64,000 bases of DNA from Ignavibacteriales bacterium. GTDB taxonomy: Bacteria; Bacteroidota; Ignavibacteria; Ignavibacteriales; Melioribacteraceae. Positions 1-64,000 of this stretch are shown piece by piece. Every line of letters begins with the position of its first letter. Position 1 is the stretch's first letter. The position numbers and the translations under genes are program-made. The stretch spans positions 124,001 to 188,000 of the forward strand of contig JAPLFG010000002.1 of the NCBI GenBank assembly GCA_026390795.1. Direction: 5' to 3'. The notes under the pieces are model-generated. The model was not told where the DNA came from and made no database searches. It worked only from the letters and a program-made list of their open reading frames with translations.

Positions 1-2
1 TT

Positions 3-1409
3 GTTTTAATAATATTCCAAATCATCTTAGCATTTGTTCAAAAATCCTCCTTAAATGATTTCCTAGTACAAACACAATCCTGGTATCAGAAATATTCTAC
101 CGAAAGATTAGCAATCGTGACTTCTACAAGTTTGGAATTATTATTTGAAAATTTATTTATAGATAAAACTGTTCGTGATTTTGATGAAAGAAAAATGATT
201 TATTCATTTAATGTAATTTTTAAACAACAACTGATGCAGAAAAGTGTAGAAGATATTTGTTTAATCCTTGTAAAAAACCACGAACTTTATGTTATTGACA
301 GCGGGCATAAATTATATTCTTATTTAACTAATACATTACCGGCATTTCCTATTGACAGTAAAGAACATAGAGAAGGTATCTCTCTATTCCTGTCACTTAA
401 AGGTAAAATAAAAAAATCTGAGACGATTTATAGCGAGCTCGAAAATCAGCAGACGTTTAATATATTGGTACCATTTGTACCCGATGGGGAATATTTGGGA
501 GTGATGTATATGAAAATTATTCCCGACTTTTCTTTTCTAACAAAAGAAGTCAGTGCAAACTTTAATAAAGTCGCAATGATCTATTCGTCTCTGATCTTAC
601 TTGGATTGATTGCAATCTTTTATATCTCTTCAAGAGCTGTTAAAGAACGGAATGAAGCTCAGAAAAAATTCTTTGATGAACACGAAGAAAATATAAAGAA
701 GCAGATTAGGTTAGAGAAGGAATCGTTATTTACAAAAAGAATTTATCATACTCATCACAAGGCTGAGAAAATTATAGGTTTTATAAAAGAAGATATTAGA
801 AATATTGGGAATAAAAATGTGGATGATATCCAAAAACGGGTTATTACTTATTCTAACTTTATCTCTAGAATTATTTATGATATGAAATGGTATGACCAGG
901 AAATCAATACTATTATAAATCCAATGTTTAACACCAATATAAATGGAGTAATCAAATTTATTGTTCAATATGTATTTTTAAGAATTACAAGTAAGAATGA
1001 AATGTTTGACTTTAAGTTGGATTTGGATGAGACTCTTCCGATTGTTAAAGTTAATGAATACATAGTGTGGGAAATACTTGAACCTCTAATCCAAAATAGT
1101 ATTGATCACGGCAGCAAACATTCAGTCACAATAAAGATTGCTACTAAATATGACCGGGAACAAAACATTTCTCATATATCAATTGAAGATGACGGAGTGG
1201 GTATTCAACCTGATTTGCTTGAAGTAGGTGACAACGGCATTAAAAGAATATTTTTAGAAAATCAGTCTACAAAAAAAATATATGGCGCAAATTCCGGTTA
1301 TGGATGTTACATAGCCTATCAAATGGCTGTTGAAAAATGCGGCTGGATCTTAGATGCGGAAAATTTATCGGGTGCAGGCTGCATATTTAATATCACAATA
1401 AAGAACTAA
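3..1409 (+). CDS. Sensor histidine kinase, 5'-truncated by window edge
   Basis: Membrane sensor kinase; it should autophosphorylate on His and pass the phosphate to the response regulator that starts 9 bases after its stop. The reading frame is open back to base 3 (hydrophobic residues LIIFQIILAFV, probably the end of the first membrane helix), so the real start lies outside the window; the GTG at 117 is internal. A sensor stretch of about 150 residues follows, then a second membrane helix at about 570-632, a linker, an H-box-like segment YHTHHKAEK (about 744-770), and an ATPase domain with N-box (LIQNSIDHG, about 1087), G1 box EDDGVGI (about 1186) and G2 glycines (NSGYGCY, about 1291). The dimerisation domain is divergent, so subfamily is not assigned. 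The ligand is unknown; the neighbouring glycosidases suggest a sugar-related cue, which is inference only. Confidence 0.88.
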   Translation, partial: VLIIFQIILAFVQKSSLNDFLVQTQSWYQKYSTERLAIVTSTSLELLFENLFIDKTVRDFDERKMIYSFNVIFKQQLMQKSVEDICLILVKNHELYVIDSGHKLYSYLTNTLPAFPIDSKEHREGISLFLSLKGKIKKSETIYSELENQQTFNILVPFVPDGEYLGVMYMKIIPDFSFLTKEVSANFNKVAMIYSSLILLGLIAIFYISSRAVKERNEAQKKFFDEHEENIKKQIRLEKESLFTKRIYHTHHKAEKIIGFIKEDIRNIGNKNVDDIQKRVITYSNFISRIIYDMKWYDQEINTIINPMFNTNINGVIKFIVQYVFLRITSKNEMFDFKLDLDETLPIVKVNEYIVWEILEPLIQNSIDHGSKHSVTIKIATKYDREQNISHISIEDDGVGIQPDLLEVGDNGIKRIFLENQSTKKIYGANSGYGCYIAYQMAVEKCGWILDAENLSGAGCIFNITIKN

Positions 1410-1418
1410 AGGATTTTA

Positions 1419-2873
1419 ATGACTAGAAGCGATCAAATAAATATTCTTCTTGTTGAAGATGAAGATTTTGATGTAAGAAGAGTAAAAAATACTGTCAATT
1501 ATTACGAAACCCGAATTAAAATAGTAGATGTTGTTTCAAATGGCAGGGCGGCAATCGAATTAATTCAGGCGAGTCCAGATAAATACGATGTTGTAATTCT
1601 GGATTATCAGATATCGGGAGGATTGCGCGGTGAAGAATTGATAGTAAAAATAAAAGACTACGATCCTTTTATTCAAATAATTGTAATCACTAAGATGACG
1701 ATCAATATTACAAATTACGATTTTGCAAATAGTCTCTTAAGATCTGGTGCGTTTTGGTATTGTACAAAATATCCCGGAAACATTGAGGAATATATATATC
1801 AACCTACGGATTTTATACTAAGCATTTTCAATGCTTTTGAGAAGAAAAAATTAGAAAAGCAAAAATTAAGATCGGATAAAAAATTAAAACAGAATATAGA
1901 ATCACTGCTTGAATCAAAAAAAATTATCGGCGAATCAAGACCGATGCAACAGCTCAAGGAAAATATTGAAAAATATGCCAAGAGCGATGCAAATATATTG
2001 ATAAGTGGTGCTTCCGGTACTGGAAAAGAGCTTGTTGCCTGGAATATTTATTTGAAGAGCAAAAGGAAATATGAAAATTTCGTCCCGATTAATTGCGGAA
2101 GTATACCGGGAGAATTAATCGAGAGCGAACTCTTTGGTTATGAGAAAGGTGCTTTCACAGGAGCGAGCGCACATAAGTTGGGACTTTTTGAAATAGCCAA
2201 TAATGGAACTCTTTTTCTCGATGAAGTATCGGAACTTCCTCATTCTGCTCAAGTGAAATTGCTAAGAGTCCTTCAAGAGGGTGAGATTGAAAAGATTGGA
2301 AGAACTGAAAAAATTTCAGTCAATGTTAGAATAATTACTGCAACAAACAAGAATTTAGCTAATGAAGTAAATTCAAATAGATTCAGAGAAGATTTGTATT
2401 ATAGATTAAATGTTATACCAATAGACATAGTACCACTCAAGCAGAGAGGTGATGATATTTTACTTCTCTTCGATCATTATCTAAAATATTTCAGCCAAGA
2501 CCTTGGTTTTGAGATTCCTGAAGTTGAAAATCAAGCTAAAGAAATTTTACTCAATTATAAGTGGCCGGGTAATGTACGTGAATTAAGAAATGTTGTTCAA
2601 AGATTGATATTAAACAGCAGCGGTAAAATAACTGCAGCTGATGTAAGCAATCCGATGATTTTGAGAAACCATATTATTATGAAAGAAGAAACCAATTTTG
2701 AAGAAATTCACCAAGGGCAAGTAATATCATTAAAAGAAATGGAAAGAATTTTCAGAATCAAATACATCAAGTATGTTAGAAGTATTTCCAGTTCGGATTC
2801 CTTTGCTGCTGAAAGACTTGGTTTGGCGCCATCTAATTTTTATAGGATGTGTAAAGAACTTGGATTGAAATAA
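1419..2873 (+). CDS. NtrC-family sigma54-dependent response regulator
   Basis: Cytoplasmic transcription activator of the NtrC/AtoC type. Residues 8-120 form a receiver domain with acidic pair E13/D14 and probable phospho-acceptor D62 (ILDYQ). Residues about 165-400 form an AAA+ domain with Walker A GASGTGKE (197-204), the sigma54-contact loop GAFTGA (about 244-249), Walker B TLFLDEVSEL, and an RFREDLYYRLNV segment. A Fis-type helix-turn-helix closes the protein (AAERLGLAPSNFYRMCKELG). At 484 residues it is full length for the family. It follows the kinase by 9 bases, so the two form a two-component operon. Family members activate only sigma54 promoters, usually from sites 70-150 bases upstream; candidate promoters in this window lie at 9785 and 17371. 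The receiver has an extended 'DYQISGG' loop, slightly unusual. Confidence 0.95.
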   Translation: MTRSDQINILLVEDEDFDVRRVKNTVNYYETRIKIVDVVSNGRAAIELIQASPDKYDVVILDYQISGGLRGEELIVKIKDYDPFIQIIVITKMTINITNYDFANSLLRSGAFWYCTKYPGNIEEYIYQPTDFILSIFNAFEKKKLEKQKLRSDKKLKQNIESLLESKKIIGESRPMQQLKENIEKYAKSDANILISGASGTGKELVAWNIYLKSKRKYENFVPINCGSIPGELIESELFGYEKGAFTGASAHKLGLFEIANNGTLFLDEVSELPHSAQVKLLRVLQEGEIEKIGRTEKISVNVRIITATNKNLANEVNSNRFREDLYYRLNVIPIDIVPLKQRGDDILLLFDHYLKYFSQDLGFEIPEVENQAKEILLNYKWPGNVRELRNVVQRLILNSSGKITAADVSNPMILRNHIIMKEETNFEEIHQGQVISLKEMERIFRIKYIKYVRSISSSDSFAAERLGLAPSNFYRMCKELGLK

Positions 2874-3192
2874 TCCGGTAACTCAATTCTGAAAGATGCT
2901 GAAGTTTGACTTCAGAATATTCGAATTGATTGGCATGCTTCAAAAACGATTATTTTTTTTGAGATCATTAACGATGGAAAAAACATTGTATATCTCAATT
3001 TATCCATTTGTACCTGCAGGCGATAATACCATGTACATTATCTTGCGACAAACCAAAACCTATCGACTTTTAAGTATAACTTTATTTCTAAACCTAATCT
3101 TAGATCCAGCGCTCATGATAATAGAAAAGAAAATTATTAGGCAAACTGAAATAGAATTACTTTTTCTTATGAAATAAATTTATGAGGACAAA
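2874..3192. other. Intergenic region, possible MATE-like remnant
   Basis: No convincing intact gene. An open frame at 2896-3177 (+) encodes 93 residues with a poor start. Its middle, around TKT and LFLNLILDP, resembles the TKTP...LNIILDP segment of MATE efflux proteins, so it may be a decayed fragment; this is a weak, by-eye similarity. The region must also carry the promoter of the GH94 gene; no clear -33/-7 or -24/-12 pair was seen. The Shine-Dalgarno of the GH94 gene (GAGGA) is at about 3183. Confidence 0.3.
2899..2915. repeat. Perfect inverted repeat after the response regulator
   Basis: CTGAAGT-TTG-ACTTCAG, 7-base arms and a 3-base centre, 26 bases after the regulator stop. A second copy of the left half (ATTCTGAA at 2886) can pair with TTCAGAAT (2911-2918), so two mutually exclusive hairpins are possible. 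It has no U-tract, so it is either a weak terminator or a regulator binding site. Confidence 0.45.
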
Positions 3193-5631
3193 ATGAAATA
3201 CGGTTATTTTGATGACAAAAGCAAAGAATATGTCATAACAAATGTTAGAACACCTTACCCATGGATCAACTATTTGGGAAGCGATAGTTTCTTTTCTTTG
3301 ATCTCAAATACTGCCGGAGGTTATTCTTTTTATAAAGATGCATTGCTGCGTAGAATCACTAGATACCGTTACAATAATGTTCCAATTGATGATGGCGGGA
3401 AATATTTTTATATCAACGATGGCGGTGAAGTTTGGTCACCTGGATGGAAACCTGTAAAAGCGGAGCTTCAAGATTATTCATGCCGGCATGGAATGGGCTA
3501 TACGATTATCAAAGGGAGTAGGAAATCCGTTGAAGCGGAAGTACAATTTTTTGTTCCTGTAAAAACAAATTGTGAAGTACAAAAAGTTAAACTCACCAAT
3601 AAAGGTCGTAACAAAAAATCATTGAAGTTGTTTTCATTTGTAGAATTTTGCCTTTGGAATGCACTGGACGACCAGACAAACTTCCAAAGAAATTTTTCTA
3701 CTGGAGAAGTTGAGATAAAAGATTCTGTTATTTATCACAAAACGGAATACAAAGAAAGAAGAAATCATTTCGCATTCTATTCCGTCAACCAGAAAATAAA
3801 CGGCTTTGATACAGACCGCGAATCATTTCTCGGTTTATATAACGGATTCGATCGGCCCGATGCGGTGTTTGAAGGTAAAGCCCGCAAATCCGTTGCACAT
3901 GGTTGGTCGCCAATTGCATCTCATTTTCTAAAAGTTAATTTGAAACCGGGTGAATCGAAAGAATTTATTTTTCTTCTCGGCTATATAGAGAATGATGATG
4001 ATAAAAAATGGGAATCGAAAGGAGTAATCAATAAAGAAAAAGCTCTTTCGATGATTGAGAAGTTTTCAACTCCTCAGAAAGTTGAAGAGTCATTTAATGA
4101 ATTAAAGAATTATTGGGAAACTCTTCTTTCCATTTTTAATGTTAAGAGTCATCATAAAAAACTCGACCACATCGTTAATATTTGGAATCAATATCAGTGC
4201 ATGGTTACCTTCAATATGTCACGCAGCGCTTCATATTTTGAATCTGGCATCGGACGCGGAATGGGTTTTAGAGATTCCAACCAGGACCTAATTGGATTCG
4301 TTCATCAAATTCCGGAAAAGGCAAGGGAAAGAATTCTTGATATTGCCGCAACACAATTTGAAGATGGCGGAGCTTATCATCAATATCAGCCGCTCACTAA
4401 AAAAGGAAATCATGCTGTCGGAGGAAATTTCAATGACGATCCGATGTGGCTAATCCTCTCAACGACGTCTTATATAAAAGAAACCGGAGACTTTTCAATT
4501 CTTAAAGAGCAAGTTCCGTTTGACAGCGATCCTTCGAAAGCAAAATCATTGTTTGAACATTTGAAAAGATCATTCTACCATGTTGTGAATAATCTAGGAC
4601 CGCATAAACTTCCGCTTATCGGCAGAGCGGATTGGAACGACTGCCTAAACCTCAACTGCTTTTCGACTAATCCCGATGAATCCTTCCAGACGACTGAAAA
4701 TAAAACCGGCGGCGTTGCAGAATCAATAATGATTGCTGGTTTATTCGTAGCATACGGACAAGAGTTTGTGAATCTCTGCAAACAGTTAAATAAGAATGAT
4801 GAAGCTGTTGAGTATCAAAAACATGTTGATGCAATGGTAGAGGCTGTTAAAGCTCACGGCTGGGATGGTGAATGGTTCTTGCGCGCTTACGATTATTATG
4901 GCAAGAAGATCGGAAGCAAAGAAAACGAGGAAGGAAAAATATTTATCGAGTCGCAAGGTTATTGTATAATGGCAGGTATTGGTCTTGAGGACGGGAAAGC
5001 TAAGCAAACATTAGAATCAGTAAAAAAGTATCTTGATTGTAAATACGGAATTGTATTGAACAATCCTGCATTCACTTATTATCACATAAACATGGGAGAG
5101 ATTTCTACATATCCTGCCGGATATAAAGAGAATGCCGGAATTTTCTGTCATAATAATCCATGGATCATAATAGCGGAAACAATGGTGGACAACGGCGATA
5201 GAGCTTTCGAATACTATAAAAAGATTTGTCCTTCTTATCTTGAAGAGATAAGCGATTTACATAAAACCGAACCTTACGTTTATGCACAGATGATCGCAGG
5301 CAAAGATGCATTCAAACCGGGTGAAGCAAAGAACTCATGGCTCAGCGGAACTGCATCATGGACTTTCTATACAATTTCTCAATACATTCTCGGAATTCAA
5401 CCGCAATACAACGGTTTAAAGGTTGATCCATGCATCCCGAAAGATTGGAGTGGTTTTGAGATCAACAGAAAATTCCGCGGTGCTAATTTCAAAATTAAGA
5501 TTTCCAATCCCCAGAGTATATCTAAAGGAATTAAAAAATTAGTTGTTAACGGTGAAGAGATATTTGGAAATGTAATTCCTTTAGCAACTGCCGGTACGGA
5601 AAATATAGTTGAAGTAATTATGGGATCGTAA
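3193..5631 (+). CDS. GH94 cellobiose phosphorylase
   Basis: Cytosolic enzyme expected to split cellobiose with phosphate into glucose 1-phosphate and glucose. It has no signal peptide, and its 812 residues match the family length. The N-terminal beta-sandwich starts [14 protein letters not shown]; the (alpha/alpha)6 catalytic domain carries the GH94 signature [11 protein letters not shown] at about 477-487 with the catalytic Asp in WND, plus FRDSNQD and [15 protein letters not shown] motifs of the phosphate and sugar pocket. The start is ATG with GAGGA 8 bases before it. Cellobiose specificity is favoured over chitobiose or cellodextrin by overall resemblance, but specificity within GH94 is not certain from sequence alone. 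It fits with the secreted GH9/GH5 enzymes that would release cellobiose, and gives energy-saving use of the imported disaccharide. Confidence 0.9.
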
Positions 5632-5722
5632 TATTTAGTCAACAAAATAGTATAGATATATTTCCTTAATAAGAATTATTAAAAACACCTTTGCAAGCAT
5701 AATTTACTTCTGTGGAGCAATA

Positions 5723-6007
5723 ATGAAAATTATTTGTGATTCTCTAATTCTCGCATCCATCATCACAGCACAACAAAAAACTATTGAACAAAAAGTTGAT
5801 TCGGTTCTTGCTTTGATGACTCTTGACGAGAAAGTCGGTCAATTAAACCAACTTTCAAGTGGAGTAGGTTTAGGAACGGTTATCCAACAAGATAAATTTG
5901 AGCTGCAGAAAAAATTAGTCAGAGAGGGAAAAGTTTTTCTAATCCCGTTCGCTTCAGAAAATAAAAGTTTGTGCAATAAATTTATTTATAACTATCATTT
6001 TGTATGA
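5723..6007 (+). pseudogene. Remnant of GH3 beta-glucosidase (N-terminus only)
   Basis: Codes for 94 residues, of which about the first 80 match the N-terminus of exported GH3 beta-glucosidases: a short signal-like start, then KVDSVLALMTLDEKVGQLNQ, which is the conserved first helix of the family, and LVREGKV, which normally leads into the catalytic barrel. After this the similarity stops in frame with unrelated residues and a stop codon. Intact GH3 enzymes have 750 or so residues, so the catalytic barrel, nucleophile and C-terminal domains are gone. The next gene starts 57 bases later. Judged a deletion remnant, not a functional small protein. Confidence 0.85.
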
Positions 6008-6063
6008 AAGTATAATTATCTCCACTGCAAACCGATATAAATTAAATAACAGCGAGGAAATAT

Positions 6064-8085
6064 ATGCTTAATAAAAAAAGAAATTTTTTGATCGTCTTTT
6101 TGCTTTGCAGCATCTCGTTAAACGCATCAAATATTTATTTGAATAAAGCAGGTTACCTGCTCAACTCAACAAAGATTGTTTACTTCAGAACGTTTACGGA
6201 TAGTTTTTTTGTTAAAGACGCAGCAAATAAATTAATATTGAAGGACAAAGTAGAAATTAGCAGAATGAACGATCCTTCAACGGGGATGACTATATATAAA
6301 GGGAATTTCTCTGCCGTTAATCAAGCAGGATATTATTATGTAACGGATAAATCAGGAAATAGATCATCGATGTTTTTTATCGCGGACACGGTTTATAATT
6401 CTGTCTACAAAAAATCTTTAAAAGGATTTTACTATCAAAGATGCGGTTCTCCACTATTAAGTCAACATGCAGGTGTTTATCAACATACATCATGTCATTC
6501 CGTACGACTTCCTTTTTATTCAGGTGATGGAGAATTTCATATTAGTGCGGATACTACCGGTCACTCAAACGTAACGGGCGGATGGCATGATGCAGGTGAT
6601 TATGGCAAGTACGTTGTAAATGCTGGGATTACAGTAGGAACTCTTTTAATGGCTTATGAAATGTTTCCTGAGAGATTTTTTTATGATGATCTAAATATTC
6701 CTGAATCAGGAAATACAACTCCAGACATTTTAGATGAATGCCGCTATGAATTGAATTGGCTTTTTAAGATGCAAAGACCAAACGGTGCGGTCTTCACAAA
6801 GGTAACGCATGAAACCTTTGAAGGTTTTATAATGCCGCAATTCGATAATACAACAAGATACATTTATCAGATTGCGAGTACTGCTACTGCAGATTTTGCG
6901 GCTATGATGGCAAGAGCATACAGAGTATTCAAAAAATATGATCAGCCCTATTCAGAAAAATGTTTAGCGGCTGCAAAAAAAGCATGGGATTATCTTGAAT
7001 CTCATCCCTCAATTTTTCCAGCAGGTGGATTTAGAAATCCTGCAGGAACAATTACAGGTGAATATGGCGATGCAAATGATACAGATGAAAGGTTATGGGC
7101 ATCTGCAGAATTATTTATTTCTGCTGGAGAATCTAAATATCATTCATTCTATTTAAGCAATTATAAGAGGAATGGATTGTTTACTGGAAGTATGGCGTGG
7201 CCATCAATGGCGCCTATGGCGCAGCTTACATATGTGTTTGGATCTTCAACTCAGAAAGATCAAACTGTATTAGCGGAACATAAAGTAGCGTTACAAAATT
7301 ATTGCAATACTTTAGTAACAAGAAGTAAGAATGACGGCTTCAATGTTACTCTCCAATCAAGTGAATATTATTGGGGGAGTAACTCAGATGTACTGAACAG
7401 AGCAATTCTTTTAATTGCTGGTTACGAGCTTTACAAATCTGCAGATTATTATGATGCTGCGCTAAGTCAATTCAATTACATTCTCGGTGCTAATGCGAAT
7501 GATATTTCTTACATCACCGGCATCGGGGAGAAAAGAGTGATGCATCCTCATCATCGACCATCAGGATCAGATGGCATTGTGGAACCCGTACCAGGTTTAA
7601 TGGCTGGCGGTCCGGATAAAGGGCGGGATGATGATTCTCTTAGAGCATATACAACAAGTTTAACGCCATCAGCATTGTGTTATATAGATAATGAAGGAAG
7701 TTATTCTTCCAACGAAATTTGTATTAACTGGAACGCACCACTGGTTTTTGTTGCCGGTTACTTTAACAATGGCTCTTTAATTGTTGATGTAAAAAAAGAT
7801 TTTGAAAAAATTCCAACCGAACTTCATCTGGATCAAAATTATCCAAATCCATTTAATCCGGAAACTGTAATCGGTTATCGGCTTTCAACAGGCAGTCATG
7901 TATCATTAAAAGTATTAGATGTTTTAGGAAGAGAAGTAGCAACTTTAGTTGATGAATATCAAATACCTGGATTTTATAATTCTACATTCGATACTCTGCA
8001 CTTTACATTATCCTCCGGTGTTTATTTATACACGCTTAGAGTCGGAGAAAATATTCAGACCAAAAAGATGATTCTGATAAAATAG
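6064..8085 (+). CDS. GH9 endoglucanase with T9SS sorting tail
   Basis: Secreted cellulase-family enzyme that should cut beta-1,4-glucan. Order of parts: signal peptide (1-22), CelD_N-type immunoglobulin-like domain (about 23-105), GH9 (alpha/alpha)6 catalytic domain (about 110-575) with the metal/catalytic motif WHDAGDY at 174-180, and at its end NEICINWNAPLVF, whose Glu is the expected proton donor. The last 80 residues are a type A T9SS C-terminal domain (NYPNPFNPE, LDVLGREVATLVDE, SGVYLYTLR, KKMILIK), so the protein should leave the cell through the SprA translocon encoded at the other end of the window. The start has GAGGA 8 bases upstream. GH9 endo- versus exo-action cannot be told from sequence. 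Confidence 0.93.
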   Translation: MLNKKRNFLIVFLLCSISLNASNIYLNKAGYLLNSTKIVYFRTFTDSFFVKDAANKLILKDKVEISRMNDPSTGMTIYKGNFSAVNQAGYYYVTDKSGNRSSMFFIADTVYNSVYKKSLKGFYYQRCGSPLLSQHAGVYQHTSCHSVRLPFYSGDGEFHISADTTGHSNVTGGWHDAGDYGKYVVNAGITVGTLLMAYEMFPERFFYDDLNIPESGNTTPDILDECRYELNWLFKMQRPNGAVFTKVTHETFEGFIMPQFDNTTRYIYQIASTATADFAAMMARAYRVFKKYDQPYSEKCLAAAKKAWDYLESHPSIFPAGGFRNPAGTITGEYGDANDTDERLWASAELFISAGESKYHSFYLSNYKRNGLFTGSMAWPSMAPMAQLTYVFGSSTQKDQTVLAEHKVALQNYCNTLVTRSKNDGFNVTLQSSEYYWGSNSDVLNRAILLIAGYELYKSADYYDAALSQFNYILGANANDISYITGIGEKRVMHPHHRPSGSDGIVEPVPGLMAGGPDKGRDDDSLRAYTTSLTPSALCYIDNEGSYSSNEICINWNAPLVFVAGYFNNGSLIVDVKKDFEKIPTELHLDQNYPNPFNPETVIGYRLSTGSHVSLKVLDVLGREVATLVDEYQIPGFYNSTFDTLHFTLSSGVYLYTLRVGENIQTKKMILIK

Positions 8086-8251
8086 TCCCGAAAAAAGTAA
8101 AATATTTGTAAATGATATTCCCCTAAAAATTTTGCTAACTATCTTCAAATAACGGTGGGAAGATGAAATTAAAATTCATGATTTTTTGATCTTAAAAATA
8201 TCTGGGCAAAGATTGATAAAAATAGTTTTGTATTAAAAGAGAATTAATTCT

Positions 8252-9496
8252 ATGAATTACTCAAAATTTTTTAATGCAGGTATTGCTCTTAAATCGTTCT
8301 CATCAGTTGTCGTAATTATATTTTTTCTCATGATTATTTCTCCGCAAAAAGTCTCCGCAGGAGATAGCAAACTTGACAGCCTTGTTAACCGCGCGATCAA
8401 AGTTTCTCTAATTCATCTGGAAAACAGTGTTAAAGAAGTTAATGATACAGAACTATTCCCAACGTATGGTACAAAACAATTAAGATGGATACTTAAACCG
8501 TCTGATGAATGGACAAGCGGTTTTTATCCCGGCTGTCTGTGGTACGCTTATGAATTAAGTAAAGATCCAAAATTCAAAAAGTGGGCGCTGCAATGGACAT
8601 CATCAATCGAGAAGGAGAAAAATAATACCGAGACGCACGATCTTGGATTTAGATTTATGTGTTCCTTTGGTAACGGATTACGTTTGGGAGATAGTAGATA
8701 TAATGATAAATATAAAAATATTCTTTTAACGGCGGCTAATACTTTATCCCAACGATACAGCCCTGTTGTCGGATGCTTCAGCTCCAATTGGGATTTGCAC
8801 AAGACTGAAAATTCTTTCCCGGTAATAGTGGACATAATGATGAATCTTGATCTTCTATTCTGGGCTTCAGAAAACGGCGGTTCAAAAGATTTTGTTGAGT
8901 ACGCACGCAGTCATGCATTAAAAACTTGTCGCGATTTTATACGTGCTGATGGAAGTACATATCATATTGTCCGTTACGATAAATATTCTGGTAAAATTAT
9001 CAATAAGGGAACATTACAAGGTGCGGGAGATGAGACTACATGGTCGCGCGGGCATGCATGGGCAACATACGGAATGGTAGTAATGTACCGTTATACTAAA
9101 GAAAAACAATTCTTGGATACAGCAATTCGTCTCGCGAATTATTTTGTTAATAATCTGCCACACGATCATGTTTCCGCCTGGGACTTCCAATCCAACATTA
9201 ATTACCGTGATGTTTCTGCAACATGCATTGTTGCTTCTGCTCTTTTCGAAATGATTAAATACATTGAGGATGATAGTTTGAAGAATCATTTTCAGTCTGT
9301 AGCCGAATCGATGCTGATGGCTCTTTGCCAGTCTCCTTATTTTATTAATGATCTTAGCACAAATTGTTTGTTGGATCATTCAGTGCAGTTTCTTCCCATT
9401 AACAGTAATATTGATGTACCGTCAATCTTCGCCGATTACTATTTCTTAGAAGCACTTGTTCGATACAAAGCTATACATAAGCTGAATGATAAATAA
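8252..9496 (+). CDS. GH88 unsaturated glucuronyl hydrolase
   Basis: Exported (alpha/alpha)6-barrel enzyme of the GH88 type, which hydrates the 4,5-double bond of unsaturated uronic acids left by polysaccharide lyases. A long signal peptide or anchor occupies about residues 1-36. Family landmarks are DEWTSGFYPGCLWY, HDLGFRF (general acid/base Asp region), NSFPVIVDIMMNLDLL (second Asp), WSRGHAWATYG, and SAWDFQ. The 414 residues fit the family. No polysaccharide lyase is seen in the window, so its substrate must come from elsewhere; in the plant-wall context a glucuronoxylan/pectin-like unsaturated product is more likely than glycosaminoglycan, but this is inference. It is transcribed alone, with 166 bases before and 344 after. 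Confidence 0.85.
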   Translation: MNYSKFFNAGIALKSFSSVVVIIFFLMIISPQKVSAGDSKLDSLVNRAIKVSLIHLENSVKEVNDTELFPTYGTKQLRWILKPSDEWTSGFYPGCLWYAYELSKDPKFKKWALQWTSSIEKEKNNTETHDLGFRFMCSFGNGLRLGDSRYNDKYKNILLTAANTLSQRYSPVVGCFSSNWDLHKTENSFPVIVDIMMNLDLLFWASENGGSKDFVEYARSHALKTCRDFIRADGSTYHIVRYDKYSGKIINKGTLQGAGDETTWSRGHAWATYGMVVMYRYTKEKQFLDTAIRLANYFVNNLPHDHVSAWDFQSNINYRDVSATCIVASALFEMIKYIEDDSLKNHFQSVAESMLMALCQSPYFINDLSTNCLLDHSVQFLPINSNIDVPSIFADYYFLEALVRYKAIHKLNDK

Positions 9497-9840
9497 AATT
9501 TTCTTTTTCTTGTTCGGTGAATTGTAGGAGGATAAAGTATTAAAAAAATTTATTCCGTTTACACATTAGCATGAATCCAAATTATATATCGTTTTATCGT
9601 ACAACTACTCCCACATTCAGAAAAATTTTTTTGGAAGATAAATGAAAGTACCGCGGATTATTCCAAGATGTTCAATTATTATAATGATAAAATTTTATTA
9701 GAATTATAAATCCAGATCAATGTTTTTATTACACTATCCGCATATATTAACTTGTTATTGAATGAACCAATGTCTCTTTTCAAATGGCACTATTTATGAG
9801 TGATTAGTAGGTTAATTAAAAAAAACAATTCTAATTCTTT
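9497..9840. other. AT-rich intergenic region with promoter and possible remnants
   Basis: At 9526-9570 there is a strong AGGAGG followed by a short frame reading KKFIPFTH then stop, without a normal start codon; at 9571-9645 an ATG opens 24 codons with no recognisable product. These look like scraps of a lost gene rather than genes. A 12-base palindrome ATAAAATTTTAT sits at 9687-9698, and a sigma54-like element at 9785. Confidence 0.4.
9785..9799 (+). promoter_or_regulatory. Sigma54-like -24/-12 element upstream of GH5 gene
   Basis: TGGCAC-TATTTA-TGA. The -24 half is a perfect TGGCAC; the -12 G is at the right distance (12 bases between the first G of each half), but the next base is A rather than C. 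It lies 41 bases before the ATG at 9841. A nearly identical element is at 17371 in front of the symporter gene. Candidate target of the regulator at 1419-2873. Confidence 0.4.
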
Positions 9841-12051
9841 ATGAATATCATGCGGAAAATAATTTTTATCTCTCTACTTGTTATAACTTGTTCTGTTTTA
9901 GTCCAAGCTCAGCAAAATAGAATTGACTATAACGGTCAAAAGTTATTTTTAAGCGGCTCAAATTTAGCATGGGTTACTTTTGCTTCTGATATTAATACTA
10001 GCAATAGTAAAAATATTGCTAATAATATTGCTGATTGGATGCTTCAAATGCATGATCATGGTGCTAATGCAATGCGCTGGTGGCTGCATACGGACGGAAC
10101 AACTAATCCTGTTTTTAATTCAACTAATCTTGTAATCGGACCTGGTGACTCAACGATTACTGATATTAAAAGAGTATTAGACCTTGCATGGGAAAGAGAA
10201 ATTGGAATTAATCTTTGTCTCTGGTCTCATGATATGCTTAATAAAACCAAAAGCCCAACAGTTATTAATAGAAATACATTACTCCTAACTGATACGACTT
10301 ACACAAACGCGTATATTAAAAACTGTTTAAAACCGATGGTGGAAGCGCTTAAAGGCCATCCCGCAATTCTTACATGGGAAATTTTTAACGAGCCGGAAGG
10401 ATTGAGCAATGAACTTGGCTGGTCCACAAATTATCATGTTCCGATGTCAGCAATTCAAAGAGTAGTTAATTTGTGTGCGGGAGCTATTCATGAAATTGAT
10501 CCAACTGCAAAAGTTACTAGCGGTGCACAAACTTTTGCTTCACTTACAGACATTCTTGCAAAAAGATCACCTCAAACAGAATTAAATATTGAGACGATGA
10601 GTCAAGCTGATAAAAAAAATATGGAAGATTTCATTTATAAAAAATATGGTTTTAAACTAACGGCAGCTGAAATTGTAGCACATTTCCAAAAACTAACGGC
10701 AGCAAATTATAATTATTATTCGGATAGTAGGTTAATCGCCGCGGGTGGCAATTCTAAAGGTACCCTCGATTTTTACTCAGTACATTATTATACTCAAAAT
10801 GGAATTAATGTTTCACCGTTTGTTTATTCCGCAAGTCATTGGGCATTAGATAAACCTGTTGTTATAGGTGAGTTTGCTTGTCAGATTAATAATGGAGTTC
10901 CAAAAGACATTCTATATAGAAATCTCTACGCAGGTAATTATGCCGGCGCGCTTGCTTGGTCTTGGTCGGATCCTAATTTTTCTTCTACAACAGATATGCT
11001 GGCGAACATGCAATCTATGTGGGATAGCTACAAGTCCGATGTTGATGTTAATGGTATCGGTGGTGATTGGCCCACCGTCAATATCACTAATCCTGCTAAC
11101 AATACTCAATTCATGGAGGGTGCTGAAGTGAATATTGTCGCCGAAGCATCGGATAAAGATGGAACTGTAGTTTCAGTGGAATTCTTTGCAAATGATACTT
11201 TAAAAATTGGTGTAGTTACTTCCAGCCCTTTCTCAATAACTTGGAAAAATATTAAGCAGGGAGATTATAAATTAACGGCCGTAGCAACCGACAATCAGAA
11301 TCACAAAAGGGCATCAACTATAGTGAATATCAAAATTGGTATTCCTCCATTTACTAAACTTGAAGCAGAGGCAGTTGCTATCCCAGGACCAGGTTGGACG
11401 ATTGTTAGTGACCGGACAGCTAGCAACGGTGCTTATGTAAATTTTGCTACAAATGATTCCACTGTCAAAATCACTTGGCAACTCAAAAATGTGCCCGCTG
11501 CAGGTAGTTATGAAATTGCATTCGGTTATCGTCTAGCTTATAACACACCGAAAAGCCAGTATATAAATGTAAACGGAAAACGTGTCACTGAATTAGTGTT
11601 TGACGGTAGTATGAATGTATGGTTGGAAAAAAAATTAACTGTTAATCTTGTACAAGGAATTAACACTATCCAAATGCAAATGTCGTGGGGCTGGATGCAT
11701 GTCGATTACCTTGCAGTACCTACGAGCTTAGTAACAGCGGTAGAAACCATTGCATCATTGCCGCAAAATTTTTCTTTACAACAGAACTATCCAAATCCAT
11801 TTAATCCGACAACAACAATAACATTTGCTGTTCCATATTTAGAGACTAGCCGCGGCGAATCTCTACAGCATGTTTCTTTAAAAGTGTACGATATGCTCGG
11901 ACGTGAAGTTGCAACCCTTGTTAATGAAATAAAACAACCGGGCACATATGAAGTGAAATTTGATGGAAGCGGATTAGCAAGCGGTGTTTATTTCTATAGA
12001 CTGCATTCCGATTCATTTACAGATACGAAGAAATTTGTTTTGATAAAATAG
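9841..12051 (+). CDS. Secreted GH5-type glycanase, Ig + CBM + T9SS tail
   Basis: Modular exported glycoside hydrolase of clan A. After a signal peptide (to about residue 24, ending VQAQQ) comes a (beta/alpha)8 domain (about 25-410) with acid/base E184 in WEIFNEPEG and nucleophile E344 in VIGEFA. Residues about 420-500 form a bacterial Ig-like domain (EASDKDGTVVSVEFFAND), about 505-625 a CBM35-like beta-sandwich (LEAEA..., RTASNGAYVNF, HVDYLAVP), and 640-736 a type A T9SS sorting domain (NYPNPFNPT, YDMLGREVATLVNE, KKFVLIK). The exact GH5 subfamily was not recognised; mannanase or glucanase are both possible, and the neighbouring GH5_7 mannanase makes mannan attractive. Start could be ATG 9841 or 9850; neither has a clear Shine-Dalgarno. 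Confidence 0.85.
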   Translation: MNIMRKIIFISLLVITCSVLVQAQQNRIDYNGQKLFLSGSNLAWVTFASDINTSNSKNIANNIADWMLQMHDHGANAMRWWLHTDGTTNPVFNSTNLVIGPGDSTITDIKRVLDLAWEREIGINLCLWSHDMLNKTKSPTVINRNTLLLTDTTYTNAYIKNCLKPMVEALKGHPAILTWEIFNEPEGLSNELGWSTNYHVPMSAIQRVVNLCAGAIHEIDPTAKVTSGAQTFASLTDILAKRSPQTELNIETMSQADKKNMEDFIYKKYGFKLTAAEIVAHFQKLTAANYNYYSDSRLIAAGGNSKGTLDFYSVHYYTQNGINVSPFVYSASHWALDKPVVIGEFACQINNGVPKDILYRNLYAGNYAGALAWSWSDPNFSSTTDMLANMQSMWDSYKSDVDVNGIGGDWPTVNITNPANNTQFMEGAEVNIVAEASDKDGTVVSVEFFANDTLKIGVVTSSPFSITWKNIKQGDYKLTAVATDNQNHKRASTIVNIKIGIPPFTKLEAEAVAIPGPGWTIVSDRTASNGAYVNFATNDSTVKITWQLKNVPAAGSYEIAFGYRLAYNTPKSQYINVNGKRVTELVFDGSMNVWLEKKLTVNLVQGINTIQMQMSWGWMHVDYLAVPTSLVTAVETIASLPQNFSLQQNYPNPFNPTTTITFAVPYLETSRGESLQHVSLKVYDMLGREVATLVNEIKQPGTYEVKFDGSGLASGVYFYRLHSDSFTDTKKFVLIK

Positions 12052-12054
12052 TAT

Positions 12055-12070
12055 CAATTAATATTAATTG
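12055..12070. repeat. 16-base AT-only-core palindrome between GH5 genes
   Basis: CAATTAATATTAATTG is a perfect palindrome placed 3 bases after the stop of the GH5/T9SS gene and 49 before the next start. It could be an operator or a weak transcription pause; no U-tract follows. Confidence 0.35.
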
Positions 12071-12118
12071 TATAAAGTATTTTGCAATTCTGAAATCAAA
12101 GTTTTCCTCGGAATATTT

Positions 12119-13468
12119 ATGAAAAAAATATTGGCACTCTCATTCATTGTTTTTCTATTCATCATGTCCGGATGTTCTGGTGTTGTTGTAAATGAAAGTA
12201 CTGGTTTTATAAATGTAAATGACACTCATTTTATTCTAAATGGTAAACCTTATTTTTTTGTTGGTACTAATTTGTGGTACGGTTGTTATCTCGGATCACC
12301 TGGTAAAACTGGAAATAGAGAGAGACTTATTAGAGAACTCAATAATTTACAATCCACCGGGATAATGAATCTGCGCGTTTGTGCAGCCTCAGAAGAATCT
12401 CTAATGGGTCGTTCGATAAAACCGGCAATACAAATATCACCAAATAATTACGATGAAGAATTACTTGAGGGCTTAGATTTTCTTCTTTTTGAAATGCATA
12501 AACGTGATATGAAAGCTGTCCTTTTCTTGAATAATTATTGGCAGTGGACCGGTGGAATGGCTCAATACAATGCGTGGTTCGGCGATGGTAAAGTGCCGGA
12601 TCCTGACGATCCGAATGTTGGATACGGAAAATTTATGGATTACTCGGCCGAATTTTATCTAAATGACAAAGCCAAAGAATGTTTCAGAAATTATTTAAGA
12701 ATGATAATTACAAGAGTGAATAAATTTAATGGTATTGCTTATAGAGATAATCCGACTATAATGGCATGGCAGCTAGCTAATGAACCAAGGCCGGGAAGAG
12801 ATTTATCAATAATAAAATCTGCCGAGATTTATTATAAATGGATTGATGAAACTGCTCAGTATATTCATTCACTTGACCCTAATCATCTTGTAACAACCGG
12901 AAATGAAGGTCTTGCAGGAAGCTTACAATCCGAAGAAATATTTTTGAAATCACACGAGAGTAAATATATTGATTATGCTACGATGCATATTTGGCCTAAG
13001 AACTGGGGATGGTTTGATGCTTCTAATATTGATGAGACTTATCCAAGTACAGAAAAAAATGCTATCGAATATATAAACAAGCATCTTAAGTATGCGCGTC
13101 AATTAAACAAACCAATAACAATGGAAGAATTTGGAATTCCAAGAGACTATGAAGCAAGTAAGCCCGGTACTCCAACAACAGCTCGCGATAAATATTATAA
13201 AAATGTTTTTGCAGTTATTTATGATAGCGCTGCTGCCGGAGCTCCAATTGCCGGAACTAATTTTTGGGGATGGGGAGGAGTTGGACGAGGTAGGAATTTA
13301 GATGATAAATGGCGAGAAGGCGATCCATATACAGGTGATCCGCCACAAGAGTCGCAAGGACTTAATTCAATTTACGATACTGATCTTTCAACGTTAGAAA
13401 TTATTTCAACGCATGCTGCACAAATGGAAAAATTAAGAAATAAAATCCAGATGGCGAAGATCCAATAA
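12119..13468 (+). CDS. GH5_7 beta-mannanase, lipoprotein
   Basis: Endo-beta-1,4-mannanase anchored as a lipoprotein. From the ATG at 12119 the N-terminus reads as a lipoprotein signal with lipobox IMSGC (Cys19), then a mature (beta/alpha)8 enzyme. GH5_7 landmarks are NLRVCAASEE, WQLANEPRPG with acid/base E222, and MEEFGIPRD with nucleophile E337, then GTNFWGWGGVGR near the C-terminus. Length (449 residues) fits a single-domain mannanase. The longer frame from TTG 12068 would put 17 extra residues before the signal and is rejected. It follows the T9SS-tailed GH5 by 68 bases and probably shares its transcript. Outer-membrane surface location is likely but not shown by sequence. Confidence 0.9.
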   Translation: MKKILALSFIVFLFIMSGCSGVVVNESTGFINVNDTHFILNGKPYFFVGTNLWYGCYLGSPGKTGNRERLIRELNNLQSTGIMNLRVCAASEESLMGRSIKPAIQISPNNYDEELLEGLDFLLFEMHKRDMKAVLFLNNYWQWTGGMAQYNAWFGDGKVPDPDDPNVGYGKFMDYSAEFYLNDKAKECFRNYLRMIITRVNKFNGIAYRDNPTIMAWQLANEPRPGRDLSIIKSAEIYYKWIDETAQYIHSLDPNHLVTTGNEGLAGSLQSEEIFLKSHESKYIDYATMHIWPKNWGWFDASNIDETYPSTEKNAIEYINKHLKYARQLNKPITMEEFGIPRDYEASKPGTPTTARDKYYKNVFAVIYDSAAAGAPIAGTNFWGWGGVGRGRNLDDKWREGDPYTGDPPQESQGLNSIYDTDLSTLEIISTHAAQMEKLRNKIQMAKIQ

Positions 13469-13579
13469 GTTTAATAATTGCTGAATAAGAATAAATCGCA
13501 TAGAAGTTTTTATTAGTCATTCCCATTTTAAATCATGAATATATTTAATCCTAATCTTAATCATTCCCAGGTGATTATA

Positions 13580-14218
13580 ATGGAAAGAATAATATTTTCT
13601 GTATTACTATGTCTTTTCTTATCGAGTGTTTTGCTCGCCGGATCAGAAGAAAGCAAATCATTTTCCCAGTTGGAAATTAAAGACGGATGGCGCTTTCGTC
13701 AATCCAATGATAACAATTGGTATCCGGCGACAATCCCGGGATGCATTCATACCGATTTGATAGATAATAAGTTAATTGAGGATCCATATTTTGGATTGAA
13801 TGAACAAAAACTTCAGTGGATTGGGGAAAAAGATTGGACTTATCAAACTACTTTTGATGTTCAGCAAGAAATCTTGAAAAGAAAAAATATTGAACTCGTC
13901 TTTAAAGGATTGGATACTTATGCGGAAGTTTATCTGAACAAAACTAAAATTCTTTCAGCTAATAACATGTTCAGAGAATGGAAAGTCGATTGAAAAAATC
14001 AATTGAAAGAAAAGAACAATGAACTGGAAATCCATTTTAAAAATGTATTTGATGAAAACCTTCCTAAATGGAAAAATGCACCGTTCCGGCTTCAGGCATT
14101 TCCTAATAACGACCAATCGGATACCATGCTTGCCGTGTATTCACGTAAAGCGCAATTTCATTACGGCTGGGACTGGGGAACTCGTTTAATTACATGCGGA
14201 ATATGGCGACCAGGTTAG
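13580..14218 (+). pseudogene. Broken GH2 beta-mannosidase (stop codon and 3' loss)
   Basis: N-terminal part of an exported GH2 beta-mannosidase: signal peptide, then the sugar-binding domain with IPGCIHTDLI, the Trp-rich EKDWTYQTTF, KGLDTYAEVYLN and NMFREWKVD, and after it the GWDWGTRLITCGIWRP hallmark of beta-mannosidases. The frame is interrupted by an in-frame TGA at 13991-13993 and continues in the same frame (KNQLKEKNNELEIHF). It ends just after IWRP at about 14212, where DNA from another gene (a GH44 remnant on the opposite strand) begins and supplies a TAG. An intact enzyme has about 800-860 residues, so the catalytic barrel is missing. ATG 13580 is chosen because the signal peptide follows directly. 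Confidence 0.9.
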
Positions 14219-14466
14219 ATAATTATCGCTTGAATGCTGCCAATCATCCCGGCATTTGATACATTATTTTCCCAATTGTATCCGGTCATTCTATTACCGC
14301 CTTGCTGTACTGCAGTATAATTATAATCAGAATTCAAAATTTGATTCGTACCATATATGTAAGGACTGATTGGCTGTGATTGCCCTTTTAATTTGATAGA
14401 AAAATTTACTCTTTGAGCAAACATGTAAGTAGTCAGCAAAAAGAAAATGAGAATTATAGTTCTCAA
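14219..14466 (-). pseudogene. Remnant of GH44 endoglucanase/xyloglucanase (N-terminus)
   Basis: On the minus strand, from the ATG at 14464-14466: a signal peptide, then ISPYIYGTNQ and the GH44 hallmark QGGNRMTGYNWENN.SNAG. After SNAG the frame is off by one: reading one base earlier gives DDWQHSSDNYL, the continuation expected in GH44, so one base (a G in the run GGG complementary to CCC 14248-14250) appears lost. Similarity then stops at about 14218, where the antisense of the GH2 remnant begins. GH44 proteins have 500 or more residues. It lies 22 bases after the GH31 gene and was probably the last gene of that minus-strand operon. Confidence 0.82.
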
Positions 14467-14488
14467 TTATATTTTATTCATCCTTTTC

Positions 14489-16870
14489 CTAAAAATTAAT
14501 TTTTATTTTTTTACCTTTATACTTTACCGTCTTATCTACTCCGGTACTCGAGTCTATACCAATCCCATGGTCTTCTTTTACGAGTACGATATTGAATATC
14601 CGTTCTTGTACCATTCCAGGATAGCCTCCTTTTCGGTTGCCAATTGTTAATTGTTTTATTGAGTCAATCCATTTAATAGGAATGATTGAATAAATTCCTT
14701 TTTCATATTTGTAATTGTCGTTCTCGTCCTCATAAAGAATAAAATTTCCATTTGCCCCGGGATAGATTCTCAGTTCAATCGAATCAGCAGGTTTCTCAGT
14801 TGCATATTGTAAAAATGGTCCCATTGGAATAATTGAACCGGCTTTAATGTAAAGCGGGATTGTTTCAATTGGTGCAGCGGCATTAATATTCTGTCCACCA
14901 GAAAGTGTTTTCCCCGTCCAAAAATCAAACCATCCTGTTGATATTGGGAGATAGACTTTTCTTGTATTTTCAGTAGATGCCCGTTCAGTAACTGGATTTA
15001 CCAGAAATGCAGGTCCAAACATATACTGATCCGGAATATTATTTATGGCAGTATCTGTTCTAAAATCAAATGCGAGTGCACGCATTATTGTATAACCTTC
15101 ATTAGTAATTTTCCATGAAAGGGAATAAATGTATGGCATAAGACGGTAACGCAAATTATCATACTTTAATAAAATAGCTTTTGTATTTGTGTCCCAATTA
15201 TTTGAGAACAATGCTCTTTCACCTTTTCCGTGTATTCTGAATATCGGGCTGAAGGTACCAAACTGAAACCACCTTGTAAACAATTCTCTGTTGGCAGGGA
15301 TTGACCAATCAGGAGGTGTCCAATTAAAATGATATCCCCCAATATCCGATGTCCAATACGGAATGCCTGAAGCGCATGCATTGATTCCCTGCGGAACTTG
15401 GATTTTATATGCTTTGAATGTGCAAGTTATATCAGACGACCATAAAGTTGCTGCATTCCTTTGTTGTCCTGCGAACGCTTGACGAACAAGTAAGAAAGCA
15501 CGTTTACCTGGTATGTCTTTTCTCCAATGTTCATATAAACCAGTTGTATGCATCAGTGAATAAGTGTTGAAGTAATCAATACCTCTGCCGATTGCAAAAT
15601 TTGATTGTCTTCGCGCATCCAGTAATCCACCATTATCAGGTTCGCATTGATCAACCCACCATGCGTCCCAGCCGTATCGAGTTATTAAAGCATCGTTGGC
15701 TTGCCTCCAATAAATATCTCTTGCTTTGGAATCATGGGCATCATAATAACTATCTAAAGTATGAGTCATTACATTATCCCATAATATATCCGTCATGCCG
15801 CCGTTGTTTTTTAATTCATCAAAATTTATTGTTCCTTTAGCAAAGACAGGCCAGATGGAAATCATTGCGTGAATGTTTGCCTGGTGTAATTCGTCAACCA
15901 TTTCCTTTGGGTTGGGATATCTTTCCGGATATAGAATATGCGAACCGATAACATCAGGTTCCCAGTAAAACCAATCTTGAACAATGCAATCAACAGGAAT
16001 ATTATTGTTACGGTAATTGTCTTTTACGGATAATACTTCTGATTGACTCTTATATCTATCTTGCGATTGAAAAAGTCCAAAAGCCCATTTCGGAAACATC
16101 GGAGCCTGACCGGTAGCTTGGCGATAAAGTTTAATAATATGATCGAATTCAGGCCCGTAAAAAAAATAGTAATCAATCATAGTTCCGCTTTCAGATACGT
16201 ATTTATATTTAGTATTAGCTTCTTCTGCACCGTAAAAATTTGATGCTGAATAATTATCCCACATTAATCCGTAACCTTTGGTTGATAAGAGCACTGGAAT
16301 CGCTCCGGTCATATATTTAATTGCTAAATCTTGGTTGCGGCCTTTATAATTCATCGCCAAGGAATCTTCTGGATGACAGCCCAGACCAAACAGGGCTTCA
16401 TCAGCGGGAGATTGGAATTTGGTTTCGCAGTTGTATGTATTAATACCTGCAATGGTAGCGGCCGTCATCATTTTCCCGCCCGAAGTGTCTTCGGCAAGAA
16501 TAACAACATCTTTCAAATCCGTGTATGTAATTGAACCGGTTGACATGTTCACTTTTATTTTTAGCCTGCCCGTGGAAACAACAATTTCATTTGAATTTTC
16601 CTTAACAGAAAATTTTGGTTGAGTTTCCCATTTGTTATTCAATACAAGAGAAGTTCTTGAAGAGAAAACTTCTAGAGCAGTATATTTAACTTCGACAACA
16701 TCTTCTTCGCAAACTTTAATTTTCATTATCCCTTTATCTAATTTACAAGTAATCCCATCAGAATCTTTTGTGTAAGATACTACTGAGGCAACAGCAATAT
16801 GGTTCATCATTAAGAGGCTGCATATTAGAATAGCAAATATGACTTTTATGTTATTCAAAAATTTATTCAA
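14489..16870 (-). CDS. GH31 alpha-xylosidase/alpha-glucosidase family, exported
   Basis: Exported GH31 glycosidase of 793 residues. Signal peptide (about 1-30), N-terminal beta-sandwich (about 32-240), and a (beta/alpha)8 domain with DWFYWEPD, the nucleophile region WWVDQCEPD (about residue 407), LWSSDI near the acid/base Asp, and YWTSDIGGYHF; C-terminal beta domains follow. The WWxDxxEP form and the former GH44 partner point to alpha-xylosidase acting on xyloglucan pieces, but alpha-glucosidase or transglycosidase activity is not excluded. It lacks the PA14 insert of some alpha-xylosidases. The start is TTG at 16868-16870, supported by AGGAGG about 7 bases before it; no ATG is better placed. 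It overlaps the end of a GH31 fragment upstream by 4 bases. Confidence 0.85.
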   Translation of the reverse strand: MNKFLNNIKVIFAILICSLLMMNHIAVASVVSYTKDSDGITCKLDKGIMKIKVCEEDVVEVKYTALEVFSSRTSLVLNNKWETQPKFSVKENSNEIVVSTGRLKIKVNMSTGSITYTDLKDVVILAEDTSGGKMMTAATIAGINTYNCETKFQSPADEALFGLGCHPEDSLAMNYKGRNQDLAIKYMTGAIPVLLSTKGYGLMWDNYSASNFYGAEEANTKYKYVSESGTMIDYYFFYGPEFDHIIKLYRQATGQAPMFPKWAFGLFQSQDRYKSQSEVLSVKDNYRNNNIPVDCIVQDWFYWEPDVIGSHILYPERYPNPKEMVDELHQANIHAMISIWPVFAKGTINFDELKNNGGMTDILWDNVMTHTLDSYYDAHDSKARDIYWRQANDALITRYGWDAWWVDQCEPDNGGLLDARRQSNFAIGRGIDYFNTYSLMHTTGLYEHWRKDIPGKRAFLLVRQAFAGQQRNAATLWSSDITCTFKAYKIQVPQGINACASGIPYWTSDIGGYHFNWTPPDWSIPANRELFTRWFQFGTFSPIFRIHGKGERALFSNNWDTNTKAILLKYDNLRYRLMPYIYSLSWKITNEGYTIMRALAFDFRTDTAINNIPDQYMFGPAFLVNPVTERASTENTRKVYLPISTGWFDFWTGKTLSGGQNINAAAPIETIPLYIKAGSIIPMGPFLQYATEKPADSIELRIYPGANGNFILYEDENDNYKYEKGIYSIIPIKWIDSIKQLTIGNRKGGYPGMVQERIFNIVLVKEDHGIGIDSSTGVDKTVKYKGKKIKINF

Positions 16871-17139
16871 AATTGCTTCCTCCTAATTTTTATTAAAAGC
16901 TTATTCTTCTCTTTAGGAGCCTGTCTGATATCAAGAACCGACAGACTTTTTCTTGTAGAGAATGATTTATTCTTCGTTTGAGTTATTCTGACTGTAGTTG
17001 GTGAAACAACTTGAATTCTGAGTAGTGATTTTTTAAGTCCGATCTGAACTTCATTGTTCTGAGCAAGGGTGTATTTAATTGAAGATGTAAGCAGAATTAA
17101 TAAAACAAAAAGAAAAAGATATGTTAATAGTCTATCCAT
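16867..17139 (-). pseudogene. N-terminal fragment of a second GH31 gene
   Basis: Ninety codons: a signal peptide, then a strand-rich segment (LLRIQVVSPTTVRITQ, FSTRKSLSVLDIRQAP) that matches the beginning of the GH31 N-terminal beta-sandwich and is clearly similar to the same part of the intact GH31 that follows (IMKIKVCEEDVVEVKY, FSSRTSLVL). The frame then runs into KIRRKQF and stops inside the Shine-Dalgarno/start region of that gene. This is best explained as a tandem GH31 copy lost by internal deletion. The remnant keeps the promoter-proximal end, so it may now serve as a translated leader with stop-start overlap to the intact GH31. Confidence 0.7.
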
Positions 17140-17289
17140 TTAAACATATATCAAAAAATTTTAACACTAATTACATAAATCTGGTGTTAAATATTCTGCA
17201 AATATTGTACTTAATATTTAGTGCCTCTCTAAATGTTCAAAAGTTAAATTTGAGTAAAACACTCTCAATATTCATTTATTAATTTCATA

Positions 17290-17314
17290 ATCGTTTATCA
17301 ATATGATAATCGAT
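17290..17314. promoter_or_regulatory. Candidate operator/enhancer site, inverted repeat
   Basis: ATCGTTTATCA-ATA-TGATAATCGAT: 11-base arms with one mismatch and a 3-base centre, in the 300-base divergent region between the minus-strand GH31 genes and the symporter. It ends 56 bases before the sigma54-like element at 17371, an arrangement expected for a site bound by an NtrC-type activator. Confidence 0.45.
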
Positions 17315-17370
17315 AAAGTAATTATTTGAAAAGAATTCTCTCAATTAATAAAAAGAGAAGTGCTTTTTAC

Positions 17371-17385
17371 TGGCATTATTTGTGA
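17371..17385 (+). promoter_or_regulatory. Sigma54-like -24/-12 element upstream of symporter
   Basis: TGGCAT-TATTTG-TGA, matching the element at 9785 in 13 of 15 positions. The -24 half is near consensus; the -12 half has G at the right position but not the following C. The implied transcription start, around 17396, leaves a 45-base leader before ATG 17442. Confidence 0.4.
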
Positions 17386-17441
17386 CATTTCTAAGGGTTA
17401 CTTATTTCACTGGTTTATCTATAAAATTTAGAAGAGATTTT

Positions 17442-19382
17442 ATGCAATTACGTTTAATTGATATCTTAATTATTGTCCTCTTCATATTAATTAATATTCT
17501 AATCGGTTTCTTAATTTCAAAAAGAGCTTCTAAGAATATTAAAAACTACTTTCTTGGTGGTAATACCTTACCCTGGTGGTTGCTAGGTATTTCCAATGCT
17601 TCCGGAATGTTTGACATAGCCGGAACAATGTTATTAGTGTATTGGCTTGCTGTTTATGGTATGAAAAGTATGTGGCTGCCTTGGTTATGGCCTGTTTTCA
17701 ATCAAGTTTTCTTAATGGTTTATCTATCAGCCTGGCTGAGAAGATCAAATGTAATGACCGGTGCAGAGTGGATAAAAACACGTTTTGGAACAGGAAAAGG
17801 TGCTAATCTTTCCCATATTGTGGTTGTAGCTTTTGCTCTGATAGGTGTTATTGGATTTCTTTCATATGGATTTAAGGGGATAGGAAAATTTGCTACAGCT
17901 TTTCTTCCGCCTCTTGTTACAAATCCCGAGACGCTTTTAAACTATCCACAAATTAATGCTAATCTTTATGCCCTAATTCTGATGGGAATAACTACCATTT
18001 ATGTAGTAAAGGGTGGAATGTTTAGCGTAGTAATCACAGAAGTAATCCAATACGCAATTCTAACTCTATCTTCAATCGCAATCGGAATTATAGCAATTTA
18101 CCATGTCTCGCCTGAAATGATTAATTCAGTTTTACCCGCAGGGTGGAAAAATATTTTTTTTGGTTGGGATCTAAACCTTGACTGGTCGACTGTAAATGCT
18201 GCTACATCAACAAAAGTAAGAGCATTTGGCGATTGGATCAAAACGGATGGGTATTCTATGTTCGGTTTATTTTTTGGTATGGTACTATTTAAAGGAATAT
18301 TTGTTGCTGCTGCCGGACCGGCTCCTAATTATGATATGCAAAGGGTTCTTTCAACCCGCAATTCCAAAGAAGCCGCAAAAATGAGTTCTCTTGTTAGTGT
18401 TGTTCTTAATCCCGCACGTTACTTCATGATTGCCGGTTTAACAGTTCTTGCATTAACAAATTTCGATGAACTTTATAAAAGCTCAATTACATCTCCCGAT
18501 TTTGAAACAATATTGCCTGAAGTGATGGCTAAGTATATTCCAGTTGGATTACTTGGATTCTTAATGGCGGGACTTCTTGCCGCATTCATGAGCAATTTTG
18601 CTGCAACAGTAAACGCTGCGCCTGCTTATATAGTAAATGATATTTATAAAAGATTCATTAATCCAAATGATGAACCGAAGAAATATGTTACTATGAGTTA
18701 CATCAGCTCAATTGCTATTGTTGTTATTGGAGTAGCAGTGGGATTTGTGGTCGAGTCTATAAATAACGTTGTTCTCTGGATTACCGGTGCATTGTGGGGC
18801 GGGTATACTGCTTCCAATGTACTTAAATGGTATTGGTGGAGGTTTAATGGTCACGGTTATTTCTGGGGAATGGTATTCGGGATTGCATCTTCACTTTTAA
18901 TTCCACTACTAGATAGTTTGCATCTGATTAATTTCTTAAGAGATTGGCCATTAGCAAGTAATCTCGGTATGAATTCTTTCCCAGTAATTTTATTGATCTC
19001 AATTATTGGCAGTTTGATTGCTACGTTCTTAACGCCTCCGGAAAACGATGAAACACTTATCAATTTTTATAAACATGTTCGACCATGGGGATTCTGGAAA
19101 CCAATCCAGGAAAAAGTATTGAAACAAAATCCGAACTTTGTTCCTAACAAAGATTTCAAAAGAGATATGGTTAATGTTTTGGTCGGAATTGTATGGCAAA
19201 TTACATTGATGTCTTTTCCTGTATACTTAGTCTTGCGGGAATTTACTCCATTATGGATAACGCTCGGTATTATGGTTGTTACTTCGGTATTTCTAAAATT
19301 CAATTGGTGGGATAAACTTGAAACAGCTTTCGGTGAGAAAGATGAAAATGGTGTAACGATTACTGACGTTAATAATTCATGA
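17442..19382 (+). CDS. Sodium:solute symporter (SSS family), likely sugar
   Basis: Inner-membrane Na+-coupled transporter of the SLC5/SSS family, about 646 residues with 13-14 hydrophobic helices. It begins MQLRLIDILIIVLFILINI, typical of the first helix, followed by FLGGNTLPWW and SNASGMFDIAGTM; a long middle stretch (GPAPNYDMQRVLSTRN) and the helix LAAFMSNFAATVNAAPAYIVNDIYKRF are characteristic family features. ATG 17442 is chosen over the GTG at 17382, which overlaps the putative -12 element and lacks a ribosome site. Its stop overlaps the start of the GH130 gene (ATGA), so the two are translationally coupled. That coupling makes mannosylglucose, or a similar beta-disaccharide, the likely cargo; the substrate itself is inference. 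Confidence 0.88.
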   Translation: MQLRLIDILIIVLFILINILIGFLISKRASKNIKNYFLGGNTLPWWLLGISNASGMFDIAGTMLLVYWLAVYGMKSMWLPWLWPVFNQVFLMVYLSAWLRRSNVMTGAEWIKTRFGTGKGANLSHIVVVAFALIGVIGFLSYGFKGIGKFATAFLPPLVTNPETLLNYPQINANLYALILMGITTIYVVKGGMFSVVITEVIQYAILTLSSIAIGIIAIYHVSPEMINSVLPAGWKNIFFGWDLNLDWSTVNAATSTKVRAFGDWIKTDGYSMFGLFFGMVLFKGIFVAAAGPAPNYDMQRVLSTRNSKEAAKMSSLVSVVLNPARYFMIAGLTVLALTNFDELYKSSITSPDFETILPEVMAKYIPVGLLGFLMAGLLAAFMSNFAATVNAAPAYIVNDIYKRFINPNDEPKKYVTMSYISSIAIVVIGVAVGFVVESINNVVLWITGALWGGYTASNVLKWYWWRFNGHGYFWGMVFGIASSLLIPLLDSLHLINFLRDWPLASNLGMNSFPVILLISIIGSLIATFLTPPENDETLINFYKHVRPWGFWKPIQEKVLKQNPNFVPNKDFKRDMVNVLVGIVWQITLMSFPVYLVLREFTPLWITLGIMVVTSVFLKFNWWDKLETAFGEKDENGVTITDVNNS

Positions 19383-20596
19383 AATTATTGGAGTTAAAGA
19401 AGATGAATGAAAAACAATTCAATGAAAAATTAAATCAATTGTTGCTTGAGCACGAAAAATTAATCAAAAGGAAAAATATAAAAATTGAAAAAAGTAATGG
19501 TGTATATAACCGTTACAAATATCCTATACTTACTTCAGAACATACACCTCTTTTTTGGCGTTATGATTTGAATTATATAAGTAATCCTTATCTAATGGAA
19601 AGGCAAGGAATCAATTGTACTTTCAATTCAGGGGCAATGATTTTTAAAGGCAAGATAGTTTTAGCTGTGAGAGTTGAGGGAGTTGACAGAAAGTCTTTCT
19701 TTGCTATTGCCGAATCTCTAAACGGAATTGATAATTTCAAATTCTGGGATTATCCTGTTAAAATGCCCCAAACAGAAAGACCGGATTCAAACGTGTACGA
19801 TATGCGTCTTGTGGAACATGAAGACGGATGGATTTATGGATTATTCTGTACTGAACGACACGATGACAGCAGACCTGACGATACTTCTGCGGCAGTTGCT
19901 TCATGCGGAATTGCACGAACGAAAGATCTTGTGGAATGGGAAAGATTACCTGATCTAATCTCATATACAGGTCAGCAGAGAAACGTTGTTCTTCATCAGG
20001 AATTTATAAATGGAAAATATGGATTGTACACAAGACCCCAGGATGGATTCATTGAAACTGGAAGCGGCGGCGGAATTGGATGGGGATTAACAGATAGCAT
20101 GGAACACCCGGAAGTAAAAAAAGAAATAATTATCGATCGTAAGGTTTATCATACAATTTACGAAGTTAAAAATGGATTGGGTCCAGCCCCCATCAAAACA
20201 GAAAAAGGATGGTTGCATTTAGCTCACGGAGTTAGAAATACAGCAGCAGGATTGAGATATGTTTTATATCTGATGCTCGCAGACCAGCAATACCCAATGA
20301 ATATTATACATAAGCCGGCCGGATATTTTATTGCGCCCGAAGGTGATGAAAGGGTAGGCGATGTATCCAATGTTACTTTCAGCAATGGATGGGTTAAAAA
20401 ACCTAACGGTGAAGTTTTAATTTATTATGCATCTTCCGATACAAGAATGCACGTTGCCGTTTCTACCATAGATAAACTTCTTGATTACGTAACTAATACA
20501 CCTGAAGATAGATTTATAAGCTCTGAATGTGTTAAGACAAGAAATGAATTGATTGAAAAAAATCTGACAATTCTGAATAAACATAAAAAGAAATGA
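19379..20596 (+). CDS. GH130 mannosylglucose phosphorylase
   Basis: Cytosolic five-bladed beta-propeller phosphorylase. The 405-residue protein resembles GH130 subfamily 1, 4-O-beta-D-mannosyl-D-glucose phosphorylase, which forms mannose 1-phosphate and glucose. Visible motifs are an N-terminal helical extension, FNSGAMIFKGKIVLAVRVEG, NVYDMRL with the catalytic Asp at about 141, FCTERHDDSRPD, TGQQRNVVLH, and HGVRNTAAGLRY. No signal peptide. It starts at ATG 19379 overlapping the symporter stop by 4 bases; a second ATG at 19403 has GGAG before it and could be used. Together with the epimerase at 26477 and the mannanases it completes the known mannan-catabolic route (mannobiose to mannosylglucose to mannose 1-phosphate). 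A GH130_2 role on oligosaccharides is a less likely alternative. Confidence 0.88.
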   Translation: MKLLELKKMNEKQFNEKLNQLLLEHEKLIKRKNIKIEKSNGVYNRYKYPILTSEHTPLFWRYDLNYISNPYLMERQGINCTFNSGAMIFKGKIVLAVRVEGVDRKSFFAIAESLNGIDNFKFWDYPVKMPQTERPDSNVYDMRLVEHEDGWIYGLFCTERHDDSRPDDTSAAVASCGIARTKDLVEWERLPDLISYTGQQRNVVLHQEFINGKYGLYTRPQDGFIETGSGGGIGWGLTDSMEHPEVKKEIIIDRKVYHTIYEVKNGLGPAPIKTEKGWLHLAHGVRNTAAGLRYVLYLMLADQQYPMNIIHKPAGYFIAPEGDERVGDVSNVTFSNGWVKKPNGEVLIYYASSDTRMHVAVSTIDKLLDYVTNTPEDRFISSECVKTRNELIEKNLTILNKHKKK

Positions 20597-20622
20597 TATT
20601 TCCTTAATGGTGCCTCCATTAG

Positions 20623-20658
20623 ATGCCGTGCATCTTGTTATTTATGCCAGCACGGCAT
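20623..20658 (+). terminator. Rho-independent terminator after SSS-GH130
   Basis: Perfect 9-base stem ATGCCGTGC / GCACGGCAT with an 18-base loop, followed by TATTATTTTAG; 27 bases after the GH130 stop. Confidence 0.7.
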
Positions 20659-20843
20659 TATTATTTTAGTCTATTATTCTCTATGATTTATTGTCCGAAG
20701 TCAAAAAATAGTAATTGAAAAATTTTTATCGTTCATATTGATTCAGATAATAAACCTTGATTAATAATTATGAAACATGTTCCCGAAGTTCACTCATTTA
20801 TAATTTATTTATAGTAATGAACAGTCTTTGAGCGAGGTAATTC

Positions 20844-23330
20844 ATGTCTAGTAAATTCTGCTATCCACTAGTCCTTCTTTTCTTAATCATTTTTTGTTCA
20901 ATTTCATTCAGTCAACCGAAACGTATGAATTCGAGCTTACATATAAATGAGAACGGTTATTACGAAATGCCGGGACTCAATGTAATGTTGTTTGATGATT
21001 TTTATCCCGAAGGCCATCAAGGTGGATTAACAATTATTCAACATGGAATACGTGTAGCGGCCAATGGTGATATACGTTTAGAACCTACTCCCGGGCAATG
21101 GGCTCCGGTTCCGAAAGTCGGTCAAAGAAAAATTGACAGGCAAAATGAAGTTATTGAAGTCAGTTTATGGTACCCGGATTCCAGCAAAGACAGAAAAGGG
21201 TTTAATCCAATTAATTACCCCGATCTAAAAATTAAATACACAATTAAAACTTTGGTTGAAGGAAATAATATTAAAGTAATTGTAGATCTTGAAAAACCTT
21301 TGCCGGCTAATTGGGCAAACAAAGTCGGATTTAATTTGGAATTATTCCCCGGTCACTATTTTGGAGAACATTTTTTGATGGATGATGAATCTGGAATATT
21401 CCCTCGGCAAGCAAATGGACCGATGATGAAAGATGCTGATGGAAATTTACAAATAGTACCAATGGCTGTTGGAAAAGAGTTAGTGGTATCACCAGGTGTT
21501 GAAGGAAGAGAAATAATATTTATAAGTAATAAAAGCGATCTTCAGTTAATTGACGGAAGAGGTTTGCATAACAATGGGTGGTTTGTGCTGCGTTCAACAA
21601 TTCCTCAAGGTGTTGATAAAAATGCGGTCGAATGGATAATCTCTCCAAAAGTAAATCCAGATTGGAGATATAAACCGGTAATTCAAGTATCACAGATTGG
21701 TTATCATCCTAAGCAAATAAAATTTGCTGTTATTGAACTTGATAAATTGACAGAAGAATTCGAACCGGTTCAGCTTATCAAAATAAACGAGAACTCCCAG
21801 AAGGTAATAAAAGAAGATCTTCATCCAATTGCATGGGGAAGTTTTTTACGATACAAATATTTGCGTTTCGATTTCACTAATGTAACAGAACAAGGAATTT
21901 ATAAATTAAAATACGGCAATGTTGAATCGAATGAATTTGAAATCAAAAAAAATATTTTTGCAAGAAATGTATGGCAGCCAACATTGGAATATTTTCTTCC
22001 CGTACAAATGTGCCATATGAAAATTAAAGATAGATATAAAACATGGCACGGACTGTGTCATATGGATGATGCTTTGATGGCTCCGATTAATCATAATCAT
22101 TTTGACGGTTATTTTCAGAAAGGTTCTACATTAACTAAATATCAATCCGGAGAACACGTACCCGGATTAAACATAGGCGGATGGCATGATGCTGGTGATT
22201 ACGATCTTAGAATCGAATCTCAAGCAGAAACTGTTTATCGTCTTTCCCAAGCTTATGAATATTTTAAAAATGATTATGATGAAACCTATATTGATGAAAA
22301 TTCCAGATTAGTCAAGATTCATAATCCGGATGGCAAACCAGATCTCTTACAACAGATTGAACACGGTGTTTTAAGTATAGTAGGAGCTTATGAATCAATG
22401 GGAAGATTATATAGAGGAATTCAAGAATCATCACTCGAACAATATGTTCACCTTGGAGATGCTTCAACAATTACCGATAATCTTGTTTATAATAAAAATG
22501 AAAAAGATCCTATATTGAAACAATCCTTGCCTCAAGACGACCGTTTAGTATTCACTGAAGAAAATCCTAGTAGAGAACTGGAAGTTGCACAAGTTTTGGC
22601 AGCAGCTAATAGAGTATTAAAAAATTTCAATCCCGAACTTGCAGAAAAATGTTTGGACATTTCTGAAGAACTTTATAAAAATAATAGTTCGATTAAAATA
22701 AGAGATAAGATTAATACTGTTGCAGAACTTTATCTCACTACATCAGGTAGGGAATATGAAAAGATACTCAAAGAAAATTTGGACATCATTTGTAATAACG
22801 TTGAACAATACAGTGAAGTACTTGGAAGAGTTGTAAGAAAAATAAATGATAAAAATTTTACTGATAGGGTAGAAATTGCTGTTAAGAATGCTTTCGATAA
22901 GATAACAGAACAACAAAAAGAAAATCCTTATGGTGTTCCATATAAACCATATATATGGGGAGCGGGATGGGGAATTCAATCGTTCGGTGTTAAGAATTTA
23001 TTTTTATATCTGGGATTTCCAGAAATATTTTCTTCAGAATATCTCTTTAGTGCAATGAACTTTATACTTGGATGTCATCCCGGTGAAAATACTGCTTCAT
23101 TCGCTTCCGGTGTAGGAGTTAATTCATTAATTATTGCTTATGGAACGAACAGAGATGAATGGAGTTACATTCCCGGCGGTGTAGGAAGCGGAACAGCATT
23201 AATTCGTCCGGACTTTCCGGAATTAAAAGTCTGGCCCTATTTCTGGCAGCAAACTGAATATGTAATGGGCGGCGGTGCAACGGATTTTATGATATTGGCA
23301 ATGGCTGCAGATTCCTTATTTAACAAATAA
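20844..23330 (+). CDS. Exported GH9 family protein with novel N-terminal domain
   Basis: Signal peptide (about 1-24, ending SISFSQ), an N-terminal domain of roughly 240 residues that I do not recognise (all-beta in appearance), a CelD_N Ig-like domain (about 275-375; VSQIGYHPKQIKFAVIE), and a GH9 (alpha/alpha)6 domain with WHDAGD at 447-452. The C-terminus differs from classical GH9 endoglucanases: the usual NE..INWNAPLV is replaced by WQQTEYVMGGGATDFM, where E805 is the probable proton donor. This variant is shared with GH9 exo-acting enzymes such as beta-glucosidase/glucosaminidase-like members, so terminal sugar removal is plausible. At 828 residues it has no T9SS tail, so it likely stays periplasmic. 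The start has GCGAGG 9 bases upstream. It opens a run of exported genes reaching 29006. Confidence 0.83.
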   Translation: MSSKFCYPLVLLFLIIFCSISFSQPKRMNSSLHINENGYYEMPGLNVMLFDDFYPEGHQGGLTIIQHGIRVAANGDIRLEPTPGQWAPVPKVGQRKIDRQNEVIEVSLWYPDSSKDRKGFNPINYPDLKIKYTIKTLVEGNNIKVIVDLEKPLPANWANKVGFNLELFPGHYFGEHFLMDDESGIFPRQANGPMMKDADGNLQIVPMAVGKELVVSPGVEGREIIFISNKSDLQLIDGRGLHNNGWFVLRSTIPQGVDKNAVEWIISPKVNPDWRYKPVIQVSQIGYHPKQIKFAVIELDKLTEEFEPVQLIKINENSQKVIKEDLHPIAWGSFLRYKYLRFDFTNVTEQGIYKLKYGNVESNEFEIKKNIFARNVWQPTLEYFLPVQMCHMKIKDRYKTWHGLCHMDDALMAPINHNHFDGYFQKGSTLTKYQSGEHVPGLNIGGWHDAGDYDLRIESQAETVYRLSQAYEYFKNDYDETYIDENSRLVKIHNPDGKPDLLQQIEHGVLSIVGAYESMGRLYRGIQESSLEQYVHLGDASTITDNLVYNKNEKDPILKQSLPQDDRLVFTEENPSRELEVAQVLAAANRVLKNFNPELAEKCLDISEELYKNNSSIKIRDKINTVAELYLTTSGREYEKILKENLDIICNNVEQYSEVLGRVVRKINDKNFTDRVEIAVKNAFDKITEQQKENPYGVPYKPYIWGAGWGIQSFGVKNLFLYLGFPEIFSSEYLFSAMNFILGCHPGENTASFASGVGVNSLIIAYGTNRDEWSYIPGGVGSGTALIRPDFPELKVWPYFWQQTEYVMGGGATDFMILAMAADSLFNK

Positions 23331-23339
23331 AATCAAATT

Positions 23340-23361
23340 AATGATTTTTTTAATAATCATT
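23340..23361 (+). terminator. Weak hairpin after GH9 gene
   Basis: AATGATT / AATCATT, 7-base stem with an all A/T 8-base loop, 9 bases after the stop; no strong U-tract, so termination may be partial. Confidence 0.3.
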
Positions 23362-23427
23362 GACTCATAAAAAATACAAGTTACTGTATAGTAGTTTTAA
23401 TGATGATCTATTGGCGGAGGTATGTGT

Positions 23428-24335
23428 ATGTGCAATAATAAATTCAATGGAACAAATATTCTTGAAATACTTGGTTCAAACTTATTGAAAGCATCAAAAA
23501 TTTTTTCTGTTGCTTCGTTGTTTTGGTTTGCTTCGATGAACACTTATAGCCAGATTCCCAACAAAGAAACTACTCGTTGCATATTAAGCGCATCAATAGG
23601 GGAGATAACTTCCAAGATCACTAATAAAGAATATGAACTGATTATTAATTTACCTTATAGTTATTATAAAGATACACTAAAAACTTATCCAGTAATTTAT
23701 TTCTGTGATGGTTTCTATGATTTCCCGCTATACGCGATGATTTATAGCGATCAATTCTATGATAAGATAATCAATGAATGCTTCCTTGTCGGTTTTTCGT
23801 ATAAAGGGAAAAATCTGGATTACGAAAAATTAAGAGCTCATGATTACACGCCAACCGATGTTACTAAAGTCGGTGAATCGGGTGGAGCTCTAGATTTTTT
23901 AAGCGTTATTGAAAATGAGTTTATTCCTTTCATGGAGAAAAATTATAGAGTCAATCCAAAATTTAGAGCATTAAGCGGATGCTCTTTAGGAGGGCTTTTT
24001 ACATTGTTTGCAATGTTCGCACGTCCTGAACTCTTCAATGCATATATCGCTATAAGCCCTGCAGTATTTTGGATAATAATTGGCTTTTCAAATTTGAGGA
24101 ACAATTTCATTCCGCCAATACAGATTTACCGGTTTCTTTATATATGACTGTTGGTGAAAAAGAATTTTTAATTAACGGTGTAAAACTTTTTAATGAAACA
24201 CTGCAAATTCATAAGTATGAAAAATTTAGATATCAATTTCGAATTCTTGAAAATACCTACCACGCAGGGTCAAAACCGGAAGGTTATACTCGCGGTATGC
24301 AATTTATTTTTGAACCGCTGCAAAAAAAACAATAA
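23428..24335 (+). pseudogene. Frameshifted exported esterase (Fes/EstD-like alpha/beta hydrolase)
   Basis: Two frames together make one esterase. The first (to 24147) holds the signal peptide, PVIYFCDGFYDF, the nucleophile elbow GCSLGG and IAISPAVFW; the second, starting within 24069, continues DNNWLFKFEEQF, VSLYMTVGEKE and ENTYHAGSKPEGY with the catalytic His. Restoring one G in the GG at 24071-24072 gives FWDNNW and joins them exactly. In this family such enzymes remove feruloyl or acetyl groups or hydrolyse siderophores; the wall-degradation context favours an ester-decorated polysaccharide. The break is either a real recent mutation or a base-calling error, since nothing else in the gene is damaged. 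Start: GGAGG at 23417 gives best spacing to ATG 23428; ATG 23422 is possible. Confidence 0.85.
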
Positions 24336-24366
24336 TGTTTAATTGTTAGCAAAAAAAAATATACTA

Positions 24367-25596
24367 ATGAATAAGAGCCTCAACACTTTTCAGAGAACAC
24401 TAATATTTCTCATGATTATTTTGTTAGTCGAAAATACTTCCGCTCAATTTCTCGATCAATTTAATAGTGAACGATTAGATTATGATAGAAAAGGTATTAA
24501 CGGTTGGACGTTTTTTACCGGTGATGGAAATGCTATTATGGATTTCCAACAGCATAACGGTTATGCTTCAATTATGGTTGATGCTACAAAAGATAGCTGT
24601 GGAATTTGGTGGGCACTGATTAAACACTGTGTTTCGGCCAATATGGACTTGCATTTATTAAATAAACCAAATTATGAGTTGCGTGTTGAAGGGAAAATTC
24701 GTGTAAGTGACGCACCTAAACGAGTTAATCTTCATCTTAATACTCAACGAACTACAGATTTTCACTCTCACCTTATGGAGTTTGATATTCCGGATACAAC
24801 TAATTGGCACACGATCAGTATGACCACAAAAAATTTTAATGCTGTGCCCGGTGATACTGTTTTTGGGCAACTCGCTCTAATGGATTGGGGGCTTGAAAAA
24901 TATCGTGTGGATATTGACTACTTCAAAGTTGATATCGTGAATGTAAATGCTATCGGACCTGACCAAGGTTGTCAAGTGCCGTATCATCCTTCGATACCGG
25001 ATCTGCAATCATTTGCACAACATACTCCTGTATCACAAGATGCAATCGTAGATATTGAATATCCTGATATGAATTTTAATAATTGGTATGCGAAAAATGA
25101 AAATGTCGAACTGCTCTCAGTCGGCGGTACTCAACTAATTATTATGAGGTGGGATCTGAAAGAGTTTATTGGAAAGAAAGTTAATGGTTCCGGATTATTG
25201 GAATTAACTACATACTCTTTGCAACGTTCGCCTGATTATAAAAAAGATTTCGGAATGGTGCGTATTTCGGAGATATTTGGTGGAAATCAAAACTGGGATC
25301 AAACCGAAGTTACATATAATAATTTTTGTCAACGAGTGAAAATGAACAGAGTAATAAATTCACAAATGATTATTGATGTTGATGTAAATGAAAACCGTAA
25401 TGGTAAAAATCTGATTACTATTTCAAAGCCGGTACTTCAACGTATGATTGACGGCAATACATTTGGCTTGGCTCTCAGACCTCTTGGTGCAATAAATGCT
25501 TCTTTTTATGCAATGGAATATCAAAAAGGAAAATATTGCGCAAAACTACATTTCAATTTAGAATCGAATCCTTCAGATAAAAATATAAATAATTAG
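24367..25596 (+). CDS. Secreted carbohydrate-binding-like protein
   Basis: Exported protein of about 409 residues with no recognised catalytic motif. After a signal peptide (LIFLMIILLVENTSAQ) there is a jelly-roll domain (about 25-195; NGWTFFTGDGNAIMDF, HLNTQRTTDFHSHLMEFD), the shape of a carbohydrate-binding module, and a second beta-domain (about 200-400; MRWDLKEFIGKKVNGSGLLEL, WDQTEVTYNNF) that resembles the DNRLRE/CBM96 type fold. It is set between the esterase and the RraA-like gene with spacing of a few tens of bases, so it is part of the same transcript. A substrate-binding role is inference. ATG 24367 is preferred to TTG 24343 because the signal peptide follows it; no strong ribosome site is seen. 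Confidence 0.75.
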   Translation: MNKSLNTFQRTLIFLMIILLVENTSAQFLDQFNSERLDYDRKGINGWTFFTGDGNAIMDFQQHNGYASIMVDATKDSCGIWWALIKHCVSANMDLHLLNKPNYELRVEGKIRVSDAPKRVNLHLNTQRTTDFHSHLMEFDIPDTTNWHTISMTTKNFNAVPGDTVFGQLALMDWGLEKYRVDIDYFKVDIVNVNAIGPDQGCQVPYHPSIPDLQSFAQHTPVSQDAIVDIEYPDMNFNNWYAKNENVELLSVGGTQLIIMRWDLKEFIGKKVNGSGLLELTTYSLQRSPDYKKDFGMVRISEIFGGNQNWDQTEVTYNNFCQRVKMNRVINSQMIIDVDVNENRNGKNLITISKPVLQRMIDGNTFGLALRPLGAINASFYAMEYQKGKYCAKLHFNLESNPSDKNINN

Positions 25597-25623
25597 TAAG
25601 TCTATTTCATAAGGAGCACTGCT

Positions 25624-26457
25624 ATGAAAAATCCAATTAAGCTTGTCTTATGCATTTTAATTTGTTTATCTGCTAATATAAAACCGCAAGAAAAAACTAC
25701 CACCGATATAATGAAAGGAATAAATTTTATAGAAACAACAGTTTACTCTGATGTAGAAAATCCAACTATATTAAAATTATTTGAAGGATTACGTGTCGCC
25801 GATGTTTCCGACGGAATGGATATGGTAGGATTGCCTGGTACCGGATTAGTAGATCCGGCAATTCATGCAGATTGGATCGATCAAAAGAATTTGTCTCATC
25901 AATTCAGAGGAATTGCAATCACTGCAAGATATGTTCCTACACAAAAACCGGATCGGCCTAAACCGGGAGAAAAATTTCAAGACTGGGAAGGTAATTTTTA
26001 TAACTCTTATTCTCATGAAGCTTATGCGAAAATAATCAAACCAGGTTCTGTAGTAGTAATAGATGATGTTGAAGATAAAGACATAGGGTCTATCGGTTCT
26101 TATAACATTTTATATTGGAAAAGTCTTGGTGCGGTTGGTGTGGTTACAGATGCTAGTTCAAGAGATACGGATGAAATAGCTATTGAAGGAGTACCTTTAT
26201 ATTTACGGAAAAAAGGAAGAGGAATTCGGCCGGGTCGAAATGAATTGGAATCAGTTAACCGGCCAGTTGTAATCGGTGGAGTTTTGGTTTGTCCTGGCGA
26301 TGTTGTTGTAGCCGATGCAGATGGGGTGATTGTTGTCCCACGAGTTAATGCAGAACAAGTTGCTAAATATGCTCGTGAGATTTTAACTAAAGATAAATCA
26401 GCAAGACAACAATTATATAAAGATCTAAAATTGCCTTTGGATAATACAGTTAAATAA
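25624..26457 (+). CDS. RraA-family protein with signal peptide
   Basis: RraA-fold protein (the HMG/CHA aldolase and RNase E inhibitor family). Conserved pieces are RVADVSDGMD, the central IDDVEDKDIGSIGSYNI, VVTDASSRDTDEI and the final GDVVVADADGVIVVP motif. It is 277 residues, about 50-100 longer than cytosolic RraA, and begins with a signal peptide (MKNPIKLVLCILICLSANIKPQ), so it should act outside the cytosol, where neither RNase E nor the usual oxo-acid aldolase substrates are expected. It starts at ATG with AAGGAG 9 bases before it and lies 27 bases after the binding protein and 19 before the epimerase. Its role beside an exported epimerase is unknown; aldolase or decarboxylase activity on a sugar acid is one guess. 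Confidence 0.82.
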   Translation: MKNPIKLVLCILICLSANIKPQEKTTTDIMKGINFIETTVYSDVENPTILKLFEGLRVADVSDGMDMVGLPGTGLVDPAIHADWIDQKNLSHQFRGIAITARYVPTQKPDRPKPGEKFQDWEGNFYNSYSHEAYAKIIKPGSVVVIDDVEDKDIGSIGSYNILYWKSLGAVGVVTDASSRDTDEIAIEGVPLYLRKKGRGIRPGRNELESVNRPVVIGGVLVCPGDVVVADADGVIVVPRVNAEQVAKYAREILTKDKSARQQLYKDLKLPLDNTVK

Positions 26458-26476
26458 AAACGTTCATGAGATTGAA

Positions 26477-27853
26477 ATGAATATTAAAAGTCTCGTTATT
26501 CTAATTTCAATTTTGTTTGTGATGTTGTTTGTATTCAGCACAAAAGAAATCAACAATGGAAATCAATATAATTGGAAGAAATTAGAGTTTGACAATGGCA
26601 TTCTCTTAAAAGAAATGAAAAATTTACTTAACCAAGATTTTGAATTGTGGTATCCTTTATCAATAGATACAATTTACGGAGGATTTTATAGCGATATAAA
26701 CTATAAATGGCAGCTGCAAGGTAGACAGGATAAAATGATTGTGACTCAAGCCCGTCATGTCTGGACTGTTTCAACTGTTACTCTCTTTAATAAAGACAGC
26801 ATAAAATTATTTCAAGTTGCTTCTCATGGTCTTAAGTTTCTTAGAAATGTTATGTGGGATAAAGAGCATGGAGGATTCTATAATTTAGTTAATCAAAGAG
26901 GGGAGCCATATAAAGAAAACGGGCAAATTATAAAACAAGTTTATGGAAATGCTTTTGCTGTTTACGGATTAGCCGCATACTTCAAAGCAACAAAAGATAC
27001 AGCAGCATTAAAATTAGCTATAGAAGTTTTTAACTGGATTGATAAGCATAGCTTTGATCCTAATTACGGCGGCTATTTTCAATTCTTATCTGAAGAGGGA
27101 ATGCCATTTTACGAAGGATATCGAGGCACTCCTCCGAAAGATCAGAACAGTTCAATTCATCTCCTGGAATGTTTTACTGAACTATATGGTGTGTGGCCTA
27201 ATAAATTATTAGGAGATCGCTTGAGTTCACTGCTTCATCTAATTAGAGATAGAATGGTTACGAAAAAAGGGTACCTTCAATTATTTTTCAAACGGGATTT
27301 AACTCCGGTTTCATACAGAGACTCAAGTTCATCAGATAGACAAAAAAATTATGAGTTCGATCATGTTTCATTCGGGCATGATATTGAAACTGCTTATTTG
27401 CTGCTAGAAGCTTCGAACACATTGGGAATTCAAAATGACACCACAACATTAAGGATTGCTAAAAAAATGGTAGACCATTCTTTTATAAACGGATGGGATA
27501 AAAAATTTGGAGGACTTTATGATGGCGGTTACTATTTCGCCGGGCAAAAAGAGATATCCATTATAAAGGAAACAAAGGAATGGTGGGCACAAGCCGAAGC
27601 TCTTAATTCTTTTTTAATGATGTCCGAGCTATTTCCTAATGATCCATTAAATTATTTTGAAAAATTCTGTCTTCAGTGGGATTACATAAAGAAATATCTT
27701 ATTGATAATGAATACGGAGGCTGGTATTGGGGTGGAATTGATAAAGTCCCCGATAATAAATTTTATCCCAAAGGAACAATTTGGAAAGGTAATTATCACA
27801 CTTCAAGAGCATTGATTAATTGTATAAACAGATTGAGTAAAAAAGTAAAATAG
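26477..27853 (+). CDS. Exported cellobiose/mannobiose 2-epimerase-like protein (AGE family)
   Basis: (Alpha/alpha)6-barrel epimerase of the N-acylglucosamine 2-epimerase superfamily, closest in appearance to cellobiose 2-epimerase: QARHVW (H94), GNAFAVYGLAAY, FGHDIETAYLL (H301), EWWAQAEALN and WKGNYHTSRALIN (H441). H301 and H441 are spaced like the general acid/base His pair of characterised cellobiose epimerases. These enzymes turn beta-1,4-mannobiose into mannosylglucose, the substrate of the GH130 phosphorylase at 19379. Unusually, it starts with a hydrophobic segment (VILISILFVMLFVF), so it appears exported or membrane-anchored, while the known enzymes are cytosolic. No clear cleavage site or lipobox is seen. 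Its 458 residues exceed the usual 390-410 by the length of this N-terminus and some loops. Confidence 0.85.
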   Translation: MNIKSLVILISILFVMLFVFSTKEINNGNQYNWKKLEFDNGILLKEMKNLLNQDFELWYPLSIDTIYGGFYSDINYKWQLQGRQDKMIVTQARHVWTVSTVTLFNKDSIKLFQVASHGLKFLRNVMWDKEHGGFYNLVNQRGEPYKENGQIIKQVYGNAFAVYGLAAYFKATKDTAALKLAIEVFNWIDKHSFDPNYGGYFQFLSEEGMPFYEGYRGTPPKDQNSSIHLLECFTELYGVWPNKLLGDRLSSLLHLIRDRMVTKKGYLQLFFKRDLTPVSYRDSSSSDRQKNYEFDHVSFGHDIETAYLLLEASNTLGIQNDTTTLRIAKKMVDHSFINGWDKKFGGLYDGGYYFAGQKEISIIKETKEWWAQAEALNSFLMMSELFPNDPLNYFEKFCLQWDYIKKYLIDNEYGGWYWGGIDKVPDNKFYPKGTIWKGNYHTSRALINCINRLSKKVK

Positions 27854-27902
27854 AATCATAAAATTTTAATTTGTATTCATCTAAATAAAAGGATTTTACG
27901 AA

Positions 27903-29006
27903 ATGAAAAGACGTGATTTCATTAAAGCTTGCGGAGCTATTTCTTCACTTTCTATAGCCGGAGTAGGATTAAATACTTCAACTTTAGCTGTACCGAAAAA
28001 ATCAGTTGTAAAATTTCCACGCTACCGTGGTTTTAATCTTACTGAAAAAGCTGGTGGATTAAGTAGTAGAAAATTTAATGAAGAAGATTTTGAAATAATT
28101 GCCGACTGGGGCTTAGACTTTGTTCGAATTCCAATGTCATATTGGAATTGGGCATCTAAAGAAGATTGGTTCAATATAAACGAGGACGCTTTCAAAGATA
28201 TTGATGAAGCTGTAGAGCTAGGCAGACAATACAAGATTCACGTTAATCTTAATATGCATCGTGTGCCTGGCTATTGCATTAATGGCCGGAATCTTGAGCA
28301 AATGGATCTATTCAACGACACTCCTGAGAATATGCAGAAAGCATTGAACGCTGTAATTTATCATTGGAAAGTATTTGCCCGTCGTTATAATGGAATCCCC
28401 AGTACTCAATTAAGTTTTGATTTAATTAATGAACCTCCCAAAATGAAAGATGAAACTCGTTACGTAGAAATTGTAAAAGCTATTGTTGAAGCTATTCGCG
28501 AAGAAGACCCTGAACGTTTAATAGTAGTGGATGGAAAAGATATCGGTCGAACACCGCTGTTTGGTATCGCGGATCTAGGATTAGTCCAAAGCACTCGAGG
28601 TTACGATCCGATGAGTGTGAGTCATTATACAGCCACCTGGGTGCCCAAAGAAGAATTTGAAACTTTTAACTTTCCAACTTGGCCAATCAAAGGAGACGAT
28701 GGAAAGCTCTGGGATAAAGATGCACTGAAAGTAAAATTGATTGACTCTTGGCAGCCGTTAGTTGATAAGGGAGTTTCTGTTCATGTGGGAGAATGGGGTT
28801 GTTACAATAAAACTCCTCACAATGTTACACTTAGTTGGATGAGAGATATACTCTCGCTTTGGAAAGATGCTGGATGGGGTTACGCTATGTGGAATCTAAA
28901 AGGTGATTTTGGTGTTCTTAACAGCGGGCGAGCAGATGTTGAATATGAAAATTATAAAGGACACAAATTGGATCGTCAAATGCTTGAGCTTCTCAAGGAA
29001 TTTTAA
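27903..29006 (+). CDS. GH5 cellulase-family enzyme, Tat-exported
   Basis: Single-domain (beta/alpha)8 glycoside hydrolase, 367 residues. The N-terminus MKRRDFIKACG...SIAGVG is a twin-arginine (Tat) signal, unlike the Sec signals of its neighbours. GH5 motifs are RYRGFNLTEKAG, VRIPMSYWNW, NLNMHRVPGYC, FDLINEPP with acid/base E177, SVSHYTATW, and HVGEWGCYN with nucleophile E297; the end GYAMWNLKGDFGVLNSGR is typical of endoglucanase-like GH5. The precise subfamily and substrate (glucan or mannan) were not recognised. The start has AAGGA 9 bases upstream. It ends the run of exported genes; 140 bases follow before the GH13 gene. The Tat signal suggests folding, perhaps with a metal or cofactor, before export. 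Confidence 0.85.
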   Translation: MKRRDFIKACGAISSLSIAGVGLNTSTLAVPKKSVVKFPRYRGFNLTEKAGGLSSRKFNEEDFEIIADWGLDFVRIPMSYWNWASKEDWFNINEDAFKDIDEAVELGRQYKIHVNLNMHRVPGYCINGRNLEQMDLFNDTPENMQKALNAVIYHWKVFARRYNGIPSTQLSFDLINEPPKMKDETRYVEIVKAIVEAIREEDPERLIVVDGKDIGRTPLFGIADLGLVQSTRGYDPMSVSHYTATWVPKEEFETFNFPTWPIKGDDGKLWDKDALKVKLIDSWQPLVDKGVSVHVGEWGCYNKTPHNVTLSWMRDILSLWKDAGWGYAMWNLKGDFGVLNSGRADVEYENYKGHKLDRQMLELLKEF

Positions 29007-29146
29007 AGACAAAACTAAATTCTATTTTAGACAGCACAACAATCAAGTAAATGCTATACCTCATTCTTCTTGAAATAACATTCATAGTTTAATGATACTT
29101 CCCAATTGTTTATATTAAGAATGAAAATGAAAACAATCTGGTCAAA

Positions 29147-32100
29147 ATGATCCAAACAAAAATCATTCTCGGTAACGAAAAATTATTTATACTGGAATCT
29201 TTTCCCAAATTCGAATTTCACATTTCTAAAGAAGTGAGGAATAAATACAATTTTAGCGATGAACTATTTTCGATAAACGGGAATGTAATTCTTGCTGATT
29301 TTCATGCTGTTAGGTTATTCGTCCAGAAATTAAATTCGAAAAGGGAAGTGAAAGATCATGTTGCAGCCGGTCATGTAAATGCCGCCGGTTTGATGGATGA
29401 GATTTATCATTACCTTTTCCGATTGTATGAAGTGAAAGTCAATCCCGGAGTTTTCAAAAAAGCACTCAATCATCTCAATGAAAATTTAGGCGAAGAGAAA
29501 ACGCGCAAAGTCTTATTCGATTTTGTCTCTCAATTTCCGTCGATTGATATTTATAAAGGTCAAATCAGTTCGTTCGATTATCTAAATTCAATTACTGCCG
29601 ATCGTTCAAATGCCGAAATTACACTTGAAGAGATGATCCTTCTCTTTGTTGCTAATTTCAATCCGGCAAATAAAAAACTGATTGAACTCTTTGACGAAAA
29701 TTATCTGTCGGAAAAAGAGCTCTATAAAAAAGTAATTAACTCGCTCGATCTTTTTTTCAAGAATGAAAAAAAGTTTGGACCCGAGAATCAAGATATATTC
29801 ACTCTCTTCAAAACTCCGATAATAAATAACCCAGATAATATTGAAGCTCAGCTCGATTTCATCCGCGAAAAATTTGGAATTCTGCTAGATGAAAAATTCT
29901 TAAAAAGAATTTTGAGCAGTAAAGATTTAATTAAAGAAGATTACTCTTTACAATTCGGCGGACCGGGCGGGGCACCTACAGTTGTTCCTCAATATAAAGG
30001 CGGACTTGATGCGGATTTTTTAACTCTTGGCAAATCCGGTTATAAGTACGCACTTGACAGCACAAAAGATTATAGCGAGCATGAAAATTTTACACAGGAT
30101 ACTAACTGGATGCCGAGAGTAGTTGTTATTGCAAAGAACAGTTATGTATGGTTAGACCAGCTTTCAAAAAAATATCAGCGGCAGATAAGAACTTTGGATC
30201 AGATTCCAGATGAAGAACTTGATCAACTTGCACGATGGAACTTTAACGGTCTCTGGTTAATTGGAATTTGGGAACGAAGCAGCGCATCAAAAAAAATAAA
30301 ACATATCATGGGGAATATTGATGCTGTATCGTCGGCATATTCATTATACGATTATCAAATTGCTAACGATCTCGGCGGCGAATTCGCATACAATAATTTA
30401 AATGAGCGTGCACGCTCCCGCGGTATTCGTCTTGCAAGCGATATGGTTCCCAACCATACTGGAATATTTTCAAAATGGGTGATTGAACATCCCGAATATT
30501 ATATTCAATCTTCATATCCTCCGTTCCCAAGTTATAGTTTTAACGGACCAGATCTTTCCGACGATCCGACTGTTCAATTAAGAATTGAAGACGGGTATTG
30601 GGAGAAGCGGGATGCGGCAGTTGTATTTCAGAGGATTGATATCCGCAATGGAGATGTAAGATATATTTATCACGGCAATGATGGAACGAACATGCCGTGG
30701 AATGATACAGCTCAGCTCAACATGATCCGCAAAGATGTTCGTGAAGCGGTGATACAAAAAATATTAGATGTCGCTCGCAAATTTTCAATTATCCGATTTG
30801 ATGCTGCAATGACATTAGCGAAAAAACATTTCGCACGGTTGTGGTATCCGGAACCCGGACGAGGCGGCGATATTCCATCGCGTTCAGATTATGCAATGAC
30901 GAGGGATGAATTTGATAAAACTTTTCCGGAAGAATTCTGGCGTGAGGTTGTTGACCGGATTAATATTGAAATGCCTGATACTCTTTTACTTGCAGAAGCA
31001 TTCTGGCTCATGGAAGGTTACTTTGTCCGCACTCTTGGAATGCACCGCGTTTATAACAGCGCTTTCATGCATATGATGATGAAAGAGGAAAATTCAAAGT
31101 ACCGAGATCTAATTTCCAATACTCTCGAGTTCGAACCGGAAATCTTAAAACGATACGTAAATTTTATGAGTAATCCGGATGAAGAAACTTCGATAAAACA
31201 ATTTGGAACAGATGATAAATATTTTGGCGTATGCGCTTTGATGGTAACATTACCAGGCTTACCGATGTTTGCCCATGGACAGATTGAAGGATTTACAGAG
31301 AAATATGGAATGGAATATCAGCGCGCATATTATCATGAAGTTCCGAATCAATGGCTGGTAGATCGACATCAACGCGAAATATTTCCATTGATGAATAGGC
31401 GTTACTTATTCAGCCAGGTTGCAAATTTTTGGCTATTCGATTTTATTGATAATTACGGCGGCATCAATGAAAATGTTTTTGCATACACAAACAGTGAGCG
31501 GGGTGAACGCGCACTTATTTTCTACAACAATAAATATGAATTTGCTTCCGGAAAAATATTTTCTTCATCGCGCAAGCTGATGAACAACTACGGCGGTCAA
31601 GGAATTGAAACGAAAACTATTTCGGAAGTATTGAAAATTAATCCGTCGCCAAAACATTTTTACATTTTCCGTGAGCACATTTCTAATCTGCAATATATCA
31701 AAACCGGAAATGATATTGGGCAGAATGGATTTTATATTGAACTAGGCGCATTCAAACTGCTAATCTATCTCGATTGGCGCGAAGTATACGATGAATCCGG
31801 TGAATGGGAAAAGTTGGCATGGAAACTCGGGAATAATGGTGTTCCGGATATGCAATATGCATTCGAAGAGATGAAACTCGAACCAGTCCATTATGCATTC
31901 GAAAGAATGTTTGACGAAGAGGCGATTGAAGGATTTATTAAAACATGTGTTCTTGAAGATGAAAAAGCAAGGAAAGAAGACCGGATAAGTTTTATTGATG
32001 AAAAATATTTCCATCTGCTTTCAACTATTAAGCATTATTTCAATCTTGATTATGATTTGGAAACGATCATCGAAAAATTTGAAGCCGAGATTGTCGCTGT

Positions 32101-32791
32101 CCGTAAATTAAACCGCTTACTTGATGATCAGTTCGATCACAATAAAAATTCAATTTATAAAGAGATTCACCGTGCGGTGCAAGTTTCCCGCGACACTAAT
32201 TATCATGATAATTCAATTATCTACATGTTGTGGCTAATAGTCTCTAATATGAAAGATCTATTCCCAGATCAAGGATCGATCAACAAACAAAATTATGTAA
32301 ATGTACTGCTCTTAGATTCACCTGTAAAAAGAATTTTGCAAAAGATGGGACGCGGCGAGTATGAAATTTATCACGAGATCAATTTACTGAACATTTTTCA
32401 AAATAGTTTTGATGAGATGCTCGAAATATTCACTCAAAAAGAGAAAAAACAAATCGTAAGTGAAGCAACTAATCCTCTGATCAAAGAAAAGAAAGAAGGA
32501 TTGTTATCTCTTCTGGATAATGATCTTGTCCGAAATTATCTCGGGGTGAATGAGCATGAGGGGATTTGGTATTACAGCAAAGAAAATTTTGAAGATTTTA
32601 TCGATTGGATTTTCACTTTTGCCAGTTTAAAATTAATGAACTGCGAAAGCGATCCGGAAAAAACTCTAGAAGAATGTTTGGAAGAGAAGACAAAGGTATT
32701 TAAAACATATCAAGTAAGATTGAAAGGGATAATAGAAAAATCTAAGAAAGCAGAATATAAGTTAGAAGAATTAAAGGCATTGATATTGTAG
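29147..32791 (+). CDS. Very long cytosolic GH13 (alpha-amylase family) protein
   Basis: A 1214-residue protein without signal peptide. Residues 1-300 are helical and not recognised; about 300-800 form a GH13 barrel with region I DMVPNHTG, nucleophile in IIRFDAAMT (about 552), acid/base in LLAEAFW (about 617), and region IV changed from the usual NHDE to NPDE (676-679, in FMSNPDEET). The C-terminal 400 residues are again helical. The family thus retains the nucleophile, acid and the Asp of region IV, but the substrate-binding His of NHDE is Pro. It may act on a cytosolic alpha-glucan or alpha-glucosyl substrate, or transfer glucose; no specificity was recognised. It is flanked by 140 bases upstream and a terminator-like hairpin overlapping its stop codon. 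Confidence 0.8.
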   Translation: MIQTKIILGNEKLFILESFPKFEFHISKEVRNKYNFSDELFSINGNVILADFHAVRLFVQKLNSKREVKDHVAAGHVNAAGLMDEIYHYLFRLYEVKVNPGVFKKALNHLNENLGEEKTRKVLFDFVSQFPSIDIYKGQISSFDYLNSITADRSNAEITLEEMILLFVANFNPANKKLIELFDENYLSEKELYKKVINSLDLFFKNEKKFGPENQDIFTLFKTPIINNPDNIEAQLDFIREKFGILLDEKFLKRILSSKDLIKEDYSLQFGGPGGAPTVVPQYKGGLDADFLTLGKSGYKYALDSTKDYSEHENFTQDTNWMPRVVVIAKNSYVWLDQLSKKYQRQIRTLDQIPDEELDQLARWNFNGLWLIGIWERSSASKKIKHIMGNIDAVSSAYSLYDYQIANDLGGEFAYNNLNERARSRGIRLASDMVPNHTGIFSKWVIEHPEYYIQSSYPPFPSYSFNGPDLSDDPTVQLRIEDGYWEKRDAAVVFQRIDIRNGDVRYIYHGNDGTNMPWNDTAQLNMIRKDVREAVIQKILDVARKFSIIRFDAAMTLAKKHFARLWYPEPGRGGDIPSRSDYAMTRDEFDKTFPEEFWREVVDRINIEMPDTLLLAEAFWLMEGYFVRTLGMHRVYNSAFMHMMMKEENSKYRDLISNTLEFEPEILKRYVNFMSNPDEETSIKQFGTDDKYFGVCALMVTLPGLPMFAHGQIEGFTEKYGMEYQRAYYHEVPNQWLVDRHQREIFPLMNRRYLFSQVANFWLFDFIDNYGGINENVFAYTNSERGERALIFYNNKYEFASGKIFSSSRKLMNNYGGQGIETKTISEVLKINPSPKHFYIFREHISNLQYIKTGNDIGQNGFYIELGAFKLLIYLDWREVYDESGEWEKLAWKLGNNGVPDMQYAFEEMKLEPVHYAFERMFDEEAIEGFIKTCVLEDEKARKEDRISFIDEKYFHLLSTIKHYFNLDYDLETIIEKFEAEIVAVRKLNRLLDDQFDHNKNSIYKEIHRAVQVSRDTNYHDNSIIYMLWLIVSNMKDLFPDQGSINKQNYVNVLLLDSPVKRILQKMGRGEYEIYHEINLLNIFQNSFDEMLEIFTQKEKKQIVSEATNPLIKEKKEGLLSLLDNDLVRNYLGVNEHEGIWYYSKENFEDFIDWIFTFASLKLMNCESDPEKTLEECLEEKTKVFKTYQVRLKGIIEKSKKAEYKLEELKALIL

Positions 32792-32815
32792 AGACGTTCC
32801 GAAAAACGTCTCTAC
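32788..32815. terminator. Bidirectional terminator between convergent genes
   Basis: GTAGAGACGTT-CCGAAA-AACGTCTCTAC: perfect 11-base stem and 6-base loop. It overlaps the GH13 stop codon and sits 7 bases beyond the stop of the minus-strand gene at 32822. The GTAGAGACG...CGTCTCTAC pattern resembles palindromes dispersed in several bacterial genomes. Confidence 0.75.
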
Positions 32816-32821
32816 TGAAAT

Positions 32822-34342
32822 TTAATTTACAGTTGTTCTTTCTTTCCCAATTTCATCGGATAACATTTTATTTATCGCAGCTGCGGCGCGCCTTCCTTCA
32901 CCCATTGCAAGAATAACAGTCGCAGCGCCAAGTACAATATCACCTCCGGCAAAAATTCTATCTACGGAAGTTTTTTGAGTCTCGTCAACTAAAATATTTC
33001 CCCACTTATTTACATTTAATTGTGGGGTAGTTTGACTTATCAACGGGTTACTTCCGTTTCCGATCGCGACGATTACTGTATCAACATCAAGAATAAATTC
33101 ACTGTTAGGAATTAAAACAGGGCGGCGTCTTCCCGATGCATCCGGCTCGCCAAGTTCGTAACGGACACATTCAAGTTCCTTGACTCTTCCTTTTTCATTG
33201 CCGATAACTCTTTTAGCATTTTGTAAAAAGAGAAATTCAATTCCTTCTTCTTTTGCATGATCAACTTCTTCTTTACGAGCTGGCATTTCAACTTCGGTTC
33301 TTCTGTAAACTACATAAACCTTTTCTGCGCCAAGGCGTTTTGCCATACGTGCAGAATCCATAGCAACGTTTCCGCCTCCGAGTACTGCAACTTTTTTGGA
33401 AGGATAGATTGGTGTGTCAGCTTTCCCTTTTTCAAATGCTCGCATTAAATTGGCGCGTGTTAAATATTCATTAGCGGCAAAAACTCCAACTAAATTTTCT
33501 CCTTCAATTCCCATGAACATTGGAAGACCGGCACCGGTGCCAACAAATACTGCGTGATAACCGTCCTTATCCATCAAGTCTGTTAGTTTGCGGGTTCTTC
33601 CAACTACAAAATTTGTTTGAAACTCAACTCCCATTGCTTTAAGAACTTCAATTTCTTTATCAATAATATCATTTGGTAATCTGAATTCCGGAATTCCATA
33701 ACGTAATACACCGCCGAGTTTATGAAACGCTTCGAAAATTGTTACTTGATGACCTTCGCGTCTACAATCAGCAGCAACAACTAAACCGGCAGGACCGCTT
33801 CCAACAACAGCGACTTTTTTACCCGTATCAGATTTAATTTCCGGTATTGCAATTTTACCAGTTGCGCGTTCCCAATCAGCAACAAATCTTTCTAGCCGTC
33901 CAATAGCAACTGATTTATCAACATCTTTCAACGCTTTGCCTACAGTACAATTGGATTGACATTGAGTTTCCTGCGGACAAACTCTTCCGCAAATTGCCGG
34001 AAGGAGAGAAGCTTCTTTTATTACTCCGACTGCACTATCCATATCGCCATGTGCTAGATGATCTATGAATCGCGGTATATCAATTTTTACCGGACAATCT
34101 TCAACACAATTTTTCTTTACACATTGGAGACATCGCATTGCTTCGATACGCGCTTGCTCAATTGTGAATCCTAATGCTACTTCATCTAAATTATGAGAAC
34201 GAACTTCGGGATCCTGGGCAGGCATTTCCTGAGCAGGAATTTTCATCCGGTCTTTGGTTTTAAGCTCATCTATCTTTGATAAATATTCCACTATTAATTT
34301 TTTTGCATCTTCGGATAATTGTTCAGGCGTGATGTGACTCAT
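32822..34342 (-). CDS. nfnB: NfnB-like / glutamate synthase small-chain-like flavoprotein
   Basis: FAD/NADPH oxidoreductase with two [4Fe-4S] sites at its N-terminus (CLQCVKKNCVEDCPVKIDIPRF and CGRVCPQETQC..NC), then FAD-binding GSGPAGLVVAADCRREGH, FRLPNDIIDKEIEVLKAMG, and NADPH-binding GGGNVAMDSARMAKRLGA; the end GDIVLGAATVILAMGEGRRAA is typical. At 506 residues it matches both homotetrameric GltA and the large subunit of NADH-dependent ferredoxin:NADP+ oxidoreductase (NfnAB). The partner immediately upstream (4-base overlap) is the NfnA-type small subunit, so a bifurcating NfnAB complex (ferredoxin + NADH with NADP+) is preferred. A glutamate synthase large chain was not seen. Cytosolic. 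Confidence 0.87.
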   Translation of the reverse strand: MSHITPEQLSEDAKKLIVEYLSKIDELKTKDRMKIPAQEMPAQDPEVRSHNLDEVALGFTIEQARIEAMRCLQCVKKNCVEDCPVKIDIPRFIDHLAHGDMDSAVGVIKEASLLPAICGRVCPQETQCQSNCTVGKALKDVDKSVAIGRLERFVADWERATGKIAIPEIKSDTGKKVAVVGSGPAGLVVAADCRREGHQVTIFEAFHKLGGVLRYGIPEFRLPNDIIDKEIEVLKAMGVEFQTNFVVGRTRKLTDLMDKDGYHAVFVGTGAGLPMFMGIEGENLVGVFAANEYLTRANLMRAFEKGKADTPIYPSKKVAVLGGGNVAMDSARMAKRLGAEKVYVVYRRTEVEMPARKEEVDHAKEEGIEFLFLQNAKRVIGNEKGRVKELECVRYELGEPDASGRRRPVLIPNSEFILDVDTVIVAIGNGSNPLISQTTPQLNVNKWGNILVDETQKTSVDRIFAGGDIVLGAATVILAMGEGRRAAAAINKMLSDEIGKERTTVN

Positions 34343-35193
34343 TGAAGCGCCTCCTTATTCTTAATTTCTTGTTCGAGAAAACAACTGTGCGCCTCTCTTT
34401 CAAGTTCTTTGTATGAATTCAATCTCGACATCATATTATCGAAATCAACTTTGTGTCCGTCAAATTCGGGACCATCAACGCAGACAAATTTTACTTCTTT
34501 GCCAACATTAACTCGGCATCCGCCGCACATTCCGGTTCCGTCTACCATTATTGTATTTAAAGAAACTTGTGTGAATACTTCATACGGTTTGGTAGTTAAT
34601 GAACAGAATTTCATCATTATCGGAGGACCTATTGCAATAACCATGTTCGGTTTAGGAGAGCGTTCACAAATTTCTTTCAGCGGTTCAGTTACAAGTCCTT
34701 TGCGTCCGTAACTTCCGTCATCCGTGCAGAGAATAAATTCATCAGCAATCGCTTTCATCTCTTCTTCAAGAATAATCAATTCTTTATTGCGTGCGCCTAT
34801 AATTGTAATAACATGATTGCCGGCATTCTTCAATGCCTGAGCAATCGGATGAAGCGGTGCTACACCGATTCCGCCGCCGACACAAACGACTGTACCAAAA
34901 TTTTCTATGTGTGTCGGTTTGCCCAGAGGTCCTACTAAGGCAGGTATTTCATCTCCAACATTTTTTTCTGAAAGTTGAAGTGTGGTTTTACCAACTACCT
35001 GAAAGATAATTGTGATCGATCCTTCTTTAGTATCCGCATCTGCAATAGTAAGCGGTATTCTTTCACCGTAATCTTCGTTTATTTGTAAAATGATGAATTG
35101 TCCGGCCGCTCTTTCTTCTGCAATTAACGGCGCGTGAAGACGCATCATATATACATCATTAGAAAGTTGTTTCTTGAAAAGTATTTTGCTCAT
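34339..35193 (-). CDS. nfnA: NfnA-like ferredoxin-NAD(P)+ reductase subunit
   Basis: Small flavoprotein of 284 residues: FAD-binding beta-barrel (about 1-95; IPLTIADAD), NAD-binding fold (VCVGGGIGVAPLHPIAQAL), and a C-terminal [2Fe-2S] cluster (DGTGMCGGCRVNVGKEVKFVCVDGPEFDGHKVDF). This is the sulfide dehydrogenase/dihydroorotate dehydrogenase electron-transfer family. Its last bases overlap the start of the GltA-like gene (34339-34342, ATGA), which is the NfnAB arrangement. In this complex it binds NAD and the flavin thought to bifurcate. It starts with ATG at 35191-35193, with AGGTGA about 8 bases before it. Confidence 0.87.
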   Translation of the reverse strand: MSKILFKKQLSNDVYMMRLHAPLIAEERAAGQFIILQINEDYGERIPLTIADADTKEGSITIIFQVVGKTTLQLSEKNVGDEIPALVGPLGKPTHIENFGTVVCVGGGIGVAPLHPIAQALKNAGNHVITIIGARNKELIILEEEMKAIADEFILCTDDGSYGRKGLVTEPLKEICERSPKPNMVIAIGPPIMMKFCSLTTKPYEVFTQVSLNTIMVDGTGMCGGCRVNVGKEVKFVCVDGPEFDGHKVDFDNMMSRLNSYKELEREAHSCFLEQEIKNKEALQ

Positions 35194-35314
35194 CTATTCA
35201 CCTTTTGATGGAACCGAAAAGTTCTATTTAATTTTTAACTTCGGCGGCTAAAATATGCAATTCGGACTTATCTAAAAATGTTTTTTTTGAAAGTTAGTAA
35301 GAAAGATGAGGTGG

Positions 35315-35367
35315 ATTGCCTAATGGGAGTTAATAATGAACGAAGTGAAAGTACTTACATAGGCAAT
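35315..35367 (-). terminator. Inverted repeat after NAGPA-type gene
   Basis: ATTGCCTA and TAGGCAAT, 8-base arms 37 bases apart with a short internal pair (AAGT/ACTT), just beyond the stop of the minus-strand gene ending at 35372. Plausible terminator or mRNA end; weak. Confidence 0.35.
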
Positions 35368-35371
35368 TATT

Positions 35372-36211
35372 CTATTTTTTTGATTTTTCTATTAACAAAA
35401 CATTTGCTACCGGTCTTTCACCTGTTGCATCACTTGGCTTATTGACCACGCCTTTATTATTAATCCACATAGTTGTGGATCCGCCGCCGTCAAGATTAAT
35501 TGCGTCAACAATTCCTAAATTCATTAAATATTTTTGAACATCTGTCAAACTCATTCCTTCGGCTTCTTTACTTCTGCCGTCAATTGTAATAAAGAGATAT
35601 GAATTACCGGTTGTGCAGAAGAGTGTTCTAGGATGCCGGCTCGTTACAAATTTCATCTCCGGGAGCTTTATTTTTTTTGAATTTAACAGTAGCAGGGGAC
35701 CGGCTACCAAAACACCTTTTTCCTTTTTCGATTCTTCGTAATCGCGGTCGGGTTTGGCGGGCTCTACGATAATATTATTCTCCTTAGTTATTATCAATGC
35801 GCCGTTAATTAACTTATTCGGTTTAGCCCATTTGAATTTGGATGATCTCGTTTTACTTATAACAGTATCATTTGTTTCTAAATAAGTAACGCTTCCTCCT
35901 TTGTCGATGTCAAAAAAACTGCCGTTAACTGCAGCAACTCCGTGTTTACTTTCGCCGAATGAACTTGTTTTTTCTAATACGGTTTTGCTGTATCCGATTT
36001 CGACCCGGTATTTAGCCAATGCTCTTTTGTTCAAAAGAAGCATATTAATTCTTTGACTACTTTGAAATAAAGTATCGTTATTTATCTGAAAATATCCAAT
36101 CGAATCTTTAGGAGTCTTCTTTTCAAAATTGAGAAGGAAATTGTTTTGACCGTAAACAGCCGAATAGAGTAGGAGTGTCAGAAGAAATAAAAAATTTTTT
36201 CTCTTCAGCAT
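35372..36211 (-). CDS. Exported NAGPA-type phosphodiester glycosidase
   Basis: Exported protein of 279 residues with the NAGPA domain (phosphodiester glycosidase, formerly DUF2233). Signal peptide to about residue 21 (LLLYSAVYGQ). Family motifs are VAAVNGSFFDIDKGG near the start, GVLVAGPLLLLN, SRHPRTLFCTT, ITIDGRSKEAEGMSLTDVQKYLM, and INLDGGGSTTMWI...PSDATGERPVANVLL near the end. In the human enzyme the fold removes GlcNAc from a phosphodiester; bacterial members likely cleave sugar-phosphodiesters in the envelope, and the substrate here is unknown. It is read toward the NfnAB genes from the other side of a 178-base gap. Start ATG 36211. Confidence 0.87.
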   Translation of the reverse strand: MLKRKNFLFLLTLLLYSAVYGQNNFLLNFEKKTPKDSIGYFQINNDTLFQSSQRINMLLLNKRALAKYRVEIGYSKTVLEKTSSFGESKHGVAAVNGSFFDIDKGGSVTYLETNDTVISKTRSSKFKWAKPNKLINGALIITKENNIIVEPAKPDRDYEESKKEKGVLVAGPLLLLNSKKIKLPEMKFVTSRHPRTLFCTTGNSYLFITIDGRSKEAEGMSLTDVQKYLMNLGIVDAINLDGGGSTTMWINNKGVVNKPSDATGERPVANVLLIEKSKK

Positions 36212-36268
36212 ATTATTCTTGCACTTTCTTTTTTATTTCGATTTTTAAAACGGGATACATTCTAAATT

Positions 36269-36997
36269 TTATTTTCCGGATTCTAATAAGAGTTCCTTCG
36301 GTTTATTCTTTCCTCCCGTGTAGGTTCTTAAATTTTCCGGAATATGTCCGTAATCACTGAATGCATCCAACTTCATTGTTCCGTCCGGCAAAACTCTAAT
36401 AATTGTTAAACTGCAGTTTGTAATACTCATCTGGAGCCATGACTGCGTATCCACTCTTAGTACTTTTGTAACTAAATAACGGATTACATTTCCATGGCAA
36501 ACAATTATGTCATTCCGGTCTTTACCATTGGGTGATGGAATAAAATATTTTTGAAAAGCCGCTTCAAGATTGTTAACGCACTCCAGTCTTTTTGTTGTGT
36601 CTACTCCCGCCATAACGTCTTTTCTCCAAGACGGGGGAGTGCATTCTCTTACAAGATCGGATGGTTCCAATTTTAATTCCGGGAAATCTTCGTTGATTAC
36701 TTCAGCGGTTTGTCTTGCGCGTGTCATCGTACTGCTTATAAGCAAGTTGAAATGTATATTCATTCCTTTCAACCGTGCCGAGACTAGCCGCGCCTGGGCT
36801 ATTCCAAGAGGTGTAAGAACATTTACAGAATCGGGCAGATTATCATCCTGAGGTGTGTAATCTCCGTGCCTTATTAAATAAAGAAATCTTACGCCGCTTT
36901 TCATCTGCTGAGCTTCTAATACCGCACTGCTTACGAGCGAAAAAAAAGTAATAGATAAAATTAAGAACAGAATGGTTCGTATTATCTTTTCAAACAT
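36269..36997 (-). CDS. Exported histidine phosphatase
   Basis: Branch-1 histidine phosphatase (phosphoglycerate mutase-like) with a signal peptide, about 242 residues. The catalytic RHG is in YLIRHGDYTP, the second phosphate-pocket Arg in TMTRARQTAEVI, the proton donor Glu near VRECTPP, and the second His in IIVCHGNVIRYLV. Exported, so it likely strips phosphate from small molecules or SixA-type targets in the periplasm. ATG 36997 is preferred to GTG 37009: the hydrophobic stretch follows it directly. It is followed 57 bases later by the NAGPA-type gene and may share its transcript. Confidence 0.83.
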   Translation of the reverse strand: MFEKIIRTILFLILSITFFSLVSSAVLEAQQMKSGVRFLYLIRHGDYTPQDDNLPDSVNVLTPLGIAQARLVSARLKGMNIHFNLLISSTMTRARQTAEVINEDFPELKLEPSDLVRECTPPSWRKDVMAGVDTTKRLECVNNLEAAFQKYFIPSPNGKDRNDIIVCHGNVIRYLVTKVLRVDTQSWLQMSITNCSLTIIRVLPDGTMKLDAFSDYGHIPENLRTYTGGKNKPKELLLESGK

Positions 36998-37420
36998 TTT
37001 GAATCTCACTTTCTGTGAAGAATCTATTTATTCACGACTATTGTTTTGTCACACTATAAATGTAAGCACTTTGTTAATCTAATTCTTAGTTAGCTAGAAT
37101 TAATATTTCATAGTAATTCCCTAGCAAACCTGAATTCACCTTAATTGTAGAGCGTATATTAAGAATCATCCAAGGATTCAAATATTTGGTTCTGTTATAT
37201 GTGGAATGTCACGATCAAGAATTTTCGTATTGGGAAAGGAAAAACTATTTAAAAATTGTTTCCCCATTGCGGGTGCACCATTGTTACGTTTGTAACTTAA
37301 ATGAAAAAATATTTGCATTCAACTGGAGTAAAGCATGAGACGGAAAACAAGAAACGGAGAACTCTTAGTTTTACTTTTCATCTTTCATCTTTCATCTTTC
37401 ACCTTTCACGTTTCATGTTT
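36998..37420. other. Intergenic region, AT-rich, with heptamer array
   Basis: About 410 bases without a supported gene. It carries the promoter of the histidine-phosphatase gene, and at its right end the tandem heptamer array annotated separately. No RNA gene, remnant or riboswitch was recognised. Confidence 0.5.
37376..37417. repeat. Six-copy tandem heptamer (TTTCATC)
   Basis: Three exact copies of TTTCATC followed by TTTCACC, TTTCACG and TTTCATG (GATGAAA on the other strand). It begins 4 bases past the PAP2 stop codon. Resembles the short tandemly repeated heptamers known from cyanobacteria and other genomes. Confidence 0.85.
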
Positions 37421-38194
37421 TTACAATTTAATTCTGATTATTAACGGAAAGATTGAAGCAGTTTGAACCGGAGAATCGTTCTCTTCGTGCTGGCGGGTAA
37501 CCCAATCACCAACAAAATAACCGATTGCAGCGCCGAGAAAAACATCGGAGGTCCAATGATCGTTTTGATAAATACGGGAAAACGCAGTCAGCACTGCCGG
37601 CAGGTAAGCAATTACTTTTAAAAAATCCGACTTTGCATTTTTTGATAGAACTGTCGAAAGAGAAAACGCAAGTGTTGCATGTCCGGAGGGCATGGAATGA
37701 AAATCGTCATCGAAAATTGTGAATGGTCGTAATGTTCCCGAACCTCTATCAGTAAATGGTCTTGCTCTACCGATAGCAAATTTTAGAAAAGTAGTAATTG
37801 CACCGGCGTAAAGCGTAGTCTGCACAATTTCATAACTTATTTTTTTTGAGGATTGGTCATTCGCAATCAGTCCGTGAAGAGCAAAAGCACCCGCAAAAAA
37901 TGCAGTTGGATAAACATCACCCCAAAGTCTTCCTGCTTTGATTGGAAAACTGTTGTTATAACTTCGATCTTTCAAAACAGCGTCTTGTACCGGCTTATCG
38001 GCTTGCATCAATAAAAAAGTACTAGCGCTGAATAGTCCGAGTTTCAACCAGTCATTTTCTTCCCATTTTAACGGCTGCTTAATAAAACGGAATGATTCAT
38101 CGTTGAATTGAGGAAGGTCGTACTGGTTCTGTGAAAGAAGAGCGGAGTTGAATAAAACTATTATTAGAAAGAGTAAAAGAAATTTATTTCGCAT
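37421..38194 (-). CDS. PAP2-superfamily membrane phosphatase
   Basis: 257-residue protein with an N-terminal signal/anchor and the PAP2 three-part motif: KFAIGRARPF (motif 1, KxxxxxxRP), SMPSGHATLAF (motif 2, PSGH) and SRIYQNDHWTSDVFLGAAIGYFVG (motif 3, SRxxxxxHxxxD). These hydrolyse lipid phosphates such as undecaprenyl or phosphatidylglycerol phosphate, or dephosphorylate lipid A. Hydrophobicity is modest: only a few helices are clear. Transcribed alone on the minus strand, with the stop 3 bases from the heptamer array. Confidence 0.88.
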   Translation of the reverse strand: MRNKFLLLFLIIVLFNSALLSQNQYDLPQFNDESFRFIKQPLKWEENDWLKLGLFSASTFLLMQADKPVQDAVLKDRSYNNSFPIKAGRLWGDVYPTAFFAGAFALHGLIANDQSSKKISYEIVQTTLYAGAITTFLKFAIGRARPFTDRGSGTLRPFTIFDDDFHSMPSGHATLAFSLSTVLSKNAKSDFLKVIAYLPAVLTAFSRIYQNDHWTSDVFLGAAIGYFVGDWVTRQHEENDSPVQTASIFPLIIRIKL

Positions 38195-38230
38195 AAATCA
38201 ATTTATTTGAGATTAGGAATTCATCACAAA

Positions 38231-38250
38231 GCTGAATTATTAGATTCAGC
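38231..38250 (-). terminator. Hairpin after DUF190-CrcB pair
   Basis: GCTGAAT-TATTAG-ATTCAGC, 7-base stem and 6-base loop, 60 bases beyond the stop of the minus-strand DUF190 gene. A second small hairpin (ATTGTGA-A-TCACAAT, 38279-38293) lies between. No good U-tract on either side. Confidence 0.4.
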
Positions 38251-38309
38251 GTCGAGCACGGAATGAAAATGCTACTATATTGTGAATCACAATCTTTTAT
38301 AATAGTCGT

Positions 38310-38660
38310 TTATTTTTTAGTTGATTTATAAATTATTATTTCTGCTTTTTCCATTGTGATAAGTCCGCCGCAATTTGCTTCTTCAAAAATTCTTTCCACA
38401 GAGGGAATAAACTCTTCAATTTTCTTCTGTTCGTCAACAATTTCAATAACGAGCGGCAGATCTTCTGAGAGGCGTAAAATTTTTGCACTGTGAATTCTGC
38501 TATTCCCGCCGAAACCCATTATACCTTTATAAACAGTTGCACCGGCAAGATTCTGCTTACGTGCTTCGGTTACAATTTTTTCATAAACCGGTAAATGGGA
38601 AATTTTATCGGCTTCCCCTAAAAAAATTCTGAGCAGTTTTGCTTCACCTTCAATTTTCAT
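38310..38660 (-). CDS. DUF190-family protein, partner of CrcB
   Basis: Cytosolic 116-residue protein of the DUF190 family, a P-II-like ferredoxin fold (KLLRIFLGEADKISHLPVYEKIV, AGATVYKGIMGFG, LPLVIEIVD). In many genomes it is encoded beside crcB, and it is thought to sense or regulate fluoride channel activity; its ligand is not firmly known. It starts 3 bases after the crcB stop, so the pair is one operon, read leftwards. Confidence 0.85.
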   Translation of the reverse strand: MKIEGEAKLLRIFLGEADKISHLPVYEKIVTEARKQNLAGATVYKGIMGFGGNSRIHSAKILRLSEDLPLVIEIVDEQKKIEEFIPSVERIFEEANCGGLITMEKAEIIIYKSTKK

Positions 38661-38663
38661 AAA

Positions 38664-39032
38664 TCACCTTGTGATTAAATAAGCAAAATAAATTCCAAGA
38701 ATAGTTAGTAGAACATTTGCCAATATATTTAATCCAGCAAAAAGAAATTCCGCATCGCGAATCAAATTAAAAGTTTCCAATGAAAAGGAAGAGAAAGTTG
38801 TAAATCCGCCGCAGAACCCGATACCGATAAACAATTTTAATGAAGGGCTAATCAATTCCTTTTCATCAAGCCCAAAGATCATCATACCGAGAATAAAACT
38901 TCCAATCAAATTAACGGTTAGTGTTCCCCAAGGAAAATATGGTGGAAATTGTTTCTGTACAAAGGCCGAGAGCCAGTAACGGAATCCTCCGCCGATCCCG
39001 GCGCCTAGAAAAACAATAAAATATCTTATCAA
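38664..39032 (-). CDS. crcB: Fluoride channel CrcB/Fluc
   Basis: Small inner-membrane fluoride channel, 122 residues with four helices. Signature residues are visible: GAGIGGGFRYWLS in helix 1, TLTVNLIGSFILG with the conserved Asn in helix 2, and GFCGGFTTFSSFSLE, the Na+ and fluoride-pore motif in helix 3. It forms a dual-topology dimer in the family. No fluoride riboswitch was recognised upstream, where the 135 bases to the divergent gene are AT-rich. Start ATG 39032. Confidence 0.93.
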   Translation of the reverse strand: MIRYFIVFLGAGIGGGFRYWLSAFVQKQFPPYFPWGTLTVNLIGSFILGMMIFGLDEKELISPSLKLFIGIGFCGGFTTFSSFSLETFNLIRDAEFLFAGLNILANVLLTILGIYFAYLITR

Positions 39033-39169
39033 AAATGCCTCATTCGTTTGGGGAAATATACTACAAATTGATTTTTCTTATAAGAAAAAATATTTTGATA
39101 TCAGATGTAACTAAATTGGAACTGTGCGAGTCTAAACAATCAGTAAATCAAATCTATTTGGAGGTAATC

Positions 39170-40090
39170 ATGAATGGTCATGTTCAATTCAATTGGCTAA
39201 GGAAGATTCCGGTTGTGATTTTATTAGTCATGCTTTTTGCTTCACTTTCTATTGCGGATAATCTTAGACTGATCAGAGAAAAATCTTTCCCGATGAAAGA
39301 TTGGCAGGGTGTGTATGTTAATGCAAGCGGGGCAGACGTAAAAGTTGAAAGCTGGGATAAACAGGAAGTTTATGTTAAGATATTCGGCAACAGCCGCGCC
39401 GAAAGTAAGATGCAATTTGATATTTATCAGGAAGACGATGCTGTAAAAGTTATTGCCAAAAAGAGAGGCTCCATGTTCAACTGGTTCGGCAATAACATAA
39501 GCGTCCGTATCGAAATAATGACTCCGAAGAATTATAATCCGCACATTGAAACTTCCGGCGGCGATATCAGCGTGAAAAATCTAGTCGGTGAATTCAGATT
39601 AGATACTTCCGGAGGTGATATTACATTAACAAATACAAACGGTAAATTGAAAGCCGAAACATCCGGCGGTGACATAACATTAAATACTCATAAAGGTAAT
39701 TCGGTATTATCAACTTCCGGCGGTGATATTAAATGCAAAGAAACTATCGGAGATCTTAATGCTGAAACATCCGGCGGCGATATTAATATTGATTTGACAG
39801 ACGGAAAACTTTATGCAGAAACTTCCGGCGGAGATATTACGATTAATTACACTGGATCAAATAAAGGAATTGATGCTTCTACATCCGGCGGTTCGATTCA
39901 TGTTAAACTCCCTTCAAATTTTGCAGCCAAAGCGCATCTGGAAACGAGCGGAGGTGAAATCTCTAATAACTTTACTAATTCAAAATCGGAACGTGTAAGA
40001 AGAAGTGAAGTTGATGCTGAATTCAACGGCGGCGGCGGTATGCTGAAACTCGAAACGACCGGCGGCGATATTATTGTTGACCAAAAATAG
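39170..40090 (+). CDS. Exported TSGGD-repeat (DUF4097-like) protein
   Basis: Exported beta-solenoid protein, about 306 residues from ATG 39170 (GGAGG 6 bases before it; the frame open from 39035 runs across the divergent promoter and is rejected). Signal peptide to about ASLSIAD, a beta-rich lead segment (FPMKDWQGVYVNASGADVKVE), then nine turns of about 19-20 residues each with (E/D/S)T(S/T)GG(D/E/S)I, as in DUF4097/putative adhesin proteins that form right-handed parallel helices. A nearly buried repetition like this usually gives a rigid surface or periplasmic rod. Function unknown; such genes often sit near envelope-stress regulators, none of which is seen here. Confidence 0.83.
   Translation: MNGHVQFNWLRKIPVVILLVMLFASLSIADNLRLIREKSFPMKDWQGVYVNASGADVKVESWDKQEVYVKIFGNSRAESKMQFDIYQEDDAVKVIAKKRGSMFNWFGNNISVRIEIMTPKNYNPHIETSGGDISVKNLVGEFRLDTSGGDITLTNTNGKLKAETSGGDITLNTHKGNSVLSTSGGDIKCKETIGDLNAETSGGDINIDLTDGKLYAETSGGDITINYTGSNKGIDASTSGGSIHVKLPSNFAAKAHLETSGGEISNNFTNSKSERVRRSEVDAEFNGGGGMLKLETTGGDIIVDQK
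39548..40080 (+). repeat. Nine TSGGD(I) coding repeats
   Basis: Units of 57-60 bases, each containing a form of TCCGGCGG(C/T)GATAT. Degenerate at the DNA level between the cores, so selection acts on protein. Last units deviate (TSGGSI, TSGGEI, TTGGDI). Confidence 0.9.
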
Positions 40091-40110
40091 TATGAGATTA
40101 TAATTATTAT

Positions 40111-40145
40111 TAAGAGCATGAAATAATCTAAACTTCATGCTCTTA
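40111..40145. terminator. Perfect 12-base-stem hairpin
   Basis: TAAGAGCATGAA / TTCATGCTCTTA with an 11-base loop, 20 bases after the TSGGD-repeat gene stop; no U-tract on the plus strand. Probable terminator or mRNA-end structure. Confidence 0.6.
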
Positions 40146-40294
40146 GTCTTGCTCGTGATCATAATCTTGCTCTCTTTAAATACACTTCTTTTTTGCCCCA
40201 TACATCTAATTGGAAAAGACTTCGTTTTTAACTACTTTTTGACTGCATTTGAAAATTATCAGAACAAAATTTTTTAAAAATTCCAAGGTGAATT

Positions 40295-40534
40295 ATGAAA
40301 TTGGATTGGAATCAATTCGTTGGTAAGATGCTCAACATAACCATGTTTGAAAATTACGGTGTGGTTTATGGTAAAGAGAAAGGGGAACATCCGACATTCT
40401 ACGAAATAGTCTTTAAGACCGGTAAACTCGTTCAATCCTTTGATGACGGATTGCTGATTGAATCGAACCGGGAAGAGAAAACTTTTCAAGTGTACGTCCC
40501 TTACAATTCAATTAAGTGCGTAGAGATTTTTTGA
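40295..40534 (+). CDS. Small protein upstream of T9SS Plug gene
   Basis: 79-residue cytosolic-looking protein of unknown function, beginning KLDWNQFVGKMLNITMFENY, mostly beta-strand, no signal peptide, no cysteines except one. It has an AAGGTG ribosome site 9 bases before the ATG, an own intergenic promoter region of 200 bases, and it directly abuts (19-base overlap by frame, or 4-base TTGA overlap if the next gene starts at TTG 40531) the Plug gene. The start and codon use are normal for the region, so I regard it as real; the fold looks small barrel-like, but no family was recognised. Confidence 0.7.
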   Translation: MKLDWNQFVGKMLNITMFENYGVVYGKEKGEHPTFYEIVFKTGKLVQSFDDGLLIESNREEKTFQVYVPYNSIKCVEIF

Positions 40535-41778
40535 ATCCGCTAAGAAATTTGATTTTTAATTTCTTCCTGTTCTACTTGATCTCATTGTCGATTAGTTATG
40601 CAGGCGGACCGGAAATTAAAAGTCTTCGTGTTTATTCTTCGAATGATCAAATCGAATTTCCGGTAATTGATTATTCAGATAAATCTCAAAGTTCGATAAC
40701 TATTGATTTCGATGTACGATCGGACTATATGCCGAACTTTAATATCATTTTCAAATTTTGCGATGCCGGCTGGAATCCCTATAACAACCCGTTTCTATCG
40801 AACCAAATGTATAACTCCGAAACAATATTATGGTTTGAAGAATTGCCTAATAGTGTCCGCGGAGCGCGTTATCATTATAACGGATCATTCCCTAACAGCA
40901 ATGTAACATTTCCATTCTCCGGCAACTGGATGTTTTTTATTGTTGATTCTCAAAATAGAAATCTCATTTATGCTTCCGGTAAATTTTTTGTCGTGTATCC
41001 CGAGATCAAAATTAATGTTCAGGTTGCCAAAGAAGGATTGCAAGGCGATATGAATGAAATTGCCTCGTCCGGAAGAGTTCTTGCAATAAAAACAAATTTT
41101 GTATTGCCAGATTCGCTCTATGCATCCAATGTTACCAGAGTTGAAATTATTACCAACCGAAAATATAATTATCCAATAGTAATTGATAGAAGTTCTTATA
41201 CAGCGGACCGTTTTTACGAATGGAACGGCTCGAACAAATTTACATTTATTGCGCGTAATGTTAAACCGGGCAATGAATATCGAATGACCGATATCCGTGA
41301 CGTAGGAAAATACAACGCACCGCCGGTCTATGCCCGTTTCGGCGATATCGAAACTTCAAATTTGTTCACAAAAGGGAGAAGAGATTTTAACGGCGCCACT
41401 TACCTAATGGATTTTAAAAATGTGAATGCCGATTATCTGAAGGTTATTTTTAGGATGCGTCCGCCCGAGCAAATAAAATCATCAATTTTTCTTGTCGGTT
41501 CTTTTAACAATTGGAAAGTTCTCCCCGAATATGAAATGTATGATGACAACGGAATGATGAACATTTCGGTCGAGTTGAAACGCGGAGTGTATGAATATCA
41601 ATATGTAACCGGACAGATTGTGAACGGAGTAGTTGAAAATATTGATTGGGAAATTCTTGAAGGTAATTTTTATGAAACGGAAAATGAGTATAATATTTTT
41701 CTCTACTATGCATCTATTGAGAAAGGCGGATACGAAAAGATTATTGGTTACAAAAAAATAAAAACCGGAGCGTTATGA
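40516..41778 (+). CDS. DUF5103 type IX secretion Plug-like protein
   Basis: Exported protein of about 420 residues belonging to DUF5103, the family that includes the Plug protein seen sealing the SprA translocon of Flavobacterium. Signal peptide to about residue 29 (LFYLISLSISYAGG), an N-terminal beta-sandwich (LRVYSSNDQIEFPVIDYSD, IIFKFCDAGWNPY.N), and a C-terminal domain with GSFNNWK typical of a CBM48-like sandwich. Start is uncertain: GTG 40516 or TTG 40531, both within the preceding gene. It overlaps the next gene by 4 bases. SprA and PorX are encoded 15 kb away in the same window, so a T9SS role is consistent. It is the first exported member of an operon that also encodes LptD. Confidence 0.78.
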   Translation: MRRDFLNPLRNLIFNFFLFYLISLSISYAGGPEIKSLRVYSSNDQIEFPVIDYSDKSQSSITIDFDVRSDYMPNFNIIFKFCDAGWNPYNNPFLSNQMYNSETILWFEELPNSVRGARYHYNGSFPNSNVTFPFSGNWMFFIVDSQNRNLIYASGKFFVVYPEIKINVQVAKEGLQGDMNEIASSGRVLAIKTNFVLPDSLYASNVTRVEIITNRKYNYPIVIDRSSYTADRFYEWNGSNKFTFIARNVKPGNEYRMTDIRDVGKYNAPPVYARFGDIETSNLFTKGRRDFNGATYLMDFKNVNADYLKVIFRMRPPEQIKSSIFLVGSFNNWKVLPEYEMYDDNGMMNISVELKRGVYEYQYVTGQIVNGVVENIDWEILEGNFYETENEYNIFLYYASIEKGGYEKIIGYKKIKTGAL

Positions 41779-42803
41779 AGAAAGTTAAAGTTGGTGTTGT
41801 AGGAACCGGGCATCTGGGTAAAATTCACACAAAACTTTTTAAGGAAGTTGAAAATTGCGAGTTAATTGGAATCTATGATCAAGATTATGAACGCGCCAAG
41901 CAAGTGGGCAACGAATTAAAAGTAAAAGCATTTGATGATCTGGAAAAACTTCTTGCCGAAGTTGATGCCGTTGATATTGTTGCAACTACAAGCGCACATT
42001 ATGATTTGGTAAAGCAATCATTTGCGAAGAATAAACATGTGTTTGTGGAAAAACCGATTACAACACAGATCTGGGAAGCTGAAGAGCTTATCAAAATTGC
42101 TGATGAAAAAAAATTAACATTTCAAGTCGGTCATATTGAAAGATTTAATCCCGCTTTGATCTCTCTCGAAAAATATAAGTTAAATCCTTTGTTCGTTCAA
42201 ACTGATCGGCTTGCGCAATTTAACCCGAGAGGAACTGATGTAGCCGTGGTTTTAGATCTTATGATACATGATATTGATATTATTCTAAGTCTAATTAAGA
42301 GCGAAGTAAAAAGTGTAAGCGCCAGCGGTGTGCCTGTTGTTTCAGATACTCTTGATATAGCAAATGCACGCATCGAATTTGAAAACGGGGCAATTGCAAA
42401 CGTCACTGCAAGCCGAATTTCTCAAAAGAAAATGAGAAAAATGAGAATGTTTCAGCGCGATACTTATATCTCTCTTGACTTTACAACCGGAGTTTCGGAA
42501 GTATTTCGTTTATTGCCGCCGGATCAAAAACCAAAAGGATTCTTCAAAACATTCGGTGAGATCGGAGTCGGCGATAAAAAGAAAATTGTGGCTTACGAAC
42601 AGCCGAAATTTAAAGAAGTGAATGCACTCAAACTTGAACTGGAACTTTTTGTTGATGTAATTATTAAAGGCGGTACTCCGGTGGTAAGCGGTAAAGACGG
42701 ATTGAAAGCATTAAGAGTTGCGGAAATGATTATCCTTAAAATTGAGGAATCAATTAAGAACGCAAAAAATTTTTCAAGCTGGATGAATGATGTTGAAGCA
42801 TAA
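41775..42803 (+). CDS. Gfo/Idh/MocA-family oxidoreductase (GnnA-like?)
   Basis: Cytosolic NAD(P)-dependent dehydrogenase, 342 residues. N-terminal Rossmann fold VGVVGTGHLGKIHTKLF, signature HVFVEKPIT, and conserved GHIERFNPA, LDLMIHDIDI and NVTASRISQKKMRK motifs. The HIERFNPA and MIHDID features resemble UDP-GlcNAc 3-dehydrogenases (GnnA) found near lipid A genes; this would fit an operon ending in LptD, but is inference. It overlaps the Plug gene by 4 bases (ATGA). Confidence 0.8.
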   Translation: MKKVKVGVVGTGHLGKIHTKLFKEVENCELIGIYDQDYERAKQVGNELKVKAFDDLEKLLAEVDAVDIVATTSAHYDLVKQSFAKNKHVFVEKPITTQIWEAEELIKIADEKKLTFQVGHIERFNPALISLEKYKLNPLFVQTDRLAQFNPRGTDVAVVLDLMIHDIDIILSLIKSEVKSVSASGVPVVSDTLDIANARIEFENGAIANVTASRISQKKMRKMRMFQRDTYISLDFTTGVSEVFRLLPPDQKPKGFFKTFGEIGVGDKKKIVAYEQPKFKEVNALKLELELFVDVIIKGGTPVVSGKDGLKALRVAEMIILKIEESIKNAKNFSSWMNDVEA

Positions 42804-43407
42804 AGTTCTTATGCGAATTCTTTACGCTCTCTTGTTAATTTCTATTATTACCAATTGCAGTGTTTATAAAACTATATCCAATGTATCCCGTTTGAAGTAT
42901 AAAATTTATTCTGCTACGGATTACAAGATTATCGGAATAACGATTGCAGATAAAAAATCACTAAAGGATTTTAATTCTCTTGAATTGTTGAAACTTACCG
43001 CCGGATTGATGAAGGGGAATCTTCCGCTCACATTTTTACTGAACATTGAAGCGCAAAACCCGAATGACGGCAACGGAGGTTTTGATAGAACAGATCTAAG
43101 CATCTCGTCGTTCCCGTGGAAACTGTATTTAAACGAAAAAGAAATAGTTCAAGGAAATATTGCCGAACCGGTTTTCGTCCCGGGTAAGGGGGAATTCGTT
43201 ATGATCCCTTTTAAAATTGAATTTGACATCGCGAAATCATTCAAAGAAAAAAGTTTGGATGATATTCTTCTTTTCCTTTTGCAGATAGGCGGGGCGCACG
43301 GTTCAACATCAAACTTAAAGATGGTTGCCAAACCGGTTTTAGGCACTCCTTTCGGTAAATTAGAATATCCCGATGAAATTACAATTGTTGATAAATCATT
43401 CAATTAG
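42787..43407 (+). CDS. LEA-type-2-like lipoprotein
   Basis: Exported lipoprotein of about 206 residues. ATG 42787 and 42790 lie within the previous gene; a third ATG 42811 leaves the signal LYALLLISIITNC, lipobox ITNC, so the mature protein starts at Cys. Residues about 60-190 form a LEA14/WHy-like beta-sandwich (LTFLLNIEAQNPND, LDLSISSFPWKLYLNEKEI, VFVPGKGEFVMIPFKIEFD). Function in bacteria is unclear; this family is often in the outer membrane. It overlaps the end of the Gfo/Idh gene and precedes the ROK gene by 8 bases. Confidence 0.75.
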   Translation: MMLKHKVLMRILYALLLISIITNCSVYKTISNVSRLKYKIYSATDYKIIGITIADKKSLKDFNSLELLKLTAGLMKGNLPLTFLLNIEAQNPNDGNGGFDRTDLSISSFPWKLYLNEKEIVQGNIAEPVFVPGKGEFVMIPFKIEFDIAKSFKEKSLDDILLFLLQIGGAHGSTSNLKMVAKPVLGTPFGKLEYPDEITIVDKSFN

Positions 43408-43415
43408 TGAAATAA

Positions 43416-44375
43416 ATGGCTAAGAAAAAATTTGCAGTAGGCGTTGATCTAGGGGGAACAACAATCAAAGTCGGTTTGGTTGATGTGAACGGAAAGATAA
43501 TTAAAAAAGTTTCCGCAGAGAGCCACTCATCAAAAGGTCCGGAAGTCGTTATCAAACAAATGAAAAAAGAAATTGAAGAAGTTATAAAAGGAACTCAGAA
43601 TAATATTTTAGGAATTGGAATTGGGGCACCAGGCGCCGTTAAATTGAAAAAAGGAACTGTTGAAAATCCGCCAAACTTTCATGGCTGGGGAAAAGTCCAC
43701 CTTGGCAATATCATTAAAAAAGAATTTGATCTTGATGTTTATGTGGAAAACGATGCCAATGCTGCGGCAATTGGAGAATTGATTTACGGTGCTGGAAAAT
43801 ATTATAAAAATTTTATTATGATAACGTTAGGCACCGGAGTTGGCGGAGGAATTATAATAGATAGAAAAATTTACCGCGGCGATACCGGAATCGGTGGGGA
43901 ACTTGGTCATATAACAATTGATAGTTCGGGTGCGAAATGCAAATGCGGATCAATCGGCTGCATAGAAGCATACATTGGGAAGGATTATCTTATCGAACGG
44001 ACTAGAATTAAACTTCTTGAGAGGAATGATTCTATCCTTTCTAATTTGACTAACGGGAATCTGGATTTACTTACTCCGAAATTAATTCAATCGGCTGTTG
44101 AGCAAGGCGATGAATTTTCGAAATCGGTTGTTGTTGATACGGGAACAAAACTCGGTTATGCTCTGGCATCAGCGGTTCATACATTGGATATTGCTACGAT
44201 AATTATAGGCGGCGGTATTGCCGGATTTGGCACATTATTGTTTGATGCTGTTGAAGCTACTCTAAAAGAAAGAGTGATGAAATCATTCCGTGATAGAATA
44301 ACTGTGAAACCGGCTAAATTGAAGAATGAAGCAGGAATAAAAGGTGCATCTGCACTTGTGTTTTATAAATCATAA
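43416..44375 (+). CDS. ROK-family glucokinase
   Basis: Cytosolic sugar kinase, 319 residues, probably ATP- or polyphosphate-dependent glucokinase, making glucose 6-phosphate. Motifs are GVDLGGTTIKVGLVD (ATP site), GIGIGAPGAVK, VENDANAAAIGELIYGAGK, ITLGTGVGGGIIID, GELGHIT and the zinc-binding CKCGSIGCIEAYIG characteristic of ROK proteins. No DNA-binding domain at the N-terminus, so it is a kinase rather than a ROK repressor. Natural partner of the two disaccharide phosphorylases upstream (free glucose is their common product). It starts 8 bases after the LEA gene. Confidence 0.92.
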   Translation: MAKKKFAVGVDLGGTTIKVGLVDVNGKIIKKVSAESHSSKGPEVVIKQMKKEIEEVIKGTQNNILGIGIGAPGAVKLKKGTVENPPNFHGWGKVHLGNIIKKEFDLDVYVENDANAAAIGELIYGAGKYYKNFIMITLGTGVGGGIIIDRKIYRGDTGIGGELGHITIDSSGAKCKCGSIGCIEAYIGKDYLIERTRIKLLERNDSILSNLTNGNLDLLTPKLIQSAVEQGDEFSKSVVVDTGTKLGYALASAVHTLDIATIIIGGGIAGFGTLLFDAVEATLKERVMKSFRDRITVKPAKLKNEAGIKGASALVFYKS

Positions 44376-44410
44376 TTTTGTAGTGAATAGAAAAAGAATT
44401 AAACCAATTG

Positions 44411-47005
44411 ATGAAGTATCTATCCACATTAATATTATTTTTGATCTGCACCTCTCTGTTTGCACAGCAAAAAGATACTCTCACATTTAAAAAAACTGAT
44501 TCTCTTTTAACGACTGTAAAAGATTCTCTTTCACAATCCGATACAGCCAAATCTCAAAAAAAATATGATGTTGATGCAGTTGTATTTTCCAGCTCATCCG
44601 ATTCGCTCATTTTCGATATTCCTCAAAAGAAAATGTATCTCTATGGTTCCGCAGATCTGAAATATAAAACAACTGAATTGAAGAGCGGAAAGATATTTGT
44701 TGATTACAAAACGAACGACCTTGAAGCATTTGGTATTGAGGACAAATCCGATACAGCAAAGGTAAAACTCAAAGAAGCTCCGCAGCTTGCTGAAGGAACT
44801 GATAAGTACGAGGGTGAAAGTATCAGATATAATTTCAAAAGCCAACGCGGATTTATAGCTCTCGCTAAAAATAAAAACAAAGGACAGAATTACGCGGGCG
44901 AGGATGTAAAGAAGGTTAATCAGAATACTTTTTTCATAAAGAACGGAACATTTACAACTTGCGACAACGATACACCTCATACATATTTTTCTGCAAGTGA
45001 AATGAAAGTCATACAGAAAGATAAAATTATTGCACGCTGGATTTTTATGTACATAGGCGGAGTTCCATTTCCAATCCCGCTGCCCTTTGCAGTTTTTCCA
45101 AATGAGACCGGAAGGAGATCGGGTTTAATAATTCCAACATACGGACAAGCGAACGATCGGGGGCAATATTTCAGCAACTTCGGATACTTCTTTGCGATAA
45201 GCGATTATATGGATTTAGCTCTCAACGGAGATTATTATTTCAAAGGAGGTTGGGGCACCCGCTCAAGATATCGTTATGCTAAACGATATGATTTTTCCGG
45301 TTCATTCAATGCAGGTTATTCAAATGTGGTTCGTGTGGATCCAACTAATTCTATAGAAAGCAGGCAGAAAGATTGGAATCTATCATTTTATCATAACCAA
45401 CAGATTAATCCAACTATGCGCCTCGATATTAATTTGCAATTTATTTCATCCAGCTATTTGACAAATAATAGTATCAACTATAACGATCTCTTATCACAAG
45501 ATATAACTTCAAATGCAACATTCAGTAAAGTGTGGGATGAATCCGGTGCGAGTATGTCAATCAATTACAGCAGAACACAGAATATTTCTACCGGGAATTT
45601 AAACGAATCACTGCCGAATATTAATTTTTCCAAATCAATGACTTATCCTTTTAAACGAGAAAATCTTGAATCCACGCTTGATCAGAAATGGTATGAGTTG
45701 ATCGGTTACAGTTATTCCGGTCAATTCACTAATAACCGGAGAACAGTTGACCATCATTTGGATATTCATGCGGGGTTTCAACATAATATCGCATTAAGCG
45801 CGTCTCCAAAGATCGGCTATTTTAATTTTTCACCGAGCTTTAACTACACCGAAAAATGGTATAACAAGCGCTTGAAGCAAGAGTATAAAACCATTGAGGT
45901 TACAAATCCTCAAACCGGAATCAAATCCACCAGAGACACATTGGTGGAATCTAATATCAATGAATTAAATTTTGTGCGCACATTTAATATGAGTGTTTCT
46001 GCTTCTACCAAACTTTATGGAATTATGAATCCAAATCTTTTAGGGATTGAATCGTTCAGACATACACTTATGCCTTCAGTATCTTATATTTACACCCCAA
46101 ATTTTTCAGATGATAAATGGGGATACTACGATTCGTACACATTGCCGGACGGCAAAGTTATCAGGTATGATAAATTCGGGAGAGAAATTTTCGGTGGAGT
46201 TTCTTCAGGACAGAGCCAGGCTTTGAATTTTTCTCTCGGTAATGTTTTTGAAATTAAGATGGCTAAAAGTCCTAACGATACAACCAAAGAGCAGAAAAAG
46301 ATTCAACTTCTCAATCTGAACGCAAGCGTCGGGTATAATTTTGCGGCAGATAGTTTGAGACTTTCCGATTTTAATTTGGGATACAGAACTCAAATCGGTG
46401 ATCTATTAAGTTTCTCCGGTTCATCATCATATACATTTTATGATTTTAAAGCCGGTCAGAAGGTCAATCAGTTCCTTGCTTCAAACAAAAAAGGATTGTT
46501 CCGGTTAACCAATTTCAATTTTTCCGTCTCAACAAGTATTACCGGAGAAAAAGTTAAAGGTAAAGAAGAAAATATAGAGCAGAATCAAACTGTTAAAGAA
46601 GAAAATAGCGTCTTCAATAAAAAAGATTATTCTGCATTATATGATGACAGCCAATCTCCGGATCTATCAATACCATGGAATTTAAGTTTGAGTTACAATT
46701 ATAATTTTTCCAAACCTACTCCCGATCAATCTTTTTCATCTTCGAATTTGAATGCCGATCTGGGATTCAGTTTAACAAAGAATTGGAAATTCACTTTGCG
46801 CGGCAGTTATGATTTTGACCGTAAAGAAATTTCTGCTCCTCAAATAACGATCTACCGCGATCTTCACTGCTGGGAAATGAATTTTACATGGAATCCGCTT
46901 GGGCTTTACAGCGGTTTTCATTTCGAGATTCGAATCAAAGCTTCGGAACTTCAAGATATAAAAATTACAAAATCGGGCGGGTTATACTCCGGTAAGAGAT
47001 ACTAG
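44411..47005 (+). CDS. lptD: LPS-assembly outer membrane protein LptD
   Basis: Outer-membrane beta-barrel that inserts lipopolysaccharide. Signal peptide to CTSLFAQQ; periplasmic OstA/LptD beta-jellyroll (about 45-190; KKMYLYGSADLKYKTTELKSGKIFVDY, EGESIRYNFKSQRGFI), then the barrel (from about 210: FPIPLPFAVFPNETGRRSGLIIP, YFSNFGYFFAISDYMDLALNGDYYF). Length 864 residues fits Bacteroidota LptD. The cysteines that form the disulfide network in E. coli are not evident. ATG 44411 chosen over TTG 44408. Last gene of the 40295-47005 operon. This supports a true LPS-containing outer membrane. Confidence 0.9.
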   Translation: MKYLSTLILFLICTSLFAQQKDTLTFKKTDSLLTTVKDSLSQSDTAKSQKKYDVDAVVFSSSSDSLIFDIPQKKMYLYGSADLKYKTTELKSGKIFVDYKTNDLEAFGIEDKSDTAKVKLKEAPQLAEGTDKYEGESIRYNFKSQRGFIALAKNKNKGQNYAGEDVKKVNQNTFFIKNGTFTTCDNDTPHTYFSASEMKVIQKDKIIARWIFMYIGGVPFPIPLPFAVFPNETGRRSGLIIPTYGQANDRGQYFSNFGYFFAISDYMDLALNGDYYFKGGWGTRSRYRYAKRYDFSGSFNAGYSNVVRVDPTNSIESRQKDWNLSFYHNQQINPTMRLDINLQFISSSYLTNNSINYNDLLSQDITSNATFSKVWDESGASMSINYSRTQNISTGNLNESLPNINFSKSMTYPFKRENLESTLDQKWYELIGYSYSGQFTNNRRTVDHHLDIHAGFQHNIALSASPKIGYFNFSPSFNYTEKWYNKRLKQEYKTIEVTNPQTGIKSTRDTLVESNINELNFVRTFNMSVSASTKLYGIMNPNLLGIESFRHTLMPSVSYIYTPNFSDDKWGYYDSYTLPDGKVIRYDKFGREIFGGVSSGQSQALNFSLGNVFEIKMAKSPNDTTKEQKKIQLLNLNASVGYNFAADSLRLSDFNLGYRTQIGDLLSFSGSSSYTFYDFKAGQKVNQFLASNKKGLFRLTNFNFSVSTSITGEKVKGKEENIEQNQTVKEENSVFNKKDYSALYDDSQSPDLSIPWNLSLSYNYNFSKPTPDQSFSSSNLNADLGFSLTKNWKFTLRGSYDFDRKEISAPQITIYRDLHCWEMNFTWNPLGLYSGFHFEIRIKASELQDIKITKSGGLYSGKRY

Positions 47006-47082
47006 ACGAATTTATACCATCTCTGTGTAATTTCAATTATTGTTTACAGTTTCGCTTAGTACTATTTATTTATTCAAACGGG

Positions 47083-47232
47083 TTGTGTGAATTAAAGAAT
47101 CTAGTTTTATATACTGTTGAAACAGTTAAAAAAACATTGTTTCAGTGATTAACCCCGCGATTAATCGCGGGGTTAGAAACACAAAGCACAATATTAGAAC
47201 CGTTTTAACGGTTTACATTCTAATTCACACAA
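47083..47232. mobile_element. 150-bp inverted-repeat element, three nested hairpins (MITE/REP-like)
   Basis: Outer ends TTGTGTGAATTA (47083-47094) and TAATTCACACAA (47221-47232) are perfect 12-base inverted repeats. Inside lie ACTGTT-GA-AACAGT (47113-47126), a central 24-base perfect palindrome AACCCCGCGATTAATCGCGGGGTT (47151-47174), and ACCGTT-TT-AACGGT (47199-47212). The two halves pair imperfectly along most of the length, and outer and side hairpins are mirror images around the centre. No coding sequence. It occupies the gap between lptD and the NDH-2 gene. Confidence 0.7.
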
Positions 47233-47292
47233 GGGGTTTATTCAATTATTTTTTATGCGGCATGCAATTAAATAAATTTGAAAGTTGAGTTT

Positions 47293-48531
47293 ATGAAGAA
47301 GGTAGTTATAATCGGTGGAGGATTTGGCGGACTAACGGCGGCCAAGTCTCTTAAGCATGCAGATGTTGAAATAACATTGATTGACAAAACAAACCATTAT
47401 TTATTCCAGCCGCTTCTTTATCAAGTTGCCACTGCAGCTCTTTCTCCGGGAGACATTGCTGCGCCGATACGCGCAATTCTGAACAATCAAAAAAATGTGC
47501 ACGTAATTATGAGCGAAGTAATAAATATAGATACGGAACAGAAAAAAGTTTTTTTACATGATGATCAGTTCGAATATGATTATTTGATTGTTGCAGTCGG
47601 TTCGCGTCATTCATATTTTGGAAAAGATGAATGGGAAAAATATGCACCCGGTTTAAAAGCAATTTCTGATGCTCTCTTTATCCGTGAAAAGATTTTACTT
47701 TCATTCGAGAAGGCAGAGCGTGCACACTTAGAAACAGAAATTCAGAAATATTTAACATTTGTAATTGTTGGAGGCGGACCAACCGGAGTTGAACTTGCCG
47801 GAGCCATTGCCGAAATTTCGAAGAAAACTATGCTTAAAGATTTCCGAAGTATTGATTCATCAAAAACAAAAATAATTTTAGTTGAAGCACAGAGCAGAAT
47901 CCTTTCAAGTTATGATCCTTATCTAAGCGAAAAAGCAAAAACTGAACTTGAATCACTTGGTGTAACTGTCATGTTAAATACAAAAGTTTCAGATATTAAT
48001 GAGCATGGTGTAAATCTCGGCGGAGAATTTATAGAAACACCAAACGTAATCTGGGCTGCGGGAAATGTGATACCGAGGATAATAAAAACTTTGAAAACAA
48101 ATTTAGATCATGCGGGAAGAGTGATTGTCGAAAATGATTGCAGCGTTAAAGATCATCCGGAAATATTTGTAATCGGGGATGCCGCATTGATTCTTAAAGA
48201 TAAAATGCCATTACAAGGAATTGCACCGGTCGCAATACAGCAAGGAAAGTTTGTGGCAAAAATAATTTTTCACAACATTCCCGAAGAAAAAAGAAAACCA
48301 TTCAAATATTTCGATAAGGGAAGTCTTGCGACAATAGGGCGCGCTAAAGCGGTTATGCAAATTGGAAAATTCAAAGCATCTGGATTTGTTGCCTGGATTG
48401 CATGGGTATTTGTTCACATTCTATATTTGATCGGTTTCCGCAACCGCTACAAAGTTTTAGCCGAGTGGATCTGGTATTATTTAACATACCGTCAAGGCAT
48501 CCGGTTAATTACGCAAAAAACGGATTTATGA
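47293..48531 (+). CDS. ndh: Type II NADH dehydrogenase (NDH-2)-like
   Basis: Peripheral membrane flavoprotein, about 412 residues, passing electrons from NADH to quinone without proton pumping. FAD-binding IIGGGFGGLTAAKSL, NKTNHYLFQPLLYQVATAALSPGDIAAPIR (typical of NDH-2), NADH-binding FVIVGGGPTGVELAGAIAE, and EIFVIGDAALI; the C-terminal helical tail (GFVAWIAWVFVHILYLIGFRNR) anchors it to the membrane. Start ATG 47293 rather than TTG 47278. Confidence 0.92.
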   Translation: MKKVVIIGGGFGGLTAAKSLKHADVEITLIDKTNHYLFQPLLYQVATAALSPGDIAAPIRAILNNQKNVHVIMSEVINIDTEQKKVFLHDDQFEYDYLIVAVGSRHSYFGKDEWEKYAPGLKAISDALFIREKILLSFEKAERAHLETEIQKYLTFVIVGGGPTGVELAGAIAEISKKTMLKDFRSIDSSKTKIILVEAQSRILSSYDPYLSEKAKTELESLGVTVMLNTKVSDINEHGVNLGGEFIETPNVIWAAGNVIPRIIKTLKTNLDHAGRVIVENDCSVKDHPEIFVIGDAALILKDKMPLQGIAPVAIQQGKFVAKIIFHNIPEEKRKPFKYFDKGSLATIGRAKAVMQIGKFKASGFVAWIAWVFVHILYLIGFRNRYKVLAEWIWYYLTYRQGIRLITQKTDL

Positions 48532-48541
48532 TTTTATACAA

Positions 48542-49189
48542 TTACATTTTTAAAAGTTTAAATGCGTGCATCCATTGACCGCTCTGAATTCCGGGTATGC
48601 ACCATAACATGCACAATGGTTCAATTGCTCTTGCTGATTCGGCTTTACCCATATCTTCCAATTCCCAACCAAATTGATTTAGAATTTCCTTCACTTCGTC
48701 TTTTGCTTTTTCATTATTACCGCAGATAAACATAGTAGGTTTTCCGCCGGGAAATTTCGGATCTACCATGAATGCATTTCCAACACAACTGAACGATTTC
48801 ACGAAATTAATCGTCGGATAAGCATTTTGAATTTTCTCCATTAGAGATTCATCAAGATTGGTAAAGAATTTTAATACACCGTTTTGCGGCGGTGCATCGG
48901 CAATCGGGTTTGTTGTATCAATTACAGTTTTACCTGAAAGGGAAGACGGATTTGCCAATTCAATTGCTTTTAGTGCAGCGGTTCCTTTCACAGCTAAAAC
49001 AATTAACTCTCCAAATGAAGCAGCATCGGCAAAACTTCCAACGCTTGCATTCGCGCCGGCTTTCGATTTCCATTCTGATAATTTACCTGTATTGCTTGTA
49101 CCGATTTTTACTTGGTATCCATATTTCAAAAATCCGTTTGCCAGTGCCTGACCAACAACACCTGAACCGAGTACTCCGATTTTTTTCAT
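48542..49189 (-). CDS. NADP oxidoreductase, F420-dependent type
   Basis: 215-residue Rossmann-fold protein: MKKIGVLGSGVVGQALANGF, KIGTSNTGKLSEW, ELIVLAVKG, VIDTTNPIADAPPQNGVLKFF. It belongs to the coenzyme F420-dependent NADP oxidoreductase (NpdG/Fno-like) family, but many members outside F420-using organisms are NAD(P)H-dependent reductases without F420. No other F420 gene was seen. Sits alone, 10 bases past the convergent ndh stop. Confidence 0.8.
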   Translation of the reverse strand: MKKIGVLGSGVVGQALANGFLKYGYQVKIGTSNTGKLSEWKSKAGANASVGSFADAASFGELIVLAVKGTAALKAIELANPSSLSGKTVIDTTNPIADAPPQNGVLKFFTNLDESLMEKIQNAYPTINFVKSFSCVGNAFMVDPKFPGGKPTMFICGNNEKAKDEVKEILNQFGWELEDMGKAESARAIEPLCMLWCIPGIQSGQWMHAFKLLKM

Positions 49190-49338
49190 GATGGTTATCC
49201 TTTCTTATTTTCTACATAACAAAAATTTGCACGAAAAAAGTTCAATCGGAAAATGATAATAAGTGGCGGGTTTATCACTTAGGTGAAATTTGGTTTAGTA
49301 TTTCGAATGATGAAAAAAAGATGCTTCTGTTTATAAAT

Positions 49339-50100
49339 CTAAATTAACTTTTGATCTCTCAAGAACGGCAATTTATTTCTTGTTTCGGCGATCATTTGAA
49401 GATCAATTTCCGTTTCAATAATTTTTTCTGAGTTTTCGACCATAACAATTTCATTCCCCATCGGATCGAAAACTGCGCTGCAGCCGTTGTATTTATTACC
49501 CGGATCATCACCAACTCGATTTACGCCAATCATAAAACATTGATTTTCAATTGCGCGGGCTTTGAGTAATGTTTTCCAATGTTCAATCCGAGGTATTGGC
49601 CAGTTTGCAATGTTGATTAATATATCAACTTGTTCTTTTGAATAGAGACGGTATAATTCCGGAAATCGTAAATCGTAACAGACACTCAAGCCAATTTTGA
49701 TCTGATCAATTTTTGTTACGACAGTTTCTTCCCCTGCTGAATACCATTTATCTTCTTGTGCATTACTAAAAGGATGTATTTTTCTGTATCGCGCTTTGAT
49801 AAGGCCAAATGAATCGAAATGAGTTAGTGAGTTGTAAATATTTTTGTCGTCACGTTCAATGATTCCGGCAAAAAGATCAGTCTTAATTCTCTCGGCAAGG
49901 TGAATAAAATATTTAGTTCCGGTCCCGTCAATTTCTTCGGCAAACTTTTCGGATTTCATTGTAAAACCGGTTAAAGTCATTTCCGGAAAAATGAGCATAT
50001 CAAATTTTGTTTTGGATCCCTTTAAAAGATCTTCGATTTTCAAAATATTTTCTTCAACATTTTCCCAGAGAGGGGAATACTGAACCAAGCCGATTTTCAT
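49339..50100 (-). CDS. Nitrilase-superfamily amidase (omega-amidase-like)
   Basis: Carbon-nitrogen hydrolase of 253 residues with catalytic Glu in IFPEMTLTGF, Lys in RYRKIHPF and Cys in SVCYDLRFPELYR. The arrangement and length match omega-amidase/2-oxoglutaramate hydrolase (YafV/Nit2-like), which clears 2-oxoglutaramate and 2-oxosuccinamate, but other small amides are possible. Cytosolic. It is the first gene of the minus strand from 50100, divergent from the SpmAB gene. Confidence 0.87.
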   Translation of the reverse strand: MKIGLVQYSPLWENVEENILKIEDLLKGSKTKFDMLIFPEMTLTGFTMKSEKFAEEIDGTGTKYFIHLAERIKTDLFAGIIERDDKNIYNSLTHFDSFGLIKARYRKIHPFSNAQEDKWYSAGEETVVTKIDQIKIGLSVCYDLRFPELYRLYSKEQVDILINIANWPIPRIEHWKTLLKARAIENQCFMIGVNRVGDDPGNKYNGCSAVFDPMGNEIVMVENSEKIIETEIDLQMIAETRNKLPFLRDQKLI

Positions 50101-50208
50101 CTTTATTCTCCATTCTATTTTCTCAAGTGTAAATTAAATAAAATCTGTCTTTTACGATGATAATTTTTAATTTGCAGATGAATCAATCACACATCAGAGA
50201 AACATTGC

Positions 50209-51837
50209 ATGCTAAATTACATCTGGCTAGGATTACTGTTCCTAGGTATAGGAACTGCGCTTACACTCGATGTTGTAAATCAATCAAATAATAGATACCG
50301 GAACGGTGAACCTATTGATGTGACAGTTTCATTCGATTCCACTTCTACAGGTCGTACTAAACCTTTTGATGCATCTCTGAAAATTTCTTCCAATACTATT
50401 GGAAAATTTTACGGCTCATACCAAAATGAGGAAATAGATCAGAAAGTAAAACTTGTCTACAATGAAAAAGATAAAAGTTATGCAGTTTACATGATTGTGG
50501 ATGATAAATCACCGGCGATTTGGCAAGAGATGGCAAAAGTTTCCGGTAAAGAAAATGATTTGGGTGGAAAACTTTTTTTGAAAAATAAAGCAGGAATAAA
50601 TTCATTCAATGGCGGGTTAATTCTAGAAAAAATTTCTTTCGCAAAGATGAAAGAGGTTACTGATGCCGCAATCGATTATGCCGGCAAAGCAGTTAACATT
50701 GCAATTGGCTTAGTTGGAATTATGGCGCTGTGGCTTGGAATTATGAAAATAGCCGAGCAATCCGGACTAATTTCTATTATCGCAAGATCAGTAAAGCCAA
50801 TCACCAAATTTTTATTTCCGGATGTTCCGCACGATCATCCCGCAATGGGTGCGATGATTATGAACATATCGGCAAACATGCTTGGTTTAGGAAATGCCGC
50901 CACTCCATTCGGACTCAAAGCAATGGATGAATTGGAAAAATTAAATCCTGAAAAAGGAACCGCTACAAATGCAATGTGTACTTTTCTCGCGATTAACACC
51001 GCAGGTTTAACTTTGATACCGGCAACTGCAATTGCAGTAAGAGCCGCCGCCGGCAGCAGCGATCCAACAATCATTATCGGTACATCAATTTTCGGTGCAT
51101 CATGCGCAACGATTGTCGGAGTCCTATCCGCAAAGATTTTAGAAAAATTTCCGATGAGCTTTTCAGACTCGATGAACTACCTTAAATCCAAGTGGAAATT
51201 TTTTATAGCGCTTTTCGTAATCGCTTTTATAATTGCACTTCTTGCAGCAACAGGTTTGCTAACAAAATTATTTTCTAGTTTGGGATTTATCAACGCAGAA
51301 GGATTAAAAGCTCTCATTCAAATTATTTCAACTCTCGCAATTCCGCTCATCATAATTTCATTTGTACTTTTTGGTGTATTTAAAAAAATAAAAATTTACG
51401 AAGTCTTTGTGGATGGAGCGAAAGAGGGTTTCAACGTGGCTTTGAGAATAATTCCTTACTTGGTTGCCATGCTTGTTGCAATGGGAATTTTCAGAGCGGG
51501 CGGCGCTATGGAATTTTTGATGATCATTATATCTCCGGCTACAAATTTGATCGGCTTTCCACCGGAAGCAATACCGATGGCTCTGATGCGTCCTCTTTCC
51601 GGAAGCGGTTCGCTCGGTATTATGTCTGAAATAATGACGATTCACGGACCGGATTCATTTATTGGAATTCTTGTTTCGACAATTATGGGAAGTACCGAAA
51701 CAACTTTTTATGTGCTTGCACTCTACTTTGGTTCAGTAAGTATAAAACGAACTCGGCACGCGGTTGCAGTTGGAATTCTTGCAGACATCGCCGGAATTCT
51801 CGGGGCTTTATTCATTGTAAAACTTTTATTCGGTTAA
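50209..51837 (+). CDS. Fused SpmA/SpmB (nucleoside-recognition Gate) membrane protein
   Basis: 542-residue inner-membrane protein. After an N-terminal helix and an exported soluble segment (about 20-150) there are two Gate (nucleoside recognition) repeats: the first like SpmA (GLVGIMALWLGIMKIAEQSG, MNISANMLGLGNAATPFGLKAMDEL), the second like SpmB (VALRIIPYLVAMLVAMGIFRAGGAMEF, MRPLSGSGSLGIMSEIMTIHGPDSFIG). In Bacillus these two proteins act in spore core dehydration; in Gram-negatives the fusion is a transporter-like protein of unknown substrate. It is the first gene of a possible operon with the following dehydrogenase (17-base gap). Confidence 0.88.
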   Translation: MLNYIWLGLLFLGIGTALTLDVVNQSNNRYRNGEPIDVTVSFDSTSTGRTKPFDASLKISSNTIGKFYGSYQNEEIDQKVKLVYNEKDKSYAVYMIVDDKSPAIWQEMAKVSGKENDLGGKLFLKNKAGINSFNGGLILEKISFAKMKEVTDAAIDYAGKAVNIAIGLVGIMALWLGIMKIAEQSGLISIIARSVKPITKFLFPDVPHDHPAMGAMIMNISANMLGLGNAATPFGLKAMDELEKLNPEKGTATNAMCTFLAINTAGLTLIPATAIAVRAAAGSSDPTIIIGTSIFGASCATIVGVLSAKILEKFPMSFSDSMNYLKSKWKFFIALFVIAFIIALLAATGLLTKLFSSLGFINAEGLKALIQIISTLAIPLIIISFVLFGVFKKIKIYEVFVDGAKEGFNVALRIIPYLVAMLVAMGIFRAGGAMEFLMIIISPATNLIGFPPEAIPMALMRPLSGSGSLGIMSEIMTIHGPDSFIGILVSTIMGSTETTFYVLALYFGSVSIKRTRHAVAVGILADIAGILGALFIVKLLFG

Positions 51838-51854
51838 ACTTTGGAATTATTTTT

Positions 51855-52817
51855 ATGAAGAGAATTTTCATTACAAGAAAAATGGTTGGTAATGCGGAAC
51901 TCAACTTGAAAAAGAAAGAGTTGCATGTAAAAATTTACAAGGAAGATCATCCTATACCAAAAGAAGAACTTATCAAAAGAGTCAAAGATGTTGATGCGTT
52001 GATCTGTCACGTAACAGATAGAATTGATAAAGAAGTAATTGATAGTATGAATAAATGCAAAGTGATATCGAATTATGCGGTCGGTTATAACAATATTGAT
52101 GTTGAATATGCAAACTCCAAAGGAATTATAGTTACTAATACTCCTAATATTTTAACAGATTCAACAGCAGATATTGCGGTTGCTCTTGTACTGGCTTGCG
52201 CACGGAGATTGCGTGATGGGGAAATGTTAATGCGTTCCGGAAAATTTACCGGGTACAAACCTCATCTTCTTTTAGGAATTGAATTAAAAGGTAAAACTGT
52301 AGGAATTATTGGCGCGGGAGGAATCGGTTTTGCAACCGCAAAACGGTTACAAGGATTTGGAACGAAAATTATTTATTTCAACAGAAGTAGAAACGAAAAA
52401 TTTGAAAATGAATTATCGGCAAATAGAGTTTCGCTCAATTTTCTTTTAAAATCATCGGACATAATCAGTGTTCATCTTCCTTCATTAAAAGAAACTTTCC
52501 ATATTCTGAATAAGACCAATCTGAAACTGATGAAGAAAACCGCAATCCTGGTAAACACTTCAAGAGGCGAGATTATTGAAGAAAGATATTTGATCGAGAT
52601 GTTAAAAAAGAAAAAAATCTTCGCAGCCGGTTTCGATGTCTATGAAGGCGAACCGAATGTTAATCCGGAACTTTTCAAATTAGAAAATGTCTTTCTGTTA
52701 CCTCATATCGGAAGTGCAACAATTGAAGCGCGGAGCGCGATTGCAGAACTTTGTATAAAAAATGTAATTGCAGTATTGGGTGGAAATAAGCCAATAACTC
52801 CAGTCAATCTAAATTGA
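51855..52817 (+). CDS. D-2-hydroxyacid dehydrogenase
   Basis: Cytosolic, 320 residues, glyoxylate/hydroxypyruvate reductase-like. NAD-binding VGIIGAGGIGFATAKRLQGFG; catalytic Arg in LVNTSRGEII, Glu in FDVYEGEPNVNPELF and His in LPHIGSATIEARSA, all present. Substrate (glycerate, glyoxylate, hydroxypyruvate or lactate) is not decided by sequence. Start ATG 51855, 17 bases after the SpmAB stop. Confidence 0.9.
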   Translation: MKRIFITRKMVGNAELNLKKKELHVKIYKEDHPIPKEELIKRVKDVDALICHVTDRIDKEVIDSMNKCKVISNYAVGYNNIDVEYANSKGIIVTNTPNILTDSTADIAVALVLACARRLRDGEMLMRSGKFTGYKPHLLLGIELKGKTVGIIGAGGIGFATAKRLQGFGTKIIYFNRSRNEKFENELSANRVSLNFLLKSSDIISVHLPSLKETFHILNKTNLKLMKKTAILVNTSRGEIIEERYLIEMLKKKKIFAAGFDVYEGEPNVNPELFKLENVFLLPHIGSATIEARSAIAELCIKNVIAVLGGNKPITPVNLN

Positions 52818-52867
52818 ATCTAGCTGCCATAATAACTATTTTGCATTCAAAATAAATCGTGAGTTTT

Positions 52868-53989
52868 ATGAGAATCGGTATACCGAAAGAGACTTTTCGC
52901 GGCGAAAAGAGAATTGCGTTAGCCCCGGCAGGAGTTCATACGCTTGTTAAAGCCGGTCATTCAGTCTTTATTGAAGCTGGTGCAGGCAAAGAGAGTCACT
53001 TCACCGATGAGGGTTTCCAAAAACTTGGCGCTAACATAGTTTATAATGCCGAAGAAGTTTATCAGCGAGCAGAAACAATTGTTAAAATTGCTCCTCTTTC
53101 GGAAGCCGAAGTTGACCTTCTTCAAGATGAACAGACGGTTTTTTCATTTCTTCATTTGGCGGTCGGCAAAAAAAACATAATCGAAAAACTTCTTAAGAAA
53201 AAAGTTACAGCAATCGCTTATGAATTGATCGAAAAAGATGAACACCTTCCGATCTTACAATCAATGAGTGAAATAGCGGGACAACTTGCAGTACAAGTGG
53301 GAGAGAGATTTTTAGGAAGCGATGTTCCAAACAGCCGCGGTATTCTTATGGGCGGCATAACTGGAGTTTCACCTGCCGCAGTTGTGATCCTTGGTGCCGG
53401 AGTTGTTGGTTTTAACGCGGCACGTGCTGCCTTTGCAAGAGGAGCGCATGTTATTGTCTTGGATAAAGATCTAAGAAGACTAAGACGGATCGGTAATGAG
53501 ATTTCGAAAAATATTACAACGGTCGCCGCAAATCCATATACTCTTGCACGCGGAGCTAAATTTGCCGATCTCCTTATCGGTGCTGTTCAGATGAAAGCGG
53601 AAAAAGCACCGCACTTAATTACTGAAGAGATGGTTAAAACGATGAAGAAAGGAGCTGTAATTGTTGATGTATCGATTGATCAAGGCGGATGTATTGAAAC
53701 AAGCAGACCAACTTCAGTATCCGACCCCGTTTATGTTCAACATGATGTAATTCATTACTGCGTTCCTAATATTCCTGCTCTCGTTTCCCGAACTGCAAGT
53801 TATGGATTAACAAATGCTTCGATGGAATATATTCTTGAAATTGCGGATCACGGTTTGTCGAATGCATTACTCGGCGATGCGGGATTGGCAAAAGGTGTTT
53901 GTACTTATAATGGGTTTTGTTCAAATGAAAACATTGCTGAAGCGTTTAATATCGAATACAGGCGTCTTCACATATTTTCAACTAATTGA
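52868..53989 (+). CDS. ald: Alanine dehydrogenase
   Basis: NAD-dependent L-alanine dehydrogenase (pyruvate + NH4+ + NADH). IGIPKETFRGEKRIALAPAGV at the N-terminus, catalytic Lys/His region SFLHLAVGKKN, and the NAD fold VVILGAGVVGFNAARAAFARGA; also PALVSRTASYGLTNA. The protein is complete for the family (about 373 residues). ATG 52868 chosen over GTG 52859, which lies between stop and start without a ribosome site. Next gene starts 9 bases after the stop. Confidence 0.93.
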   Translation: MRIGIPKETFRGEKRIALAPAGVHTLVKAGHSVFIEAGAGKESHFTDEGFQKLGANIVYNAEEVYQRAETIVKIAPLSEAEVDLLQDEQTVFSFLHLAVGKKNIIEKLLKKKVTAIAYELIEKDEHLPILQSMSEIAGQLAVQVGERFLGSDVPNSRGILMGGITGVSPAAVVILGAGVVGFNAARAAFARGAHVIVLDKDLRRLRRIGNEISKNITTVAANPYTLARGAKFADLLIGAVQMKAEKAPHLITEEMVKTMKKGAVIVDVSIDQGGCIETSRPTSVSDPVYVQHDVIHYCVPNIPALVSRTASYGLTNASMEYILEIADHGLSNALLGDAGLAKGVCTYNGFCSNENIAEAFNIEYRRLHIFSTN

Positions 53990-53998
53990 GATTTTAAA

Positions 53999-55351
53999 AT
54001 GACACTCGAAGAAATAAAGATAATTAAACCGGGTAACGCACCATGGGTGAAGAGATATAATTCACGTCTTGTATCCGCCGATGAAGCCGTCAAAGTAATT
54101 AAATCGAAAGATAAATTAATTATTCAACCCGGCTGTGCAGCTCCATTTGAATTGATCAATGCAATGGTAAGGCGCAAAGATGAATTAAATGATGTGGAAA
54201 TTTATCACATACTTGTTGTTGGTGATATCCCATATGCAAAACCTGGAATGGAAAAACATTTCAAGCATAAGGCATTTTTTATCGGAGCTAATTCACGCTC
54301 TGCAGTTAATGATGGAAGGGCTGAGTTCATTCCTATCTTCCTCTCGGAAGTTACAATGTTATTTAAACGCGGGGTAATACAAGCGGATGTAGCGTTGATA
54401 CATGTTTCTCCACCGGATGAGCATGGTTTCTGCAGTTATGGAATTGATGTCGGTAATATTAAAACTCCGGCAGAAAAAGCAAAATGCGTAATTGCACAAG
54501 TAAATAAAAATATGCCGAGAGCGCTCGGAAATAGTTTTATTCATGTAAACAAAATTGATTTCATTGTAGAGGTTGATGCGCCGTTAAGCGAGCTTCCGCA
54601 AATTGATCCGGATGCGACACCCGAAACGCTCGAGATTTATGACAAAATTGGTCAGCATGTTGCTGAAATGATTGAAGATGGTTCAACTCTTCAAATGGGA
54701 ATTGGTGCAATACCGGATGCAGTTCTTAAATATCTACATAACAAAAATGATCTTGGTGTTCATACCGAAATGTTCTCTGATGGGTTGATAAAACTTGTTG
54801 AAGAAGGGGTTGTCAACGGTGAAAAGAAAACTCTGCATCTTGGTAAAATAATTGCCGGTTTTGTTCTTGGTACAAAACGCGCTTTCGATTTTATTGATAA
54901 CAATCCTGTCTTTGAATTCCATCCGCAAGAGTACGTTAATGATCCATTCTTAATCTCTAAGAATGATAAGATGGTTGCAATTAATTCTGCAATAGAAATA
55001 GATCTAACCGGACAAGTTTGTTCGGACTCTATAGGAACAAAATTTTTCAGCGGTATCGGCGGTCAAGTAGATTTTGTCCGCGGCGCCGCGCACTCGGAAG
55101 GTGGTAAGCCGATAATAGCGTTACCATCGGCTACAAAAGATTTAAAATTTTCTAAAATTGTTTCAACTTTAAAACCCGGTGCCGGAGTTGTTACTTCTCG
55201 CGGAGATGTTCACTATGTTGTAACAGAATATGGTACTGCTTACTTATTCGGAAAGAGTATACAGGAAAGAGTCCGTGCTTTGATCAATATTTCACATCCG
55301 TTATTTAGAGATGAGCTTTCTGAGTTCGCCAAAAAAACTTATCACATTTAA
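53999..55351 (+). CDS. Acetyl-CoA hydrolase/CoA-transferase family
   Basis: Family I CoA-transferase-like protein, 450 residues (acetyl-CoA hydrolase/4-hydroxybutyrate CoA-transferase/succinyl-CoA:acetate type). Catalytic Glu in GVHTEMFSDGLI, glycine-rich MGIGAIPDAVLKYL, and FVRGAAHSEGGKPIIALPSATKD. The substrate is not certain; the linked alanine dehydrogenase supplies pyruvate and so acetyl-CoA, which suggests acetate exchange in fermentation. Translated close to ald (9 bases) and the phosphoesterase gene (11 bases). Confidence 0.85.
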   Translation: MTLEEIKIIKPGNAPWVKRYNSRLVSADEAVKVIKSKDKLIIQPGCAAPFELINAMVRRKDELNDVEIYHILVVGDIPYAKPGMEKHFKHKAFFIGANSRSAVNDGRAEFIPIFLSEVTMLFKRGVIQADVALIHVSPPDEHGFCSYGIDVGNIKTPAEKAKCVIAQVNKNMPRALGNSFIHVNKIDFIVEVDAPLSELPQIDPDATPETLEIYDKIGQHVAEMIEDGSTLQMGIGAIPDAVLKYLHNKNDLGVHTEMFSDGLIKLVEEGVVNGEKKTLHLGKIIAGFVLGTKRAFDFIDNNPVFEFHPQEYVNDPFLISKNDKMVAINSAIEIDLTGQVCSDSIGTKFFSGIGGQVDFVRGAAHSEGGKPIIALPSATKDLKFSKIVSTLKPGAGVVTSRGDVHYVVTEYGTAYLFGKSIQERVRALINISHPLFRDELSEFAKKTYHI

Positions 55352-55362
55352 ACAGAAAATTT

Positions 55363-56058
55363 ATGATTGCAGTTATAGGTGATATCCACGGTTGTTATTA
55401 TACTTTAGCATCACTCTATCAAAAAATTATTTTTTCTTACCCCAATATTCCAATTTACACTGTCGGCGATTTGGTGGATAGGGGGAATCACAGTTGCGAA
55501 GTTTTCAACTTCATTCTTGAGAATAATATTATTTTTACTCCCGGCAACCACGATTATATGTTTTACCATTTTTTCAAAGAACCTCAAAGTGTATTTGCGC
55601 GTTCATGGTTTTTTAACGGTAATGAATCAACTCTGGAATCTTATGAAAACCGAGAGAAAGAAATGTTTCAACATGTGGAAGCGATAAGACAGGCTCAGCT
55701 TTATTACAATCTTCCAGATTGTTTTATTTCACATGCCGGAATTTCTGCTCAATATGAAAAATACTTGCCTTCAAATTACCGTGATAATCTTGATATAGTT
55801 GATTCGTATATTAAAAATGATTTGCGCAGCGACCGTGGAATTCTCTGGACGCGCGATTCATTGTTGAATATTGGAAAGTTGCAAATTGTTGGGCATACAA
55901 CTAAACACGAGATAACACTGGTTGAAGACTCTAACACTGTGTATATTGATACTGGAGTTTTTCTAGGAAATAAACTAAGTGCGGTTATAGTGCATGAGAG
56001 TAATATTATAGCTACCCTCGAAGAAAAAACTCATATGGAAGATATAATCAAGTATTAA
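55363..56058 (+). CDS. Metallophosphoesterase (Ser/Thr phosphatase-like)
   Basis: 231-residue cytosolic calcineurin-like phosphoesterase: IGDIHGCYYTL, VGDLVDRGNHS, FTPGNHDYM, CFISHAGIS, and VGHTTKHE, the complete metal-ligand set of the PPP-type. Could be a protein phosphatase or a Ap4A/nucleotide phosphatase. It closes the gene run from 50209. Confidence 0.9.
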   Translation: MIAVIGDIHGCYYTLASLYQKIIFSYPNIPIYTVGDLVDRGNHSCEVFNFILENNIIFTPGNHDYMFYHFFKEPQSVFARSWFFNGNESTLESYENREKEMFQHVEAIRQAQLYYNLPDCFISHAGISAQYEKYLPSNYRDNLDIVDSYIKNDLRSDRGILWTRDSLLNIGKLQIVGHTTKHEITLVEDSNTVYIDTGVFLGNKLSAVIVHESNIIATLEEKTHMEDIIKY

Positions 56059-56173
56059 TTTTTTATGCGGCACAGTCGGCTCTAATATTTTTATAAACGG
56101 ACATTACCTTAAATTTAAGCGGGGAAATTTTACCCAAAAAAAAGATTGCCAATTGATTATTTTTTAATAAATT

Positions 56174-59100
56174 TTGACTCGGAAAAGGAAGGAGGTTATA
56201 TATAGAAGTATTTTACTATTAATAATTATTCGCGAGACTACTATTTCTCTACTCAAAAATAACTTACATCTGGGATTCAAACTTATTTTGGTTCCCTTTT
56301 TTATTATTGCCGTTTCTGTTTTCTTTGGTTTCAGAGATACAGATAACCTAATTAGCAAACCGCTTCTGTTTGATGACTTCATCAACCATTTTTCTCCAAT
56401 TTATAACTCTAGCTCATTGCCGGGTAATTCTATAACCGATAATCAAGATAATTTTGATTTTCGAGGTTCTTCATTTGGCATACCCGACTCAACTGGGAAA
56501 TTAAAAATTTCACCAGATTCGACTTTAAAATCAAAAGTTATCACGGATTCAACCCAAAATTTAAAAACAGTTGCTATGCCGGATTCTACAAAGAAATTAA
56601 ATAATTCTCCGGACTCAACATTAAAAACCAAATTAAATTCGAGTGTTGATTCAACTAAAAATTTAATAAAGCCAGCATTACCGGATTCCACCAGATTAAA
56701 AACGATTAAGGCAAACGATTCAATTCCGAAAGGCGATACAAAATTAAATACTGCAAAAATTTTAGAAAAAGATTCAGTTAAAGCAAAAATTTCCATCGCA
56801 GATTCTATCCGGGCGAAAACGAAACTTGATTCTCTTAACAGGATAATTTTAATGTCCAAAGATTCAACAGCCCGGCTTAAATATTTCCATTATCATCGTG
56901 ATGATTACCCCTATCTTCCATTTAGAGAGAAAAAACCATCCAGTTTTTTTGTACAACCTTCTCAAGGAACTATAACCCGTATTTCCACTTTAGATTCAGC
57001 GGCTACAAAAGTTACAATCAAAGAGATGATGGGCGGAAAGTCAATTCGACCGCAGCTTCAGATGCCGCTTGATGTTTACACCAAACTCCGTCTTGATGCA
57101 ATAACGCGTGAATTATGGGAAGCAAAAGCTCATGAATATAAACTGGTAGATAAAAAGAAAGATCTAACCCAATTTATTACAGACATAACAAATATTGATA
57201 TTCCGCTTCCAAGCACCCCGTTGTTAAGTATTTTTGGACCTCCAAAAATAAATTTGAAGATCAATGGTCAAGTTGATATTCACGGTGCATGGAGAAATGA
57301 AACTACAACAGGTATAACTACTTCAGCGCTAGGCAATACACGCAATGAACCCGACTTCAAACAGACGGTCGCTATAAATCTTGCAGGAACTATCGGAGAC
57401 AAGCTAACTCTCGGCGCGGATTGGAATACAGAACGGCAATTTCAATATGAGAATCAGCTCAAGTTAAAATACACGGGTTACGAAGATGAAATAATTCAGA
57501 GTATAGAGGCAGGGAACGTTTCATTGCAAACTTCTCCATTGGTAGGCGGCAGCGAAGCTCTCTTTGGCGTTAAAGCTCAATTTAAGATAGGTCCTTTTAG
57601 TCTAACCGCTCTCGCTTCTCAAAAGAAAAGTGAAATTCAAGAAGTATCTGTAAGCGGAGGAGCTAAAGCCCAGACGTTTGAAATTCATGCATACGATTAT
57701 TCACCTAACCACTTCTTCATTAACACAATATATACCGACCCCAAATTGAATATCTTTAACAACTATTTTGGAAATGCGATCCCGCGGGTTGTTGATTCCC
57801 TGCGTGTCAAAGATATTCAAGTTTGGAAGACAATAACGGGACTAGCAAACCCTAACGAAAGAAAAGGGAATGCATTTATAGATTTACCAAGAAGAATACC
57901 AGGGCAAAAGACATATGCTTCTACGTATCGGGACAGCACAGTAGAATCAGTTCCAGGAATAAAAGAAATTGATAGAAGGTTTATTTTGCTTCAGCCGGAT
58001 GTTGATTACGTTCTTCATGCTGAAACCGGATTCATAACTTTTAAAACACAAATACAAGATCAGGATGCTATTGCAGTTGCCTTCCGTCTTGAAGGACCAA
58101 CTACTGCTGCAGATGATGATATATATTACGGAGAATTTATAAATGATCTTCAAAGTGCAAATGTAAATCGCTTGGTGCTTCAACTTGTCAAACCGCCAAA
58201 TCTTCAGCCGCAATTCAGACAAGCGTGGCAGTTGCAGCTTAAAAATATTTATCCGGTAGGGGGTCGCGATGTAAAAGAAGAAGGATTTAAGCTTGATATG
58301 AATTACCGTGTTGAGGGGCAAGAACTGCAGAATAATTATAATGGTATTAAACTTCTTGAAACGTTTGGTCTTGATAAAACCGATAAGAGTGGTACAAGCA
58401 CACAACCCGATGGCGCATTCGATTTTTTCCCGACCCGTACAATATTTCCGAGTACAGGCGAAGTTGTTTTCCCTGTTCTTCAACCGTTTGGAAAAGACTT
58501 TCCGGCAATTTTACCTGATTCTTTAAAATACCAATCCATTTATGATACTTTGATAACTTTTGCAAAGCAGGACCGGTCAAAGGATAAATTTGTAATGGCT
58601 GGTGAATATTCTGCTTCAGTTAGTTCGAGTTACAATATTGGGTTTAATGTTGTAGAAAATTCCGTGAAAGTACTTTTGAATGGAAGTGCGGAGAAGGAAG
58701 GTATTGATTACACAGTTGATTATAATCTCGGGCAAATTCTTATTAGAGATGATAAAGCACTTGTACCCGGTGCAGATCTTAAAATTACTTATGAACAAAA
58801 TGATCTTTTCCAACTCGCATCAAAAACATTGCTTGGATTCCGAGGTCTGTATGAATTCAACAGGGAGACTACACTCGGTTTTTCTATCTTAAATTTGAAC
58901 CAGCAGACTCTAAGCGATAAAGTTAGAATTGGCGAAGAGCCAATGAATAATTCCATCTACGGAGCGGACTTTAAAACAAATATCAATCTTCCGTTTATCA
59001 CAAAAGCTTTAGACAATGTAATTTCCACTAGCGCTCCTTCGAATCTGACTTTAAATGCCGAATATGCTTATATCAATCCCGATCCGAATACAAAGAAAAG

Positions 59101-62100
59101 TACAATTGCAAGCGATGGGGGAAGAAGTATTGCCTATGTGGATGATTTTGAAGGTGCTAAGAGAATTATTCCTCTTGGTATGGGCTACGGTCAATGGCAC
59201 GATCTAAGTGTTCCGCTCAAATTACCACTGATTGGAGATTTAGAAAAATCAGTTCAAATGAATTACAAAGCCAAAACTTATTGGTACAACAGAACTCCTT
59301 CCGACGTAACCATAAAAGATATTTACGGAAATAGAAAAACAGCCGCTCCCGATGCATCATTAATTACGGCTCTCGATCTTGTTTTCGATCCGAGCATAAA
59401 AGGAACATACAATTGGGATTCTCATATTACGGAAGATAAAAATAAAAACTGGGGCGGCTTTATGAGAACACTTTCTTCAACTGCTAATAATTTGGTTGAA
59501 GAAAATATTGAATTTATTGAGTTCTGGTTAAAGACGAATGAAGCGCCTAATAATCTGAAAATAAATATCGATCTTGGTCAAGTTAGCGAAGATGTAATAC
59601 CAAACAACAAACTTGATACCGAGGATAAAAATTCAAACGATCTTGTTGATCAAGGGGAAGATATCGGTATAGATGGATTGAAAGATGTTGATGAACCCGG
59701 ATATGATGCAGCTACAAATCCAGACCCAAGCGGTGATGACTATTCATTCCAGCTCACACAAAATCCGGATTACTCTCATGTAAACGGCAATGAAGGGAAT
59801 GCAGTTGCTATTGATCAGGGAAGGTTGCCTGACTCCGAAGATTTAAACAGAAATTTTACTCTCGACCGTACAGATAGTTATTACCGTTATGAAATACCAA
59901 TTGATACAAGTCGTATTGCAAATAAATTTGTTCAAGGAGGCAACGCTGCATCCGGTTGGTATCTTTATAGAATTCCTTTAAAAGATTTTGTTGCAACATT
60001 CGGAAGTCCGAGTTTTTCCGTTGTTGAATTTATTCGCGTCTGGGTTTCCGGCTCCACTTCACCTGTGCATTTACGTTTTGCGGAAATGAATCTTGTTGGC
60101 AACCAATGGCAGAAAGTTTTGGTTCCGAATAAAGTTACTACAGCCGATACAGTTCTTACCGTCTCAACAATAAATATTGAAGATAACCCGGAATATGTTT
60201 CTCCTCCTGGAGTTTTCCGTGAAAAAGATAGAACCCAACCAAATTATGATATCTATAAAAACGAACAGGCCCTAAACCTAATTCTAACAAATCTTCAAGA
60301 TGGGGATAGCAGGGAAGTTGTTCGTTATTTATACAAGCCGCTCGACGTATTCAATTATAAAGAGATGAAGTTGTTCATCCATTCGGATAAGAACGAAATG
60401 CCTGGATCGGTTTCTTACTACGACTCTACTAAACCGAATAATTATGGATCGGAGGTTTATCTTCGTTTCGGTTCCGATTCAACTAATTATTATGAATACC
60501 GACAGCCGGTAAGATATAACTCGGATCCAGCGAATAACGGTTGGGATGAAGTTAGTATGGTATTTTCAGAATTGACGGCGATCAAACAAAAGCGAGATTC
60601 ATTAGCCTCAAAAAATCTTTATACTGTTGATGTTCCTGGTAAGAAGGGGCATACTTACGGTGTTAGGGGAGAACCGACGCTTACTAGAATATCGTTTTTT
60701 ACAATTGGTATAATCAATCCACGCGATAAAGGAACACCAAATGCAACGGTTTCCGGCAGTGTTTGGATAAATGAACTTCGTGTACTGGATGCAGATGCTA
60801 CAAAAGGTGGTGCATACAGCGCCAATGCTTCCTTAAAATTTGCAGACCTTCTAAATGTAAGTGGAAATATAAGTCGGACTGATCCGTATTTTCATTCGCT
60901 TGTGGACCGGTTTGGAAGCCGCGAAGATCATACTCAATGGGGAATTGCAGCTGATCTTGATGTTCTAAAACTTTTACCAGTCAACCTTCCGGGTAGTAAT
61001 CTGAGAGTTTCTTACTCAAGAACGGAATTAAAAAATAATCCGTTGTATACTCCGGGTACCGACATTAAAATTTCGGAAGCTCAAACTCAATTGAGAAATC
61101 TACTTACAGAAAAAAATGTTGATCCGGTAGAAATTGACAGACAAGTAGCCGCATTGGTTGAGGATGCTCGAACTCAAAGTGTTTCAGAGAGCTGGAATCT
61201 TGCCAACATAAAAATCAAAATTCCAACGGAGCTTTGGTACATAAGAGATACATTTAACAATCTAAGTTTTTCATTTAATTACAATAAATCTACAGGCAGT
61301 TCTCCAACAGTTGTTCAAAATGAAAATTGGGTTTGGAATGCAAGCGCAAGTTATGCAGTGAACCTTAGCCGGGACCTTTATTTCAAACCGGTCGATATTC
61401 CGATTCTCGGAAGTTTGTTTGGTCTTTTTTCAGATTACCGCGATATGAAAATTTATTTTTTACCGCAGTCAATTACATCGCAGGTTACAGCCAATAGAAA
61501 ATGGTCATTCTCACAAAGTAGGAATTTGAAAACTGTTACTGCGCCAAATATTTTAAGAGACTTCACAGCCACACGCGGCGCAGGTTTTAATTGGGCCATG
61601 ACTGAAGGCGGATTCTTAAATCTATCTCTAAATTATAATTTTGATGTATCTTCTACTCTTGCATATCTGTTAACAACCGGAACTGATATTGAAAGGTCGG
61701 AAAGTGAAATTTGGCGAGATATCTTTGGCGGAAATCTTTTTGGAAAAGATTTTAATTACAAACAATCACTAGATCTTAAATCGAATCCTAAACTCCCGTC
61801 AATTTGGGATTTGAACCGGTTTATAACACTTAGCGCCGGTTATTCCGCCAACTATGCATGGCAAAATAATTTTACTCAGAAAGATTTGGGAAGAAGCGCT
61901 GGCTATACAAATAGAATTGCACTTGGATTCACCGTTCGCGTAAAATCAATTTTTGCTCCTTTATTTAAAGAGGAAAGTTCAATTCCTGCGTCATTGCCTG
62001 CTGCTGAAAGCGGCAAAATAGGTGGAAGAGGAAGACCTAGATCATCAACACAACAAAATGTTCAGGCCCATGTCGATGAATCGAAACCAATTACTAAAGA

Positions 62101-63421
62101 TTCAACAAATATAAAAACGGATTCAACTGATATAGTAAAACAGGACAGTGTAACGGGACCAAATTCAATTCAGAAATCTTTAGAATTTTTGAAACTTGGA
62201 GTTAAATGGCTGCTGTTGGATTATGATAATGTTTCTGTCAACTTTTCGCAATCCAGCTCTTATACAGGCGGAGGAATTGCAGGCGAGGGAACGGGATTTA
62301 ATAATTTCTGGGGTGTTGCTCAGAGTAATTCCAAAGGACCTTCACGAATGTTCATGCTTGGTCTATCAAATGATTTAGGCACGCGTGCACCGCTTGGAAA
62401 TCTGCAGGATACCTATACACAGAAAAATGATCTGAGTTTTAAAACATCTCGGCCACTTTGGGAAGGCGCCCAATTGGATCTTAGCTGGTCGGTTGGTTGG
62501 AATATCAATAAAACTGCGACGATACAAACCGATTCGCTCGGAAATATTAATATCACAAATTTATTATCTACGGGGCAACTTGATAGATCATTTTTAAGTT
62601 TACCGCCAACATTACTATTTTCATTTCTAGGTAATGGAATTAAAAAAGTAAGTGAACTTTACAACCCGACCGCCGCTAATCCGGGACAAAATCTTTCGGA
62701 TGCTTTCTTGAACGGATTCGAGACTTTTTCTGTTCTTTCTAAAATTCCAATTCTTGGAAAATTCGCAAAATATATTCCCCGTCCAAACTGGAGTTTTACG
62801 TGGAGCGGTCTTGAGAAATATTCAATATTTAGTTTTGCAAAACGGGTTCAAATAACTCATGTTTATACATCTAATTATAGTGAAGGATGGAGAATAAATC
62901 CTGATGGAGTTCAAGAAACGCAAACGCAAAGAGTAGATTACGCATTTGCACCTCTAGTCGGAATCAGCATGAATTTCGATCAATTTTTCGGTGGGAGTTT
63001 TCAAGGTAGTGTACGGTTCTCCACAAAATCATCCTTCAGCCTTGGTGTATCAACACAGAATATTACAGAAGCTTATTCGAGAGATATTAATATTTCAGCT
63101 AGTTATACCAAATCCGGGTTCGAACTTCCGCTCTTCGGAATCTCTTTAAAGAACGATTTGGAAATTTCTTTTTCATATACAAGCGGCAAAACTTCAAGCA
63201 TTATTTATGACATGATGAAATTTATAGAGAGCGGTACTCCACAGGACGGAAAGACGAACACGGTAATTGAACCGAAGATCAGATATGTAATGAGCCAAAG
63301 TGTGTCTCTTACAATTTTCTACAGAAGGACGACTATCGAACCGGAAGGCGCTTCAAGAATTCCTCCCACGACTACAAATGAGGCCGGTGTTGATGTTCGT
63401 ATAACAATTGCACCAAGGTAA
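56174..63421 (+). CDS. sprA: SprA, T9SS outer-membrane translocon
   Basis: Giant outer-membrane beta-barrel that carries T9SS cargo across the outer membrane, 2415 codons as open frame. After a hydrophobic N-terminus (LILVPFFIIAVSVFFGF, the likely signal region) comes a low-complexity linker (about 90-240) rich in DST/DSI units, e.g. PDSTGKLK, PDSTLKSK. Conserved SprA features include LKINGQVDIHGAWRNE, DFEGAKRIIPLGMGYGQWH, WINELRVLDADATKGGAYSANA and the AKRVQITHVYTSNYSEGW barrel segment, in the order expected. The start is unsettled: the frame opens at TTG 56174, yet AAGGAGG at 56189 points to a start near ATA 56198 or ATT 56210. T9SS-tailed enzymes at 6064 and 9841 are its presumed cargo. 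Confidence 0.93.
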   Translation: MTRKRKEVIYRSILLLIIIRETTISLLKNNLHLGFKLILVPFFIIAVSVFFGFRDTDNLISKPLLFDDFINHFSPIYNSSSLPGNSITDNQDNFDFRGSSFGIPDSTGKLKISPDSTLKSKVITDSTQNLKTVAMPDSTKKLNNSPDSTLKTKLNSSVDSTKNLIKPALPDSTRLKTIKANDSIPKGDTKLNTAKILEKDSVKAKISIADSIRAKTKLDSLNRIILMSKDSTARLKYFHYHRDDYPYLPFREKKPSSFFVQPSQGTITRISTLDSAATKVTIKEMMGGKSIRPQLQMPLDVYTKLRLDAITRELWEAKAHEYKLVDKKKDLTQFITDITNIDIPLPSTPLLSIFGPPKINLKINGQVDIHGAWRNETTTGITTSALGNTRNEPDFKQTVAINLAGTIGDKLTLGADWNTERQFQYENQLKLKYTGYEDEIIQSIEAGNVSLQTSPLVGGSEALFGVKAQFKIGPFSLTALASQKKSEIQEVSVSGGAKAQTFEIHAYDYSPNHFFINTIYTDPKLNIFNNYFGNAIPRVVDSLRVKDIQVWKTITGLANPNERKGNAFIDLPRRIPGQKTYASTYRDSTVESVPGIKEIDRRFILLQPDVDYVLHAETGFITFKTQIQDQDAIAVAFRLEGPTTAADDDIYYGEFINDLQSANVNRLVLQLVKPPNLQPQFRQAWQLQLKNIYPVGGRDVKEEGFKLDMNYRVEGQELQNNYNGIKLLETFGLDKTDKSGTSTQPDGAFDFFPTRTIFPSTGEVVFPVLQPFGKDFPAILPDSLKYQSIYDTLITFAKQDRSKDKFVMAGEYSASVSSSYNIGFNVVENSVKVLLNGSAEKEGIDYTVDYNLGQILIRDDKALVPGADLKITYEQNDLFQLASKTLLGFRGLYEFNRETTLGFSILNLNQQTLSDKVRIGEEPMNNSIYGADFKTNINLPFITKALDNVISTSAPSNLTLNAEYAYINPDPNTKKSTIASDGGRSIAYVDDFEGAKRIIPLGMGYGQWHDLSVPLKLPLIGDLEKSVQMNYKAKTYWYNRTPSDVTIKDIYGNRKTAAPDASLITALDLVFDPSIKGTYNWDSHITEDKNKNWGGFMRTLSSTANNLVEENIEFIEFWLKTNEAPNNLKINIDLGQVSEDVIPNNKLDTEDKNSNDLVDQGEDIGIDGLKDVDEPGYDAATNPDPSGDDYSFQLTQNPDYSHVNGNEGNAVAIDQGRLPDSEDLNRNFTLDRTDSYYRYEIPIDTSRIANKFVQGGNAASGWYLYRIPLKDFVATFGSPSFSVVEFIRVWVSGSTSPVHLRFAEMNLVGNQWQKVLVPNKVTTADTVLTVSTINIEDNPEYVSPPGVFREKDRTQPNYDIYKNEQALNLILTNLQDGDSREVVRYLYKPLDVFNYKEMKLFIHSDKNEMPGSVSYYDSTKPNNYGSEVYLRFGSDSTNYYEYRQPVRYNSDPANNGWDEVSMVFSELTAIKQKRDSLASKNLYTVDVPGKKGHTYGVRGEPTLTRISFFTIGIINPRDKGTPNATVSGSVWINELRVLDADATKGGAYSANASLKFADLLNVSGNISRTDPYFHSLVDRFGSREDHTQWGIAADLDVLKLLPVNLPGSNLRVSYSRTELKNNPLYTPGTDIKISEAQTQLRNLLTEKNVDPVEIDRQVAALVEDARTQSVSESWNLANIKIKIPTELWYIRDTFNNLSFSFNYNKSTGSSPTVVQNENWVWNASASYAVNLSRDLYFKPVDIPILGSLFGLFSDYRDMKIYFLPQSITSQVTANRKWSFSQSRNLKTVTAPNILRDFTATRGAGFNWAMTEGGFLNLSLNYNFDVSSTLAYLLTTGTDIERSESEIWRDIFGGNLFGKDFNYKQSLDLKSNPKLPSIWDLNRFITLSAGYSANYAWQNNFTQKDLGRSAGYTNRIALGFTVRVKSIFAPLFKEESSIPASLPAAESGKIGGRGRPRSSTQQNVQAHVDESKPITKDSTNIKTDSTDIVKQDSVTGPNSIQKSLEFLKLGVKWLLLDYDNVSVNFSQSSSYTGGGIAGEGTGFNNFWGVAQSNSKGPSRMFMLGLSNDLGTRAPLGNLQDTYTQKNDLSFKTSRPLWEGAQLDLSWSVGWNINKTATIQTDSLGNINITNLLSTGQLDRSFLSLPPTLLFSFLGNGIKKVSELYNPTAANPGQNLSDAFLNGFETFSVLSKIPILGKFAKYIPRPNWSFTWSGLEKYSIFSFAKRVQITHVYTSNYSEGWRINPDGVQETQTQRVDYAFAPLVGISMNFDQFFGGSFQGSVRFSTKSSFSLGVSTQNITEAYSRDINISASYTKSGFELPLFGISLKNDLEISFSYTSGKTSSIIYDMMKFIESGTPQDGKTNTVIEPKIRYVMSQSVSLTIFYRRTTIEPEGASRIPPTTTNEAGVDVRITIAPR

Positions 63422-63431
63422 TTTATAAGCT

Positions 63432-64000
63432 ATGAAAAAAAATAAAATTTTATGGGTTGATGATGAGATTGAATTACTTCGATCTCACATTATTTTTCTT
63501 AATGAAAAAGGTTATGAAGTTTCCACCGTCACAAATGGTCAGGACGCAATTTCCGAGGTAAGAGAAAATCAATTCGATTTGATCTTTCTTGATGAAATGA
63601 TGGCAGGTATCGGCGGACTCGAAACACTGGCTCAAATAAAAGAGATCAATCCAAACATTCCGGTTGTAATGGTTACTAAAAGCGAAGAAGAATCGTTGAT
63701 GCATGACGCAATCGGAAGTAAGATAAGTGATTACTTGATAAAACCGGTCCTTCCTTCGCAAGTTCTTATGGTCTGCAAAAAAATTCTTGAGCAGAAAAAA
63801 ATTTCCGGCGAGTACGTTGCAAAAGATTATCTCCACGATTTTAATGAAATCTCACGCAGGCTTTTACTCGACCCGGATTATGATGATTGGATCGACATCT
63901 ATTTGAAACTGACCAACTGGGATATGGAACTTGATACTCATCCGGAAGTTGATCTTCGTCAGACTCTTGTTGAACAGCGGAAAGAATGCAACCAAGAGTT
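63432..64000 (+). CDS. porX: PorX-type response regulator, 3'-truncated by window edge
   Basis: Starts at ATG 63432, 10 bases after sprA, and runs off the window in frame (189 codons). Receiver domain with WVDDEIELLRSH at the start, phospho-acceptor Asp in LIFLDEMMAG (about residue 54), VVMVTKSEEESLMHDAIGSKISDYLIKP, followed by a helical region (LHDFNEISRRLLLDPDYDDWIDIYLKL, ELDTHPEVDLRQTLVEQR). PorX has a C-terminal PglZ phosphatase-like domain that should lie beyond the edge. PorX controls T9SS gene expression and itself binds the T9SS gliding apparatus; its adjacency to sprA strengthens the call. Confidence 0.93.
   Translation, partial: MKKNKILWVDDEIELLRSHIIFLNEKGYEVSTVTNGQDAISEVRENQFDLIFLDEMMAGIGGLETLAQIKEINPNIPVVMVTKSEEESLMHDAIGSKISDYLIKPVLPSQVLMVCKKILEQKKISGEYVAKDYLHDFNEISRRLLLDPDYDDWIDIYLKLTNWDMELDTHPEVDLRQTLVEQRKECNQE

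Follow-up and report, generated by a model that had tools for sequence, protein, structure and literature searches.

An AGE-type 2-epimerase, of a kind normally described inside the cell, here appears from its sequence to be exported by the bacterium that encodes it. The window analysed is a stretch of 64,000 nt from an Ignavibacteriales bacterium (GCA_026390795.1, JAPLFG010000002.1, positions 124,001–188,000) and includes two adjacent gene groups (Table 1). On balance, we favour reading these as a conventional mannan group followed by a mostly exported group, in which a cellobiose 2-epimerase (CE)-like enzyme adds a step before uptake that serves hydrolases. This reading draws on sequence evidence, namely an N-terminus that resembles a signal, the catalytic residues, a pair of paralogs, and fusions, neighbourhoods and a tree; from these we infer the substrate, mechanism, direction, exact location and benefit of the exported epimerase.

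The first group (~9.8–20.6 kb) would form a conventional beta-mannan route, with a secreted GH5 mannanase, a lipoprotein exo-mannosidase, an SSS symporter and a cytosolic mannosylglucose phosphorylase (MGP); for its mannobiose 2-epimerase step it would draw on a subclade B paralog that lacks a signal and is encoded 13 kb ahead of the window. The other group (~20.8–29 kb) would consist mostly of exported proteins: GH9, DNRLRE-type, RraA-like, the exported epimerase and GH5. We picture this epimerase as CE-like and either tethered to the membrane or periplasmic; it would interconvert reducing-end mannose and glucose of beta-1,4 (gluco)manno- or cello-oligosaccharides before uptake. Epimerisation outside the cytosol may be an extra step for partner hydrolases, with GH26, GH9 or CE2 domains fused to the enzyme in relatives. 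A large exported clade with such fusions would shift sugar editing beyond the inner membrane and could alter which disaccharide is imported, while natural secreted epimerase–mannanase proteins might be used to produce epimerised oligosaccharides.

The known mannan pathway combines a cellobiose (mannobiose) 2-epimerase with MGP (Senoura et al., 2011, as cited in PMC4285296 and PMC5217682). In the accessible portions of the papers that locate mannobiose C2-epimerisation, it is placed in the cytoplasm: EpiA and GH130 of S. copri are predicted to be cytoplasmic (PMC12704710) and in PUL219 the epimerase step comes after cytoplasmic digestion (PMC6643232). We found no description in the open-access literature of an exported AGE-family 2-epimerase or of its fusion to GH26, GH9 or CE2. 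Secreted and periplasmic alginate C5-epimerases are likewise carbohydrate epimerases outside the cytosol. They target C5 of uronates in a polymer and differ in fold from the AGE type.

Two adjacent gene groups

Table 1. Features of the two gene groups, in window coordinates.
Feature	Position	Strand	Basis
Secreted GH5-type endo-beta-mannanase with Big_7, CBM35 and T9SS C-terminal domain	9841..12051	+	Pfam; 2c0h 155 bits
GH5 exo-mannosidase-like (CmMan5A type), lipoprotein-like signal	12119..13468	+	1uuq 434 bits; N-terminus read
Broken N-terminal remnant of GH2 beta-mannosidase-like gene	13535..13993	+	Three-frame translation
GH31 protein, signal-like N-terminus	14489..16870	-	Pfam; N-terminus read
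SSS sodium:solute symporter	17382..19382	+	Pfam
GH130 mannosylglucose phosphorylase (MGP), without signal	19379..20596	+	3was 577 bits, 5ay9 499 bits
GH9-type protein (CelD_N + GH9), signal-like N-terminus	20844..23330	+	Pfam
Esterase gene, 3' part apparently frameshifted	23422..24147	+	Pfam Esterase; translation
DNRLRE-type protein	24343..25596	+	NCBIfam 23.5 bits, under 34-bit cut-off
RraA-like protein, signal-like N-terminus, ends 20 bp before epimerase	25624..26457	+	Pfam
Putatively exported CE-like 2-epimerase, AGE family, 458 aa	26477..27853	+	Pfam, NCBIfam, structure matches, tree
Export signal or signal anchor, residues 1-22	26477..26542	+	Export rule; pLDDT
GH5 cellulase-family protein, RR-containing (Tat-like) N-terminus	27903..29006	+	Pfam; N-terminus read

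An earlier note on this DNA covered the part of the window that begins at 12,119 and named mannanase as one enzyme of the known mannan pathway. The GH5 protein encoded at 12,119 is closest to the exo-mannosidase type, and the endo-mannanase is the product of the preceding gene, with a structure match to a mannan endo-1,4-beta-mannosidase (2c0h). The closest match, 1uuq, is CmMan5A, an enzyme with exo-mannosidase-type activity. The open reading frame of this GH5 gene is listed from 12068, with 12119 the likely start. The remnant that follows, which we presume from its sequence to be GH2, runs into an in-frame stop and then continues for ~75 more residues in the same frame.

The exported epimerase lies 5.9 kb from MGP and is not adjacent to it in an operon. 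In relatives, the two fall into different gene groups: two genomes of the same family (G188 and G393) keep RraA, DNRLRE, GH9 and GH5 genes with the exported epimerase, apart from MGP, SSS and exo-mannosidase genes with a subclade B epimerase.

Partners of the exported epimerase

Comparisons drew on a genome scan that retained 80 of 431 relatives, the best of those identified by two peptide patterns, and on loci mostly chosen for an AGE match, so that frequencies come from a biased sample; all counts across genomes and loci ignore relatedness. Epimerases of the exported type, excluding proteins <300 aa, number 100.

Natural fusions join the exported epimerase to GH26 in eight proteins (one partial), to GH9 in one and to a CE2 esterase in one. 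The GH26A type is fused or within 6 kb in 17/100 exported-type cases, 0/31 of subclade B and 2/32 on the CE side; matches to Muricauda GH26A (6q75) reach 400 bits in L039 and 527 bits in L151. In one family sample, the epimerase occurs in 8/10 genomes with GH26A versus 15/289 others, both queries having been taken from a single locus, in which they lie next to each other. A GH26A partner within the window's own genome was considered and rejected: its single GH26 match is weak (48 bits) and lies on another contig, away from the epimerase.

Whereas this GH26 type is fused to or beside the exported epimerases of relatives, Muricauda GH26A is, in the accessible text, a stand-alone and probably periplasmic enzyme, perhaps reducing-end-specific, that left the tested manno-oligosaccharides uncleaved and attacked bloom beta-mannan (PMC9860051). 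According to its authors, the missing substrate may be manno-gluco oligosaccharides of shorter length; the text seen on the Muricauda PUL mentions an epimerase, no exported one, and that on the bloom beta-mannan result mentions no epimerase (PMC9860051). The likeness of the fused GH26 to this enzyme suggests a periplasmic ‘epimerise and clip’ by a widespread Bacteroidota epimerase, an idea that we hold tentatively and at less than even chances. The exported epimerase would turn the reducing-end mannose of manno-oligosaccharides into glucose, and a hydrolase with a blocked +2 subsite—the Muricauda GH26A type, and perhaps GH9 likewise—would cut that glucose off, so that the chain would be consumed from its reducing end outside the cytosol. 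The same proposal has subclade B derive from the exported enzyme, which would have gone back secondarily to the cytosol and taken the CE role beside MGP. Such a mechanism would account for the failure of Muricauda GH26A to cleave the tested manno-oligosaccharides, although the enzyme did act on bloom beta-mannan. The exported clade and its fusions would also point to a concrete candidate substrate for 6q75, a GH26 of solved structure with no settled substrate.

Other neighbours fit a different account, in which the exported group is unrelated to mannan and acts with GH9 on cellobiose, or else with the RraA-like protein on sugar acids or other sugars. GH9 homologues lie within 6 kb of 28/100 exported-type epimerases, an RraA-like gene within 66 bp in 10/100 loci and DNRLRE-type homologues nearby in 5/100. 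Some exported members sit with RraA-like, RR-signal enolase-family and SBF-transporter genes—the RraA-like and enolase-family neighbours carrying signal-like N-termini—and others with a remote SSS plus HGSNAT-like and TauE genes, surroundings that hint at other substrates. Outside the class, 8/15 exported-type genomes have no MGP at E<=1e-80. This account is nevertheless doubtful, given the fusions to GH26 domains and to a CE2-type esterase, and the presence of MGP in 23/24 exported-type genomes of the class sample.

Family membership and substrate type

The 26477 product falls within the AGE superfamily (PF07221, 130.6 bits against a gathering threshold of 23.4), and its best solved matches are cellobiose 2-epimerases. 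Structural alignment to these enzymes, as the earlier note had proposed, gave Z 54.5 to the Rhodothermus marinus enzyme (RmCE; 3wkf, 9l8i) with mannobiose, with 391 residues aligned and the catalytic residues lining up. The window protein differs from RmCE in its export signal and a 15-residue longer segment, shares ~28% identity with it and lies across the 99* branch of a quick tree (SH-aLRT support only, with long-branch warnings) that has 31 CE-side rows, two of them Runella-like, on its other side. Against the NCBIfam EpiA equivalog NF041848, the window epimerase scored 171.5 bits, under the cut-off of 800. To our knowledge, no member of its clade, which we call the long clade, has been assayed.

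Judged by its sequences, the exported clade is CE-like with intact catalytic residues: R93, H228, H301, H441, W370 and W436 are kept in 98/98 long-clade rows outside B, the Arg and His among them being those with catalytic roles in RmCE. A degenerate copy was rejected on this ground. N224, W96 and W369, the CE state, are each found in 97/98 of these rows, and the window protein has N, W and W. At the same columns, Runella-like rows L095 and L098 have D, Y and F, a pattern drawn from these two rows (its D also from 8h1k) that the window protein does not match.

These positions bear on whether the exported enzyme is instead a mannose/glucose 2-epimerase acting on the monosaccharide mannose released by the exo-mannosidase, which seems rather unlikely. 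The window protein's sequence profile scores are nearly equal for CE and for the Runella slithyformis glucose 2-epimerase Runsl_4512 (220.7 vs 218.7 bits), and the latter (8h1k, 8h1l) is also similar in fold (Z 50.2). The F271–G300 segment has 30 residues in the long clade, more than in CE (15) and fewer than in the Runella-like rows (38), which leaves some room for a monosaccharide substrate. Against this stand the CE states noted above, mannanase-domain fusions better suited to an oligosaccharide substrate, and the replacement of CE by B in MGP genomes, where both occur together in at most 1/32, on the strength of a 128-aa fragment.

The signal-less paralog, import and export

The same genome encodes a signal-less paralog of 467 aa (G000:C2:109446-110849, equal to L007:9446-10849), which keeps R93, N224, H228, H301, E304, W370, W436 and H441 and provides the signal-less epimerase of the mannobiose-epimerase/MGP pathway. 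As in that pathway, SSS, MGP and mannanase genes lie together, GH130 is signal-less and an AGE-family epimerase is encoded in the genome; unlike it, the epimerase of the neighbourhood is exported and the signal-less one is 33 kb from MGP. The MGP itself (577 bits to B. fragilis MGP 3was) has, as the earlier note held, no predicted signal, and the 47 MGPs scored reach at most 1.27 by our export rule. The 4-base overlap claimed between symporter and GH130 stands for the open reading frames, which share ATGA, and is lost if MGP starts at an ATG at 19403; the overlap depends on the start chosen, because this ATG follows a GGAG and the BfMGP alignment starts at residue 13 of the longer frame.

From the exported epimerase, the cytosolic MGP and the symporter in one window, the earlier note had proposed a rearranged pathway in which epimerisation precedes uptake and the symporter brings in mannosylglucose, not mannobiose, for MGP. 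One locus (L136) fits this picture, with SSS, a lipoprotein-like epimerase and MGP in order at gaps of 11 and 16 bases; the only other AGE protein found in that genome is remote (395 aa, 64 bits) and signal-less. We nonetheless regard the proposal as improbable. MGP lies within 6 kb of 23/32 CE-side, 11/31 B and 4/100 exported-type epimerases, and adjoins the exported type in 1/100. In the class sample, 29/32 MGP-positive genomes hold B or CE, eight of the 29 without the exported type, as do 21/23 genomes with both exported type and MGP. Outside the class, CE is present in 7/7 genomes with both, and more than half of the exported-type genomes had no MGP match, as given above. Apart from the window, loci with a symporter homologue have MGP in 18/18, accompanied by CE at 14 of them and by B at 4, so that relatives of the symporter function in settings with a cytosolic epimerase.

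Since B or CE accompanies MGP so regularly, often beside it, and the exported type so rarely, mannosylglucose is unlikely to be imported in place of mannobiose; the same counts weaken the idea of the exported enzyme as a dedicated MGP partner. Given the signal-less sister copy in this genome, an additional step outside the cell probably complements the usual mannan route and does not rearrange it. Several counts rest on contig-end fragments (G361, G410, G531): the assignment of G410 to B relies on a 128-aa fragment and a 20-bit difference, and without it B stands at 25, the 29/32 being unchanged because G410 also has CE. The two exceptions to the 21/23 are G494, where a contig ends inside MGP, and G014, where the exported-type protein has no detectable signal and where searching with greater sensitivity turned up a remoter AGE protein of 393 aa. 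G078 has MGP, with no AGE match found.

The hydrophobic export signal claimed for the epimerase held up on comparison. Its N-terminus, MNIK-SLVILISILFVMLFVFS, scores 3.38 by a hydropathy/charge rule, which we read together with homologues' N-termini, some rows by eye; pLDDT below 50 at residues 23–32 points to a low-confidence linker after the signal. As controls, 0/32 CE-side proteins (30 CE, 2 Runella-like) pass the rule, and the one of 31 B proteins that does (L144) is placed with the exported group by the tree. Signal-like N-termini in 93/100 unique long-clade proteins outside B, 90 by rule and three by eye, support the view that the 26477 epimerase looks exported, as does its clade. A misread start, or an anchor holding the enzyme on the cytosolic side, is hardly credible: the window protein has no lipobox or clear cleavage site, but homologues, GH26 fusions included, have typical cleavable or lipoprotein-like signals, on which grounds a misread start or a hydrophobic stretch arising by chance was rejected, and the lysine ahead of the hydrophobic stretch predicts a C-terminus outside.

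Ten of the 100 exported-type proteins fail the rule. Three (L143, L152, L168) had their tree-row labels reset to signal by eye, three failures come from contig ends (L137, L199, L201) and one from an uncertain start (L134); in the remaining three (L045, L072, L073), no signal was seen. Further exported-type proteins from Flavobacteriaceae were signal-like by eye in 22/22 cases, L228 being the weakest.

Mannan genes and predicted export of the epimerase

The genes named in the earlier note are present in the window (see table), part of a 4.08 Mb genome, although two details of that account were amended. The GH5 protein taken for its mannanase is nearest in sequence to CmMan5A, an exo-mannosidase, and the endo-mannanase is a separate gene. 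The reading frames of the sodium:solute symporter (SSS) and the GH130 mannosylglucose phosphorylase (MGP) do share four bases, but a later GH130 start at 19403 is equally plausible. The GH2 remnant lies beside the mannan genes. The apparent esterase frameshift could represent real decay or an assembly error. The 1214-aa protein, directly after the exported group, has long stretches without domain assignment outside its amylase match.

Features of the window, with the second epimerase gene of the same genome
Feature	Position	Basis or remark
Endo-mannanase with CBM35 and T9SS tail	9841-12051	Pfam and structure-sequence match
GH5 protein	from 12119	Sequence match to CmMan5A
Broken GH2 beta-mannosidase-like remnant	13535-14230	In-frame stop, then truncated
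SSS symporter	17382-19382	Pfam
MGP	19379-20596	577 bits to 3was, 499 bits to 5ay9
Esterase	23422-24340	Apparent frameshift; likely continuation in another reading frame
RraA-like gene	25624-26457	
AGE-family epimerase, 458 aa	26477-27853	PF07221, 130.6 bits
1214-aa protein	29147-32791	Weak match to an alpha-amylase domain, 31.5 bits
Second AGE gene, 467 aa	G000:C2:109446-110849	13 kb ahead of the window; no signal

Among solved structures, cellobiose 2-epimerases (CEs) are the best relatives of the 26477 protein by sequence (161 bits), and structural alignment of its AlphaFold model (pLDDT 93.3) bore out this kinship, the closest match being the R. marinus CE with mannobiose (Z 54.5, 391 residues), ahead of the Runella enzyme (Z 50.2). 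Its nearest named relative in our tree comes from an Ignavibacteria MAG (L100, 69% identity).

N-termini were scored by the mean hydropathy of 11 residues free of charged ones, with net positive charge ahead of the stretch. The 26477 protein scored 3.38; none of 32 CE-side proteins (30 CEs and two Runella-like) passed, 47 MGPs reached at most 1.27 and 34 of 39 GH9 proteins scored at least 1.98. Within the long clade (AGE-family relatives of the 26477 protein), 90 of 100 unique proteins outside the signal-less subclade B, hereafter the exported type, passed the rule and three more were accepted by eye, as were all 22 in a further Flavobacteriaceae sample (L228 the weakest). The proposal that the epimerase begins with an export signal is thus upheld at the level of sequence prediction. 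In relatives the signals are typical ones, cleavable or lipoprotein-like; inspection of the predicted N-terminal helix of the 26477 protein (residues 3-21) revealed neither a lipobox nor a clear cleavage site, so that cleavage and tethering to the membrane are equally likely.

Epimerases accompanying the phosphorylase

The second AGE protein of the genome matches the exported enzyme at eight active-site positions and belongs to subclade B (28 rows, support 100, no signals). In a quick tree, to which long-branch warnings apply, B nests among signal-bearing lineages of the long clade (96 for a 68-row group), and 31 CE-side rows (two Runella-like) lie across a branch supported at 99. Should the ancestor of the long clade have borne a signal, parsimony, which is not proof, suggests that B lost it.

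An MGP lies within 6 kb of the epimerase at 23 of 32 CE-side loci (21 of these within 300 bp on the same strand), 11 of 31 B loci (nine on the opposite strand within 175 bp) and four of 100 exported-type loci: the window, L136, L059 and L208, the last two with a CE directly adjoining the MGP. Besides the window, all 18 sampled loci holding the SSS also hold an MGP, with a CE in 14 and B in four. In a class sample of 245 genomes, with MGP called at E ≤ 1e-80, MGP occurred in 32, B in 26, CE in five and the exported type in 24. Of these 32 MGP genomes, 29 had B or CE (exceptions G014, G078 and G494), and one had both (G410, judged from a 128-aa fragment). Exported-type genomes had MGP in 23 of 24 cases (p 5e-24, uncorrected for relatedness). 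Eight MGP genomes with B or CE had no exported type and, outside the class, eight of 15 exported-type genomes lacked MGP, the other seven each having a CE too; the exported epimerase is therefore neither required by MGP nor bound to it. In two genomes of the same family (G188 and G393), MGP, SSS and exo-mannosidase are grouped with B, separate from an exported-epimerase group with RraA, DNRLRE, GH9 and GH5; in the window, unlike these, the two groups are adjacent.

The earlier note held that epimerisation precedes uptake, so that mannosylglucose rather than mannobiose is imported. The signal-less paralog makes such import unnecessary in the window genome, although import of both disaccharides is conceivable. 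In L136, the locus closest to the proposed pathway, a lipoprotein-like epimerase is flanked on the same strand by an SSS, truncated where the contig begins, and an MGP, the intervals measuring 11 and 16 bases; the one other AGE protein of that genome is remote (395 aa, 64 bits) and has no signal. Given this arrangement, some lineage may import mannosylglucose.

Loci with symporter, MGP and epimerase are already known (PMC4285296; PMC5217682), S. copri EpiA, which converts mannobiose, cellobiose and mannosylglucose, and GH130 are predicted to be cytoplasmic (PMC12704710), and the PUL219 model places an epimerase step after cytoplasmic digestion (PMC6643232). Searches of an open-access library turned up no exported AGE-family 2-epimerase, which, given that scope, is weak evidence of novelty.

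Active site, fusions and a candidate GH26A partner

R93, H228, H301, H441, W370 and W436, presumed catalytic from their counterparts in RmCE, are conserved in all 98 exported-type rows. N224, W96 and W369 each show the CE state in 97 of 98, and the two Runella-like rows differ. The F271-G300 segment spans 30 residues in 94/98 exported-type and 28/28 B rows, 15 in 29/29 CE rows and 38 in both Runella-like rows, so its length serves as a marker of the long clade. Natural fusions suggest oligosaccharide substrates for the exported enzyme: GH26 is C-terminal to the epimerase in eight proteins (L039, L099, L101, L108, L119, L121, L143 and L201, the last with its start cut by a contig end), GH9 is N-terminal in a ninth (L062), and L059 is joined to a CE2-type esterase. 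In seven other epimerases (L144, L148, L157, L160, L163, L165 and L176) the C-terminus is extended by some 85 residues, a stretch that matched nothing in Pfam for L144 and L165, the two examined.

Muricauda GH26A (6q75) is by far the best structure for the GH26 domain in L039 (400 bits, against 142 bits for the next), and the stand-alone GH26 of L151 matches it at 527 bits. That enzyme, probably periplasmic, was inactive on the manno-oligosaccharides tried in its study, whose authors propose shorter manno-gluco oligosaccharides as the substrate (PMC9860051). If it turns reducing-end mannose into glucose, the epimerase would supply a substrate of that kind. The GH26A type is fused or within 6 kb at 17/100 exported-type, 0/31 B and 2/32 CE-side loci (p 0.01). 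The idea was set down before we searched 299 genomes of one family (inferred Flavobacteriaceae) with both queries from one locus: 23 had a long-clade epimerase, 10 GH26A and eight both (p 1.4e-8, or 1.5e-7 minus the query genome, uncorrected for relatedness). GH26A, GH9 and epimerase stand together at five of 22 fetched epimerase loci (L223-L227), as in Gillisia L151; G577 and G746 have a GH26 elsewhere in the genome (the G577 match weaker, 247 bits).

Against a need for epimerised substrate, Muricauda GH26A abolished the antibody signal for beta-mannan in microalgal bloom extracts, the passage on this result mentioning no epimerase (PMC9860051). A universal GH26A role is countered by G668 and G784, which have GH26A without the epimerase, and by twelve of the 22 loci (L231-L242), where lipoprotein-like epimerases from this clade instead have a remote SSS nearby (131-144 bits to that of the window). 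TauE and HGSNAT-like proteins are also near the L241 epimerase, with similar N-termini in L231 and L234, hinting at another, perhaps amino, sugar in this context. No GH26A-type partner was found near the epimerase in the window genome.

RraA- and enolase-family neighbours

RraA-like (aldolase-family) genes lie within 66 bp of the exported epimerase at 10 of 100 loci (the window, L041, L044, L099, L103, L105, L119, L133, L143 and L188), and most of their products have signal-like N-termini, which is odd for an aldolase-like family, as it would be acting outside the cytosol. Five further exported-epimerase loci (L053, L055, L060, L064 and L065) encode RraA-like proteins with signal-like N-termini alongside enolase/mandelate-racemase-family proteins with RR (Tat-like) N-termini, labels that come from Pfam for L053 and from clustering for the other four. 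Three of the five (L053, L055 and L065) also encode an SBF-type transporter, and loci of this type possibly form a periplasmic sugar-acid module.
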